Made by a program: the position numbers and the translations under genes
Notes under the pieces: model-generated
Database searches by the model: none
Seen by the model: the letters and a program-made list of their open reading frames with translations, nothing else
Told to the model about the DNA's origin: nothing
In this document: piece by piece, positions 1-37,089 of the stretch
Layout of the letters: each line of letters opens with the position of its first letter
Position numbering within the stretch: the stretch's first letter is position 1
Source of the DNA: a virus
DNA length: 37,089 nucleotides
Direction: 5' to 3' (one strand)
Virus record (IMG/VR): IMGVR_UViG_3300044701_000250
Coordinates: 1 to 37,089 of that record

Positions 1-127
1 TGATTTTTGGAGTGCTAGCCGCCAATGTAAGCAAATTCGTCCCATCAAAAGTCAGCGCACTCCCACTCGTCGCCACCTTGCTGCCGTTCAGATACAACAC
101 GCCGTTGGCCGTGCCGCCGGAGAGGGT
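1..127. repeat. 127-bp exact direct repeat, copy A (window start)
   Basis: Bases 1-127 match 35877-36003 base for base; the first difference is at 128 (t) against 36004 (c). Copy A begins exactly at the window start. Both copies lie in fibre coding sequence in the same frame and encode the [17 protein letters not shown] region. A length of exactly 127 equals a k-mer size commonly used by de Bruijn assemblers, so this is probably a graph junction rather than a biological duplication. Confidence 0.9.
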
Positions 128-631
128 TGGGTTGTTTGAGAACGTCGTGGCGCTGTTGAGCGTAATACCGCTAGTGGCGGTAATTCTCAGATTTTTGTTG
201 CTCGTAATGTACGACTCAGCACCAACCGAAAGCGCGCTGTGTCCAACTGCAAACGATCCCGTGCCGCTTGAAGTCGTGATGCTCAGTTCGGATGTGTCTG
301 TCGATGACAGCGTGGCGTTTGGGTTGCTGCTGTTTCCAGCCACCGTCAGTGTCGCGCCGTTGTAGCCAAGCGACGAACTGGTAGTCAGGTTCTTGCTACC
401 GTTCAGATAGGCCACCGCATTGGCGGTGCCCGCGCTGTTGGTCAGCGTGCCGCCAACCGTGAGCGTCTTGCCAGTGCCAACATTGAGACCAACAGACGTG
501 CCGCTGCCAGCGGCAGCAAACACACCGTCAACCATATCAAGGTTGGTGTTAAGTTTTCCGCCCCAGGTATCTGCAGACGCGCCGACTTCCGGCTTCGTCA
601 GTCCAAGGTTGGTGGTTGTCGTATCAGCCAT
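1..631 (-). CDS. Tail fibre N-terminal part (cut by window start)
   Basis: The ATG is at 631-629, just after a GAGG Shine-Dalgarno that overlaps the stop of the upstream gene. The frame stays open to base 1, giving 210 residues with no stop. The N-terminus ([20 protein letters not shown], then a [12 protein letters not shown] stretch) is the short virion-attachment motif seen at the start of many podophage and siphophage fibre proteins. After it come Ser/Thr/Gly-rich beta-strand repeats typical of a fibre shaft. The last 42 codons are encoded by the 127-bp repeat shared with 35877-36003, in the same frame. Joining there continues into the S74 chaperone end of the gene at 34339 and predicts a 722-residue fibre. 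Likely role: host receptor binding. The fibre call is confident; the fusion is inferred. Confidence 0.85.
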
Positions 632-642
632 TTTTCGTTACC

Positions 643-1308
643 TCAAGCGGCTTGCAAATAAGCCGGATGTGTTTTTTCCGTCCACGTCTTCGCAGTATCT
701 GTCTGCGCCGTCCACGTCTCTGCGGTATCCGGTATCACGCTCCACGCAACACTCGTATCCGCTACCGTCGCCCAGCTCTCTGCTGTATCCGCCTCCGGCG
801 TCCAACTCTCCGCCGTATCCGGTATCACCTCCCACTTGAGGCGACCCGACACGACCACCACCGATACCGCGGATATCGCACAAGATGCGAGTTGCACCCG
901 GTTTGCCGTGGCGGTCAGAGTGGCCGCTGCGTTGATTGCAGCGCCGCTCTCGTATACCGCCAGTGCGGTGGCTGTCAGACTGCTGGTGGCGGCTAGGGCA
1001 GCGGAGCCGCGCTGTATACGCTCCGCCGAGGCGGTTAGCGTCGCAGCAGCAGACAGTGCTGCAGCTGCGTTCTGTACCCTGTTGGCGGTCGCTGTGAGCG
1101 TTGCCGCCGCGTTGAGAGTCGCAGCCCCCTGCTGCACCCTCACCGCACTTGCCGTGACCGTAGCCGCGGCGCTCAACGTAGCCGCACCCTGCTGGATGCG
1201 GATACCCGATGCCACCAAGGTGGCGGCAGCGGTTAGTGTGGCTGACCCCTCTTTAGGGTCTATGCCATAGTTACCACGCCCATATAAGCCGCTGCCGTAA
1301 CCGGCCAC
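643..1308 (-). CDS. Repeat-built tail-associated protein (AATLTA repeats plus DTAESW repeats)
   Basis: 221 residues from a GTG start at 1308, three bases after the stop of the upstream gene. After a glycine/tyrosine-rich head (GYGSGLYGRGNYG), the protein is six to seven copies of a 19-20 residue unit of the type GAATLxAAATLTAxAxRVQ (residues about 20-150). A second array of short units follows, with pattern xxxDTAExW, five copies at residues about 162-212. No enzyme motif is visible. Alternating small and beta-branched residues suggest a beta-structured fibre-like protein. It sits between tail genes and the fibre, so an accessory fibre or adhesin role is likely, but this is inference. The repeats also exist at DNA level with a period near 57 bp, so copy number could change by recombination. 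Confidence 0.75.
   Translation of the reverse strand: MAGYGSGLYGRGNYGIDPKEGSATLTAAATLVASGIRIQQGAATLSAAATVTASAVRVQQGAATLNAAATLTATANRVQNAAAALSAAATLTASAERIQRGSAALAATSSLTATALAVYESGAAINAAATLTATANRVQLASCAISAVSVVVVSGRLKWEVIPDTAESWTPEADTAESWATVADTSVAWSVIPDTAETWTAQTDTAKTWTEKTHPAYLQAA
846..1262 (-). repeat. Tandem coding repeat, about 57-60 bp units
   Basis: The AATLTA-type protein repeats are carried on degenerate tandem DNA units built around a gcggc...gttagcgt core. Units are diverged from each other, so this is an old internal duplication within one gene, not a CRISPR array or satellite. Confidence 0.7.
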
Positions 1309-1311
1309 GGA

Positions 1312-1695
1312 TTAGGCCAACGTAATGTCAAGATCGCCAGCAGGGACGCGGAACACGTCACCGGAGGCAATCGTCTTGCTCGAGGTCAGGTTGCCGTACG
1401 CCAAGAGGTTGCCGCTGGTCAGGTTGTCAAAGATGCCAACCGCAACCACCGTGCCCCACGTCGATCCGGCAGTCGGGAACTCCACAGCAGAGGTATTGCT
1501 CGCCGTGTCGTTCACTACCGTAAAGGCAATAGTCTGGCGCGCATAAGACGTGCCAGAGACTTCAGTGCCGCCACCAGTGTCATCCGGCGCGACGGTATAC
1601 AGCGCCAGATAAAGCGTAGTAGGCGCCGTGTAAGCCGTCGCACCGAAGACGTGCAGCAGCACCTTGTTCTCGAGATAGTTTGAAAAAGCACTCAC
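1312..1695 (-). CDS. Conserved phage tail-associated protein (127 aa)
   Basis: 127 residues. The GTG start at 1695 overlaps the TGA of the adaptor gene as GTGA, a coupling junction. The N-terminus (NYLENKVLLHVFGATAYT, then PTTLYLALYT) and the following GGTEVSG..YARQ pattern belong to a family frequent in tail regions of phages and prophages, usually labelled tail fibre-like. The rest is predicted beta-rich, ending in a VPAGDLDITLA strand. There are no catalytic motifs. Its position after the head-tail adaptor and before fibre genes supports a tail structural role; the exact role is unknown. Confidence 0.7.
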   Translation of the reverse strand: MSAFSNYLENKVLLHVFGATAYTAPTTLYLALYTVAPDDTGGGTEVSGTSYARQTIAFTVVNDTASNTSAVEFPTAGSTWGTVVAVGIFDNLTSGNLLAYGNLTSSKTIASGDVFRVPAGDLDITLA

Positions 1696-2324
1696 GGGAT
1701 AACCCTCGTCGGTTTGACGCCAATGGCAAGACGGCCACCGCTAAATGAGGCACGCTCGTCTTGAATCAGCATGTCGTTGATCGCGCTCTGGTACTGGCTC
1801 GCCCACACCGCCATGCGCTCATCGTCGCGCAGGTACGGAGCGGCTTGCAGCAGTGAGCCGTAAAGGTACACATCAGGATGACGCGCCAGCACCCAGTTGG
1901 ACGTGTTGGCGTCTGACAACTTGGCCAGCGTCGCTACATACGTCAACTCGGCGGCATAGCCAGTATCTGGCGCAGGGAGCACTTCAATCTGATTGCCAAT
2001 CAGCGCGAAGTATCTTGGAGTGCCGGTGGTGCGATAGATGTACTTCTTGGCATCGAGTTCATCTTCGCTCAAGAACACCAGCGGCTGCACCGGAGCGGTG
2101 GCCGTCAACACCAAAGACTTGGCCGCCAGAAAGTCTGACGGCAGCGCAGAAAACGGCGTGTCGAGCGTAGCGCTCGAGCGCTTGACCATCTTCTGCGTCG
2201 GCAGCTTGCGCTCAATTTGCGCCTCTGCCAACGAGATGAAGTCAGGGATAACCGATGTCAGGTCATCGCGGTTTAGCCAATCCGCGAGACTAGACTTCAA
2301 TTCGCTGTATGTGGTTAGTGCCAC
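1692..2324 (-). CDS. Head-to-tail adaptor protein (SU10/P22 gp4-like)
   Basis: 210 residues from a GTG start at 2324, inside the last 35 bases of the glycosyltransferase gene. The helical N-terminus (TYSELKSSLADWLNRDDL, then a SLAEAQIERKL stretch) and the later PSDFLAAKSL and VYLYGSLLQAAPYLRDD segments are characteristic of podophage portal-bound adaptor proteins, which sit under the portal and connect head to tail. It lies downstream of the capsid gene, as usual. Family assignment is from motif memory, not a search. Confidence 0.78.
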   Translation of the reverse strand: MALTTYSELKSSLADWLNRDDLTSVIPDFISLAEAQIERKLPTQKMVKRSSATLDTPFSALPSDFLAAKSLVLTATAPVQPLVFLSEDELDAKKYIYRTTGTPRYFALIGNQIEVLPAPDTGYAAELTYVATLAKLSDANTSNWVLARHPDVYLYGSLLQAAPYLRDDERMAVWASQYQSAINDMLIQDERASFSGGRLAIGVKPTRVIP

Positions 2325-2964
2325 CTTCTACCTGCTCCTTCATCGCCCACGCACCTTCGTGTGAATATTCAAAGGTGCCGATGTGCTTGACGTGCTGCGA
2401 AAGGTCGTGATCCAGAAGTACCTCATACCCGGCCTCTTTGGCCTTGCGGCAGAAGAACACGTCTTCCCCGATGTAGTGGTTGCCAATCGTCGAGTACGGG
2501 ATCGCAAACCAAGGTGCTTCGATATTCTCAAAAACCTCGCGCTTCACCATCATCACGCCCATGCCGACATAATCCACCGGCTCCAAGCCTTGCGACTCTG
2601 GCCCTGTGTATACGCGGTCAATCTTGCCGCCGCCGTCCATCATCGCTACCGGCTTGACCGGCATACGCCTGGTGGCATAGTTAGCGGCCACGATGGGCTT
2701 GTCGCGCAGAATCAGGTGCCCGATAGTTTCCTTCGGGAACCGCATGTCTGAATCAAGCCAGAGAAGATAATCCGCCTTCTCCTCGAGTGCTTGACGCGCA
2801 AGCTCCATTCTCTGAGAGGCGATCAGAGTTCCGTGCGATGTGTAAAGCATCACGCGGTCGTCTGTTGTCGCGGTATAAAACGACATCGCTCGCGCTAGGT
2901 CATAGGCAAACGAGGTCATCACCGTGTCCCTTGCTGGGACTAAAATGGCGACCGAGCGACTCAT
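2290..2964 (-). CDS. GT-A fold glycosyltransferase (GT2-like)
   Basis: 224 residues. The ATG at 2964 overlaps the preceding stop as ATGA. The N-terminus (SVAILVPARDTVMTSFAYDL) is the nucleotide-sugar-binding start of GT-A enzymes. A DSD metal-binding triad lies at residues about 71-73 (WLDSDMRFP). A GEDVFFCRKAKEAG segment near residue 167 matches the ED catalytic-base region of GT2-type enzymes, and conserved histidines follow (DHDLSQHVKHIG). Substrate and acceptor cannot be read from sequence. Lying inside the head/tail cluster, it may glycosylate a virion protein or modify the host surface. It is the second glycosyltransferase in the genome, far from the one at 13614. Confidence 0.82.
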   Translation of the reverse strand: MSRSVAILVPARDTVMTSFAYDLARAMSFYTATTDDRVMLYTSHGTLIASQRMELARQALEEKADYLLWLDSDMRFPKETIGHLILRDKPIVAANYATRRMPVKPVAMMDGGGKIDRVYTGPESQGLEPVDYVGMGVMMVKREVFENIEAPWFAIPYSTIGNHYIGEDVFFCRKAKEAGYEVLLDHDLSQHVKHIGTFEYSHEGAWAMKEQVEGGTNHIQRIEV

Positions 2965-3281
2965 ACGCGCCCCGGTCGTGTTCTAAACAATCTGTTGTCA
3001 GGATCGTTGAGCCAGCGCTTCATCGCTGCCGGGTCATCAATGATCCCCTGATTCTTGAGGCGGTAAAACAGTTGCATCGGAATTGAGGCAACTTTCGACC
3101 ATTCACCCCATTTAGCGCGTTCGTCTACGCTATTAAAACTCGCCTTATTCTTCTCAATCAAGTCGCCGACTTTAAAGACCGTCTCAATCGTGGCCTCATC
3201 TTTGTCGGCATCATAGTGCCACCATTTGGTCGTACCCGTTGCCGGGTCATAGTCAAAGAGGCGCTTACCTGATGAATTCAT
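2961..3281 (-). CDS. Hypothetical phage protein (106 aa)
   Basis: 106 residues from an ATG at 3281 with a GAGG Shine-Dalgarno seven bases upstream. It is rich in charged and aromatic residues, with DYDPATGTTKWWHYDADKDE near the start and MKRWLNDPDNRLFRTRPGRV at the end. No known catalytic motif, signal or membrane segment. It is the first gene after the capsid and is separated from it by a strong RNA hairpin. Such small proteins are common between capsid and adaptor in podophages. Function not recognised. Confidence 0.7.
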   Translation of the reverse strand: MNSSGKRLFDYDPATGTTKWWHYDADKDEATIETVFKVGDLIEKNKASFNSVDERAKWGEWSKVASIPMQLFYRLKNQGIIDDPAAMKRWLNDPDNRLFRTRPGRV

Positions 3282-3297
3282 GCAATCCTCAACTCAA

Positions 3298-3323
3298 GGG
3301 CGACGGCACCATTGCCGCCGCCC
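3298..3323 (-). promoter_or_regulatory. Strong intercistronic hairpin after the capsid gene
   Basis: In the minus-strand transcript an 11-bp stem (3298-3308 with 3313-3323, one G-U wobble at 3303/3318) closes on a four-base AUGG loop. It starts about 18 bases past the capsid stop and ends 17 bases before the next ATG. No U-tract follows, so it is not a classic intrinsic terminator. Likely it stabilises the 3' end of capsid mRNA or reduces read-through into downstream genes. Confidence 0.65.
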
Positions 3324-3341
3324 CGAGTTTATACGACTTTA

Positions 3342-4322
3342 TTAGGTCGTGGTGAGGTCGGCAGCCAAGCCGTGCGCGGCTTCGGTGTTAACCTTCAAGC
3401 CCCACTCAACGAGGATCATGCGCTTCTCGGCGTCGCCGGTCTTCGCAAGTTCCACCGTCTGGAAGGGGCGCAGGAACGAAACGCCAGCGTACTCAGGATC
3501 AAGCACGAAGGCATCACGCTCACGCTGGAAGCGGTTCGGGACAACCGACACGTTGCCGAAGTCCGAAACATACACGTCAGCAGCGCCGATGATGACACCC
3601 GGCTTGTTGCCAACAACTTCCTTGCGGATCTCAGCGATACCGGCAAAGCCAGACACGCGCTGCTTGTTGACAGGGCCTACCATCAGGATCTTCGGCGTAC
3701 CGCCCGAAGTCCACACCTTCTGGATCACGCTCTTGAGGATCGACTCCGTGAACGTGCGAAGGTTGGCGTCCGTGGCGTCCGTGCGGGTCGCATTCGGCTG
3801 CGTGGTGTACGACGGATCAGCACCGCCCGTGCCCTTGTCCGTGTTGGTCTTCAAGAAGGCCAACAACGAACCCGTCTTGCGAAGCGCCGTGCTGGTGCCA
3901 GCAGAGCCGCCATCGGCCTTCTGGTTGGTCAGCATGATGCTTTCCATGTCGCGCTTCAACTCAGCCGAGCGCTTGGCGAGCTGGTAGGCCAACTCAGAGC
4001 GACGGCCAGCCTTGTCCACCGACTCGAGCGTACCCGACAGGATCAGCGTCTTGCGGCTGACCTGCGTGTAGTTGCCGATACGGGTGGTGGGCGAGGTCGA
4101 ATCAAACGACGAAACATCGTCACCTTCGATCTGCGCGTTCGTGGTCGAAGCCGCAGCGAGCGAGTCCGTCTGCCACTCAAAATAAGTGTTCTTGACGTTC
4201 TCACGGCCGATGTTCGACATGAACGGAGTCTCTTCCGGCGAGATGTTGTAGATAACATTCGACAGGGACTCACGAATACCTTTTGCGTTAAAGGTATCAA
4301 ACGTATTGCCGGTCTGTGACAT
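3342..4322 (-). CDS. Major capsid protein (HK97 fold, SU10-like)
   Basis: 326 residues, ATG at 4322. The N-terminal FDTFNAKGIRESLSNVIYNI and SPEETPFMSNIGR segments, then NYTQVSRKTLILSGTLESVD, are hallmarks of the SU10-like major head protein family (DUF5309 type), which forms the icosahedral shell. The C-terminal part reads as the P-domain and A-domain of an HK97 fold. There is no cleavable prodomain. It follows the scaffold gene with a 13-base gap, the standard scaffold-capsid order, and is followed by a hairpin. Codon use is regular, as expected for the most highly expressed phage gene. The start is set by the ATG and family length. Confidence 0.9.
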   Translation of the reverse strand: MSQTGNTFDTFNAKGIRESLSNVIYNISPEETPFMSNIGRENVKNTYFEWQTDSLAAASTTNAQIEGDDVSSFDSTSPTTRIGNYTQVSRKTLILSGTLESVDKAGRRSELAYQLAKRSAELKRDMESIMLTNQKADGGSAGTSTALRKTGSLLAFLKTNTDKGTGGADPSYTTQPNATRTDATDANLRTFTESILKSVIQKVWTSGGTPKILMVGPVNKQRVSGFAGIAEIRKEVVGNKPGVIIGAADVYVSDFGNVSVVPNRFQRERDAFVLDPEYAGVSFLRPFQTVELAKTGDAEKRMILVEWGLKVNTEAAHGLAADLTTT

Positions 4323-4335
4323 GACTAAAAATTCC

Positions 4336-5313
4336 TCAATCTAAAAATTGCTCAAACACAGCAGCCGCATCACGCGTGCTGCCACTATTGGCGAGTCTAG
4401 AAAGAGCGGTCTTAGACGCAACGACTTTGGACGACTGCGGCGTAGATGCGGCGCCAGCCCTCATCGGCTTGGCCTTCTGCATGATCTTCGGGCGCATCTG
4501 GTCACGCTTGCTCATCAGCTCGTCGTATAGCATCGCTTTACGAAGAGCAAGAACGGCTCGAGCGTCGTATACGTCCGAAATCTCTTCGACACTAAAGCCG
4601 AGTTTTCCGGTTGCGTATTCAACGATCTTCGCCTTCTCGGCACGAGCCTTTTCGACATCGCGCCATTCTGGCAAGGATTCCATCAACTTGGCACGTTCGA
4701 CCTCTAGGGTCTGCTCTGCCTGCGCCTGTTCTTCCTGCTGCTGTCTCTGCACCAGAGCGGACTTCTGGGCTTGCACCCACGCGGTCTGCTCCTGCCTGGT
4801 ACGCTGCAATTCGCGCTGTCTCACCCACTCAACCGGGTTCTCTTGATAAAGTCGATCCCAGTCTAGCTCGGGCGGTTGCAGATTGCGAAGCTGCGCATCA
4901 AGCGCTTCCAAAGTCTGTGCGTATCGCTGCCGCTCTTGCCGCGCAACCTCTAGCTCCACTTCGGCCTGTTTTCTGGCCTCCGCAATCGCTTGAGTCTTGC
5001 GCGTATAGTCTGCGGTGCGTGAGTAGCCCTTCAGCAACTCATCAAGCGGAACCTCAATTTCTTCACCGTCAACTTTGACGCGGAAGGTTTGGCTCGCTTG
5101 AGGTGCCTCATCGGCGTCCTCTTCGCTTTCGGTGACTTCCTCGCTATCGACCTCCGACTCGCCATCAGATGCCTCTAGCGCCTCTTCACCCTCATCCACT
5201 ACTTCAGTTTCAAGCTGCTCGTTTTCGCCTTCATCAGCGGCGAGCATCTGCTCAAAAGCATCCTGTGTGGACTGTATTTTTCCGGGGGGTGTACCCGTGC
5301 CGGTTTCACTCAT
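4336..5313 (-). CDS. Capsid scaffolding protein
   Basis: 325 residues from the ATG at 5313 (MSETGTGTPPGK). A TTG five codons upstream would add MHNRV but lacks a better ribosome site. The protein has an acidic N-terminal region (residues about 25-70, dense in E and D), then a VKVDGEEIEVPLDELLKGYS motif typical of podophage scaffolds. A long coiled coil rich in Q, E, R and A follows (residues about 95-230), and a basic C-terminus. Scaffolds of this class chaperone capsid assembly inside the prohead. It lies directly upstream of the capsid gene. Confidence 0.88.
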   Translation of the reverse strand: MSETGTGTPPGKIQSTQDAFEQMLAADEGENEQLETEVVDEGEEALEASDGESEVDSEEVTESEEDADEAPQASQTFRVKVDGEEIEVPLDELLKGYSRTADYTRKTQAIAEARKQAEVELEVARQERQRYAQTLEALDAQLRNLQPPELDWDRLYQENPVEWVRQRELQRTRQEQTAWVQAQKSALVQRQQQEEQAQAEQTLEVERAKLMESLPEWRDVEKARAEKAKIVEYATGKLGFSVEEISDVYDARAVLALRKAMLYDELMSKRDQMRPKIMQKAKPMRAGAASTPQSSKVVASKTALSRLANSGSTRDAAAVFEQFLD

Positions 5314-5340
5314 AACTCTATTGTGCAAGATTCAAGCGGA

Positions 5341-5610
5341 CTATTTCCTGCCTGATAACTTGTCGATGTCTCTTTTTGCCATCACGCCGTTCTCAACGAC
5401 AACGCGAAGGTGGCGCTTAACTTCCTCGAGTAGCGCTACAGCAAGCCACAAGCGCTCACGCTCGTCTGTTTCTGCTGGCTTGCTCTGGCGCCACGCCTTG
5501 AGATACTCGCTCTCAAGCGTGTCAAACGCTTCGGCCAGAATAGGATTCTCAAGAAGCTCCTTGGCCTCCGATCCTTTTCTGGCATCAATGTACGGATTTC
5601 TTTCGCTCAA
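5341..5610 (-). CDS. Small helical phage protein (89 aa)
   Basis: 89 residues. The TTG start at 5610 overlaps the TGA of the upstream small gene as TTGA; the only internal ATG would remove most of the protein. It is helical and charged (LENPILAEAFDTLESEYLKA, then an ERLWLAVALLEEVKRHLRVV segment). Proteins of this size and pattern are common upstream of the scaffold in podophages. No catalytic motif. Function unknown; possibly a minor head assembly factor from its position. Confidence 0.68.
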   Translation of the reverse strand: MSERNPYIDARKGSEAKELLENPILAEAFDTLESEYLKAWRQSKPAETDERERLWLAVALLEEVKRHLRVVVENGVMAKRDIDKLSGRK

Positions 5611-5786
5611 GCGAGCAGACCCTTCTTCGGCCTGTTCTTCATCGCCTTCTTGAGCAACTTGCCGCCTTTGTCAGCCTTATTGAACTCTTTGGCTACCTTC
5701 ATCGGTACGCCAACCTTCTTGGCGAAGCTCTTATCGTGGGCGGCCGCGGCCATAAGGCGAGCCTGTTTCATGGATTTGCTGGGCAT
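5607..5786 (-). CDS. Small basic conserved phage protein (59 aa)
   Basis: 59 residues. The ATG at 5786 overlaps the previous gene's stop by one base (TAATG). The protein is strongly basic, starting MPSKSMKQARLMAAAAHDKS and continuing FAKKVGVPMKVAKEFNKADK. This pattern recurs in small proteins of many podophages and siphophages near head genes. The charge suggests nucleic-acid or capsid-interior binding, but no function is established. Translational coupling on both sides supports it as a real gene despite its length. Confidence 0.75.
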   Translation of the reverse strand: MPSKSMKQARLMAAAAHDKSFAKKVGVPMKVAKEFNKADKGGKLLKKAMKNRPKKGLLA

Positions 5787-7411
5787 TATTCCTCCAATAA
5801 ACCTTTCTGGCCTCTCTGGCTTTTTGGCGTTGCAGCCGTAACATCAAGCCGTCTGTTTACTTCAGCAAGTCTACTCTCAAGATCTGCACTTTTACGAATA
5901 TCGCCGACGTTAAATGATGGAGGGTTGGTTTCAAGAGCGGCAAGTTGCCGCCCATATCCTGCCTCTTCAAGCAATCGCCGGTATTTCGGGTCTTTTGTCA
6001 GCAGCGTTGCAAAGTCTGCAACACCTCGAATCTTTTCATCGCTAATGACGCCACTGGCGACTAAGTCGCTAATCGTGACATCCTGCCCGCTCTTCAAAAG
6101 TTTTTGGCGCTCTTCAACTGCTGGCTTAACGTAAGACCAAACTGTCTCCTGCACCTCTGCCGGAGTCCATTTTCTGCCGGTTGCTTCTTCAAGCACCTTT
6201 GCCGCTTGCCGAGCGACAACATTGGCCGCGTAATAACCTGGCCCCTTCATTCCGAGCTTTTCACCGGATGCGGCCTTTCGTGCTGCTCCAGCAAATAGCT
6301 GTTGCATCACTCCGTATGCGTTCGCCATCCATGTGTCGTTGGTAACTTCTGCCATGTCTCCAAGAAGGTTTCTCATAAAAGAGTCAACCTTCGGGCCAGA
6401 AAGGATCAACCCTTCTGGGTCTGGCGTGGTCAGCGATCGCACGCTGTTGTTCGTCCAAGCATCAAGCACTGACGCTCTGCGAACTAATTCTGCGTTTTGC
6501 GGAGACGCATCAGAGAATGCCTGTATGCGCTTCAGCATTCCGCTTTTTGTCTTGGCTTTAATGCCAAGGCGACTGCCGAGTGATTCAAGCTGTGAAAGGC
6601 TGCGATCGCTTAATGGAGACTGCTGTACGCTTTCTCCCATGATTCTAATGATTGAATCTCTGTCTTCAGGCCGCCCCGCTGCATTCCAGTTCTTCCAGAC
6701 GCTCAGTGCGTTTTGCAGGTTGGACTCGACGCTTGTCTGCGGCGACAAAGAAGAGAGGAGAGCGGTAAACCTTGGCGCATCCTCTCCAAATACGGTCTTA
6801 ATTGCATCGCCGCTAGTGGCATACCAGCCCAGCTTTGCGCGGCCAGCGTAGGCCATCGCCGCAGTATCCTGCGGGTTCATGGTCGGCGTGTCTTGCAGTA
6901 GGCCGCCAGTCTTCTGCGCACTCTTTGGCGAGATTTCTTGGAACTCTCGCTCAGTGAGGAACTCTCTTAGCGTTCCATATAGCTGCGGATTGCTCTGCTT
7001 CAGAGCTTCAGCCTCTTGCTCCGTAAGTCGAAGCATCTGACCGCTGGGCGCTCTAAACATGCGAGCCGGGTTCAGGAATGACGGCAAGTATTCACCGGCA
7101 GCTTGTGGGCTTTGCAGCGCCTCTGAGGCTCGCTGCATTTCCGTCTGGGCCATTTGCGTCAGCATTCCGCGCGGATCGTTTGCGAATGCGCGGCCGACAT
7201 TGTATGCGCCGAGCAGTCCGCTGCGAACGGTTCCGGTCGGATCTTGAACAAAGCGCTGGCCTAGGTCGATCGCTCCGGTCGCTAGATTGCGGCCAAAGTT
7301 ATAGACGCCCTGCCCAAACTCGCCAACAGCGGGAGCGCCAGCAATAGCCTCCTCAATAGCTTGCGATTCTGGGTCAAGCAGGCTGCGCCTGCGCGCTCTC
7401 ATTTCAGCCAT
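5786..7411 (-). CDS. Large uncharacterised phage protein (541 aa)
   Basis: 541 residues, ATG at 7411, overlapping the end of the 108-residue gene by eight bases. The N-terminal 170 residues are helical and Gly/Ala-rich. The central part (about 185-380) contains GWYATSGDAIKTVFGEDAPR and a SSLSPQTSVESNLQNAL motif, resembling an uncharacterised domain found in other phage proteins. No nuclease, peptidase or membrane signature can be assigned with confidence. The base composition looks more AT-rich than the flanking genes and the gene has no CTCGAG site, which may indicate different ancestry. Lying in the head module, it may be a virion-internal protein or an enzyme packaged with DNA. Confidence 0.7.
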   Translation of the reverse strand: MAEMRARRRSLLDPESQAIEEAIAGAPAVGEFGQGVYNFGRNLATGAIDLGQRFVQDPTGTVRSGLLGAYNVGRAFANDPRGMLTQMAQTEMQRASEALQSPQAAGEYLPSFLNPARMFRAPSGQMLRLTEQEAEALKQSNPQLYGTLREFLTEREFQEISPKSAQKTGGLLQDTPTMNPQDTAAMAYAGRAKLGWYATSGDAIKTVFGEDAPRFTALLSSLSPQTSVESNLQNALSVWKNWNAAGRPEDRDSIIRIMGESVQQSPLSDRSLSQLESLGSRLGIKAKTKSGMLKRIQAFSDASPQNAELVRRASVLDAWTNNSVRSLTTPDPEGLILSGPKVDSFMRNLLGDMAEVTNDTWMANAYGVMQQLFAGAARKAASGEKLGMKGPGYYAANVVARQAAKVLEEATGRKWTPAEVQETVWSYVKPAVEERQKLLKSGQDVTISDLVASGVISDEKIRGVADFATLLTKDPKYRRLLEEAGYGRQLAALETNPPSFNVGDIRKSADLESRLAEVNRRLDVTAATPKSQRGQKGLLEE

Positions 7412-7730
7412 CTTTCTGCTTCCTGTAGCGTTCTAGCAAACGCCGCCCCTTGGCCACCGCGCTTGCCTTGTCCCCCTGATGCCCCCACGCCTCAAGACTT
7501 AACTTGAGGCGCGTCTTATCCCCATCCGGTTCCACCAAAAGACCCGGCATCGACCCCATGCGGGTAAGGAAACTTCCTTTCCTGCGCAGCTGCTCTGGCG
7601 TCTTTGCAGCGCCTTTTACTGGCGCCTTGAGTGTGCCTCCTGTCTGCGCTTTGTACGACGCACGACCTTTGGCGTTGAGGCCGCCAGACTTGCTCTTTCC
7701 TTCAGCGCGTTGCCAAGCCGGGGTCTTCAC
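7404..7730 (-). CDS. Basic phage protein (DUF6321-like)
   Basis: 108 residues. The GTG start at 7730 overlaps the upstream TGA as GTGA. The N-terminus TPAWQRAEGKSKSGGLNAKG and the following RASYKAQTGG are the recurring motif of a small basic family in phages that I associate with DUF6321. The C-terminus (LKLSLEAWGHQGDKASAVAK) is helical. The high Lys/Arg/Gly content suggests nucleic-acid contact. Role unknown. Gene coupling with the 49-residue basic gene upstream suggests the two act or are made together. Confidence 0.72.
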   Translation of the reverse strand: MKTPAWQRAEGKSKSGGLNAKGRASYKAQTGGTLKAPVKGAAKTPEQLRRKGSFLTRMGSMPGLLVEPDGDKTRLKLSLEAWGHQGDKASAVAKGRRLLERYRKQKDG

Positions 7731-7876
7731 TTACGCTTCTTCGCCGTCTTTGCCGCAGCCTTAAAAGCCGAAGCAGTCGGCGCTCCCTTGGCTCCGGGCT
7801 TGCGCATCTTCTCGCCGCTACCGGCAGCGATGCGCTCACGCTTGGCGTGAATGTTGGCGTATAGACCTGCTTTCAT
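7727..7876 (-). CDS. Small basic conserved phage protein (49 aa)
   Basis: 49 residues, ATG at 7876. It reads MKAGLYANIHAKRERIAAGS, then GEKMRKPGAKGAPTASAFKA and a lysine-rich end. This MRKPG-KGAPT pattern recurs in small proteins of podophages and siphophages near head genes. The stop is shared with the GTG of the next gene. There is no membrane segment. Function unknown; a DNA- or capsid-binding role would fit the charge, but this is inference. Confidence 0.75.
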   Translation of the reverse strand: MKAGLYANIHAKRERIAAGSGEKMRKPGAKGAPTASAFKAAAKTAKKRK

Positions 7877-7885
7877 GAATTACTC

Positions 7886-9010
7886 CTAACCGCGACCGCG
7901 TTGACGCGCCATGAGTGCAGCTTGACGCGCAGCCGCTAAGTTATCCATCGCACCCATGCTGAACTGTGGCATGGTCGTGGGCGGTTGAGCAACTGGCGCA
8001 AACTCAGGCATCTGAGCAACCGGGGTCGGCTGCATGGTCATGCTAAAGGTCGGCTGCTCCGTGTAGAAACGTCCTTCGCCGCCAGTCTCTGGTAGCACTG
8101 CCTGAGTCGGTGGCGGCGCAAAGCCCACCGTCTCAACCGGCGCCTGCACCTGACGGCCAGCGCCTTCGTCAAAACCAGCAAAGCCCGGCACAAACAGGTT
8201 GAGGTTGGGCGGGATTTGCATAGGCGGCTGAGTCGGCGCGGCAGGCGGAACCATTGGAGGCCGCGGCTGAGGCGCTGGTTGCGGAGCAGCAGGCGTTTGT
8301 GCGGCGCCGCGAGACAAGTCCTCGTTTGGCGTGATCTGCGCGGTCGGGCTTGCTGGCGATTGACCCGACAACCCAAGCGCAGCGCGCAGCGCGTCAATGT
8401 CCAACTCAAGCCCTTCAAACGGAGATTGTTGGCGCGCGCTTACATTTGCCATTTGGCGGTAATCATCTGCGCCAAAGCCTTGGCCGGTCGTAGCAAACCC
8501 GGCTTCGCCGCCAGGCTGCTGCATTCCGCCAAACTGCTCACGACTGCCGCGACGCTGACCGCCGCCAAAGCCGCGACCACCGCCAGCGCCAAACATGGAC
8601 GTGGCTTGGAACGGATTAAACGACGGCTGGCCATAATACTGACCAAACATGTACTGACCAAAAAGGTCATTGACGTTCGGCTGCATCGGCTGCATGCCGT
8701 AGCCGCCAAAGCCGCCGCCAAACTGGCTCATGCCGCCAAACTGACTTACGCCGCCGCCAAACTGTGACGGCAACTGCGAGCCATAGCCGGGCATATATCC
8801 GCCCGTATAGTCAGGCATGGCGTTGTATGAGCCAAACATGCTGTAGCCGCCGCCCATGCCGGGGAATCCGCCACCAAAACCACCGCCATATCCACCCATT
8901 CCTTGATACGGATCGTAAGAACCGCCAGGAATGAATCCAGACTGCGGCTGGCTCATGCCGTACATGGGACTCATCGCCTGTTGGCGCAGGCCAGAATACA
9001 AGTTGCTCAT
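7886..9010 (-). CDS. FG/GYG-rich low-complexity protein (374 aa)
   Basis: 374 residues, ATG at 9010 with an AGGTG ribosome site. Residues about 20-170 are a Gly/Tyr/Phe/Gln/Met low-complexity tract with roughly a dozen FG dipeptides (SQFGGGVSQFGGMSQFGGGF) and an RG-rich patch (GGGRGFGGGQRRGSR). Residues about 220-340 are Pro/Gln/Ala-rich. A short helical segment (residues about 190-215, LELDIDALRAALGL) is the only likely folded piece. The composition resembles prion-like, phase-separating sequences and FG nucleoporins. No enzymatic motif. Its place between the small basic proteins and a structural gene suggests a virion or assembly component. The reading frame is uninterrupted and well initiated, so it is coding. 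Confidence 0.72.
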   Translation of the reverse strand: MSNLYSGLRQQAMSPMYGMSQPQSGFIPGGSYDPYQGMGGYGGGFGGGFPGMGGGYSMFGSYNAMPDYTGGYMPGYGSQLPSQFGGGVSQFGGMSQFGGGFGGYGMQPMQPNVNDLFGQYMFGQYYGQPSFNPFQATSMFGAGGGRGFGGGQRRGSREQFGGMQQPGGEAGFATTGQGFGADDYRQMANVSARQQSPFEGLELDIDALRAALGLSGQSPASPTAQITPNEDLSRGAAQTPAAPQPAPQPRPPMVPPAAPTQPPMQIPPNLNLFVPGFAGFDEGAGRQVQAPVETVGFAPPPTQAVLPETGGEGRFYTEQPTFSMTMQPTPVAQMPEFAPVAQPPTTMPQFSMGAMDNLAAARQAALMARQRGRG

Positions 9011-9018
9011 TTTTGCAC

Positions 9019-10368
9019 CTATGCTGTCAAATCATAAAAGGCAAGCGATCCGATTGCAGACCCTGTGCCGCTTAATATCCTGATTGCAACCGTGTACACA
9101 TCACTAACTCCAGCAATCGTTGCACCAAGTTGCATGTCAAAGTTATATACCAGGTCATTTTGAGCCTGAGCGCCAGACTGGTTGCTTGAGGTGGCGTATT
9201 CGTTCAAAACAATATCGCCGCCACTCATTGCCGTTGCAGTCACGTCATAGTCAACACTGATAAATGTTGTCGTATCGTATGACGCGCCAGTCAGCGTTGC
9301 ATTCCTGATCAGCGCAATCTCATACTCTCCGTTTGATATCGGCAAAACTCTAACTTGTTTAGGAAGCACCACTGACCCAAGAGAGTCAGCAGCGAGCCTA
9401 ATTGACACAAGCGGCACAAACGTCGTGCCAATGCCTGTCAAAGCTGTTGTACGCCTAGCAACATTCTCAATAGACGTTTGCTCGTATCCACCCTCTGACA
9501 TCACGCTTGAGCAAATCTGCTTCATGCTTGACGCGCTTGCAGTTGCTGCCGTGTTTTCAATTTCAATTCGCAACGGAAGCGTTGCCGTTTGCATGTACAC
9601 CTTGGTCACTTCGTTTGCGTTATCAAACGTATGTGCCGTTATGTATTTCCCATCAATGACAAATCCAGCCCGTACTGAACCAACGCCAAGCCACTCAAAA
9701 TCAATAAACATGATCTGGGCCTTGGTAGTGTCGAGCGTGATTCCGCTGGCACCGCTTCCATCAAGCGGGTCTCCATTCCAAGATGACTGAACCACCTTTC
9801 TGGTATCGTCAACAGATCCTCCGGTATATGTTCTGATAGTAAATGACAGTTCAGTGCCATTTCTCTGCAGAAACAAACCGTTGTTGGAATCAAAGTACCC
9901 AACACGCTGGCGAAGGTTGGACTTGCCCTCGTTAAACAAAAAGGTTGTTAATACCAAAAGACCTTTTCCAGGTTGATACGGAAAATATCTTTTTGTTTGC
10001 CTAACAGCTTTATCTCCAGATGCGGTTGTCACCGCAAGGCTGACCGCTGATTCATTAGTCAAAAACGTAGAAGTTGCAGAGCCAGTCAGTGATGTATCAA
10101 AAGACGGATCTGCGGCATAACGGTTTTGACTATCAAATAGCGTAAACGGCTGCGACACGCGCAACCGTCCAAAAGCGTCAAAGTTGTTTTTGCTTAGTAA
10201 ATTCAAGTTTGTCAAACTGTTGATAAATTTAACTATCTCAAGCTGGTTGTTGCTAAGTATTGATAAGTACAGCTTGAGTTGATTGTTTATCTGGTTGTGA
10301 TACTGCGGAGCATACGCCGCTGGCGCCACGTTTGGGTTTGGCGGATTTGGGACGATAAGCTCTTGCAT
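9019..10368 (-). CDS. Virion structural protein (449 aa)
   Basis: The start is the ATG at 10368 (MQELIVPNPPNPNVAPAAYA), four bases past the portal stop; a longer frame runs back into the portal gene but is unlikely. A helical segment at residues about 25-55 is followed by NNFDAFGRLRVSQPFTLFDS, a motif I know from large virion proteins of environmental phages. The remainder is beta-rich with many Thr, Ser and Val residues, as in a decoration, whisker or fibre-like protein. The gene looks clearly more AT-rich than portal or scaffold and has no CTCGAG site, suggesting separate acquisition. Exact place in the particle unknown. Confidence 0.75.
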   Translation of the reverse strand: MQELIVPNPPNPNVAPAAYAPQYHNQINNQLKLYLSILSNNQLEIVKFINSLTNLNLLSKNNFDAFGRLRVSQPFTLFDSQNRYAADPSFDTSLTGSATSTFLTNESAVSLAVTTASGDKAVRQTKRYFPYQPGKGLLVLTTFLFNEGKSNLRQRVGYFDSNNGLFLQRNGTELSFTIRTYTGGSVDDTRKVVQSSWNGDPLDGSGASGITLDTTKAQIMFIDFEWLGVGSVRAGFVIDGKYITAHTFDNANEVTKVYMQTATLPLRIEIENTAATASASSMKQICSSVMSEGGYEQTSIENVARRTTALTGIGTTFVPLVSIRLAADSLGSVVLPKQVRVLPISNGEYEIALIRNATLTGASYDTTTFISVDYDVTATAMSGGDIVLNEYATSSNQSGAQAQNDLVYNFDMQLGATIAGVSDVYTVAIRILSGTGSAIGSLAFYDLTA

Positions 10369-10372
10369 GGCA

Positions 10373-12565
10373 TTACATTGCCTGCGGCTGAATCGGCGGC
10401 ATCTGAGGCGCAGGCCCAATCTCAGGGATCACAGGCTGCTGCACGCTCGGCGTCGCAGTGCGCGGCGCGCTCATCATGGCGCGGATTGTTTCCACATCCA
10501 CTGCCGTGCCGCTCTTCAACTGGATCTCATACGCGCGCAGCATCAAGTCCGCTTCCTGCTTGTCTCGAGCGCGGTCATCCTCGAGAAGCATGGCCTGACG
10601 CTTCAGCTCCAACTCTGCCTGTTTGTTCTGGATGTCAGCCATGATCTTCTGCTGCTCAACTTGCGCCAAGATCATCGCCGGATCTGGCGGCGGCGGAGGC
10701 GGAGGCGGCGGAGGCGGCTGGTTCTGCGGATTCAAGAAGAACTCATCCGGGTTCTTAAAGCCGGACAGCTCAGCAAGACGCGCAAGCGTGTTGCGGTACT
10801 GCTGCGGCGTCACCATCGGATTCTGCGGCCCCATCATCTGCAGGACTTGCTCCTGCTTCTGGGATATTGAGGTCAGCACGGCAATCTTTTGCTCGTCCGT
10901 GCCGCCACCGAGTGCCACGTCAATCTCCACGTCCATCTCAGCATCCCAAGAGCGCGGATCAATCGGCACCCACTGATTGCGAAGGCGCACCACCCGCGGG
11001 CGATCTTGGTTTTCAACGACCAGCTTGAGAATGCCTTTGAACAAGGCGCGCATCCCGGTTTCTGCGAAGATCCGGGCTATCAGCTCAAGATGTTGCTGGG
11101 CAGCGCTGACGGTCGCGGCAACTGCCGCGCGGGTGGTGCTCTGTAGCGCATCGGCCTGCAAGCCCATAGCGGCCTTGCTCATCCCGGTGCGCGTCTCGCG
11201 TACTTCATCCAAGTACCCGAGCATTGGAAATGCGGCCTGTCCCACAAACGGGACAGCAAACGGCTGAACCATGCCAGGCTGGCGCATACGAATCACGCCA
11301 CCGACTTCGGTGTTCAGCACGTCATCCATGTTGGCCTGACCCTCAACGACACCCACTCGAGGGTGAATCGCAAGCGAGAGCGAGTCCAGCATGTTACGCA
11401 TGACGGCAGACTTGATGCGCTGCAGGTCTGCGGTCATGTCAAAGATGGAAAGCCCGATCAAAGCGTGTGGCTCTGGATCTGGGCAGAAGAGCGCAAACGG
11501 GCGATGCGAGCAAGGCTCGTTCATCACCATCTTGTATGACGGGCCGATGGTGCAGACTTTGCGCAACTCAGCGATGCCGTCGCGGTCATAATCCACGCGC
11601 ATGTAGGCTTCGACATACAGCACGCGCTTATCGTCTTGCGTTCCACCCGGGCCGTAAGACTCTGCGTAAGGATTACGCGCGATGTACTCATCGTTTGAGT
11701 CCAACTCATACGCACCCATTTGAGCGCGCACTTCTTCCTCGTCGTAACCCAACGCCACCAAGTCAGAGACGCGCATCATGCGGCGGTGCGCCACCACCAC
11801 CGAATCCTCAACCGAGCGCGCACGGCGGTCGATCAAAAACTCTTCGGGCGGCACTGCCTCAACTTGTACGCGGCCAGACTTATACTCGCGCTTAAGTTCG
11901 AGGTTGTAAATCTGCGGCACCGGCAACGGCATGCCCGTCATCGGGTCAACCACCGGCTGCCCGGTCATCGGGTCAACGGGCGGCTGGTACGAGGGGTCAT
12001 CCATTGACTCAATGGCACTTCCCACCACGTCACGCTCGGAGAGCAGGACGGTCAGGGCGGACTCATCAAGGCCGGTGTAGTGCTCGGTCTTAACCTCGAC
12101 CTTCTCTTCCCAGTAATACTTGGCCACGCCAAGCGCACCGCGTAGCGCATCCTTGAAAACGCTGTGGCAAAGCAAAAACCCGTTGTTGTCGTTCTGGAAA
12201 ATCCAGTTGACGTAATCGGTCGCCTGCTCGGCGCTGGCAATGTCTTCCGCCCCACGCGGCACAAACTGCACCACGCGGTTGGAACCGAAAAACACCTTCA
12301 TCAACGACGGCATGATGCCGTTGATGGTGTCGCGCACATCGGTGCTGACTACCTGCGAGCGCCCCTCTTCCTCGTTACCAAACGGTTCGCCGCGGTAATA
12401 CTGGATGGCACGGGCACGAACCGGCGACAACTCAGCATCAATAAACGATACGGCGTCGGTCAGCTCTCCGGCAACAAGTGCCTCAAGTTCCGCATCGTCC
12501 ATAGGCTCAAAGCCGCCCATGGCGATCTCGGTTTGCTCAATGATGGAACCGTCTTGGTTATACAT
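10373..12565 (-). CDS. Portal protein
   Basis: 730 residues, ATG at 12565. It forms the dodecameric DNA channel at the capsid vertex. Family features include an N-terminal helical region with VRARAIQYYRGEPFGNEEEG and SQVVSTDVRDTINGIMPSLM (residues about 48-95), and a long central portal core. A C-terminal helical Gln-rich barrel region follows. Length matches P22/podophage-type portals. Residues about 615-627 are a run of twelve prolines encoded by GGC/GGA-type repeats on the plus strand, a likely slippage site and flexible linker. It lies downstream of the glycan cassette rather than directly after TerL. Confidence 0.9.
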   Translation of the reverse strand: MYNQDGSIIEQTEIAMGGFEPMDDAELEALVAGELTDAVSFIDAELSPVRARAIQYYRGEPFGNEEEGRSQVVSTDVRDTINGIMPSLMKVFFGSNRVVQFVPRGAEDIASAEQATDYVNWIFQNDNNGFLLCHSVFKDALRGALGVAKYYWEEKVEVKTEHYTGLDESALTVLLSERDVVGSAIESMDDPSYQPPVDPMTGQPVVDPMTGMPLPVPQIYNLELKREYKSGRVQVEAVPPEEFLIDRRARSVEDSVVVAHRRMMRVSDLVALGYDEEEVRAQMGAYELDSNDEYIARNPYAESYGPGGTQDDKRVLYVEAYMRVDYDRDGIAELRKVCTIGPSYKMVMNEPCSHRPFALFCPDPEPHALIGLSIFDMTADLQRIKSAVMRNMLDSLSLAIHPRVGVVEGQANMDDVLNTEVGGVIRMRQPGMVQPFAVPFVGQAAFPMLGYLDEVRETRTGMSKAAMGLQADALQSTTRAAVAATVSAAQQHLELIARIFAETGMRALFKGILKLVVENQDRPRVVRLRNQWVPIDPRSWDAEMDVEIDVALGGGTDEQKIAVLTSISQKQEQVLQMMGPQNPMVTPQQYRNTLARLAELSGFKNPDEFFLNPQNQPPPPPPPPPPPDPAMILAQVEQQKIMADIQNKQAELELKRQAMLLEDDRARDKQEADLMLRAYEIQLKSGTAVDVETIRAMMSAPRTATPSVQQPVIPEIGPAPQMPPIQPQAM

Positions 12566-12604
12566 AAAACCGGCACCCGTGCCGAAAGAATCCCTCCTCT
12601 ATTG

Positions 12605-13606
12605 TCACGCGAGAAGAGACGCAATCTGATTTTTTGCTAAAGACACCAGCCACGCCTCGCGGTCTTTCACTCCGAATGACATGACATACCGCCCATCGTG
12701 CTCCACAAGGCCAGAGCAAAACTCAATTTGCTTGCCCTTGAAGTAAAACTCACGCCCTGCGTGCAGTGGCTCATAATTTGAGCCATAGGTGACAAGGCGG
12801 TGGACGTAATACACCCGGTTGCGCTCCTTGCGGCGCTGGTGCACTACCGAAAGCCACCCGTCACCGTAGCGGATCAACTGCGAACCGCCAGACCAGCGCT
12901 CTAAGTCATGGAAGCCGCCTAGGTACAGACGGCGGCGGTGCGGGGCGATCTCATACGATTCCGATGGGTGATGAGCATAGACCACACAAAGGCGGTCAGA
13001 GTTCACACACGGCGCCCAGTTTTTCTCCATTTCGCGGCCATACGGGCTGTGCAGGAACTCCAGATGCGATACCCGAGCGCCGTCCAACTTGCACAGCGCC
13101 ATCGTCGTGCGTACTCGAGGGCCGTGGTGCAGGGCGCTGCAGGTAAACCACCAAGCGCCTTGCCAGTACAGCAAGCGTCCATCCTCTAGCCCATCACGCG
13201 CTGGCATCCGAGTGTGGCGCACGTCCAGATCGTCCACCCACTTAGGCGTGCCTGGCTTTAGGTCAGCGCCAACCGGCACCAAGTAATTGCGCGTATTGGG
13301 CGCCGAATCGCCGCGGAACCAGATGCCATCCTCATCGCCTAGCTCATAATTGACCGTGCGCACCAAGCACTGCAAAAACCCGTCATCGTCTTTGGTGATT
13401 GACGGGTTACACGGAGAATACTGCTCGCTCGGTATCTCAATGCGCGAGAAGGTGGACGGAGGCAGGTGATCCGATAAGACTACGCCGCCTTCGGCGGCGG
13501 GGAACCCTTCGGCGGCTCGGGCGGCTTCTTTGGCTCCGGCTTCTGCGGCGCTTTCTTGTCTAGGCGCTTCTGAAACTGCAGCACGTCGCTTGGCTTTAAC
13601 ATTCAT
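12605..13606 (-). CDS. Five-bladed beta-propeller protein, GH130/GH43-like
   Basis: 333 residues, ATG at 13606 with a strong GAGGGAG ribosome site. The first 45 residues are an Ala/Glu-rich disordered leader. The rest shows repeated blade signatures: YSPCNPSITKDDDGFLQCLV, GLEDGRLLYWQGAWWF and REMEKNWAPCVNSDRLCVVY. EKNW-P and EDGR motifs recur in carbohydrate-active beta-propellers related to GH130/GH43/GH32 and in sugar-binding domains fused to glycosyltransferases. Catalytic residues cannot be confirmed by eye, so it may bind sugars rather than cut them. It is grouped with a glycosyltransferase and a methyltransferase between terL and portal, which supports a role in glycan modification. Confidence 0.65.
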   Translation of the reverse strand: MNVKAKRRAAVSEAPRQESAAEAGAKEAARAAEGFPAAEGGVVLSDHLPPSTFSRIEIPSEQYSPCNPSITKDDDGFLQCLVRTVNYELGDEDGIWFRGDSAPNTRNYLVPVGADLKPGTPKWVDDLDVRHTRMPARDGLEDGRLLYWQGAWWFTCSALHHGPRVRTTMALCKLDGARVSHLEFLHSPYGREMEKNWAPCVNSDRLCVVYAHHPSESYEIAPHRRRLYLGGFHDLERWSGGSQLIRYGDGWLSVVHQRRKERNRVYYVHRLVTYGSNYEPLHAGREFYFKGKQIEFCSGLVEHDGRYVMSFGVKDREAWLVSLAKNQIASLLA

Positions 13607-13613
13607 CTCTCCC

Positions 13614-14222
13614 TCACATGTGTATGGTTGACGGCATCGGCACCGCTAGATCTTGCGTGGCCTGCGTTACCAGCGGCGGCGTTGCGGTCAACACGCGCAG
13701 GTGAGGCAGGGCGTACCACTCGAGCAGAATATCCACCGGCGTGTTGGCCGGTTTCGTGTACTGCTGCAAGGTGGGTATGGCACGGCGGCGATGCCAAATG
13801 GCTGCCGTGCAAAGCGGGTACTTTGTCTCGCGTAAGTTTTCGGACTCTTTCTTGCTCGGCTTGTCGGCAGTGCAACAGGAGTTCAAATATACCAAGTCGC
13901 ACCACTCTGGAATCTCGGAGCGGATCTGCGCCCAGCGCTCGTTAAAGTTGTCAGGCAGTATGAAGTCATCCTCAAAAATCACAAACTCCTCGTGACCCTC
14001 GCGCCATGCAATCTGCCACGCGATGTGCCACGACAACACCAAGCAAGTCGCGCCTCGAGTCACATAGTAGTCGGTGTGCATCGGAATCTCTGACTTGACC
14101 TGCATGGTCTTGCCAAAGATGCCTTGGATAAAGTCCAACTCAATGCCAGCCTTCGCCGCTTGCTGGCGTGCGTGCTCTGTGCGCTCTGGCGTCTCGGCCA
14201 GAGTAATGCAGTAATACTTCAC
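13614..14222 (-). CDS. Glycosyltransferase family 25-like protein
   Basis: 202 residues from the GTG at 14222, which overlaps the methyltransferase stop as GTGA. A GAGGGG ribosome site lies just upstream, and a longer frame from 14261 would lie inside the previous gene. The start VKYYCITLAETPERTEHARQ matches the GT25 (LPS galactosyltransferase) N-terminal pattern. GATCLVLSWHIAWQIA, then FVIFEDDFIL at residues about 80-90, matches the GT25 conserved S-H and EDD motifs. The acceptor is unknown. Likely it adds a sugar to host LPS or to a virion protein; the linked methyltransferase and propeller suggest a glycan pathway. Confidence 0.82.
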   Translation of the reverse strand: MKYYCITLAETPERTEHARQQAAKAGIELDFIQGIFGKTMQVKSEIPMHTDYYVTRGATCLVLSWHIAWQIAWREGHEEFVIFEDDFILPDNFNERWAQIRSEIPEWCDLVYLNSCCTADKPSKKESENLRETKYPLCTAAIWHRRRAIPTLQQYTKPANTPVDILLEWYALPHLRVLTATPPLVTQATQDLAVPMPSTIHM

Positions 14223-14779
14223 AAGCCCCTCACAAAGAACAACAACGTCGGCCGCCCCCAACTAGACCCCTGCCGCTTGTCCGTCTCTCGAAACATGCAG
14301 GAGGTGATCCAGTCACACTTGAAGCCGTTTTCGCCAAAGCGCTCGATCCAATAATCCGTCGTTTGCTCGTTGACGTGGTGGTGGCCGCCCTGCCCCGGCA
14401 CGGCGTGGCACATCAGCACATACTTGCAGCGGTGCAGCGTCTTAAACCAATTCTGCTCGCACTTCTGGTCTACATGCTCCACAAACTCGGTGCAGATGCC
14501 AAGGTCATACTCGCGCTCTGGATCGTATGCGCCTTTCTCGTAATCGTTCGCCACGAGAATCTCTTTGACCGGACTTTCGGCAAGCGGGATCGGGTGGCCT
14601 TCCACGCCGCGCGCATCAAAGCCTAGGTCGTGCCACCATTTGATGTTCCAGCCCATGCCAGCGCCCACATCAATCACCGACTTGATGCCGTAGTGCAGCG
14701 CAATATATCCCCAAATGTCAGGCATCCACGTCGCGCGGTCGCCCTCTGGAATATAGCCGCCGAGATGGTCGATGCTCAT
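14219..14779 (-). CDS. Class I SAM-dependent methyltransferase
   Basis: 186 residues from the ATG at 14779, which overlaps the TerL stop as ATGA. Motif I (VIDVGAGMGWNIKWW, residues about 34-48) is the SAM-binding glycine loop, followed by an acidic residue after the second strand (ARGVEGHP). A motif IV-like YDLGICTEFVEHVD lies near residues 90-103. A histidine cluster (GQGGHHHVNE) follows, as in small glycan or FkbM-like methyltransferases. The substrate is not readable; coupling to GT25 suggests methylation of a sugar. DNA methylation is less likely because no NPPY/DPPY motif is visible. Confidence 0.8.
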   Translation of the reverse strand: MSIDHLGGYIPEGDRATWMPDIWGYIALHYGIKSVIDVGAGMGWNIKWWHDLGFDARGVEGHPIPLAESPVKEILVANDYEKGAYDPEREYDLGICTEFVEHVDQKCEQNWFKTLHRCKYVLMCHAVPGQGGHHHVNEQTTDYWIERFGENGFKCDWITSCMFRETDKRQGSSWGRPTLLFFVRGL

Positions 14780-16173
14780 ACGATTCCCCTCACCTGCCGC
14801 TTGACCGGCTTGTTCCAAACGTTGGTGTATCCACTGCTCGCCGTGGCGGCGTCCGCTGCAAAGGTCAGCACGAAGGCGTCAGCCACGTCAGGCGACACTA
14901 ACCCTCGCCGCTTCATGTCATCCTTGCTCTCGAGTTTCAACTTGCCGTTGCTCATAAACGAGTAACGCGGCGAAGATAGTTCATTGACCAGTCGCTCGTC
15001 ACGCGGCAGTTTGCAGTCGCGCGCCTCTAACCACGCCTTCGCCTTGCTCCACAACTCAGCGCGCAGGTTGGCGTACTGCGCCTTAAGCGCTGGCGACTCA
15101 CCGACGTTGATGCCGCGGGCGGGAAGTTTCAACTCGCGTAATCGATCGACTACACCTGCGCCAAGGCCGATGCTGTCCACCAAAATCTCGACCGGGCGAT
15201 TCTTGAAGTCGCAGCTCTCCCACTCGTGCAGCACGGCGCCGGTGAGCGACATCAGGTCAAGGTTCTTCCACGTCTTGATCGTCTCTGGCACCACGTTGGC
15301 CTGGCGCTTACAGAGCGCAGAGGAGTCGGTTCCAAAGCGCGCCACGTCCAAGCCCCAGAGGATGGGGGCGCCGGGGTTCTGTACCACGTCACGGTCGATG
15401 GCCGCCTGCGCCAGTTCCAGACTGATCAACGTATCGTCATCGGCCAGCGGGAACTCACCGAGCACGCGTACCCGGAAGGCGTTAGACCCCTCGCCGTACC
15501 GAGCGCGCATTTCTGCAACGTACTCGTCCGACACGCGCGGCGAGTCTAGGCAAGAGACGTGCAAGTTTTTCCACTCGCCGGAGAGGCGGTGGAAAGTGTC
15601 GTAAAAGTACCCCTGGGTGCGGGTGGGGTTGCCGAGTAGCAGCGTGGTGGCATTGTGGCCGGACATACTGCCGCCCGCGGACTCAAAAACCGCCTCCGAT
15701 ACGCCGGGGGCTTCGTCCACCACCAGCAGCACCCACTCTGCGTGGATACCCTGCAGGGCGTCGGGCTGCTCGGCGCGGCTGGTGCGGGCGGAGATGAATG
15801 CCTCTTCCGGGCTGGCTTTTAATTCAATACGGTCGGACTTGATCTCGAGCAAGTCCCCTATGGCGGGGGGTAGCAGCTTGGCCCAGCGGCGGCATTCTCC
15901 GAAAAGCGCGTCGAACAACTGGCTGGCTGTGGGGGCGGTGACGACCACCTTGACGGGTACGCGGGTGAGCATGAACCAGAGCATGGCCCACGAGGCGGCA
16001 GTGGACTTTCCCGTTCCGTGGCCCGATCTAACGGATACCTTGCGCTCATTCGCAGCCAGAAGCCCTAGGAGCTGCTTTTGCCATGGGTCTGGTGTGACCC
16101 CTAGCACCTCTGTCACAAACGCCACAGGATCGCTGTGGTAGCGTTTTACGAAGTCCAGATATGGGTTCTGCAT
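14776..16173 (-). CDS. terL: Terminase large subunit
   Basis: 465 residues, ATG at 16173. This is the ATP-driven DNA packaging motor and nuclease. Walker A is GHGTGKS at residues 51-57. Walker B is LLVVDEAPG at about 149-157, with D153/E154. The NPTRT coupling motif is near 182-186. The RNase H-like nuclease uses D276 (WGLDVARFG), D333 (EILVDSIGLG) and an acidic pair near D429/D432 (SPDVADAF). Length is typical. It is separated from TerS by 275 non-coding bases, unusual for phages where the two often overlap, and is coupled downstream to the methyltransferase. No inteins or frameshifts. Confidence 0.93.
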   Translation of the reverse strand: MQNPYLDFVKRYHSDPVAFVTEVLGVTPDPWQKQLLGLLAANERKVSVRSGHGTGKSTAASWAMLWFMLTRVPVKVVVTAPTASQLFDALFGECRRWAKLLPPAIGDLLEIKSDRIELKASPEEAFISARTSRAEQPDALQGIHAEWVLLVVDEAPGVSEAVFESAGGSMSGHNATTLLLGNPTRTQGYFYDTFHRLSGEWKNLHVSCLDSPRVSDEYVAEMRARYGEGSNAFRVRVLGEFPLADDDTLISLELAQAAIDRDVVQNPGAPILWGLDVARFGTDSSALCKRQANVVPETIKTWKNLDLMSLTGAVLHEWESCDFKNRPVEILVDSIGLGAGVVDRLRELKLPARGINVGESPALKAQYANLRAELWSKAKAWLEARDCKLPRDERLVNELSSPRYSFMSNGKLKLESKDDMKRRGLVSPDVADAFVLTFAADAATASSGYTNVWNKPVKRQVRGIV

Positions 16174-16210
16174 TTTTTTCGGATCGGCCTATGTGGGGTT
16201 ACGCAAGCGC

Positions 16211-16243
16211 CCGCCCCCGGCAGGGGGTACACCCGGGGGGGGG
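16211..16243. other. GC-rich symmetric element upstream of terL
   Basis: The element holds CCCCC-GGCA-GGGGG, then CCC followed by nine Gs. It can form a short, strong hairpin 40-60 bases upstream of the TerL start. There is no T-run in either direction. It could be a packaging or termination element; function not established. Confidence 0.4.
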
Positions 16244-16272
16244 TCAGTTGCGAATCGGTCGCATTTGAGCGG

Positions 16273-16303
16273 GAATTCACAGGTTTTGCACAGGTTATCC
16301 ACA
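16273..16303 (+). other. Candidate origin: tandem DnaA boxes with AT-rich flank
   Basis: TTTTGCACA (16284-16292) and TTATCCACA (16295-16303) both fit the DnaA-box consensus TTWTNCACA. They lie in the same orientation with an 11-bp start-to-start distance. A degenerate third copy (GAATTCACA, 16273-16281) keeps the same 11-bp spacing and the CACAGG ending. An AT-rich segment (16304-16325) follows directly, as expected for an unwinding element. This suggests recruitment of host DnaA. Origin activity is inferred. Confidence 0.55.
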
Positions 16304-16319
16304 ATTTAACATAATGGGT

Positions 16320-16325
16320 ATTATA
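16320..16325 (-). promoter_or_regulatory. Possible late promoter -10 (TATAAT) upstream of terL
   Basis: A perfect minus-strand TATAAT lies about 150 bases upstream of the TerL start, in the only large gap of the leftward unit. No good TTGACA is found 16-18 bases upstream, so activation by a phage or host factor would be needed, or it may simply be the AT-rich unwinding region. Its transcript would carry the DnaA boxes and GC hairpin in a long leader. Confidence 0.35.
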
Positions 16326-16448
16326 CGAACTACGATTGCGCGGCCTTGCGAATCAATGACTTACGCGCGCTCGACTGCGCGACCGTCGCGCGATGCGTGA
16401 TTATGCGCATGACCGTGCATAAACCGAGTGTTATGTTATAACGTAACA

Positions 16449-16961
16449 TCAGTCTTTAGTGTCACGCGCGCCAGCAATCGACCGCGTCGCTGTGTCGGAA
16501 GTACCGTTTTGTGGCTCAACGTGAGCAACTGTTCGCATCAAGTCACGCACCGCTTGCAAGTGTAGTTGCGTCGTGTCAGTCAGCTTGATGTCCTGCTGAA
16601 TCTTGTTACCCCAACGCTTCGCATCCATTCGCTCTGCAAGCCACTGACGCGCACCGATGCTGACCTTCGCCGCATTCGGGTCGATCTGCTCCATCTCAAC
16701 CTTCTCGGCCAACTGCTCAATGCGCTCTGCATTGGCAAGCGCTCGAGCGTTACGGATCAGTTCGTATTTCTCATTTAGCGCTGGATCTTTCTGGATACGA
16801 TCAAACAGCACAGAGTACGGAACGATGCTGCCATCGCCAGTAAACGACCGCAGAGAATGTCCGTCGCCCAAATGAATCCAGAGTTGATCCCAGAAGTCCT
16901 GAGTGCTCATCAACTCTTGCGCCTTCTGCCTCTTGGCTCGTTTGATTGGTGTCCCTGCCAT
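16449..16961 (-). CDS. terS: Terminase small subunit
   Basis: 170 residues. The ATG at 16961 overlaps the previous stop as TGATG. The basic N-terminus (MAGTPIKRAKRQKAQELM) precedes a helix-turn-helix-like region around residues 40-75. A long helical oligomerisation segment follows. ARQWLAERMDAKRWGNKIQQ (residues about 103-122) is a motif I know from phage TerS proteins of the P22-like/podophage type. TerS recognises pac/cos DNA and loads TerL. It is followed by the non-coding block and TerL, the expected order. Confidence 0.82.
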   Translation of the reverse strand: MAGTPIKRAKRQKAQELMSTQDFWDQLWIHLGDGHSLRSFTGDGSIVPYSVLFDRIQKDPALNEKYELIRNARALANAERIEQLAEKVEMEQIDPNAAKVSIGARQWLAERMDAKRWGNKIQQDIKLTDTTQLHLQAVRDLMRTVAHVEPQNGTSDTATRSIAGARDTKD

Positions 16962-17260
16962 CAGTCATCACTCACATGCACATAGGTTGAAACGTCTTCA
17001 TAGTCCATGTCGTAGTCAGTCAGTCCAACCACGTCAAAGTTGCTGTAAGACTTCTTTGGCTTCTCCTCCTGCAAATGCTTGCGCATGTTGCGAGGTATCG
17101 GCTTGTTCTTGATCTCGTCAGCGTAAACCCGTCGCCAGACTTTCTCTGCAGTCGTGAACCTAAACCCGCAGGTCAGGCATTCTCTGCGACGGCGCGCTTC
17201 CGTTGGAAACTGGTAGACCTTCACGACCTCTGAAGGCTTAGCGCACTTCGGGCACTTCAT
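16961..17260 (-). CDS. NrdR-type zinc-ribbon protein lacking the ATP-cone
   Basis: 99 residues. The ATG at 17260 overlaps the upstream TGA as ATGA. Four cysteines (C3, C6, C28, C31) form a zinc ribbon, and EARRRRECLTCGFRFTTAEK closely matches the RRRREC..C..RFTT.E signature of the bacterial repressor NrdR. NrdR is normally about 150 residues, with an ATP-cone after the ribbon; here the ribbon is followed by a basic linker and an acidic, Tyr/Asp-rich tail. It probably binds DNA without nucleotide sensing and may regulate phage or host transcription. Confidence 0.78.
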   Translation of the reverse strand: MKCPKCAKPSEVVKVYQFPTEARRRRECLTCGFRFTTAEKVWRRVYADEIKNKPIPRNMRKHLQEEKPKKSYSNFDVVGLTDYDMDYEDVSTYVHVSDD

Positions 17261-17580
17261 CTGTCTGGTAACTCTTTCTTGGCCATCTTCATCCAGTCTT
17301 CAAGGCGCTGGATCACAAGAAACTCACGCTTGTCACCGCGGCACACAACCACCGGCACCTCATAAGGCGCACAGGCTGCAACTGCCTGGTCAACCCACTC
17401 GTAGACCGCGATGGACTTACGGCGCTTCACCTCGAGCACAAACTGCCCAAGGCGAATATCGCAGCCACCATCACGAGCCTGCCCCAGCTCACGCTTAACC
17501 ACCCAGCCCGTACCGGATGCGATCTTCTCGCATACCTCGCGCTCGGTTTCGGCTCCGCGTTCTCTTTGTCGCTTACCCAT
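17257..17580 (-). CDS. Holliday junction resolvase-like PD-(D/E)XK nuclease
   Basis: 107 residues, ATG at 17580 immediately after the stop of the upstream gene. KRQRERGAETEREVCEKIAS provides the N-terminal basic/Glu helix. GCDIRLGQFVLEVKRRKS (residues about 39-56) is the D-x(n)-ExK catalytic core: D41, E50 and K52 by count. The next helix (YEWVDQAVAACA) carries the expected conserved residues of Hjc/VRR-like folds. Likely it resolves branched DNA before packaging or takes part in recombination. It lies between replication and terminase genes, which fits. Substrate specificity is inferred. Confidence 0.8.
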   Translation of the reverse strand: MGKRQRERGAETEREVCEKIASGTGWVVKRELGQARDGGCDIRLGQFVLEVKRRKSIAVYEWVDQAVAACAPYEVPVVVCRGDKREFLVIQRLEDWMKMAKKELPDR

Positions 17581-17952
17581 TCACCACCCCGCTGTAATTC
17601 TGCCAAGGTCAACCGCCTTGCATAGTTCTGCGATCAATGGCCGCACCCTGCGGCGCAAAGACTTGCTCACTCGGCGTTGCATCCTACGCTTATCAGCATG
17701 ACGCCAATAGTAGGCTTGATGGTACTCCTTGCGAGACTTCTTTGGCTTAGACTGCCAGCCGTCAGGCTGTCTTGCCAAGTCCACGGCGTTGCAGACGATA
17801 GCGACCACGGCGTTCTGTTCTCGAGTCTGGATAGACCATGCCTGCACCTGTTCCTGCGTGTAGCCTTTCCGTCTCGCAGAATTCTTGTGGTAGTTGTGCG
17901 GCTTGCCTCCCGTACTTTGGGTGCCGCAGATCGGGCAGTTACTTCTTGGCAT
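17581..17952 (-). CDS. Hypothetical zinc-finger-like protein (123 aa)
   Basis: 123 residues from the ATG at 17952 (MPRSNCPICGTQSTGG), which overlaps the previous gene by 14 bases; longer versions read into that gene and are unlikely. A CPIC knuckle lies at residues 6-9. Two copies of a motif C(N/K)AVDL(A/G)R with a GW ten or so residues later occur mid-protein and at the C-terminus, separated by a strongly basic Tyr/His/Arg region (EYHQAYYWRHADKRRMQRRV). This looks like an internal duplication of a small DNA- or RNA-binding unit. No HNH motif is complete. Function unknown. Confidence 0.65.
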   Translation of the reverse strand: MPRSNCPICGTQSTGGKPHNYHKNSARRKGYTQEQVQAWSIQTREQNAVVAIVCNAVDLARQPDGWQSKPKKSRKEYHQAYYWRHADKRRMQRRVSKSLRRRVRPLIAELCKAVDLGRITAGW

Positions 17953-18226
17953 ACTTGCTCTTCCAGTCGTGGATCTTGTTGTACCGCTTCTCCTCGCCGT
18001 ACTTAGCCTCCTCGGCAAAGTCCGCCGCCTCTTGAAACGTCTTGAACGTCCCCAGGCTTTTCGGGATCACAGCGCCAGACTTCCCACGCTGCCAGAGCGT
18101 GTAGTCCGTCACCCCGTTGATAGTCTGCTGCCGGATACTGAACCGCCCACAGGCTGTCGTGTTTCCCCAAAAGGGCGCCTCTTGCCAAACCAGCGGCCCG
18201 AGCAAGTTGATCTCGCCCTGGCTCAT
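17939..18226 (-). CDS. Hypothetical protein (95 aa)
   Basis: 95 residues from the ATG at 18226 (MSQGEINLLGPLVWQEAPFW), which overlaps the TGA of the upstream gene as ATGA. It is a mix of beta-like (GRFSIRQQTINGVTDYTLWQ) and helical (TFQEAADFAEEAKYGEEKRY) segments with a basic end. It is reminiscent of small phage proteins with a short strand-turn-strand fold, but not recognised. It is co-transcribed with the DNA-processing genes. Confidence 0.65.
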   Translation of the reverse strand: MSQGEINLLGPLVWQEAPFWGNTTACGRFSIRQQTINGVTDYTLWQRGKSGAVIPKSLGTFKTFQEAADFAEEAKYGEEKRYNKIHDWKSKYAKK

Positions 18227-18426
18227 GGCTCCCACCCCGGACGCTTACCGACCTCGCCGAGTTGGTCAGAGTAGTGGACTAACCTTGCACCGAAGTGCTG
18301 TTGGAAAGTCTTCATCAACTGATAGTCACCTTCGCCCATCTGTTCGAGCATCCTCTTGGCTAGTGGCGTATCTGCAACATGTTGCGCCAGCGCAACACCT
18401 TTAGGCTTACCTGCTTTGTACTTCAT
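18223..18426 (-). CDS. Hypothetical protein (67 aa)
   Basis: 67 residues. The ATG at 18426 overlaps the stop of the 42-residue frame upstream as ATGA. It is mostly helical (VALAQHVADTPLAKRMLEQM, then DYQLMKTFQQHFGARL). No motif recognised. The coupling pattern continues the leftward operon from the PrimPol-helicase gene. Confidence 0.65.
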   Translation of the reverse strand: MKYKAGKPKGVALAQHVADTPLAKRMLEQMGEGDYQLMKTFQQHFGARLVHYSDQLGEVGKRPGWEP

Positions 18427-18551
18427 ACCAACTCGTCATGTCCGTGGGTCATGTCCGAATGTCCGAGTCCTAAAGGACTCTCGGACATTTTCGGACATAC
18501 ATGACCGTCCGAAAATGACTGGATCGGACATTTTCGGACATTTTCGGACAT
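18423..18551 (-). CDS. Short frame over the iteron cluster (42 aa, uncertain)
   Basis: The ATG at 18551 overlaps the PrimPol-helicase stop by one base (TGATG), and the TGA at 18425-18423 overlaps the next ATG. Junctions on both ends look like translational coupling. However, its sequence is generated by the 10-bp repeats lying inside it, and its composition (MSENVRKCPIQ, then several His, Met and Ser) is unremarkable. It may carry ribosomes through the repeat region so that downstream genes are expressed. Protein function is doubtful. Confidence 0.4.
   Translation of the reverse strand: MSENVRKCPIQSFSDGHVCPKMSESPLGLGHSDMTHGHDELV
18439..18550. repeat. Iteron-like cluster: TCGGACATTT repeats in both orientations
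   Basis: TCGGACA occurs at 18481, 18491, 18524, 18534 and 18544; the last three, and the first two, are spaced exactly 10 bp (ATTT or TTT between them). Inverted copies TGTCCG(A/T) start at 18439, 18452 and 18460, and a partial copy GTCCGAAAA starts at 18507. A perfect hairpin GAGTCC-TAAA-GGACTC (18465-18480) lies in the middle. Decameric sites in direct and inverted orientation next to a primase-helicase gene recall the type I iterons of satellite phage P4. Likely a replication origin or an operator array. Confidence 0.7.
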
Positions 18552-20599
18552 CACGGTTCCCCCAGAATAGAGCCACCCACAGTGGCCTTTAGGAAGGGCG
18601 ACAGCATCAACTTTTCGACCGCATCGTGGACAGACTGCCGCGCTACCCCACACTCCCGACCGATCTGGCGCATCTCCTCGACCGTCCAAACGAGTGGCGT
18701 ATCAGACGCCTTCTGACGTTCTCGGAGCGCATACAGGATCGTCCGTTGCGCCTTGCCCTGGGGCGAATGAGCCACCGCTGGCTTGCCCGGTGCGCTCGTC
18801 TCCTTCATCACCAGCGACTTGACCGCCTCGCCATACTTGTCGATGCGCCCGAGCGGAACCTCCACCGCCTCGTATCCCAAGGGCGACAGACTGGCCGTAT
18901 CCTTGAACCGCTCACGGCTCACCGCCACCACCATCGCCTGCGCATCTGGCCGCTCGACGATGTACTCGGCGTCAGGGTTGGCCATCAGCGCGCTGGCGCC
19001 TCGTGGCCGCTTGGCATCGCCGTGCCCGCTGTGCGCCACGAGCAATACCGTGGCCGTGTATCGCTCACGCAGCCCAATGGTGAGTTTAGAGAGATACTCG
19101 GCCACCTCTTGGTTCGAGTTCTCATCAAGGCCAGCACTGAACTTGCTGAAGGTGTCCACGATCACGAGCGCTGGCCGAATGCCTGCCTGGTCGATAGCCT
19201 CCTGCAAGTCCTGCATGTCCTGCTCGGCGTTCAAATTGGCAACAGACTCGAGCGCCAGCACGTTCAACTCGTCGATGCTGCGCCCCTTGCCGTGCTCCTG
19301 CATCCACGCCTCGGCGCGGCGGCCAAGGCCTGCGCCTTCGCCCGACAGGATCACCACCGGGTTGTCGGCCATCGCAATTCGCATCGCCCAGTCGAGTGCA
19401 ATGAACGACTTGAAACTGGCTCTCGGGCCAGCGAGCACGGCCAGCACATTGGCCTCGAGTACATTGTGGATCAGCCACGTCGCCTCTCGCCGCTCCGTAA
19501 CAATCTCGGCCACGGAACGCAGCACGAGCTTGCGCCGTGTGCTGCTCGGCGCGCTGATCGTCGCATTCATAACGGCTGGCGTTACGATTTCGCGGATCAT
19601 CCCGCGCGCCTCTGGCACATCGTCATAGTCCATCGGCGGCTCCTCCCGCTTTGGCGCACCGAGCCGCACCGCCTCTGGCACATTCACCCAGCCCTGCGCC
19701 TTGGCCGCATTAAAGAGGCTGCCGAGCGTCACGCCGCGGCCACGGTCAAGGTGGAACGACTGCCAGCGATACTCCATGTCTGCGCGCCCGGCGTAATTGT
19801 CCGGCAGTTCGCCAGTGATACCACCGCTTGCCCACGCATCCCACAGGTCTAAGCCGTCATCGGCGCCGCCACTGGCGTAGTGCAGCGCCATGCCTACCAT
19901 CAGCCACGAGTCGTATGGCGCCGGGTCGATGTACGAGAGTGCCTCAGTGATGCGCGGCAGGTCGCGCTGGAAGTCGCCACTGGTGCCAGGCTTCGGCGGT
20001 AGTTTCGCCGCAAGTTCTGCGGGCAATTCCAAGTCCATTCGCCGCTCGTCAATCAGCCCTGCTGGTAACGACTTGATGTCGCCCATGGGGCCGCTCTGCC
20101 CGTAGTGCAGCGGCCACCAGATGATGTACCCGCCCTCGGCGCGGATGTCGAGGCCGTCGCGGCGCACCTTGCCGAGCGTGACGGAAACGCCGCCGCGGAT
20201 CTTGACACCCGCTGGCGTCGAAAAGATGTAGTGCCTGCCGCCGCTACCGCCGCCGGTCTGGTGTACCCGAGTGGTTAGAAGAATGCTTTGATTTTCGCCC
20301 AGCCAGTCTTGAGCGCTTGACCCAGCCTTGCTGGTATCGAAGTCGATGACGGCAAGCCCGGTGCGGCTGCCGGTTGGAACCCCAACGAGTGCGTCAGGGT
20401 GACTGGCCCAGAATCGACGAATCTGCGCCTCGTCTTGCGTGGCGTCTTTGAATCCGTTTCTGGTAAGCGGGCTTTTGGCTTTGAGCGTGCGCCCTTCTTG
20501 ATCTGTTTCATCTTTCCTCCTGCATGGAAATACGGGGTACTTCTTCGCCAGCTCGAGGATACGCTCGACTGGCACGATAGCGGTGAGTTCTGGTTTCAT
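18551..20599 (-). CDS. PrimPol-helicase (bifunctional primase/polymerase plus RepA-like helicase)
   Basis: 682 residues. The ATG at 20599 overlaps the regulator stop as ATGA. Domain order: N-terminal primase-polymerase of the archaeo-eukaryotic type (residues about 10-200), with AVIDFDTS at 83-90 holding the metal-binding acidic pair, GRHYIFS at 121-127, and GLDIRAEGGYIIWWP at 149-163. A PriCT-2-like domain follows (about 215-305; YDSWLMVGMALH, LWDAWASGG). A RecA-fold hexameric helicase comes next, with Walker A GPRASFKS at 391-398, Walker B LVIVDTFSKF at 478-487, VAHSGH at 521-526 and RGASAL at 533-538. A C-terminal winged-helix-like segment ends it. It likely unwinds and primes at the phage origin. 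No separate DNA polymerase is present, so the host replisome probably elongates. Confidence 0.88.
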   Translation of the reverse strand: MKPELTAIVPVERILELAKKYPVFPCRRKDETDQEGRTLKAKSPLTRNGFKDATQDEAQIRRFWASHPDALVGVPTGSRTGLAVIDFDTSKAGSSAQDWLGENQSILLTTRVHQTGGGSGGRHYIFSTPAGVKIRGGVSVTLGKVRRDGLDIRAEGGYIIWWPLHYGQSGPMGDIKSLPAGLIDERRMDLELPAELAAKLPPKPGTSGDFQRDLPRITEALSYIDPAPYDSWLMVGMALHYASGGADDGLDLWDAWASGGITGELPDNYAGRADMEYRWQSFHLDRGRGVTLGSLFNAAKAQGWVNVPEAVRLGAPKREEPPMDYDDVPEARGMIREIVTPAVMNATISAPSSTRRKLVLRSVAEIVTERREATWLIHNVLEANVLAVLAGPRASFKSFIALDWAMRIAMADNPVVILSGEGAGLGRRAEAWMQEHGKGRSIDELNVLALESVANLNAEQDMQDLQEAIDQAGIRPALVIVDTFSKFSAGLDENSNQEVAEYLSKLTIGLRERYTATVLLVAHSGHGDAKRPRGASALMANPDAEYIVERPDAQAMVVAVSRERFKDTASLSPLGYEAVEVPLGRIDKYGEAVKSLVMKETSAPGKPAVAHSPQGKAQRTILYALRERQKASDTPLVWTVEEMRQIGRECGVARQSVHDAVEKLMLSPFLKATVGGSILGEP

Positions 20600-20805
20600 G
20601 GGTACAAATCCGGTCGCAGCTTCTGCCGAGACACCCCGCTTGCGACCTCGAGCGGAATGGCCTTTAGGGCAGGCACCCTACCCCTTTTTACCCAATACTG
20701 CACCGCCTGCTGGCTGACGCCTAGCTTCTTGGCCGTGGCCGTTTGTCCGCCCAGTATGTCCACGGCGTGGAGCAGGGCTATTGATTCGCTGGTTGGCTTT
20801 TTCAT
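20596..20805 (-). CDS. YdaS/Cro-like helix-turn-helix regulator
   Basis: 69 residues from the ATG at 20805. A TTG three codons upstream would overlap the -10 hexamer and is unlikely. The HTH is GGQTATAKKLGVSQQAVQYW, followed by VKRGRVPALKAIPLEVASGV and a KLRPDLYP end. This matches the YdaS/Cro family, which has a proline-containing wing and a PDLYP C-terminus. It is the first leftward gene and is transcribed from a promoter only a few bases upstream. Probably it controls both divergent promoters, as Cro does, or acts as a replication-gene regulator. Confidence 0.83.
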   Translation of the reverse strand: MKKPTSESIALLHAVDILGGQTATAKKLGVSQQAVQYWVKRGRVPALKAIPLEVASGVSRQKLRPDLYP

Positions 20806-20813
20806 AACCGACA

Positions 20814-20842
20814 AACCTACCTTGTGCCTGTTTTGGGGTCAA
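20814..20842 (-). promoter_or_regulatory. Leftward sigma70-type promoter (regulator/PrimPol)
   Basis: Minus strand: -35 TTGACC (20842-20837), 17-base spacer, -10 TAGGTT (20819-20814). The expected start of transcription is about 20806-20808, only one to three bases from the regulator ATG at 20805, so the mRNA would be leaderless or nearly so, as for lambda cI from PRM. Confidence 0.55.
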
Positions 20843-20881
20843 GCGAATTATTTTCACAAATAGGGCTTGTGTTCTGTTTTG
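20821..20881. promoter_or_regulatory. Direct-repeat operators in the divergent switch
   Basis: CTTGTGCCTGTTTTG (20821-20835) and CTTGTGTTCTGTTTTG (20866-20881) are the same site with one inserted base, 45 bp apart. The first fills the spacer of the leftward promoter; the second covers the -35 and spacer of the rightward promoter. One protein bound at both could silence both directions. The HTH regulator is the obvious candidate ligand. Confidence 0.55.
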
Positions 20882-20895
20882 CCGCTTGCTACATT
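20867..20895 (+). promoter_or_regulatory. Rightward early promoter
   Basis: -35 TTGTGT (20867-20872), 17-base spacer, -10 TACATT (20890-20895). Predicted start near 20902, at the foot of a hairpin. It drives the plus-strand early operon from 20944. Confidence 0.5.
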
Positions 20896-20904
20896 CTTAT
20901 CTCC

Positions 20905-20919
20905 CCGGCAGGGTGCCGG
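20905..20919 (+). promoter_or_regulatory. 5'-UTR hairpin of the early transcript
   Basis: CCGGCA-GGG-TGCCGG is a perfect 6-bp stem at the predicted 5' end of the rightward mRNA, 13 bases before the AAAGGAG ribosome site. A stem here would protect the transcript from 5'-dependent decay. Confidence 0.5.
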
Positions 20920-20943
20920 ACGAAGCGATCAAAGGAGACTAAA

Positions 20944-21225
20944 ATGTTTGACAAGTACGCAGAGCACCTTCAAGACAGCGTCATCGACAACAGCCGATTT
21001 GACGGTTTCGATCGTGGCGACCTTGGAAACGACGAGCCAGAAAACATTGAGATCGTTATTGGCCGTATGCGCTGCTGGCACGGCAAGGTTGAGGTTGTGG
21101 AAGTCAGCACTCTCACAGGCTCCGATTATTATGTTCGCGTCAACGATCGCATGGTTACCGATTTCATGGAGCGCGATCGCGCAATTCGAGTCGGTCGCTG
21201 GTGGGTAAACGGAGCGGCGGCCTAA
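20944..21225 (+). CDS. First early protein (93 aa, hypothetical)
   Basis: 93 residues, ATG at 20944 with a strong AAAGGAG ribosome site seven bases upstream; a longer frame would start within the promoter. It is acidic in the first half (DKYAEHLQDSVIDNSRFDGF), followed by a beta-rich part (EIVIGRMRCWHGKVEVVEV). No known motif. First position in a rightward operon of an infecting phage often holds host-takeover proteins, so an anti-host role is possible but unproven. Confidence 0.72.
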   Translation: MFDKYAEHLQDSVIDNSRFDGFDRGDLGNDEPENIEIVIGRMRCWHGKVEVVEVSTLTGSDYYVRVNDRMVTDFMERDRAIRVGRWWVNGAAA

Positions 21226-21245
21226 TGGCCGCCAAGGAGTCAACC

Positions 21246-21449
21246 ATGCCAACCCTAAAAGACCTAGAAAACGCCCTTCGCAAACACGACTGGTTCCACG
21301 AATACAGCGACGATCACCGCGTGTGGAAGCGTGGCGTCGAAGAGTGGGAAGCCATCCGCGCCATGTACATGGAACTGCGCGACGCCGGACAAGGTGACGC
21401 TGCAGAGACAATGATCAAAGACATGACGAAGGAGATGACCCGTGTTTGA
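21246..21449 (+). CDS. Small early protein (67 aa, hypothetical)
   Basis: 67 residues from the ATG at 21246, with AAGGAG eight bases upstream. It is helical and charged with several Trp residues (DLENALRKHDWFHEYSDDHR, VEEWEAIRAMYMELRDAGQG). No recognised family. It overlaps the next start by eight bases. Confidence 0.68.
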   Translation: MPTLKDLENALRKHDWFHEYSDDHRVWKRGVEEWEAIRAMYMELRDAGQGDAAETMIKDMTKEMTRV

Positions 21450-21576
21450 TTACTTCATGCTCACGCCCGCAGAGATTGCAGAGGCTTGGTTCGTCGTGAA
21501 GGCTTGCGGTGTCATCGCAGTGCTGTCCGTCATCACCTGCATTGGCGAGCGCATCATTGTGCGCATGGGTAAGTGA
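21442..21576 (+). CDS. Small membrane protein (44 aa)
   Basis: GTG start at 21442 with AAGGAG at 21428-21433, inside the end of the previous gene. One transmembrane helix is predicted (WFVVKACGVIAVLSVITCIG), with an acidic N-terminal segment (LTPAEIAEA) and a basic C-terminal tail (RMGK). An early small membrane protein could act in superinfection exclusion or membrane modification; function unknown. Confidence 0.6.
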   Translation: MFDYFMLTPAEIAEAWFVVKACGVIAVLSVITCIGERIIVRMGK

Positions 21577-21689
21577 TGCGCTGGCTTATCAACATCATCC
21601 GCCGGCTGCAACGCAACCGGCAACATATTTGGCGGCAGGTTCCCCCGCCAAACTGGCGCTCCAGTCGGGGCGGCAGAGATTTCTGGTGA
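21576..21689 (+). CDS. Very small Arg/Trp-rich protein (37 aa)
   Basis: The ATG at 21576 overlaps the previous stop by one base (TGATG). It starts MRWLINIIRRLQRNRQHIWR and ends in a Pro/Arg/Gly tail with a terminal Trp. It is amphipathic and strongly basic. The coupling junction supports translation, but no homology is known to me. A membrane-active or nucleic-acid-binding peptide is possible. Confidence 0.45.
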   Translation: MRWLINIIRRLQRNRQHIWRQVPPPNWRSSRGGRDFW

Positions 21690-21724
21690 ACCGTTATTAA
21701 AGGAAAACGAAGGAGACTTTATTT

Positions 21725-22375
21725 ATGAGCATTTTCGTATCAGCATCAGCCGGTGGTAACTATCCCGAGCGCAAGCCGCTCGAGGCCGGCGCCTATGCCG
21801 CAGTTTGTGACATGGTTGTAGACCTTGGCGTGCAGGCCTCGCCCGGCGGTCAGTTTGCGCCCAAGCGCACGCTGCTGCTGCGCTTCCAGATTCCAAGCGA
21901 GCGTGTTGAGATCACCAAGGATGGCGAAACCAAGAGTCTGCCTGCCGTGATCAGCCGCACCGTTGGCCTAAGCCTTAACGAGAAGGCGACTCTGCGCCAG
22001 TTGCTGCAATCGTGGCGTGGTCGTGCCTTCACCCCGGACGAACTCAAGAAGTTTGACCTGGTGAACGTGTTAGGAAAGCCCGCTTTTATTAACGTAACGC
22101 ACAGCGTTAAAGGCGAAAAGACCTACGCCAACCTGACCAGCATCATGCCGCTGCCGAAGGGCATGACGCCACCGGCGCTCGAGGGCGATGCGCTTTGGTA
22201 CACACCAGACGCACCGAATCCCGACACGTTCGACAAGTTGCCGACATGGGTGCAGGACAAGATCGCAGCACGCATTGTGGAAGCGCCAGTGCTTCCGAAG
22301 GCGCCCGCTGCGGCCAAGCCTGCCGCTGCGCCGGTAGTTGAAGAAGCCTTCAAAGACGACGATCTGAGCTTCTGA
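21725..22375 (+). CDS. SSB-like replication protein
   Basis: 216 residues, ATG at 21725 after a GAAGGAG site. The folded part (residues about 1-165) is beta-rich and resembles phage single-strand-binding or replication accessory proteins that precede RecB-like nucleases. After an Ala/Pro-rich linker (residues about 185-205) it ends in FKDDDLSF, an acidic tip closely resembling the DDDIPF C-terminus by which bacterial SSB recruits partners. Likely it coats ssDNA and recruits host or phage replication proteins. It is coupled to the exonuclease gene (TGATG). Confidence 0.72.
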   Translation: MSIFVSASAGGNYPERKPLEAGAYAAVCDMVVDLGVQASPGGQFAPKRTLLLRFQIPSERVEITKDGETKSLPAVISRTVGLSLNEKATLRQLLQSWRGRAFTPDELKKFDLVNVLGKPAFINVTHSVKGEKTYANLTSIMPLPKGMTPPALEGDALWYTPDAPNPDTFDKLPTWVQDKIAARIVEAPVLPKAPAAAKPAAAPVVEEAFKDDDLSF

Positions 22376-23082
22376 TGGCTACCGCACGATATGGCTACAA
22401 ACTGGCGGACGGCACGAAAGTGCCGTCTGTCACCACTATTCTAAAAATCAAAGACCCCGGTGCGTTGTTGAATTGGGCATACAAGACTGGCCGCGCACAT
22501 GGCGTGCTGGAAGGATCGGGCAAGGATGCCCCGGCTGGCTTGTATGACGGCAACGATGCGCTGCCCATCGGGACGTGCGTCCACGAGATGTGCGAGGTCT
22601 TTGTAAAAGGTGGCGACCCGATGCGCCACCTTGAGGAGACGATGGAGAAGGTGAAGACGCTAGACCCTGCTGCGTTCCGTGCGCAGGTGGTCAGCGCCTA
22701 CAGTGCCTTTGAGTTTTGGTGCAAGGGCACGCAGCTCGAGATCATCGACTGCGAGGTGCCGGTGTTGTCCGAGACGCACCGCTACGGCGGCACGCTCGAC
22801 TTCATTGGCAAGCTCAACGGCAAGTTAGTGCTGGGCGACTTCAAGACTTCGGGCGGCGTCTACCCTGAGTACCTGATCCAGTTGGTAGCGTATGCCAAGG
22901 CTTACGAGGAGTGCACCGGCAACAAGATCAACGGCGGGTACCACTTGCTGCGCTTCAGCAAGGAGAATGGTGACTTCGGCCACCACTTCTACCCGTCGCT
23001 GGATGACGATGCTTGGCCAGCGTTCTTGAACTTGCGTTCGCTGTATGACTTAAACGAGAAACTCAAGAAGAGGGCATCATGA
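22375..23082 (+). CDS. PD-(D/E)XK exonuclease (RecB/Cas4-like)
   Basis: 235 residues, ATG at 22375 overlapping the previous stop. Motifs: GTCVHEMCEVF with H70/E71, GGTLDFIG with D142, VLGDFKTS with D155 and K157, and YLIQLVAYAKAY at about 166-177 (the QxxxY motif). This is the standard order for RecB-family single-strand-directed nucleases used by phages in recombination. No iron-sulphur cysteine cluster of the Cas4 type is present. It probably works with the SSB-like protein upstream in recombination or concatemer formation. Confidence 0.85.
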   Translation: MATARYGYKLADGTKVPSVTTILKIKDPGALLNWAYKTGRAHGVLEGSGKDAPAGLYDGNDALPIGTCVHEMCEVFVKGGDPMRHLEETMEKVKTLDPAAFRAQVVSAYSAFEFWCKGTQLEIIDCEVPVLSETHRYGGTLDFIGKLNGKLVLGDFKTSGGVYPEYLIQLVAYAKAYEECTGNKINGGYHLLRFSKENGDFGHHFYPSLDDDAWPAFLNLRSLYDLNEKLKKRAS

Positions 23083-23222
23083 AAAAAGAAGATAGTTTTC
23101 TTGACTGGGTATCATACGGCGGCGCCATCATCGCCGTGATGTGCCTAGCATTGATCGGTGCCGCCGTTGGCGGTGCCATCTTTGGCGTGTTCGTTAAGAC
23201 CATGATGTGGGTGGCGCGATGA
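23079..23222 (+). CDS. Small membrane protein (47 aa)
   Basis: The ATG at 23079 overlaps the nuclease stop as ATGA, and the stop overlaps the next ATG the same way. An acidic N-terminus (MKKEDSFLDWVSYGG) precedes a long hydrophobic helix (AIIAVMCLALIGAAVGGAIF, with GxxxG-type spacing). It lacks a charged tail typical of a pinholin. Function unknown; it is produced early, so it is more likely membrane-modifying than lytic. Confidence 0.65.
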   Translation: MKKEDSFLDWVSYGGAIIAVMCLALIGAAVGGAIFGVFVKTMMWVAR

Positions 23223-23641
23223 GTTACTCCGACTTTCATGCTGATGACTTTGGGGCGATTCTTCGCGGAGAACAAGACGAGGATGTGGTCAACAATCCGA
23301 GCCACTACAAACTCGAGATTGACGGCCAGCAGTTTGAGGCTATCGACGTGATCAAGGCGGTAGTGGGCGACGAGGGATTCGTCGCCTACTGCCACGCCTC
23401 TGCGCTGAAGTACCTTTGCCGCGCTGGTCGTAAGGCTGGCAACGCAACGGCGCAGGACTTCCGCAAGGCGGCGTGGTTCTTGACCGCGGGCGCGCACAAG
23501 TTGGATGACATGATCGACGATCAGATGCTGGATGACTGCCGCCAGCGGATCACGCGCGAGCAGGTTATCGACATCTGGAACCAAGACCGGCTGCAGGACG
23601 CGCTGGACATTGGCCGCAAGATCAACGAGGGTGAATACTGA
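23219..23641 (+). CDS. DUF3310 protein (T7 gp1.7-related)
   Basis: 140 residues from the ATG at 23219. VNNPSHYKLEIDGQQFEAID (residues about 24-43), YLCRAGRKAGN (about 65-75) and DFRKAAWFLTAG (about 80-91) are the signature of DUF3310. This family includes the T7 gp1.7 nucleotide kinase that acts on dTMP/dGMP. A nucleotide metabolism role fits the early replication operon. The C-terminal 45 residues are acidic and helical. Confidence 0.8.
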   Translation: MSYSDFHADDFGAILRGEQDEDVVNNPSHYKLEIDGQQFEAIDVIKAVVGDEGFVAYCHASALKYLCRAGRKAGNATAQDFRKAAWFLTAGAHKLDDMIDDQMLDDCRQRITREQVIDIWNQDRLQDALDIGRKINEGEY

Positions 23642-23871
23642 TGCAAAGGGCAGCGTCACGATATAACCCGACGCTGACGTTTGAGCAGTACCAGGTGCTG
23701 CTCGAGCGTAAGCGCCTAGCGCACGCGGATGGCGAGCGATTGAAGTACAAAGACTTGATGCGCGACTGGGGCGTGAAGCAATACGCGCTGGCCACGGCGG
23801 TGCAGCGTGGCATAAAGCAATACGATTACAAAATATGGAAGGCATCAAAAAATGACAATCGACAACTTTAG
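23641..23871 (+). CDS. Hypothetical HTH-like protein (76 aa)
   Basis: 76 residues. The ATG at 23641 overlaps the previous stop (TGATG). It is basic and helical; LKYKDLMRDWGVKQYALATA followed by VQRGIKQYDY looks like a helix-turn-helix with a CRISPR-unrelated, phage-type loop. Possibly a DNA-binding regulator. The last 20 bases overlap the next gene. Confidence 0.62.
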   Translation: MQRAASRYNPTLTFEQYQVLLERKRLAHADGERLKYKDLMRDWGVKQYALATAVQRGIKQYDYKIWKASKNDNRQL

Positions 23872-24118
23872 CGACGGCGGATCATGGCGCCGTGAGATGC
23901 TGGCAAGGCCACTGAGCGTGAGCCAGTTGCGTGAAATTATCAGCGAGTTGGAACATGCGCTAACTGTTGAGCGCAGCCGCACGTCTGCGATGGTGAGCGA
24001 GTTGGCCGCGGCGACTGCTCGAGAGATGGAGCTACGCGCTGCGCTTGAGCACGCTAGCCGTATTTTCGGCGCAGGTAGTCCATCCGAAGCGGCATCAGGT
24101 CATAGTCGCCCTTCTTGA
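23852..24118 (+). CDS. Coiled-coil protein (88 aa), overlaps a convergent gene
   Basis: ATG at 23852 with GGAAGG upstream. Residues about 20-66 form a predicted coiled coil (LSVSQLREIISELEHALTVE, then an AAATAREMELRAALEHA segment). The last 20 codons (GAGSPSEAASGHSRPS end) lie on the antisense of the metallophosphoesterase 3' end, a 65-base tail-to-tail overlap. The C-terminus is therefore low-information, and the gene may have been extended by loss of an earlier stop. Confidence 0.6.
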   Translation: MTIDNFSDGGSWRREMLARPLSVSQLREIISELEHALTVERSRTSAMVSELAAATAREMELRAALEHASRIFGAGSPSEAASGHSRPS

Positions 24119-24797
24119 CGCCATTAAGTACGACTATCCCGTTCCACTCGCTTGTCTGTACATCGTCCGGGCGATAGCCCTCGTTCTCGAGGTAAAAGCG
24201 CCCGGCGACGAGACCGTGCTTAACGTGGTCAGGGTATTGCTTGCTGGCGTACAGGAAGCCCTGCTGGTGACCCTGCACGAATGACTTGCCGATGTTGTTA
24301 AGGCGGCTGACGATGGTGCCGCCGATGGGCTTACCGCTAAACGGGTTTGGGAAGTAATGGCAGTAAGCGATCCCATCAATCTCTACGATCTTTAGGAATC
24401 GGTGCCGCTCCCAGTCCAACGTCTGGCAGTTCTGCGAGCCGATAATGCCCTGCCACTTGGGGTCATTCTTGGCGATACGGTTCGCGCGGTTCTCGTGGTT
24501 GCCCTCGAGGAATACTTTGCGCGGCTTCCACGTCTTGCTGCGTGACTTCTTAAAGTAAGAATTTAGAAGACGGAAAGCCTCGTTCCCGGCGTCCACGTCA
24601 GCCTGATAGCGCGCACCTTCTAACTCTGCGCTGCCCTTCTCTGCGTGGCTGTTGAGGCTCGGGAAGTCCCACCAGTCCCCAAGACACACCACCACGTCAG
24701 GGCGATACTCGAGGATCGCCTCGCCTGCCCAGTGTATGTGCGCCGTGTTGGACTCTGGCCGAATCTGTGTGTCAGGGATGATGAGGTGGCGTTTCAT
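24054..24797 (-). CDS. Calcineurin-like metallophosphoesterase
   Basis: 247 residues. The ATG at 24797 overlaps the mini-zincin stop as ATGA. Metal-ligand motifs: PDTQIR (D9, Q11), VVVCLGDWWD with G40-D41, LEGNHENR with N100-H101, a histidine in AYCHYFPNP near 146, and QGHQQG near 176-181. The D-x-Q variant of the first motif is seen in phage members. Substrates could be nucleic acid, nucleotides or phosphoproteins. It lies in the late lysis-side cluster rather than with replication genes and ends in an antisense overlap. Confidence 0.8.
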   Translation of the reverse strand: MKRHLIIPDTQIRPESNTAHIHWAGEAILEYRPDVVVCLGDWWDFPSLNSHAEKGSAELEGARYQADVDAGNEAFRLLNSYFKKSRSKTWKPRKVFLEGNHENRANRIAKNDPKWQGIIGSQNCQTLDWERHRFLKIVEIDGIAYCHYFPNPFSGKPIGGTIVSRLNNIGKSFVQGHQQGFLYASKQYPDHVKHGLVAGRFYLENEGYRPDDVQTSEWNGIVVLNGVKKGDYDLMPLRMDYLRRKYG

Positions 24798-25096
24798 TCC
24801 ATGGTGGTCAGCATCTGCTGGAGCAGGTGGCCGAGTCGGTCAACGAGTTGCTCGTCGCGCGACAGGTCATCGTGTCCTGCTATGTCCAGCATCGCGTGTA
24901 TTGCCTCGTGGCAAAATACTTGCTGACGATTAGATCCTTTGCAGCTTGATAGGAGTTCGATCTTGTAGTCGCCGGGTAGCCAGATCCCGACGCAATTCTT
25001 GCCGTGCTTCCACTTGCGCGGCGTGATGACGTTGACCGCGATCGTGTGCCCTGCGAGCTGGAACTGCTTCGGCACGCCATCGCTGCGCGGCGTCAT
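24794..25096 (-). CDS. Mini zinc peptidase-like protein (HExxH)
   Basis: 100 residues from the ATG at 25096, which overlaps the lysozyme stop as ATGA; a longer frame would run antiparallel to no known start and is unlikely. After a beta-rich half (FQLAGHTIAVNVITPRKWKH), FCHEAIHAMLDIAGHDD (residues about 63-79) contains HEAIH, with an acidic DEQLVDRLGHLLQQ helix about 16 residues later. This is the arrangement of compact zincins such as SprT/ImmA-like proteins. The substrate is unknown. Its position next to endolysin suggests a role at lysis, or a regulator-cleaving peptidase. Confidence 0.65.
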   Translation of the reverse strand: MTPRSDGVPKQFQLAGHTIAVNVITPRKWKHGKNCVGIWLPGDYKIELLSSCKGSNRQQVFCHEAIHAMLDIAGHDDLSRDEQLVDRLGHLLQQMLTTME

Positions 25097-25551
25097 GGCA
25101 GCAAGGCCGCTTCCGCTTTTCGGCGACGCACCAGCCCGGGCAGTTCGCGACCGCCCGCTTTTGTCCATCGCATCAACTGCTGCCTTGCCTCGTCCCACTG
25201 TTCTGCCTCCACTCGTTTGCGTAACGTGCTGGCTCGATATCTCGGGACACCGAGATTGTAAGCAAAATCAATGACTGCTGCCAAAGCCCTCGGGTGCTTT
25301 ATCAAGTTTGGCGATGTTCTCAACACCCCTGCGCCGTAGTTGTTCCGCAGTTCGGACAAAAGCCACTGGTCGGCCAATTCACGGCTGATAGGTTTATCAT
25401 CCGTTGATACTTTAGTGCCATCCGGCTTGTAGACCGTCCCGTACCCGATGGTGGGATACCCAGCCGGGCAGATGTAAGGCTTCGCACTGAAGCCCTCAAA
25501 GTGTCTGCAGAGGTCAGCGGCTAGTGTGAGCGCCTCATCGAGTGCGTTCAT
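25093..25551 (-). CDS. Endolysin, GH24 lysozyme
   Basis: 152 residues from the ATG at 25551; a TTG five codons earlier is possible. It cleaves the peptidoglycan glycan backbone at lysis. The catalytic triad spacing is the E-8-(D/C)-5-T of GH24: E19 (HFEGF), C28 (PYICPAG) and T34 (YPTIGYG), so the T4 aspartate is replaced by cysteine as in other members. The rest (ALAAVIDFAYNLGVPRYRAS, ARQQLMRWTKAGGRELPGLV) is the standard lysozyme C-lobe. No signal peptide or SAR helix is evident, so export should need a holin. Confidence 0.9.
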   Translation of the reverse strand: MNALDEALTLAADLCRHFEGFSAKPYICPAGYPTIGYGTVYKPDGTKVSTDDKPISRELADQWLLSELRNNYGAGVLRTSPNLIKHPRALAAVIDFAYNLGVPRYRASTLRKRVEAEQWDEARQQLMRWTKAGGRELPGLVRRRKAEAALLP

Positions 25552-26008
25552 AGACCCGACCGACAAACCAGAAACTGATGATCATGTTAAGTACAGCCAT
25601 GTCATCGGCGCCCCAGATTGTGGTGGCCACTTGCTTCCAATCGCCGTTTTGCTCGAGTGCAATTAAGAATGAGGCCACCTTCACCGCGGCGTAAGCGCCA
25701 ATGAAGAGATAGGTGGTCAGAGGTCGCACCAGCGCAGAGATAGCAGCCACGATAGATCCAGCGGCCTGTGCGGTAGCGCTCTGCTCCTTAAAGGCTTGCT
25801 CGATGGCGCTAACTTCAGCCATCGTCATCTGCGCCTCAGTCTGCTTCATGGCAATCTCGCCCTTCACCTGGGCGAACTTCATCTCTGCCTCAAGCATCTT
25901 GAGCTCGTGGCCGCGCTCGTTCTTGGCGTCAAAGAATTTTAGCGCCTCTGGAGCCAATCGCAGAAGGCCACCAAACACGCCGCCGAGTAGGGTTTCCATC
26001 ATGGTCAT
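25535..26008 (-). CDS. Holin-like membrane protein (157 aa)
   Basis: ATG at 26008, ATGA overlap with the previous stop. The N-terminus TLLGGVFGGLLRLAPEALKF is amphipathic, followed by FDAKNERGHELKMLEAEMKF and a Gln/Glu/Ala-rich coiled segment (to about residue 80). Two hydrophobic segments follow near residues 85-115 (AAISALVRPLTTYLFIGAYA) and 138-150. This architecture recurs next to phage lysozymes and is usually called a holin. Direct proof of pore function is lacking. It overlaps endolysin by 17 bases. Confidence 0.7.
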   Translation of the reverse strand: MTMMETLLGGVFGGLLRLAPEALKFFDAKNERGHELKMLEAEMKFAQVKGEIAMKQTEAQMTMAEVSAIEQAFKEQSATAQAAGSIVAAISALVRPLTTYLFIGAYAAVKVASFLIALEQNGDWKQVATTIWGADDMAVLNMIISFWFVGRVYERTR

Positions 26009-26154
26009 TTCCCCTTATTTATCAGGTCAAATAAAGTCTTGATCTTGTCTTCCAGCACTGCCACTCGCAGATCCAACTTCGACAACACGATGATCAGCGT
26101 GATCAGCGCCAGAATGACTGGCCATGCGCGGGTGAAGATCTCGAAGAGTTCCAT
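26005..26154 (-). CDS. Small membrane protein of the lysis cassette (49 aa)
   Basis: The ATG at 26154 has AAGGAAG seven bases upstream, inside the end of the injection protein gene region; longer frames would overlap that gene. One transmembrane helix is present (WPVILALITLIIVLSKLDLR), followed by a short helical tail (VAVLEDKIKTLFDLINKGK). Topology resembles class III holins or small antiholins. It immediately precedes the 157-residue holin-like gene. Confidence 0.7.
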   Translation of the reverse strand: MELFEIFTRAWPVILALITLIIVLSKLDLRVAVLEDKIKTLFDLINKGK

Positions 26155-26158
26155 GCGC

Positions 26159-28081
26159 TTACTTCCTTTCTTCTTGCGAAAGCAACCCCGGCAGTCTTCC
26201 ACCAAATTGGACAGACTGCGCTTTTTTGGCTTCCCGCGCTGCCGTCTCTCGTAGCAGTCGCTGGTCTTCCAAATCAAGACGATCAAGTATCTGCATCTGC
26301 TGCTGCGGGTTCATTTCCGTCAGCATACGCGCCATGTCTGCTCGAGCGTTCGGAGTAAGTCCACGCAGGCGACCGCCAGCAAGATTTAGCAGCGTCAAGA
26401 ACCGAGACGCTGCATTCCCCATGGCGAATTGAGCGACCTGTTCGGTGCGCGCCAACTGGTCAACACCGGCGCCAGCGGCTGCAGAAGTGCGTGCAGTTCT
26501 GGAGCCAATATTCGGGTTGATGTTTCTTGCAAAGTCTTGAAGCTGTCGCTCTTGCTTAATCCGCATGGCAGCCTGCGCTGCGGCCTCTGGCGTTGTGGCG
26601 ACAAAATCAAGCAGGTCACGATTTTGCTTGCTACCTGTCAGCATACGCGCCATGCCGATGTCATCCATTGTGGCAAGGCGGTTGTACAGCGCGTCACGCG
26701 CAGTCTCTTTAACAACCGCCTGCTGCTCTGGCGACAGTGTGCGCAAGGCAACACGGCGGTCAGATTCAGACATGTTGATAAAGCGCTGCCCAAGCTCTGA
26801 CAGTTTTATCAACTCAGAGTCTTCTGCAAATCGCGCTCGCGCCGCGGCGTATTCTGGAACTAGCGCCTTGACTCGAGTATCAAGTTGGTCAAATAGACCC
26901 TTGATGCCAGAAGCATTCACGTCACCCGATCGAAACGCTTGGTCTTTCTTGGCGCGAACTGCGCGAAGAAGATAGTCAAGCGCGGCAACTGATGGGTATG
27001 CGTTTTGAATTAGGTCGCCGTTCTTGTCTACCAAGTCAGGCAACTTCATTTTTTCTTGTCGCTGCGCGTTTGTCTGAGCCTTTTTGTAAAGCGCGCGCAG
27101 CAACGGATCGCTAACAATGATATTGACGATTTCATCGTCTTGAACAATGCCAACGGCTCTAGCCTGCCCGTACAGCGTGCTGGCATTTTCGTTGCGCATC
27201 TTCTCAAACTTTTTGAGCACGTCTTGCGTAAACTGGCGATTTCCACCAGTCATTTCATTGACAATACCCATGACGCGCGGGCCAGATCCGCTCAATATTT
27301 CTTGAGATACGTCTCGAGTGATATCACCGGCTTGCCCGCCACCAATAGCGGCACGCTCTGCCGCCATCTGGCCGGACTGCCCCATCATCATTCCAAGCGG
27401 GCTAATCTCGTCAGGCCGCCCAGTTAAGATCTGCTGACGCAGTTGGTCACCAGTCACGCCTGCCTCGCGCATAGCGCCGAGGACTTCCTGCGAAGCTACG
27501 CGCGGTTCATTTGGATTAAACGCGCGCCCAAGCACGGAGCGCGCTCCGCGCAAGTAGTCCATGCCAGCGCCAAACGCCGGGCCAGTCACTGCGCCAATGC
27601 CGCCACCCGTTACCGCCCCTGCTATCCGATCCCCAGGCTGCGCCTCTAAGCCGCCCTGGATGGCGCCAGTTGTGGCACCCATACCAGCCTGCGATAGAAG
27701 GCGACCGCCGACACTGGTAACTGCCGATGCCTTCCCAAACGGATTAGGCGACAGCAGCGCTCCGCTTAATTCTGACACGCCGTATGTGATGGGGTTGGCG
27801 CGTTGCATCGCCTCACGCTCTTGGCGCTGCTGCTCCATGCTCTGGCCGTAAGGCATCATTCCAGCGCCAGATTCAAGCGCTGCGATTGCCTCATCTGCGC
27901 CGCCATACGTCACACCCTGCCCAAAGGCACGGATAGCCGTCTGCAACATTCCTGGCGGCTGATTTTGCGCCTGTGCTGCACGCGCAGATTTTCGCTGGCG
28001 AACCTTCTCAATAACTTCCGGGCTCGTGCCTTCTGGAAACTCGGCAACAGTGCCGTCTGGCATCGGGACTTTAATGGCCAT
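26159..28081 (-). CDS. Internal virion/injection protein (640 aa)
   Basis: 640 residues from the ATG at 28081; a longer frame would enter the upstream gene. PDGTVAEFPEGTSPEVIEKV near the start is a short motif common at N-termini of phage ejection proteins. Residues about 85-180 are Gly/Ala-rich with several hydrophobic stretches (GATTGAIQGGLEAQPGDRIA, VTGGGIGAVTGPAFGAG), which could insert into the host membrane. The remainder is helical and Gln/Arg/Ala-rich. No transglycosylase motif is seen. It probably leaves the capsid to form part of the DNA-delivery channel. Confidence 0.72.
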   Translation of the reverse strand: MAIKVPMPDGTVAEFPEGTSPEVIEKVRQRKSARAAQAQNQPPGMLQTAIRAFGQGVTYGGADEAIAALESGAGMMPYGQSMEQQRQEREAMQRANPITYGVSELSGALLSPNPFGKASAVTSVGGRLLSQAGMGATTGAIQGGLEAQPGDRIAGAVTGGGIGAVTGPAFGAGMDYLRGARSVLGRAFNPNEPRVASQEVLGAMREAGVTGDQLRQQILTGRPDEISPLGMMMGQSGQMAAERAAIGGGQAGDITRDVSQEILSGSGPRVMGIVNEMTGGNRQFTQDVLKKFEKMRNENASTLYGQARAVGIVQDDEIVNIIVSDPLLRALYKKAQTNAQRQEKMKLPDLVDKNGDLIQNAYPSVAALDYLLRAVRAKKDQAFRSGDVNASGIKGLFDQLDTRVKALVPEYAAARARFAEDSELIKLSELGQRFINMSESDRRVALRTLSPEQQAVVKETARDALYNRLATMDDIGMARMLTGSKQNRDLLDFVATTPEAAAQAAMRIKQERQLQDFARNINPNIGSRTARTSAAAGAGVDQLARTEQVAQFAMGNAASRFLTLLNLAGGRLRGLTPNARADMARMLTEMNPQQQMQILDRLDLEDQRLLRETAAREAKKAQSVQFGGRLPGLLSQEERK

Positions 28082-28088
28082 CTTTATC

Positions 28089-29228
28089 TCACTTGATAGG
28101 GTTGCCGTTTCGATCGTAGCGCTCAACTCGACCGCCACGCTCGATGATGGATCGAATCATCTGCGCCTGCACATTCACAGGCAGCATCGGATTCGGGAAC
28201 TGCCGAATACCAACCTCCACGTCTGTTCCAGTAATCGGGCCAGTCGGATTCTGCAGCATTGCAATACCAGAGCCGCCAGTTGTAGCAGGCCCCATAAGAT
28301 CTGCGTTTGATGCCTCAACGATGGTTTTCGCAAAGTCACCAATGACTGGAAGACCGGATACGGTTCGAGCAACGCCGCCCTGTAGGAATCTGCCGCCCCT
28401 GTTTCTAATCAGAGTCTCAATTTCTGCAGGCGTTTTCTTTTTCAACTCTTCAACGCCGACTCCTGTCAAGTTTGATGCATAAGTGTAAGCAGCATCTTGC
28501 GTCATGTTGACGCCAGACTGCTGACGCGCGTTCAGCGTTTCGCCTTCTCCGCCCTTGCCAGTGCCCGGCATATACGGGGCGCCAACAGGTGTTCCAGACG
28601 CCTGCCCAGGAGCAATCCATGTGTCTTGCACCATGCCATTCGCAAGGCGCACTTGGCGCAGTGTCGGCTGCGGGCCTTCCTTTGGTTGGCGCGCCTCTTT
28701 TTGCACGATAAATGTATCTCTTGGGTTTCTTTTGTTTACTGCCACTAAGCCAACCCCAGAAACATTTTGAACCGTATAGTCTTCCGGCTTCATTCTTTCA
28801 TCAGCCATAGACTTCAGCATAGGGTTAGCCTGCAGCGCAGCGGCACCAGCGGGTGACGCCATCAGCGCCTGCAGGTTCATGCCAGACATGGGGCGCACTT
28901 CTTCAAGTTGCGTCTGCTCACCCACGTCTGCGCCTCGAGCGCCCATTCGACCAGCAATAGCGGCCTGTGCTTGGTTCACATCCTGAGTGGCGCGGCGCAT
29001 TGTGGCTTCTTGCTCGGCCTTCTTGCGCAACTCTTGTCGCGCTCCACGGTAGGACTCAATGCCGCCCAGCAATCCGGTGCCGGAGAGCATTCCGCGTACT
29101 GCGGACAGCCCAGCCTCTCGCTCTAGTCGCTTGCGCTCCTCTTCGGAAAGACCGGCCAACTCCTCCTCACCGAGAAGTCCGCCAATCATGCGAGAGTAAA
29201 GACTGCGCTTGTTTTTAGATTCGGCCAT
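28089..29228 (-). CDS. Internal virion/injection protein (379 aa)
   Basis: 379 residues, ATG at 29228. The helical charged N-terminus (NKRSLYSRMIGGLLGEEELA, then EEERKRLEREAGL) is followed by Gln/Ala-rich helices (ATQDVNQAQAAIAG). A central beta-like segment (YTVQNVSGVGLVAVNKRNPR) and a disordered middle come next. The C-terminal part has a hydrophobic patch (VSGLPVIGDFAKTIV). Order and composition match podophage ejection proteins next to the larger one downstream. The precise family is not recognised. Confidence 0.68.
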   Translation of the reverse strand: MAESKNKRSLYSRMIGGLLGEEELAGLSEEERKRLEREAGLSAVRGMLSGTGLLGGIESYRGARQELRKKAEQEATMRRATQDVNQAQAAIAGRMGARGADVGEQTQLEEVRPMSGMNLQALMASPAGAAALQANPMLKSMADERMKPEDYTVQNVSGVGLVAVNKRNPRDTFIVQKEARQPKEGPQPTLRQVRLANGMVQDTWIAPGQASGTPVGAPYMPGTGKGGEGETLNARQQSGVNMTQDAAYTYASNLTGVGVEELKKKTPAEIETLIRNRGGRFLQGGVARTVSGLPVIGDFAKTIVEASNADLMGPATTGGSGIAMLQNPTGPITGTDVEVGIRQFPNPMLPVNVQAQMIRSIIERGGRVERYDRNGNPIK

Positions 29229-29236
29229 GTTTCACC

Positions 29237-29512
29237 TCAATCCCCGAGTAAGCCGCCGCGAACCTTGCGACCGCCGTACATGCTGTAAATGCCACCGTAA
29301 TACTTATTTGGGTCATAAATTGGGGCGCCACCTTTTGGGTTTCTTGGCGCATCCAAAAATGATTTTAGAGAGTCTTCATCATCTTCGCTCCCAGACGGGC
29401 CACGTCCAAGATTTTTCAGTACATTCTTTGGAGAGAATGCTTTGATCCCGCCCTCGCTTTCACCTCCACCAGCAAGCGACTTGAGGATGGCCTGAAGAAT
29501 AAACTCTTCCAT
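29237..29512 (-). CDS. Small virion-module protein (91 aa)
   Basis: The ATG at 29512 overlaps the previous stop (TGATG). A short amphipathic N-terminal helix (MEEFILQAILKSLAGG) is followed by a Gly/Ser/Asp-rich disordered region and a Tyr/Gly end (YDPNKYYGGIYSMYGGRKVR). No known family. It lies between the Gln-rich S74 protein and the injection proteins, so it probably belongs to the virion or tail assembly. Confidence 0.65.
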   Translation of the reverse strand: MEEFILQAILKSLAGGGESEGGIKAFSPKNVLKNLGRGPSGSEDDEDSLKSFLDAPRNPKGGAPIYDPNKYYGGIYSMYGGRKVRGGLLGD

Positions 29513-31773
29513 CAGCGTTTCCCCTTCTTGCTTACCTTCTTGTCCAACTCCTTGACCGCTTCGGTAAGAAGCCCGATCACCTGCGGCACGCCAACTTGGC
29601 GCATACCGTCACGACGGCGAGAGACGGCTTCTGGCATGACCTTTTCAACGTCCTGCGCTGAAACACTCATGTCTTTCTTGCCGCCTTCGTCTTCGCCATC
29701 TTCTGAGCCGTATCCGTCTTCCCACTCAAACTCAATGCCCTTGAGACGGTTTACCTTATCAAGCGGGTTCTTGATCTTTTTGGCGTTCTTCTTCATGTCC
29801 ATGTCAGATCCGAAGACCTGTTGTGCCATGTTGAAGTAACTTGGCGTACTCGTCACCTTACCAGTCGTTGACTGGTTAATCGGACTCGCCGCAATCGCAC
29901 CCTGCCGGATCGCCAACTGCTGCAGCGGGTAGTTCTGCTGGCGCATGAACTCCTGATACTGCCGGTCGAGATACTGCTGCATGAGCCCCTGCTGCCCCTG
30001 CCCCAGTCCAAGCTGCGCCTGAGCCGCGCCATAGCGGTTCTGCAGCGCCTGCTGGCCAAACTGCCCCAACTGCCCGGCAGCGCCCATGCGGAACTGCGCC
30101 GCCTGCTGCCCTGCGCCTTGGTTGGCCAGAGCCGCCTGCATCGCCTGCTGCGCGTTGAACTGCTGCGCGGTCATTCCCATTTCTTGGGCGCGCTGCCGTG
30201 CCTGCTGGTTGGCAAGCGCCATCTGGTTGGCCTGCTGTGCGTTGAACTGCTGCTGCGCCTGCGTCATGCCCTGCGCCTGCAGCCCAGCGGCCTGGTTCAA
30301 ACGTGCCGCATCCATGGCGGCCTGCACATTGAACTGACCAGCCTGCAAGCCCATTTGCTGGCCAGTCTGACCAGCCTGCTGGTTGGCAAGGGCAGCACGC
30401 AGGGCGGCCTCTTGGTTGGCCTGCCCAGCGGTCAGCCCTAAGCGCTGCGCCTCAAGCGCGGCCTGCTGGTTGGACTGCGAGGCAGTCAAACCCAACTGCT
30501 GCGCCTGCTGCTGCGCGGCTTGGTTAGCCAGCGCCGCACGCATCTGCTGCTCGACGTTGAACTGGCCAGTCTGCGTGCCAAGTTGCTGCGTCTGCAACTG
30601 TGCCGCTTGGTTGGCTCGAGCAGCCTCAAGTGCCGCCTGCTGGTTTGCCTGCTGCGCGGTCAGACCCATCTGCTGGGCCTGCTGTCCAGCGGCTTGGTTA
30701 GCCAGTTGAGCACGCATCGCCGTCTCGACATTGGTCTGGCCAGCCGTCAGCCCGAGTTGCTGCAATCGCAGGTCACGCTCTTGGTTGCTAATCTGGCCAG
30801 CCTGCGCCAACTGCATGACGTTCTGCGCGGCCTGCTGGTTAGCCAGAGACGCCTGTTGCTCACGGCCAACGTCCGCCTCACGCAACTGCGCGGCCTGCTG
30901 GAAGCCCTGCGCGCGCTGCTCGGCAATAAAGCGGTTACGCTCACGCGCAGCCTCGCCAGCGGCGATACCTTCCTGCACGGCTTGGCGTGATCCGCCAAAC
31001 GCTCGAGCGGCAGTAGCCTGAGCGCCAATTTGTTGGCGCCGTGCAGCCTCCGAGCGGTCGATGTCAGACAGCCCGGCCTCAATGACCTGCTGCTGGTACG
31101 GGTTCTGGTAAGCCGCTAAGTCACGCCCCAAGAATGACGCACCCTGCACCGAAGGTGCAGCACCCGGCCCAGCGACATCACGCGCAGAGAACTGCGTGCC
31201 AAGCCGCTCGCCCTGTACGTTCTGCGGTGCAAACTGGCTGGCAATCTGCTGCGCGTTAATGTCACGCACGCCAGCCGGGCCAGCGGCAGCACCGACCGAC
31301 ACGTTCGGGGCGGTAAACTGCGAGGCAATCGGAGCGGCACCAAACTGTGATGCAATCTGCTGCGCAGATACGCGCTCAGGCGCAAACTGCGTGCCGACTT
31401 GGCCAGCCATCACGCGCTCAACTGTGGTGCCAGGCGCTACACGCTCGGCTTGTGACAGAGGAGCCTCAAACTGGGTTTGAACCTGACCGCCCTGCACGCG
31501 CTCCGGCTGGAAGCCAAGGTCTCGCTGCAACTGCTGAGAGGCGAGCTCCAACTCTGGAACATAGCCGCCCTGCTGCGCGATGGCGCGAGTCATGGCTTCG
31601 CCGCGCATGTAGTCCTGCGTGAACGGCGCCGTTAGCAAGCCTTGATAAGGCGTGAACGGCAGAGCGGCCAACTGATTGGCCATCTCAATGTTCTGCAGGA
31701 CGTTTTGATAAACCGCCGGGTCTATCTGCGTCGAGCTGGTTTCTTTCTTGCTGGACTTAAAAAGGTTACTCAT
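29512..31773 (-). CDS. Gln/Ala-repeat protein with C-terminal S74-type chaperone
   Basis: 753 residues. The ATG at 31773 overlaps the GNAT-like gene stop as ATGA. Residues about 90-225 hold QFAPERV/IASQF-type short repeats. Residues about 300-575 are a long helical repeat region rich in Q, A and L with a recurrent ALANQAAxQQAQQLGLTA unit of roughly 30 residues. The C-terminus is an S74 intramolecular chaperone: GSDMDMKKNAKKI gives S656 and K661 in the S-x4-K dyad spacing, followed by SVSAQDVEKVMPEAVSRR and VPQVIGLLTEAVKELDKKV. It would cleave itself before S656 after trimerising. Fused to a helical rod rather than a beta fibre, which is unusual. Likely a tail or ejection rod. Confidence 0.8.
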   Translation of the reverse strand: MSNLFKSSKKETSSTQIDPAVYQNVLQNIEMANQLAALPFTPYQGLLTAPFTQDYMRGEAMTRAIAQQGGYVPELELASQQLQRDLGFQPERVQGGQVQTQFEAPLSQAERVAPGTTVERVMAGQVGTQFAPERVSAQQIASQFGAAPIASQFTAPNVSVGAAAGPAGVRDINAQQIASQFAPQNVQGERLGTQFSARDVAGPGAAPSVQGASFLGRDLAAYQNPYQQQVIEAGLSDIDRSEAARRQQIGAQATAARAFGGSRQAVQEGIAAGEAARERNRFIAEQRAQGFQQAAQLREADVGREQQASLANQQAAQNVMQLAQAGQISNQERDLRLQQLGLTAGQTNVETAMRAQLANQAAGQQAQQMGLTAQQANQQAALEAARANQAAQLQTQQLGTQTGQFNVEQQMRAALANQAAQQQAQQLGLTASQSNQQAALEAQRLGLTAGQANQEAALRAALANQQAGQTGQQMGLQAGQFNVQAAMDAARLNQAAGLQAQGMTQAQQQFNAQQANQMALANQQARQRAQEMGMTAQQFNAQQAMQAALANQGAGQQAAQFRMGAAGQLGQFGQQALQNRYGAAQAQLGLGQGQQGLMQQYLDRQYQEFMRQQNYPLQQLAIRQGAIAASPINQSTTGKVTSTPSYFNMAQQVFGSDMDMKKNAKKIKNPLDKVNRLKGIEFEWEDGYGSEDGEDEGGKKDMSVSAQDVEKVMPEAVSRRRDGMRQVGVPQVIGLLTEAVKELDKKVSKKGKR
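30050..30850 (-). repeat. Tandem Gln/Ala coding repeats
   Basis: The DNA of the rod region carries degenerate units of about 90 bp with recurring ctgctggttggc, gcctgctg and caactgctgcgc elements, matching the ALANQAA...LGLTA protein unit. It is prone to length change. Confidence 0.7.
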
Positions 31774-32141
31774 AGTTTCTTCTCGAGCACCACCGCGGTG
31801 CGTCTGTAGCCCTCAAGCGCCCTCTGCCAACCGGGGCGGCCCATAATCAACATCGTGTCGCAGCCGATGCTGCGCGCCCAATCCTCAACGAGTGGGCGGA
31901 TGTTTCCGTTTATTTCGTTCAGATCCCCTGCGCCAAGGATCACCGTGAGTTGCTTAATGCGCGGGAATATGTCGATGGTTGTGAGTACACAGGAGTTTTC
32001 AGCCGCCCAGAATTGATACTCACCGCGCGCAATGCCCTCGAGGACATCGTTGTAGTTCAACTGGCCATAGTTCTCGGCCAACGCGCGCTCAATCAATTCT
32101 CGAAACGGCTTAATAAACTCAAACCCCTCTGCCTCGCTCAT
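31770..32141 (-). CDS. GNAT-like protein (123 aa)
   Basis: 123 residues, ATG at 32141, four-base overlaps on both sides. FIKPFRELIERALAENYGQL forms the first helices. The strands FWAAENSCVLTTIDIFPRIK and LTVILGAGDLNEINGNIRPL follow, then VEDWARSIGCDTMLIMGRPG and WQRALEGYRRTAVVLEKKL. This matches the acetyltransferase-like family placed beside tail genes in podophages, sometimes equated with T7 gp13. The acetyl-CoA loop is not obvious, so it may be a structural relative. Confidence 0.7.
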   Translation of the reverse strand: MSEAEGFEFIKPFRELIERALAENYGQLNYNDVLEGIARGEYQFWAAENSCVLTTIDIFPRIKQLTVILGAGDLNEINGNIRPLVEDWARSIGCDTMLIMGRPGWQRALEGYRRTAVVLEKKL

Positions 32142-33616
32142 CGCTCACCGCCTGCCACGGCATCAAGGCGCATGGTTCCAACTCGCCAGTCTGTGGCGGG
32201 CGATGCTCCTGTCACTCGCATCTCAACCTGACGGCCACTGAAGCGCACCGGCGTGTATGGGCTGTCAATCGTGTAAGACTTGACCACCTCGGAGCCTAGT
32301 GGCGTGAAACGTGTCTTGAACTGCACGCCAACAGACCCCTCTGTTTTCTCATCGGCAATCAACTGCCGAGCCACCATGATGCGATCCCCACCGCCAAACT
32401 CTATCGGGCCAGTCTGCGCATACGGCGTGGCGCCGTCGTAAGCCACGCCAACCTCATGCTCGTAGATGTACCCGTCAGTGGATACCAAGAGCGGATAGTT
32501 GAACACGCCACGATCTGTGCCAGCGGTGCGCGCAAGGCTACCGATAGTCCAATGCCCCTCACGGTAATTGTACGCAACATAGGAGTCCACTTCAGTATTT
32601 GAAGCGCTGGGGTAATACCACCAGATCTCCCCATACTGGTTGTTGGCTACCGCGTACACCTTGGACTTCTGCTGCTGTGACAGGTTGTTGGTCACATAAT
32701 CGAGCACGTCACACTTGATGGGGCGAACAAAGCCGTCGTACATGAAGAAGCCAGAAGGACTCCACCAGTACGCCACCGACTCCACCGCCGCCACCGCCTG
32801 CGCGCTGATTACGCCGCAGCCGGTTGCAATACGCTCAAAGCCGTAAACAAACGGCGGCCCCTGATATTGCGCGGTGTGTACGTCCACGTCCGTGAAAATC
32901 AGGTTCACGCCGCGCAGACGCTTGCCAGCCACGATGGAGCCAAGCGTCTCAAGCTCAATGTCGCCCGCTTGGTTCGTGACCGCTGGCGTCCAGAGCGTGT
33001 TGTTTTCTTGATCGCACCAGGCAACCTTGCGGGCATTGCCGCCAGCGCCAAGTGCGAACACAAACCGCTCTGCTGTGACCAGCACCGCCTTGTTGTCAAT
33101 CGGTGCGTTGGTCAGCGCCACGGCGTCATTGTTCGTGTCCAAGTCCCACTCAAGGATCTTGCCGTCAGCGTTGGAGCAGGCGAGCAGGTACTCGCCCCAG
33201 TTGTCCATGCTCCACGTCGTGGCTGGCGTTACCGTGCCGGTATCTGGCCGCGGCGTGCCATACGAAAACAAGCCATAAGGGCCGCCGCCATAACCAAGGT
33301 TGAGCACGGCATCTGCAACTCCAGCCGTGAAGCCTGCAGTCGGTGTGATGTCCGTCAGCGTTCCCGCCTCGTTCATCGCATATAACTTGCTGTGCGTACC
33401 GGCGCCAATCCAGCGCACGTTTCCGTTGGTGCGCCACGCAATAAAGCCGCGGCACATTCCGGTCATCTGGCTGTTGGAGCGTTTGCGCCAACCGCCGACC
33501 GGGCGCATGGTGCCTTCATACCAGCGCACGAGGCTGGCATCACGCCAGCGACTCTTGCTCTGGTAGTCAGTACCGTTGCGATATACGCCCGGTTGAATGT
33601 TAATGGGTACGAGCAT
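32138..33616 (-). CDS. Tail nozzle/stabilisation protein (P22 gp10-like)
   Basis: 492 residues, ATG at 33616 with a GTAGGAG site. The start (MLVPINIQPGVYRNGTDYQS, then KSRWRDASLVRWYEGTMRPV and GGWRKR) is the well-known beginning of podophage gp10-type tail proteins. The body is a series of beta-propeller-like blades (GFIAWRTNGNVRWIGAGTHS, YWWSPSGFFMYDGFVRPIKC). It plugs or extends the portal-adaptor channel. Length fits the family. Its presence is the strongest single sign that the particle is short-tailed. Confidence 0.85.
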   Translation of the reverse strand: MLVPINIQPGVYRNGTDYQSKSRWRDASLVRWYEGTMRPVGGWRKRSNSQMTGMCRGFIAWRTNGNVRWIGAGTHSKLYAMNEAGTLTDITPTAGFTAGVADAVLNLGYGGGPYGLFSYGTPRPDTGTVTPATTWSMDNWGEYLLACSNADGKILEWDLDTNNDAVALTNAPIDNKAVLVTAERFVFALGAGGNARKVAWCDQENNTLWTPAVTNQAGDIELETLGSIVAGKRLRGVNLIFTDVDVHTAQYQGPPFVYGFERIATGCGVISAQAVAAVESVAYWWSPSGFFMYDGFVRPIKCDVLDYVTNNLSQQQKSKVYAVANNQYGEIWWYYPSASNTEVDSYVAYNYREGHWTIGSLARTAGTDRGVFNYPLLVSTDGYIYEHEVGVAYDGATPYAQTGPIEFGGGDRIMVARQLIADEKTEGSVGVQFKTRFTPLGSEVVKSYTIDSPYTPVRFSGRQVEMRVTGASPATDWRVGTMRLDAVAGGER

Positions 33617-33622
33617 CCGCTC

Positions 33623-33850
33623 CTACTCCTTCGGGATAAACCAACCTTTCAACATGCCAGTCAGAACGGCAAGAGCGGCGGCGAGGCCAGCGAGCCATTT
33701 GACGAAGGCGACCAGCGTTTCGGCAGTGGCCCAAGCGTTGGCGAGTTTTTTAAGATCGCCTTTCACTTCGGACATGTCGGCCTGCAGCGCCTCCATCTCT
33801 TTCCTCAATAGTGCGATTTCCACCGCATCAGCCCGCTCTTGATCTGACAT
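33623..33850 (-). CDS. Coiled-coil plus membrane helix protein (75 aa)
   Basis: 75 residues, ATG at 33850. The N-terminal coiled coil (VEIALLRKEMEALQADMSEV, then KGDLKKLANAW) is followed by a C-terminal membrane helix (WLAGLAAALAVLTGMLKGWF). This topology resembles XhlA-type lysis accessory proteins. It lies between tail genes, away from the endolysin, so either a lysis accessory or a tail-assembly membrane protein is possible. Confidence 0.68.
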   Translation of the reverse strand: MSDQERADAVEIALLRKEMEALQADMSEVKGDLKKLANAWATAETLVAFVKWLAGLAAALAVLTGMLKGWFIPKE

Positions 33851-33853
33851 GGC

Positions 33854-34012
33854 TCACTCCGGCTTGTCTTCTTTCTTCGGAAGATGCGGCTCTACTTGTC
33901 CGAGCAACTTCTGCCAAAGCGGGAAAGCACCTTGCGCAGTTGGCAAGCTGCCGATCAAGTTGGTAATGGCCACGGCTTCCTCGAGAGACAACTTCAACTC
34001 AATCTCTTCCAT
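33854..34012 (-). CDS. Small protein (52 aa)
   Basis: The ATG at 34012 overlaps the previous TAA (TAATG). It reads MEEIELKLSLEEAVAITNLI, then GSLPTAQGAFPLWQKLLGQV and a basic/acidic tail. It resembles small helical phage proteins of the tail region that begin with E-L-K-L-S-L-E/D-E patterns. Function unknown. Confidence 0.68.
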   Translation of the reverse strand: MEEIELKLSLEEAVAITNLIGSLPTAQGAFPLWQKLLGQVEPHLPKKEDKPE

Positions 34013-34335
34013 TACGCCACCCACGGAAGTTGCGGCGAAACGATCGGCGGATTCTTGGCGTTCGCAATCTGCTGCGCCACCGCCGCCTCTGTCGCGTCCT
34101 TGTCCACGCCGTTCGCCCAAATCCATCCGAGGACGGTATCCAGAGTCAGCGATGAATACGGGATAAACGACTCACCTTCCACGACGGGAAGCGAGCAAGT
34201 GCTGTAGACGTTGCCGGAATAGTCGCCGTCTGCGCCGGAGCAAGCCCAGTGGCAAACGATAACGTAATCTTGGTGTCCATCTACGTTCGGCAAGCAATCC
34301 ATTTTTGAGACTTGCCAGTTGTATACGATGCTCAT
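34012..34335 (-). CDS. DUF7936-like tail-region protein (107 aa)
   Basis: 107 residues, ATG at 34335, three bases after the fibre stop. YNWQVSKMDCLPNVDGHQDY and VIVCHWACSGADGDYSGNVY match a small beta-sandwich family (which I associate with DUF7936) often encoded just after tail fibre genes; the C-terminal helix (DATEAAVAQQIANAKNPP) is also typical. It may help fibre assembly or be a tail tip component; no experiment known to me fixes the role. Confidence 0.75.
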   Translation of the reverse strand: MSIVYNWQVSKMDCLPNVDGHQDYVIVCHWACSGADGDYSGNVYSTCSLPVVEGESFIPYSSLTLDTVLGWIWANGVDKDATEAAVAQQIANAKNPPIVSPQLPWVA

Positions 34336-34338
34336 TTA

Positions 34339-36315
34339 TTAGGCTCCTTTAAGTGCGGATACTTCCGCTTCCAGTTTCTCAATACGCGCCATGGCTTCTT
34401 GCAGGGCTTTGATGGCGGCAAACGTAATGTCTTTGGTGTAAACCGTCTTTAGCGGTTCTTCGCCTTCTGGCGTATTTCCAAAGCCATCTGCATCTACCCA
34501 TACCGGCTCAACAGATTCAACCTGCTGCGCGATGACACCGACGTTCACATCATCGTGCGTCTGGTCGTTGTACTTATAGGTGACAATTTCCAATGCGCCG
34601 ATCTTGTCCCACATGGACGCAGCGGGAGCAATGTCTTTCTTTGTGCGAGCGTCTGACAGGTCTACGTTGTTGGACTGGTAGTTTGCCAAGCCGCCATTGG
34701 AGCGGATAACAGCGCGAGTTGCGGCATTATCACCGCAGTTCAAAAACCAACGAGTAGCATCATTTGGTGCGGCGGCACTAAACGTAATTGTCGGGCCATA
34801 CGGATTGCTCGCAGCAGAGTTAGTAATAATTACTGCTTCAGCATTACTGACGTTTGAATATAACTCATGATAAGTGCCTGTGCTTCCAGCATACGTCCCA
34901 GTATTGCTGGCTTTGAAGAAACCCCCCGCCGTGATGCGTGCGCGTTCGCCAAGTCCGCTAGTCCCGCGTGTAGAGAACGACAATGCTGCATAATCGTTTG
35001 TGTGATCTGTGTATTGCGCGCCAAATGCAGCGGCAGCAGCACCGCCATCTGAATCTGTCCAAAAAATCTGCGCCCAGTTGTTGTTGGTTGTGTTTGTATT
35101 TGTTAAGTACGCAACAACGGCACCAGCGTTAAACTGCGAAGTTTCAGCATCGGCAAAAGACACTTGGAGCGGGCCGTCTGGCGAACTCGTCCCGATGCCG
35201 AGGTTGCCGGAGGCATCTAACGTGACCTTTGCCGTTCCCTCAATACCTAACTCTACAATGCTGCCCGCTATCATCAACGGCTGATAAGAGGCATTTAACG
35301 TATTATCAACGCCTTGGAAAGTAGTGCGCGTTGAGTCATGTATGACACGAACGCCTTTTGTTGATCCTGAAAGACCTAATGAATAGCCAGATGTATTTAC
35401 CGCATGCACCTTCGCGCTAGGCGAACTAGTCCCGATGCCGAGGTTGCCGGAGGAGTCTATTCTGGCTTTTTCTGTCGTGCCTGTATAAAACAAAAGGCTG
35501 CCAGTGTTTACGCCCGACCGTAGTGCTGCAACCGATGCGGCAGTATCCGATCCGTCATTTGATTTAAAGTTTAAGAATCCGTAATCGTTAGAAACTCTTG
35601 CTCTGATATTGATGCCGTTTGAGCCAGAGTTAGAAACAACGTCAAGCGGTACTGCCGGACTGCTCGTGCCGATGCCTAACCCGGTGCTGGTGAGGCGGGC
35701 TTGTTCGGAGCCGTTAAGTTCAAACGCTTGGTAATAACCAGACGACCCAGACTTACCGGCAACAAAACGCATTCCACCCGTTGAGGCATTCAAAGTGACT
35801 TGCCCGTAGGAGGACGCTATAGACGGGAAATAAAAATCCAGACCAAAGTCGTTAGCAAGCCCAGAATCGCTTACTCTGATTTTTGGAGTGCTAGCCGCCA
35901 ATGTAAGCAAATTCGTCCCATCAAAAGTCAGCGCACTCCCACTCGTCGCCACCTTGCTGCCGTTCAGATACAACACGCCGTTGGCCGTGCCGCCGGAGAG
36001 GGTCAATGCACTGCTGATCGTGGCAGAAGTCGAAGTCAGGTTCGTAATCGTTGCTGATGCAAACGTAGCATTCGTCAGCGACAAGCTGCTGATGGTAAGA
36101 CTACCGACCCGAGCAACCGTAAACGATGCATCCGCGCAAGTCAGGCTGGAGGGGCTTGTGCCTATTTCGATGATGCCGCTGCTGCTGTTGATAGTAAACA
36201 ACCGCTTATCTGCCGTGTTAACGGCCAGTTCTGCACCACCTGCTGCATTCGTCAGGTTAGCCGTTGCCGGAACTGCACCCGGAGTGTCACTCTTTTTCGT
36301 CAGAATAGTAGGCAT
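34339..36315 (-). CDS. Tail fibre with C-terminal S74 chaperone
   Basis: 658 residues as read in this window. The ATG at 36315 overlaps the upstream stop as TAATG. The N-terminus (MPTILTKKSDTPGAVPATAN, then AAGGAELAVNTADKRL) is a common fibre start. Residues about 60-100 share decapeptide repeats with the upstream gene. The shaft (105-540) has several GIGTSSP-containing repeats. The S74 chaperone is residues 554-658: S554 and K559 (LSDARTKKDIAP), VGVIAQQVESV, and a terminal coiled coil (ALQEAMARIEKLEAEV). It should autocleave before S554. An alternative N-terminus encoded by 631-1 joins within the 127-bp repeat (codons at 36003-35877). Confidence 0.9.
   Translation of the reverse strand: MPTILTKKSDTPGAVPATANLTNAAGGAELAVNTADKRLFTINSSSGIIEIGTSPSSLTCADASFTVARVGSLTISSLSLTNATFASATITNLTSTSATISSALTLSGGTANGVLYLNGSKVATSGSALTFDGTNLLTLAASTPKIRVSDSGLANDFGLDFYFPSIASSYGQVTLNASTGGMRFVAGKSGSSGYYQAFELNGSEQARLTSTGLGIGTSSPAVPLDVVSNSGSNGINIRARVSNDYGFLNFKSNDGSDTAASVAALRSGVNTGSLLFYTGTTEKARIDSSGNLGIGTSSPSAKVHAVNTSGYSLGLSGSTKGVRVIHDSTRTTFQGVDNTLNASYQPLMIAGSIVELGIEGTAKVTLDASGNLGIGTSSPDGPLQVSFADAETSQFNAGAVVAYLTNTNTTNNNWAQIFWTDSDGGAAAAAFGAQYTDHTNDYAALSFSTRGTSGLGERARITAGGFFKASNTGTYAGSTGTYHELYSNVSNAEAVIITNSAASNPYGPTITFSAAAPNDATRWFLNCGDNAATRAVIRSNGGLANYQSNNVDLSDARTKKDIAPAASMWDKIGALEIVTYKYNDQTHDDVNVGVIAQQVESVEPVWVDADGFGNTPEGEEPLKTVYTKDITFAAIKALQEAMARIEKLEAEVSALKGA
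35877..36003. repeat. 127-bp exact direct repeat, copy B (internal)
   Basis: Identical to bases 1-127. It lies inside the fibre gene, 1,086 bases from the window end, so this is not a simple terminal overlap. It marks the branch between two fibre N-terminal versions. Confidence 0.9.
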
Positions 36316-37089
36316 TAGTAAGCTCCCCCGCTAAGGGTTCCTGTGGCATTCGCCAGATCCAAATAATAACTTCCGCTCTGCCCATCGAGCAAATCGGCGT
36401 TGAGGTTTGCTACCAGTGTCGTAGACCCAATGACCAGACTTCCCAGTGACAGGTTCGTAATACCCGCTGAGGTGCTGGTTAGCGTCGTGATGGTAGCGCT
36501 AGTAAAGGTTGCATTAGCCAGCGATAGACTGCTGACCGTTAGACTCGTTACAGCGAGATTGGTAATCGATGCAGAAGCCGAAGCCAACGTCGATACGGTG
36601 CCGCTCGTAGCTGTTAAGTTTGTGAGCGTGGCAGAACCACTAGTTAGAACCGTGATGTTTCCGCTGCTGTACCCAAGCGCCGTACCCGATAGCGCTGTGA
36701 TTGCTGCGGAGCCGGAGGCTAGCGTGCTGATCGTTCCGCTCGTGCTGGTGAGATTCGTAGCCGTCAAAGACCCGCTCGATAGCGTGGTAATCCCGGCTGA
36801 AGTTGAAGTCAGCGTCGTTATTGTTGCGCTCGTGAACGAAGCGTTAGCTAATGACAGGCTGCTAACAGTCAGACTCGTAACAGCAAGATTGGTCACTACT
36901 GCGGAGGTAGATGCGAGCGTCGTAACTGTACCGCTAGTCGCAGTCAGATTAGTCGCCGTCAAAGAACCGCTGGTGAGCGTTGTGACGTTACCGCTGCTGT
37001 AGCCCAGCGAAGTTCCAGAGAGCGTCGTAATTCCCGCACTCGGACTTGTCAGCGTCGTAATCGTCGCGCTTGTAGCCGTCAGATTTGTC
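36315..37089 (-). CDS. Decapeptide-repeat fibre protein (5' end beyond window)
   Basis: The frame is open from the window end to the TAA at 36317-36315: 257 residues, no start seen (an internal TTG at 36962 is not needed). The protein is built from ten-residue units of the form T-x-L-x-x-x-S-x-x-I/V (TNLTATSGTV, TTLASTSAVV, TTLTSTSAGI), predicting a beta-solenoid or triple beta-helix shaft. A larger unit of 110 residues (330 bp) is seen about twice. It ends in ANLNADLLDGQSGSYYLDLA, a motif frequent at fibre domain borders. It is coupled to the S74 fibre gene, so the two may form one fibre from separate chains. Confidence 0.8.
   Translation of the reverse strand, partial: TNLTATSATITTLTSPSAGITTLSGTSLGYSSGNVTTLTSGSLTATNLTATSGTVTTLASTSAVVTNLAVTSLTVSSLSLANASFTSATITTLTSTSAGITTLSSGSLTATNLTSTSGTISTLASGSAAITALSGTALGYSSGNITVLTSGSATLTNLTATSGTVSTLASASASITNLAVTSLTVSSLSLANATFTSATITTLTSTSAGITNLSLGSLVIGSTTLVANLNADLLDGQSGSYYLDLANATGTLSGGAY
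36420..37080 (-). repeat. Nested 30-bp and 330-bp coding repeats
   Basis: Ten-codon units are arranged in a higher-order 330-bp period: the run from TNLTATSGTV through SSLSLANASF to TTLTSTSAGI recurs 110 residues later. Such DNA is hard to assemble and probably explains why the contig ends here. Confidence 0.75.

Follow-up and report, generated by a model that had tools for sequence, protein, structure and literature searches.

A sigma-shaped contig that very probably links a complete 35,876-bp podophage genome to a tail-fibre fragment of another lineage

Described relatives and comparable contigs

Judged by the portal protein, the nearest known phages are the uncultured Manatee Spring podophages MW202496 and MW202879, Phage C72C1 and Sinorhizobium phage phiM5, all with homologous portals at 45–51% identity. 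MW202496 resembles the phage described here in its uninterrupted late block of broadly similar order and in its fibre ending in an S74 domain, but its nozzle-like gene precedes the fibre. Caulobacter phages RW, KcrB, RLK and GB2A are kin of the lineage from which the last part of the sequence derives; unlike that part, their records gave no match to the fibre N-terminus found there (B-type below), and no match to it was obtained among known phages.

Circular contigs whose ends overlap by k bases are known from metaSPAdes assembly with k = 127. The window, i.e. the whole stretch of 37,089 nucleotides analysed (IMG/VR record IMGVR_UViG_3300044701_000250), holds a repeat of that same length, and three of its relatives (G008, G013 and G016) show an overlap of 127 bp between their two ends. 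In the window, in contrast with the usual overlap circle, the second copy is internal, and the assembly path would have run on into an edge belonging to another phage. That distantly related phages trade parts of their fibres is also already known (for example PMC10579305). As in the cases given there, which include Alteromonas schitovirus A5 and other families, a near-identical module is shared in spite of unrelated or distant capsid, portal and nozzle proteins. Here, in contrast, what is shared lies within the gene, a ~95-bp linker together with as much as ~350 bp, and has been seen in uncultured contigs only. The window is very probably a sigma-shaped contig, with a loop of 35,876 bp that represents the complete genome of an uncultured podophage and a tail coming from a lineage of ~56 kb.

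The internal repeat and the 35,876-bp circle

Comparison of the window with itself reproduced the exact identity of bases 1–127 and 35877–36003 reported in the first-pass annotation (0 mismatches, the second copy ending 1,086 bp before the window does). Beyond the repeat the two copies diverge, with a T at base 128 and a C at base 36004. The second-longest exact direct repeat in the window measures only 25 bp (35189/35429) and in the repeat search no inverted repeat reached 20 bp, which excludes a chance origin for a repeat of 127 bp. The same annotation had pointed to an in-frame fusion of the fibre gene at the repeat. The fused open reading frame is indeed 2,169 nt long (722 aa plus stop) with no internal stops. 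However, the uncut frame 36315–34339 is likewise open and in frame (658 aa), since the 127 bp are coding in either context. The in-frame fusion was therefore dropped as evidence for the join and, as the frame cannot discriminate between the joined and the uncut arrangement, the decision must come from other sequences.

Such sequences were obtained by querying IMG/VR with part of the repeat, which yielded three other contigs. The contig L004 (IMGVR_UViG_3300047510_000659, 9,093 bp) corresponds to window positions 30524–36003 followed by 128–3740, with zero differences, and L016 (3300047564_000131, 17,614 bp) starts at window position 35859, crosses the join and ends at 17595, at 99.97% identity. 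Thus, in other assemblies the sequence runs from 35876 into 1, and the join is borne out. These two contigs and the window are separate assemblies, possibly from one project and possibly of the same population. The terminus of L016 at 35859 is placed 18 bp past the repeat, within the same fibre module, hinting that the graph of a different sample branched a second time at this place. A strain ~97% identical to the window in its adaptor, gp80 and nozzle proteins (L241) carries on a single contig the adaptor, the gp80-family gene, g643, the A-type fibre N-terminus, the DUF7936 gene and the nozzle, and the A-type N-terminus and the nozzle are also co-located on each of L223, L224 and L225. In no contig examined was the side branch joined to the fibre tip of the window; its exact start was seen only in L007 and L008, both of which continue into a different tip.

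The length of the circle is in agreement with its family. Nine related long contigs, with portal proteins 84–89% identical to that of the window, measure 34.7–36.4 kb, and five relatives present exact terminal repeats, of 127 bp in G008, G013 and G016 (circles of 36,115, 35,086 and 35,716 bp), 107 bp in G014 (36,276 bp) and 81 bp in G011 (36,313 bp). The 35,876 bp proposed at first for the complete genome sit inside this range. The terminal repeats fall in different genes in different relatives; they therefore reflect where a graph circle was cut and do not mark a conserved end of the genome. These differing cut points demonstrate only the circularity of the graph, and the same graph circle would arise from a linear genome whose terminal repeats are fixed. 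The circular or circularly permuted form named in the first-pass annotation is thus one candidate for the physical state, next to cohesive or fixed ends. Assembly in the JGI style uses SPAdes with k up to 127 (PMC12697132, PMC7171226), the JGI series being quoted as -k 33,55,77,99,127 for metaSPAdes. The earlier suggestion that 127 is a common assembler value was thus sound, and it is very probably the k of this assembly, an identification drawn from the length and from the repeats of the relatives rather than from the window's own parameters. In one further relative (G012, 36,389 bp; L190/L191) the ends overlap imperfectly, with 73 bp exact followed by 510 bp at 90.4% and an offset of ~141 bp, probably because two variants of the strain meet where the circle closes; this is another non-standard circle.

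The features of the window are collected in Table 1. The late genes, read from the terminase to the endolysin, are all on the minus strand and become continuous only once the sequence is joined at the repeat, as had been anticipated; related contigs keep the same gene order across the fibre. Among the head genes there are glycosyltransferase-like genes (Glyco_transf_25; weak Anp1) and weak methyltransferase-like ones (13614–14261, 14219–14818 and 2290–2964). The DUF7936 gene was found just downstream of the fibre in both lineages and at 22 of 31 loci sharing the tip, often within tens of bases, and it may travel with the fibre tip as a fibre assembly partner. A pattern-based scan of the GTDB collection for portal relatives gave none, and hence no prophage or host clue.

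Table 1. Positions of the repeat copies, the genes of the circle and the side-branch segments in the window
Feature	Positions	Strand	Basis or remark
Proposed shared 127-bp vertex, first copy; contig start; codes fibre linker and next residues	1..127	-	exact match
Proposed shared 127-bp vertex, second copy	35877..36003	-	exact match; L004 and L016 run on into 128
Tail fibre, N-terminal part (A-type anchor)	1..631	-	present in 11 of 11 relatives read whole
GP4 fibre I protein gp80 family	1312..1695	-	PF23140
Head-tail adaptor	1692..2324	-	SU10_adaptor, PF24175
Major capsid protein	3342..4322	-	phrog_1328
Scaffold	4336-5328	-
Portal	10373..12565	-	phrog_1216
Terminase large subunit	14776..16173	-	phrog_2
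Endolysin	25093-25566	-
Large phrog_5880 protein	26159-28138	-
Second S74-ended gene, 753 aa, same late module	29512-31773	-
Tail nozzle-like virion protein	32138..33616	-	phrog_3287
DUF7936 gene, directly after the fibre	34012..34335	-	PF25590, E 8.6e-26
Tail fibre, distal part (tip), continuing 631-1 over the join; ends in Peptidase_S74 intramolecular chaperone	34339..35876	-	PF13884, E 8.9e-13
Fibre linker, ~95 bp (copy at 33-127)	35909..36003	-	84-96% DNA identity in most matching second-lineage contigs
Foreign fibre N-terminus, B-type, begins MPTILTKKSDTPGAVP	36004..36315	-	side branch
Foreign upstream fibre gene, 3' part	36315..37088	-	phrog_16267; gene pair and spacing as in G025

Origin of the last 1,086 bp

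The B-type N-terminus that opens the side branch is related to sequences in at least 80 further IMG/VR contigs, several of them of 55–58 kb. The A-type anchor was absent from all 80 B-type loci and the B-type from all 30 loci with the A-type anchor; likewise, none of the 11 members of the 36-kb family read whole carries the B-type. In four B-type contigs of 55–58 kb that were read whole, the adaptor and nozzle are only 24–29% identical to those of the window, and tblastn found no match in these four to the window capsid or portal. Taken separately, the figures for the lineage are 27–29% for the adaptor and 25–26% for the nozzle. No relative of the window capsid was found among 15 contigs of this second lineage. 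A closer counterpart is provided by G025 (~56 kb), where a fibre gene (41358–42320) is followed with the same tight spacing by a B-type gene starting at 42323, at 74% and 85% identity to the window, respectively; the 74%-identical gene is the counterpart of 36315–37088. Along its whole length the portal of G025 shares 57% identity with its counterpart in Caulobacter phage RW. At the junction side the sequences nearest to the side branch are those of L007 and L008 (82% over 442 bp), with differing fibre tips, and exact patterns for the start-codon region of the side branch returned no source contig. The separate N-termini, the lineage in which the B-type occurs and the conserved gene pair identify the side branch as a fibre cassette that belongs to another lineage of podophages. 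Judging from these comparisons, positions 36004–37089, already taken for a side branch in the first-pass annotation, hold the 3' part of one fibre gene and the beginning of its successor, both of the ~56-kb lineage, and not an allele of the window phage. The 3-mer composition was also considered as a sign of foreignness and discarded; that of the tail sits at the edge of the range of the circle, with 1 of 70 segments as extreme, but repetitive fibre sequence is skewed anyway.

The shape of the contig is best explained by co-occurring phages that share the fibre linker and the sequence following it over a stretch no shorter than one complete 127-mer. A de Bruijn graph built with k = 127 would hold such a 127-mer as a single vertex, and the assembler path would start at this vertex, return to it after one lap of the phage genome and exit on the edge of the other phage. 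Within this scheme the join, the fit of the genome size and the foreign lineage of the tail are observed, whereas the presence of the second phage in the sample of the window, the sharing of the vertex owing to exchange of fibre modules between the lineages and the exact path of the assembler are inferred.

Alternatively, the side branch would be another allele of the fibre within the same phage population, with the B-type replacing the A-type N-terminus and the remaining genome unchanged. The continuous B-to-tip frame (34339–36315) is open, as this alternative requires, and near-identical strains do switch fibre at the linker, G006 being 98.4% identical up to that point and unrelated beyond. 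However, the switches seen within the family change the tip and keep the N-terminus, which is normally the part of a tail fibre that attaches to the virion, and the distribution of the two N-termini among the 11 relatives shows no such replacement. Moreover, the B-type comes paired with another fibre gene, and the adaptor and nozzle proteins of its lineage are very different, so that an allele is improbable.

Taking the record literally, the window would be all or part of a correctly assembled linear genome that carries two fibre N-termini and a genuine 127-bp direct repeat. L004 already contradicts this arrangement, and both L004 and L016 join 36003 to 128; furthermore, the repeat has the length of the assembler k, the same length recurs at unrelated places in the relatives, and the record would exceed the genome size of the family and leave the late genes split. 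This reading has next to no likelihood. Scarcely any weight can be given either to a programmed recombination site by which a single genome would alternate between two fibre N-termini, in spite of the direct repeats that flank the fibre region and the two in-frame fusions. The left edge of the repeat is merely the start of the contig and its length equals k, the A and B segments belong to different phage lineages, and the genes examined included no recombinase adjoining the fibre. With the sigma-shaped contig as the preferred explanation, the public record is best treated as a circle of 35,876 bp, and its final 1,086 bp are to be annotated neither as genes of the window phage nor as a second fibre of it.

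The fibre linker and its mosaics

At the DNA level the fused fibre gene resembles the second lineage over short stretches only, of which the linker is the best shared. The linker occupies positions 505–599 of the fused gene, and on the coding strand the 127-bp repeat begins exactly at its edge. Of 80 second-lineage loci, 18 match it, and the same 80 loci gave no DNA matches to the fused fibre over its first 420 nt or at ~600–960. A longer shared segment was seen in L006, which has 350 bp in common with the window (35654–36003) at 97.4% identity, including an exact block of 152 bp that is longer than k. Outside these 350 bp L006 is 73% identical or unrelated to the window, and its neighbouring genes resemble those of L008, from the second lineage. 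When a stretch of at least 127 bp is common to co-occurring phages, a branch of exactly this kind is expected. In G006 the similarity to the window extends over 3 kb upstream and, within the fibre, is lost immediately after the linker; the fibre of G007 breaks at the same place. On the basis of these alignments the linker module is a real edge of fibre mosaics.

The case is ordinary in kind, an assembly artefact on top of ordinary tail-fibre gene swapping. More broadly, shared fibre modules yield hybrid contigs right at the receptor-binding genes, where inference of host range from metagenome contigs can err. The sole biological lead is the recurrence of the linker at the edges of fibre mosaics in two lineages. 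It is conceivable, though slightly less than an even prospect, that this coding linker of ~95 bp is a standing exchange joint through which phages of 36 kb and ~56 kb trade tips while keeping their own virion anchors. A literature search with the linker motif string found no paper. The motif GIGTSSP is repeated in the fused fibre (codons ~277, 356 and 436), and the DNA around these positions also matches fibres of the second lineage, with 13–14 loci near codons 341–380 and 421–460; these sites may constitute a further set of linkers.

Follow-up and report, generated by a model that had tools for sequence, protein, structure and literature searches.

Behind the stop codon of a phage primase-helicase gene, and ahead of the start codon of the gene that follows, lies a dense cluster of short repeats. 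Is this element the origin of replication of the phage, and if so, which protein reads it? The question was raised by an initial annotation of a virus record of 37,089 bp, which had likened the repeats to those of phage P4 and considered a self-recognised origin. We analysed the whole record (the window), which is possibly incomplete, and compared the locus with its relatives.

Results

Structure of the repeat cluster

Positions 18439-18550 contain nine copies of the word TCGGACA, seven of them exact and two with one mismatch; five copies point in one direction and four in the other (Table 1). The nine-copy cluster around a perfect hairpin, as originally described, is thus confirmed, and so is its start at the stop codon of the primase-helicase gene, whose reading frame abuts the first copy. 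The 10-bp phasing noted in the same place applies within the direct pair and within the triplet only: the gap between these two groups is 33 bp, and the two exact inverted copies are spaced 8 bp. In three relatives (L050-L052) the direct copies, too, have a spacing of 8 bp, so that strict helical phasing is not generally kept. Folded as a single strand, the whole element reaches -35.5 kcal/mol (z -7.3). Its base composition is 50% AT; since it is not AT-rich, there is no classical unwinding element.

Chance yields nothing comparable to this cluster. Counting non-overlapping copies of a 7-mer per 112 bp, we found 7 in the cluster and at most 4 elsewhere in the record, and when the record was simulated 120 times by a first-order Markov model, the highest count was 3 in 116 runs and 4 in the other four. 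Four further exact copies of TCGGACA exist in the record, all of them isolated. P4 has two repeat clusters (ori and crr), and a second cluster had therefore been suggested as a check; a search with the close-pair pattern matched only the site at 18439-18550, so that the 37,089-bp record holds a single cluster.

Table 1. Features of the repeat element and of the adjacent genes (coordinates refer to the 37,089-bp record)
Feature	Position	Strand	Basis
Whole element: repeat cluster and central hairpin, from the helicase stop codon to the start of the following gene	18427-18550	-	Sequence, 79/79 related loci, fold
Three exact TCGGACA (starts 18524, 18534, 18544), spaced 10 bp, abutting the helicase stop; TGTCCGA in helicase sense	18524-18550	+	Exact word search
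Two exact TCGGACA (18481, 18491), spaced 10 bp, on one flank of the hairpin	18481-18497	+	Exact word search
Two exact inverted copies (18452, 18460), spaced 8 bp, on the opposite flank of the hairpin	18452-18466	-	Exact word search
Outer inverted copy, one mismatch (ACGGACA)	18439-18445	-	One-mismatch search
Inner inverted copy, one mismatch (TCGGACG)	18506-18512	-	One-mismatch search
Central hairpin GAGTCC-TAAA-GGACTC (core CTTTAG in helicase sense)	18465-18480	.	Sequence; stem kept in relatives with changing sequence
Primase-helicase: Prim-Pol (PF09250), PriCT_2 (PF08707), RepA-like AAA_25 (PF13481), C-terminal winged helix	18551-20599	-	Pfam, structure model
Winged-helix domain, codons 601-682, the segment tracking the repeat word	18554-18799	-	Class comparison, trees; model
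Predicted recognition helix, codons 654-665	18605-18640	-	Model, column scoring
YdaS/Cro-like HTH gene, upstream neighbour of the helicase gene, disfavoured as word reader	20596-20814	-	Pfam

The helicase gene encodes a protein of 682 residues. Its motor domain belongs to AAA_25, which we take to be a RepA-like family of helicases with the RecA fold; the record names of relatives ("regulatory protein repA", "helicase RepA family protein") agree with this family. Neither D5_N/SF3 nor Toprim gave a Pfam match in the protein (E<=0.01), and the search for a PDB chain of similar sequence returned none at E<=0.01. Residues 590-682 were modelled as a winged helix with pLDDT values of 82-89 across model residues 31-90; the model of the full-length protein was poor (pLDDT 52). 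Foldseek matched the C-terminal model to winged-helix DNA-binding domains (probability up to 0.99, E-values of 0.013 or worse), and the rows of VIA-align include the winged helices of MCM8, ORC and Cdc6 with Z-scores of 6.6-8.2, which are middling by the standards of that tool.

Conservation of the layout and exchange of the word

Relatives were collected by a scan of IMG/VR (75 loci) and by further scans, among them an exact 17-mer scan of viral contigs; a scan for distant relatives with alignment A3 returned mostly the same helicase family again. From 197 loci with a match to the helicase C-terminus, 196 had a stop codon, and 79 were left after dropping duplicates and loci with less than 130 bp downstream. 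In all 79 non-redundant loci the element is found behind the helicase stop codon, with the same layout and at the same place; in L019, L231 and L238 it was assigned by eye and not by script. Relatives with the same helicase that lack repeats, which had been named as evidence against a self-recognised origin, did not occur among them.

What varies is the word itself. TGTCCGA was found in 42 loci, GTACGAA in 18, GGTCAAA in 14 and additionally in two far relatives of about 33% identity (L071, L072), TGTCCGG in two and TGTTGGA in one. Five words thus occur within one protein family, whose members are 55-99% identical to the protein of our record. Because the direct and inverted copies share one word in each locus, several sites must have changed together. 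The hairpin was detected by script in 78 of the 79 loci: its pairing is kept and its arms vary (GAGTCC, GTGTCC, GAGACC, GTGTGC, AAACCC, TCTCCC, AACCCC, CCCCCC and others). The median arm score is 13, compared to 5 in 352 control windows, of which 0.3% reach 13; for this scoring the script chose a different hairpin in four loci (L055, L093, L094, L037) and none in a fifth (L173); the central hairpins of all five can be seen by eye.

A further case is given by natural chimeras (L064/L359, jointly G012, as well as L065 and L340), which combine the PrimPol half of the family with a different RepA-like helicase half. L064/G012, L065 and L340 carry yet another word, CCCCAGTT, at the same place; the contig of L340 contains only its first bases.

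Two side observations arose from these scans. At about locus position 2073 of L019, the helicase stop codon is displaced and the reading frame continues into the repeat element. The 17-mer scan also returned contigs (L080, L082, L084, L097, L126, L151 and similar ones) that contain TGTCCGAAAATGTCCGA followed by a third copy in a quite different context; AGGAATCGTATTCGGTC recurs near these sites, which are perhaps part of an integrase or att region. The TGTCCGAAAATGTCCGA contigs are probably unrelated to the element of the helicase family.

The protein segment that follows the word

In order to find out which protein part varies together with the word, we compared identities within and between word classes; the far relatives L071 and L072 were left out of the helicase identity profile, the segment comparison and the trees. 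For 69 full-length helicases, the gap between within-class and between-class identity was -0.01 to 0.09 for residues 1-600, 0.27 for residues 601-640 and 0.31 for residues 641-680. When 679 columns were scored singly, 20 showed a class gap of at least 0.5; every one of these falls at positions 601-682, and eight are in the predicted recognition helix. Residues 655 and 659 jointly separate all five word classes: they are Q/D with TGTCCGA, Q/K or Q/R with GGTCAAA, T/A or T/T with GTACGAA, H/D with TGTTGGA and S/E with TGTCCGG.

The same comparison was made for the whole neighbourhood. Over 77 loci, the gap of the winged helix was 0.275, whereas those of eight other segments (YdaS, the helicase body and six downstream genes; 58-77 loci each) ranged from 0.003 to 0.080. 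In quick maximum-likelihood trees, the winged helix needs four word changes, the minimum for five words. The other trees require 10 (motor), 12 (67-aa downstream gene), 15 (TerS, a set holding four word classes), 19 (RusA), 22 (PrimPol) and 24 (YdaS) changes. Nine near-complete contigs (five with TGTCCGA, two with GGTCAAA, two with GTACGAA) allowed us to score 35 of the 45 other reading frames, ten having too few homologues. None of these 35 tracked the word: their gaps lay between -0.10 and +0.10, compared to +0.27 for the winged helix, and the largest values, which are small and come from few contigs, belong to 26159-28138 (+0.10, n=5) and 29237-29512 (+0.08, n=7).

By this comparison, no protein segment other than the winged helix (residues 601-682) was found to vary in step with the repeat word. 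Since only this part of the helicase follows the word and none of the 35 other reading frames does, the helicase is very probably the reader of its own origin; the self-recognition considered at the outset is in this way supported by inference. The winged-helix codons adjoin the element, and co-inheritance by linkage is therefore part of the signal. Linkage alone does not easily explain the tracking, because the gene on the other flank, which encodes 67 residues and starts about 15-30 bp from the element, is shuffled with respect to the word (12 changes). On the basis of segment gaps and trees, the neighbouring small genes were rejected as word readers.

Genomic context and other readings of the element

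Downstream of the helicase gene follow the element, small genes, a RusA-like gene, a gene for an NrdR-like zinc ribbon, TerS (about 1.5 kb from the element) and TerL. Between TerL and a portal-like gene, an inspection by eye indicated three reading frames (12605-14818) that resemble carbohydrate- or methyl-transfer enzymes. The GC skew, for which a switch at 18.5 kb had been proposed as a check, is positive on both sides of the element and no switch is seen there. Clearly negative values are confined to a stretch about 2-6 kb upstream of the element (in helicase sense); as this stretch coincides with genes on the other strand, the skew neither supports nor excludes an origin. A short block of plus-strand genes (21725-24118; phrog_862-like and exonuclease-like), where the skew reverses, stands out in a genome with mostly minus-strand genes. 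A scan of positions 17900-21800 found no sigma-70-like promoter and two terminator-like sites, which are located upstream on the other strand and are fewer than in shuffled sequences; within the element, neither a promoter-like nor a terminator-like site was found.

Two of the neighbouring proteins might be readers of the site. The YdaS/Cro-type HTH regulator is encoded directly upstream of the helicase, the element sits ahead of a gene, and operators typically hold inverted as well as direct repeats; the cluster could accordingly be an operator that controls the downstream genes. However, the identity of YdaS proteins between word classes reaches 100% (median of the best cross-class values 98%, gap 0.003), the YdaS tree requires 24 word changes and the region lacks a sigma-70-like promoter, which makes an operator very improbable. 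As identical YdaS proteins accompany different words, binding by an unrelated regulator, also raised by the initial annotation, is disfavoured. TerS comes into question because of the synteny helicase - element - small genes - TerS - TerL: the element would then serve for packaging (as cos or pac) and be cut at the palindrome, and iterated sites beside a palindrome would suit a cos. Yet the site does not follow TerS, which is up to 100% identical across words (median of the best cross-class values 98.8%, gap 0.008), shows 15 word changes on its tree and has a gap of -0.06 in the nine contigs. We give a packaging site as little credit as an operator.

The strongly folding strand, with a hairpin directly behind the stop codon, would also be compatible with an intrinsic terminator or an RNA element that ends the helicase gene. 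This is hardly credible, as no terminator-like site was reported there, a T-run is missing, and an RNA hairpin leaves unexplained why the words, inverted and direct alike, change in concert with a domain that binds DNA. More weight has to be given to the idea that the winged helix does read the element, though for autoregulation, copy-number control or replication arrest and not for initiation, since the evidence for the reader is silent on the effect of binding and the genes on either side of the element apparently form one operon. On the other hand, a replicative PrimPol-helicase with a single adjacent cognate cluster is the usual arrangement of initiator and origin, the element lacks promoter-like and terminator-like sites, the record has no other cluster able to serve as origin, and the hairpin is kept as a structure. 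A role other than initiation is for these reasons unlikely.

Related elements behind other AAA_25 helicases

Repeats around a hairpin behind the stop codon were recognised by eye for distant AAA_25 genes on contigs of bacterial and, in one case, viral origin (L239, L244, L253, L074). Behind the gene of a further relative (L241) there is no repeat cluster, and the contig of L263 ends too early behind the helicase stop codon. Of eight cultured phages, four possess the element, namely Alteromonas PB15, Idiomarinaceae 1N2-2, Salicola CGphi29 and Roseobacter CRP-406; it was not found in Pseudoalteromonas C7, Vibrio H188, Caulobacter GB2A and ctyzp037. GB2A and ctyzp037 have AAA_25 without a cluster (two of the six AAA_25 cultured phages examined). 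Since all four element-bearing phages encode Toprim_3 and AAA_25 and no Prim-Pol, the design accompanies the RepA-like motor and the winged helix, not a particular type of primase. A search for PriCT_2 in 289 genomes of one class gave six with a match.

After dropping loci with less than 190 bp of flank, those with a missing C-terminus and duplicates, 25 loci of the Toprim-AAA_25 lineage were left. Within 200 bp behind the stop codon, one 6-mer occurs at least four times in all 25 and at least five times in 22, compared to 3.5% and 0.7% of 453 control windows, respectively. The lineage has 19 different top 6-mers, a few of which overlap as parts of one word. A hairpin with an A/T loop and a stem of at least 5 is present in 18 of the 25 loci versus 6.6% of the controls. 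Elements of both lineages whose words are unrelated share one of three recurring hairpin cores, CTTTAG, CTTAAG or CTATAG (L377-L401), which hints at a sequence-specific role of the core itself, possibly as a primer start.

Discussion

Taken together, the element is likely to be the replication origin of the phage, recognised by the phage's own PrimPol-helicase. The comparative evidence as to which domain would read the site is unusually clean. Against an origin speak the missing GC-skew switch, the AT content of 50%, and the lack of a cluster in GB2A, ctyzp037 and L241.

A probable mechanism can be outlined as follows. The C-terminal winged helix would bind the short repeats in both orientations, and the bound copies would gather helicase subunits or rings on both flanks of the palindrome. 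The RepA-like motor might then open, melt, extrude or load at the hairpin, the fused Prim-Pol could prime the exposed strand near the A/T loop (CTTTAG), and host enzymes would extend the primer. The comparative data support two parts of this scheme, namely the protein part that follows the word and the hairpin, whose palindromy is kept while its sequence changes.

As a wider interpretation, which we offer tentatively and consider nearly as likely as its opposite, these loci may represent a widespread class of phage origins. An exchangeable cassette, consisting of the winged-helix codons and the element of about 110 bp, would constitute a private "origin word"; the two lineages sampled would comprise about twenty words around a constant hairpin core (CTTTAG, CTTAAG, CTATAG), word switching would create replication-incompatibility types, and residues 655 and 659 would form the core of a readable protein-DNA code. 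If this is true, co-infecting phages, satellites or plasmids would be barred by the word from each other's initiator. For a large and unstudied set of phages with RepA-type helicases of the PrimPol or Toprim type, the comparison itself provides a candidate origin together with the domain that probably reads it. The natural word swaps are ready-made specificity experiments, with many more words in the second lineage, and permit direct tests of the initiator's choice of origin, of words as incompatibility groups, and of the hairpin as the loading or priming point of RepA-type helicases.

Comparison with known systems

The initial annotation regarded the element as P4-like and as not described for this phage type. 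With respect to the latter, neither this element nor the co-variation of word and winged helix was found in the open-licence PMC literature, within which the statement holds; origins with a stem-loop or with iterons downstream of helicase genes have, however, been described for pRN1, SaPIs and SCCmec. The origin repeats of P4 are decamers, and its alpha protein has an SF3 motor. Alpha unites primase, helicase and winged helix in one protein and binds repeats at the origin (PMC4234260). The likeness to P4 thus extends to the predicted C-terminal winged helix in the same protein; it ends at the AAA_25 motor, at the Prim-Pol in place of the Toprim primase and at the single cluster with its hairpin. 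Membership of the phage in the P4 group is not supported, and SaPI Rep and pRN1 are closer precedents than P4.

In pRN1 of Sulfolobus, a repressor gene (orf56) is followed by a PrimPol-helicase gene (orf904) with a C-terminal winged helix and then by a stem-loop of about 100 bp behind the gene, which was shown to be needed as origin; among its relatives the fold is kept and the sequence is not, and the source calls the recognition motifs "not yet identified" (PMC4234260). Our element likewise combines a position behind a PrimPol-helicase gene with a fold that persists despite varying arms. It differs in that pRN1 has an SF3 helicase and no iterons, whereas here an AAA_25 helicase is accompanied by clear iterons, whose word varies along with the winged helix. 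A stem-loop origin has also been proposed for Bordetella phage BIP-1, which is nearly identical to BPP-1 (PMC4234260). BPP-1 has no such repeats behind the gene, and its bbp29 matches D5_N (same Pfam library, E<=0.001).

SaPI Rep, a self-loading helicase, uses its C-terminal domain to recognise short iterons that directly follow its own gene, and for Cch2 of SCCmec self-recognised downstream iterons were tested in vitro (PMC7581432 for both). Iterons directly downstream of the helicase gene are present here in 79/79 loci; for the C-terminal domain, the sequence comparison shows a co-variation with the word, and binding of the iterons by this domain would be the counterpart to SaPI Rep. In contrast to Rep and Cch2, which are DUF927 or D5-type helicases with another primase arrangement, the motor is a RepA-like AAA_25, and the element places copies of either orientation around a central hairpin. 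At oriV of RSF1010 (IncQ), RepC iterons and the RepA helicase are combined with the primase RepB', which acts at ssi hairpins by single-strand recognition (PMC4234260). The same ingredients, namely iterons and hairpins, a RepA helicase and a primase, are packed here into one fused protein and an element of about 110 bp, instead of three separate proteins (RepA, RepB', RepC). For PrimQH primases, some of which occur with RepA-type helicases, origin recognition by a C-terminal winged helix has been proposed, and the available portion of that proposal names no site (PMC5862659). Their combination of AEP, PriCT, P-loop ATPase and C-terminal winged helix is completely present in our protein, for which we can name a candidate site and its co-variation with the domain that would read it.
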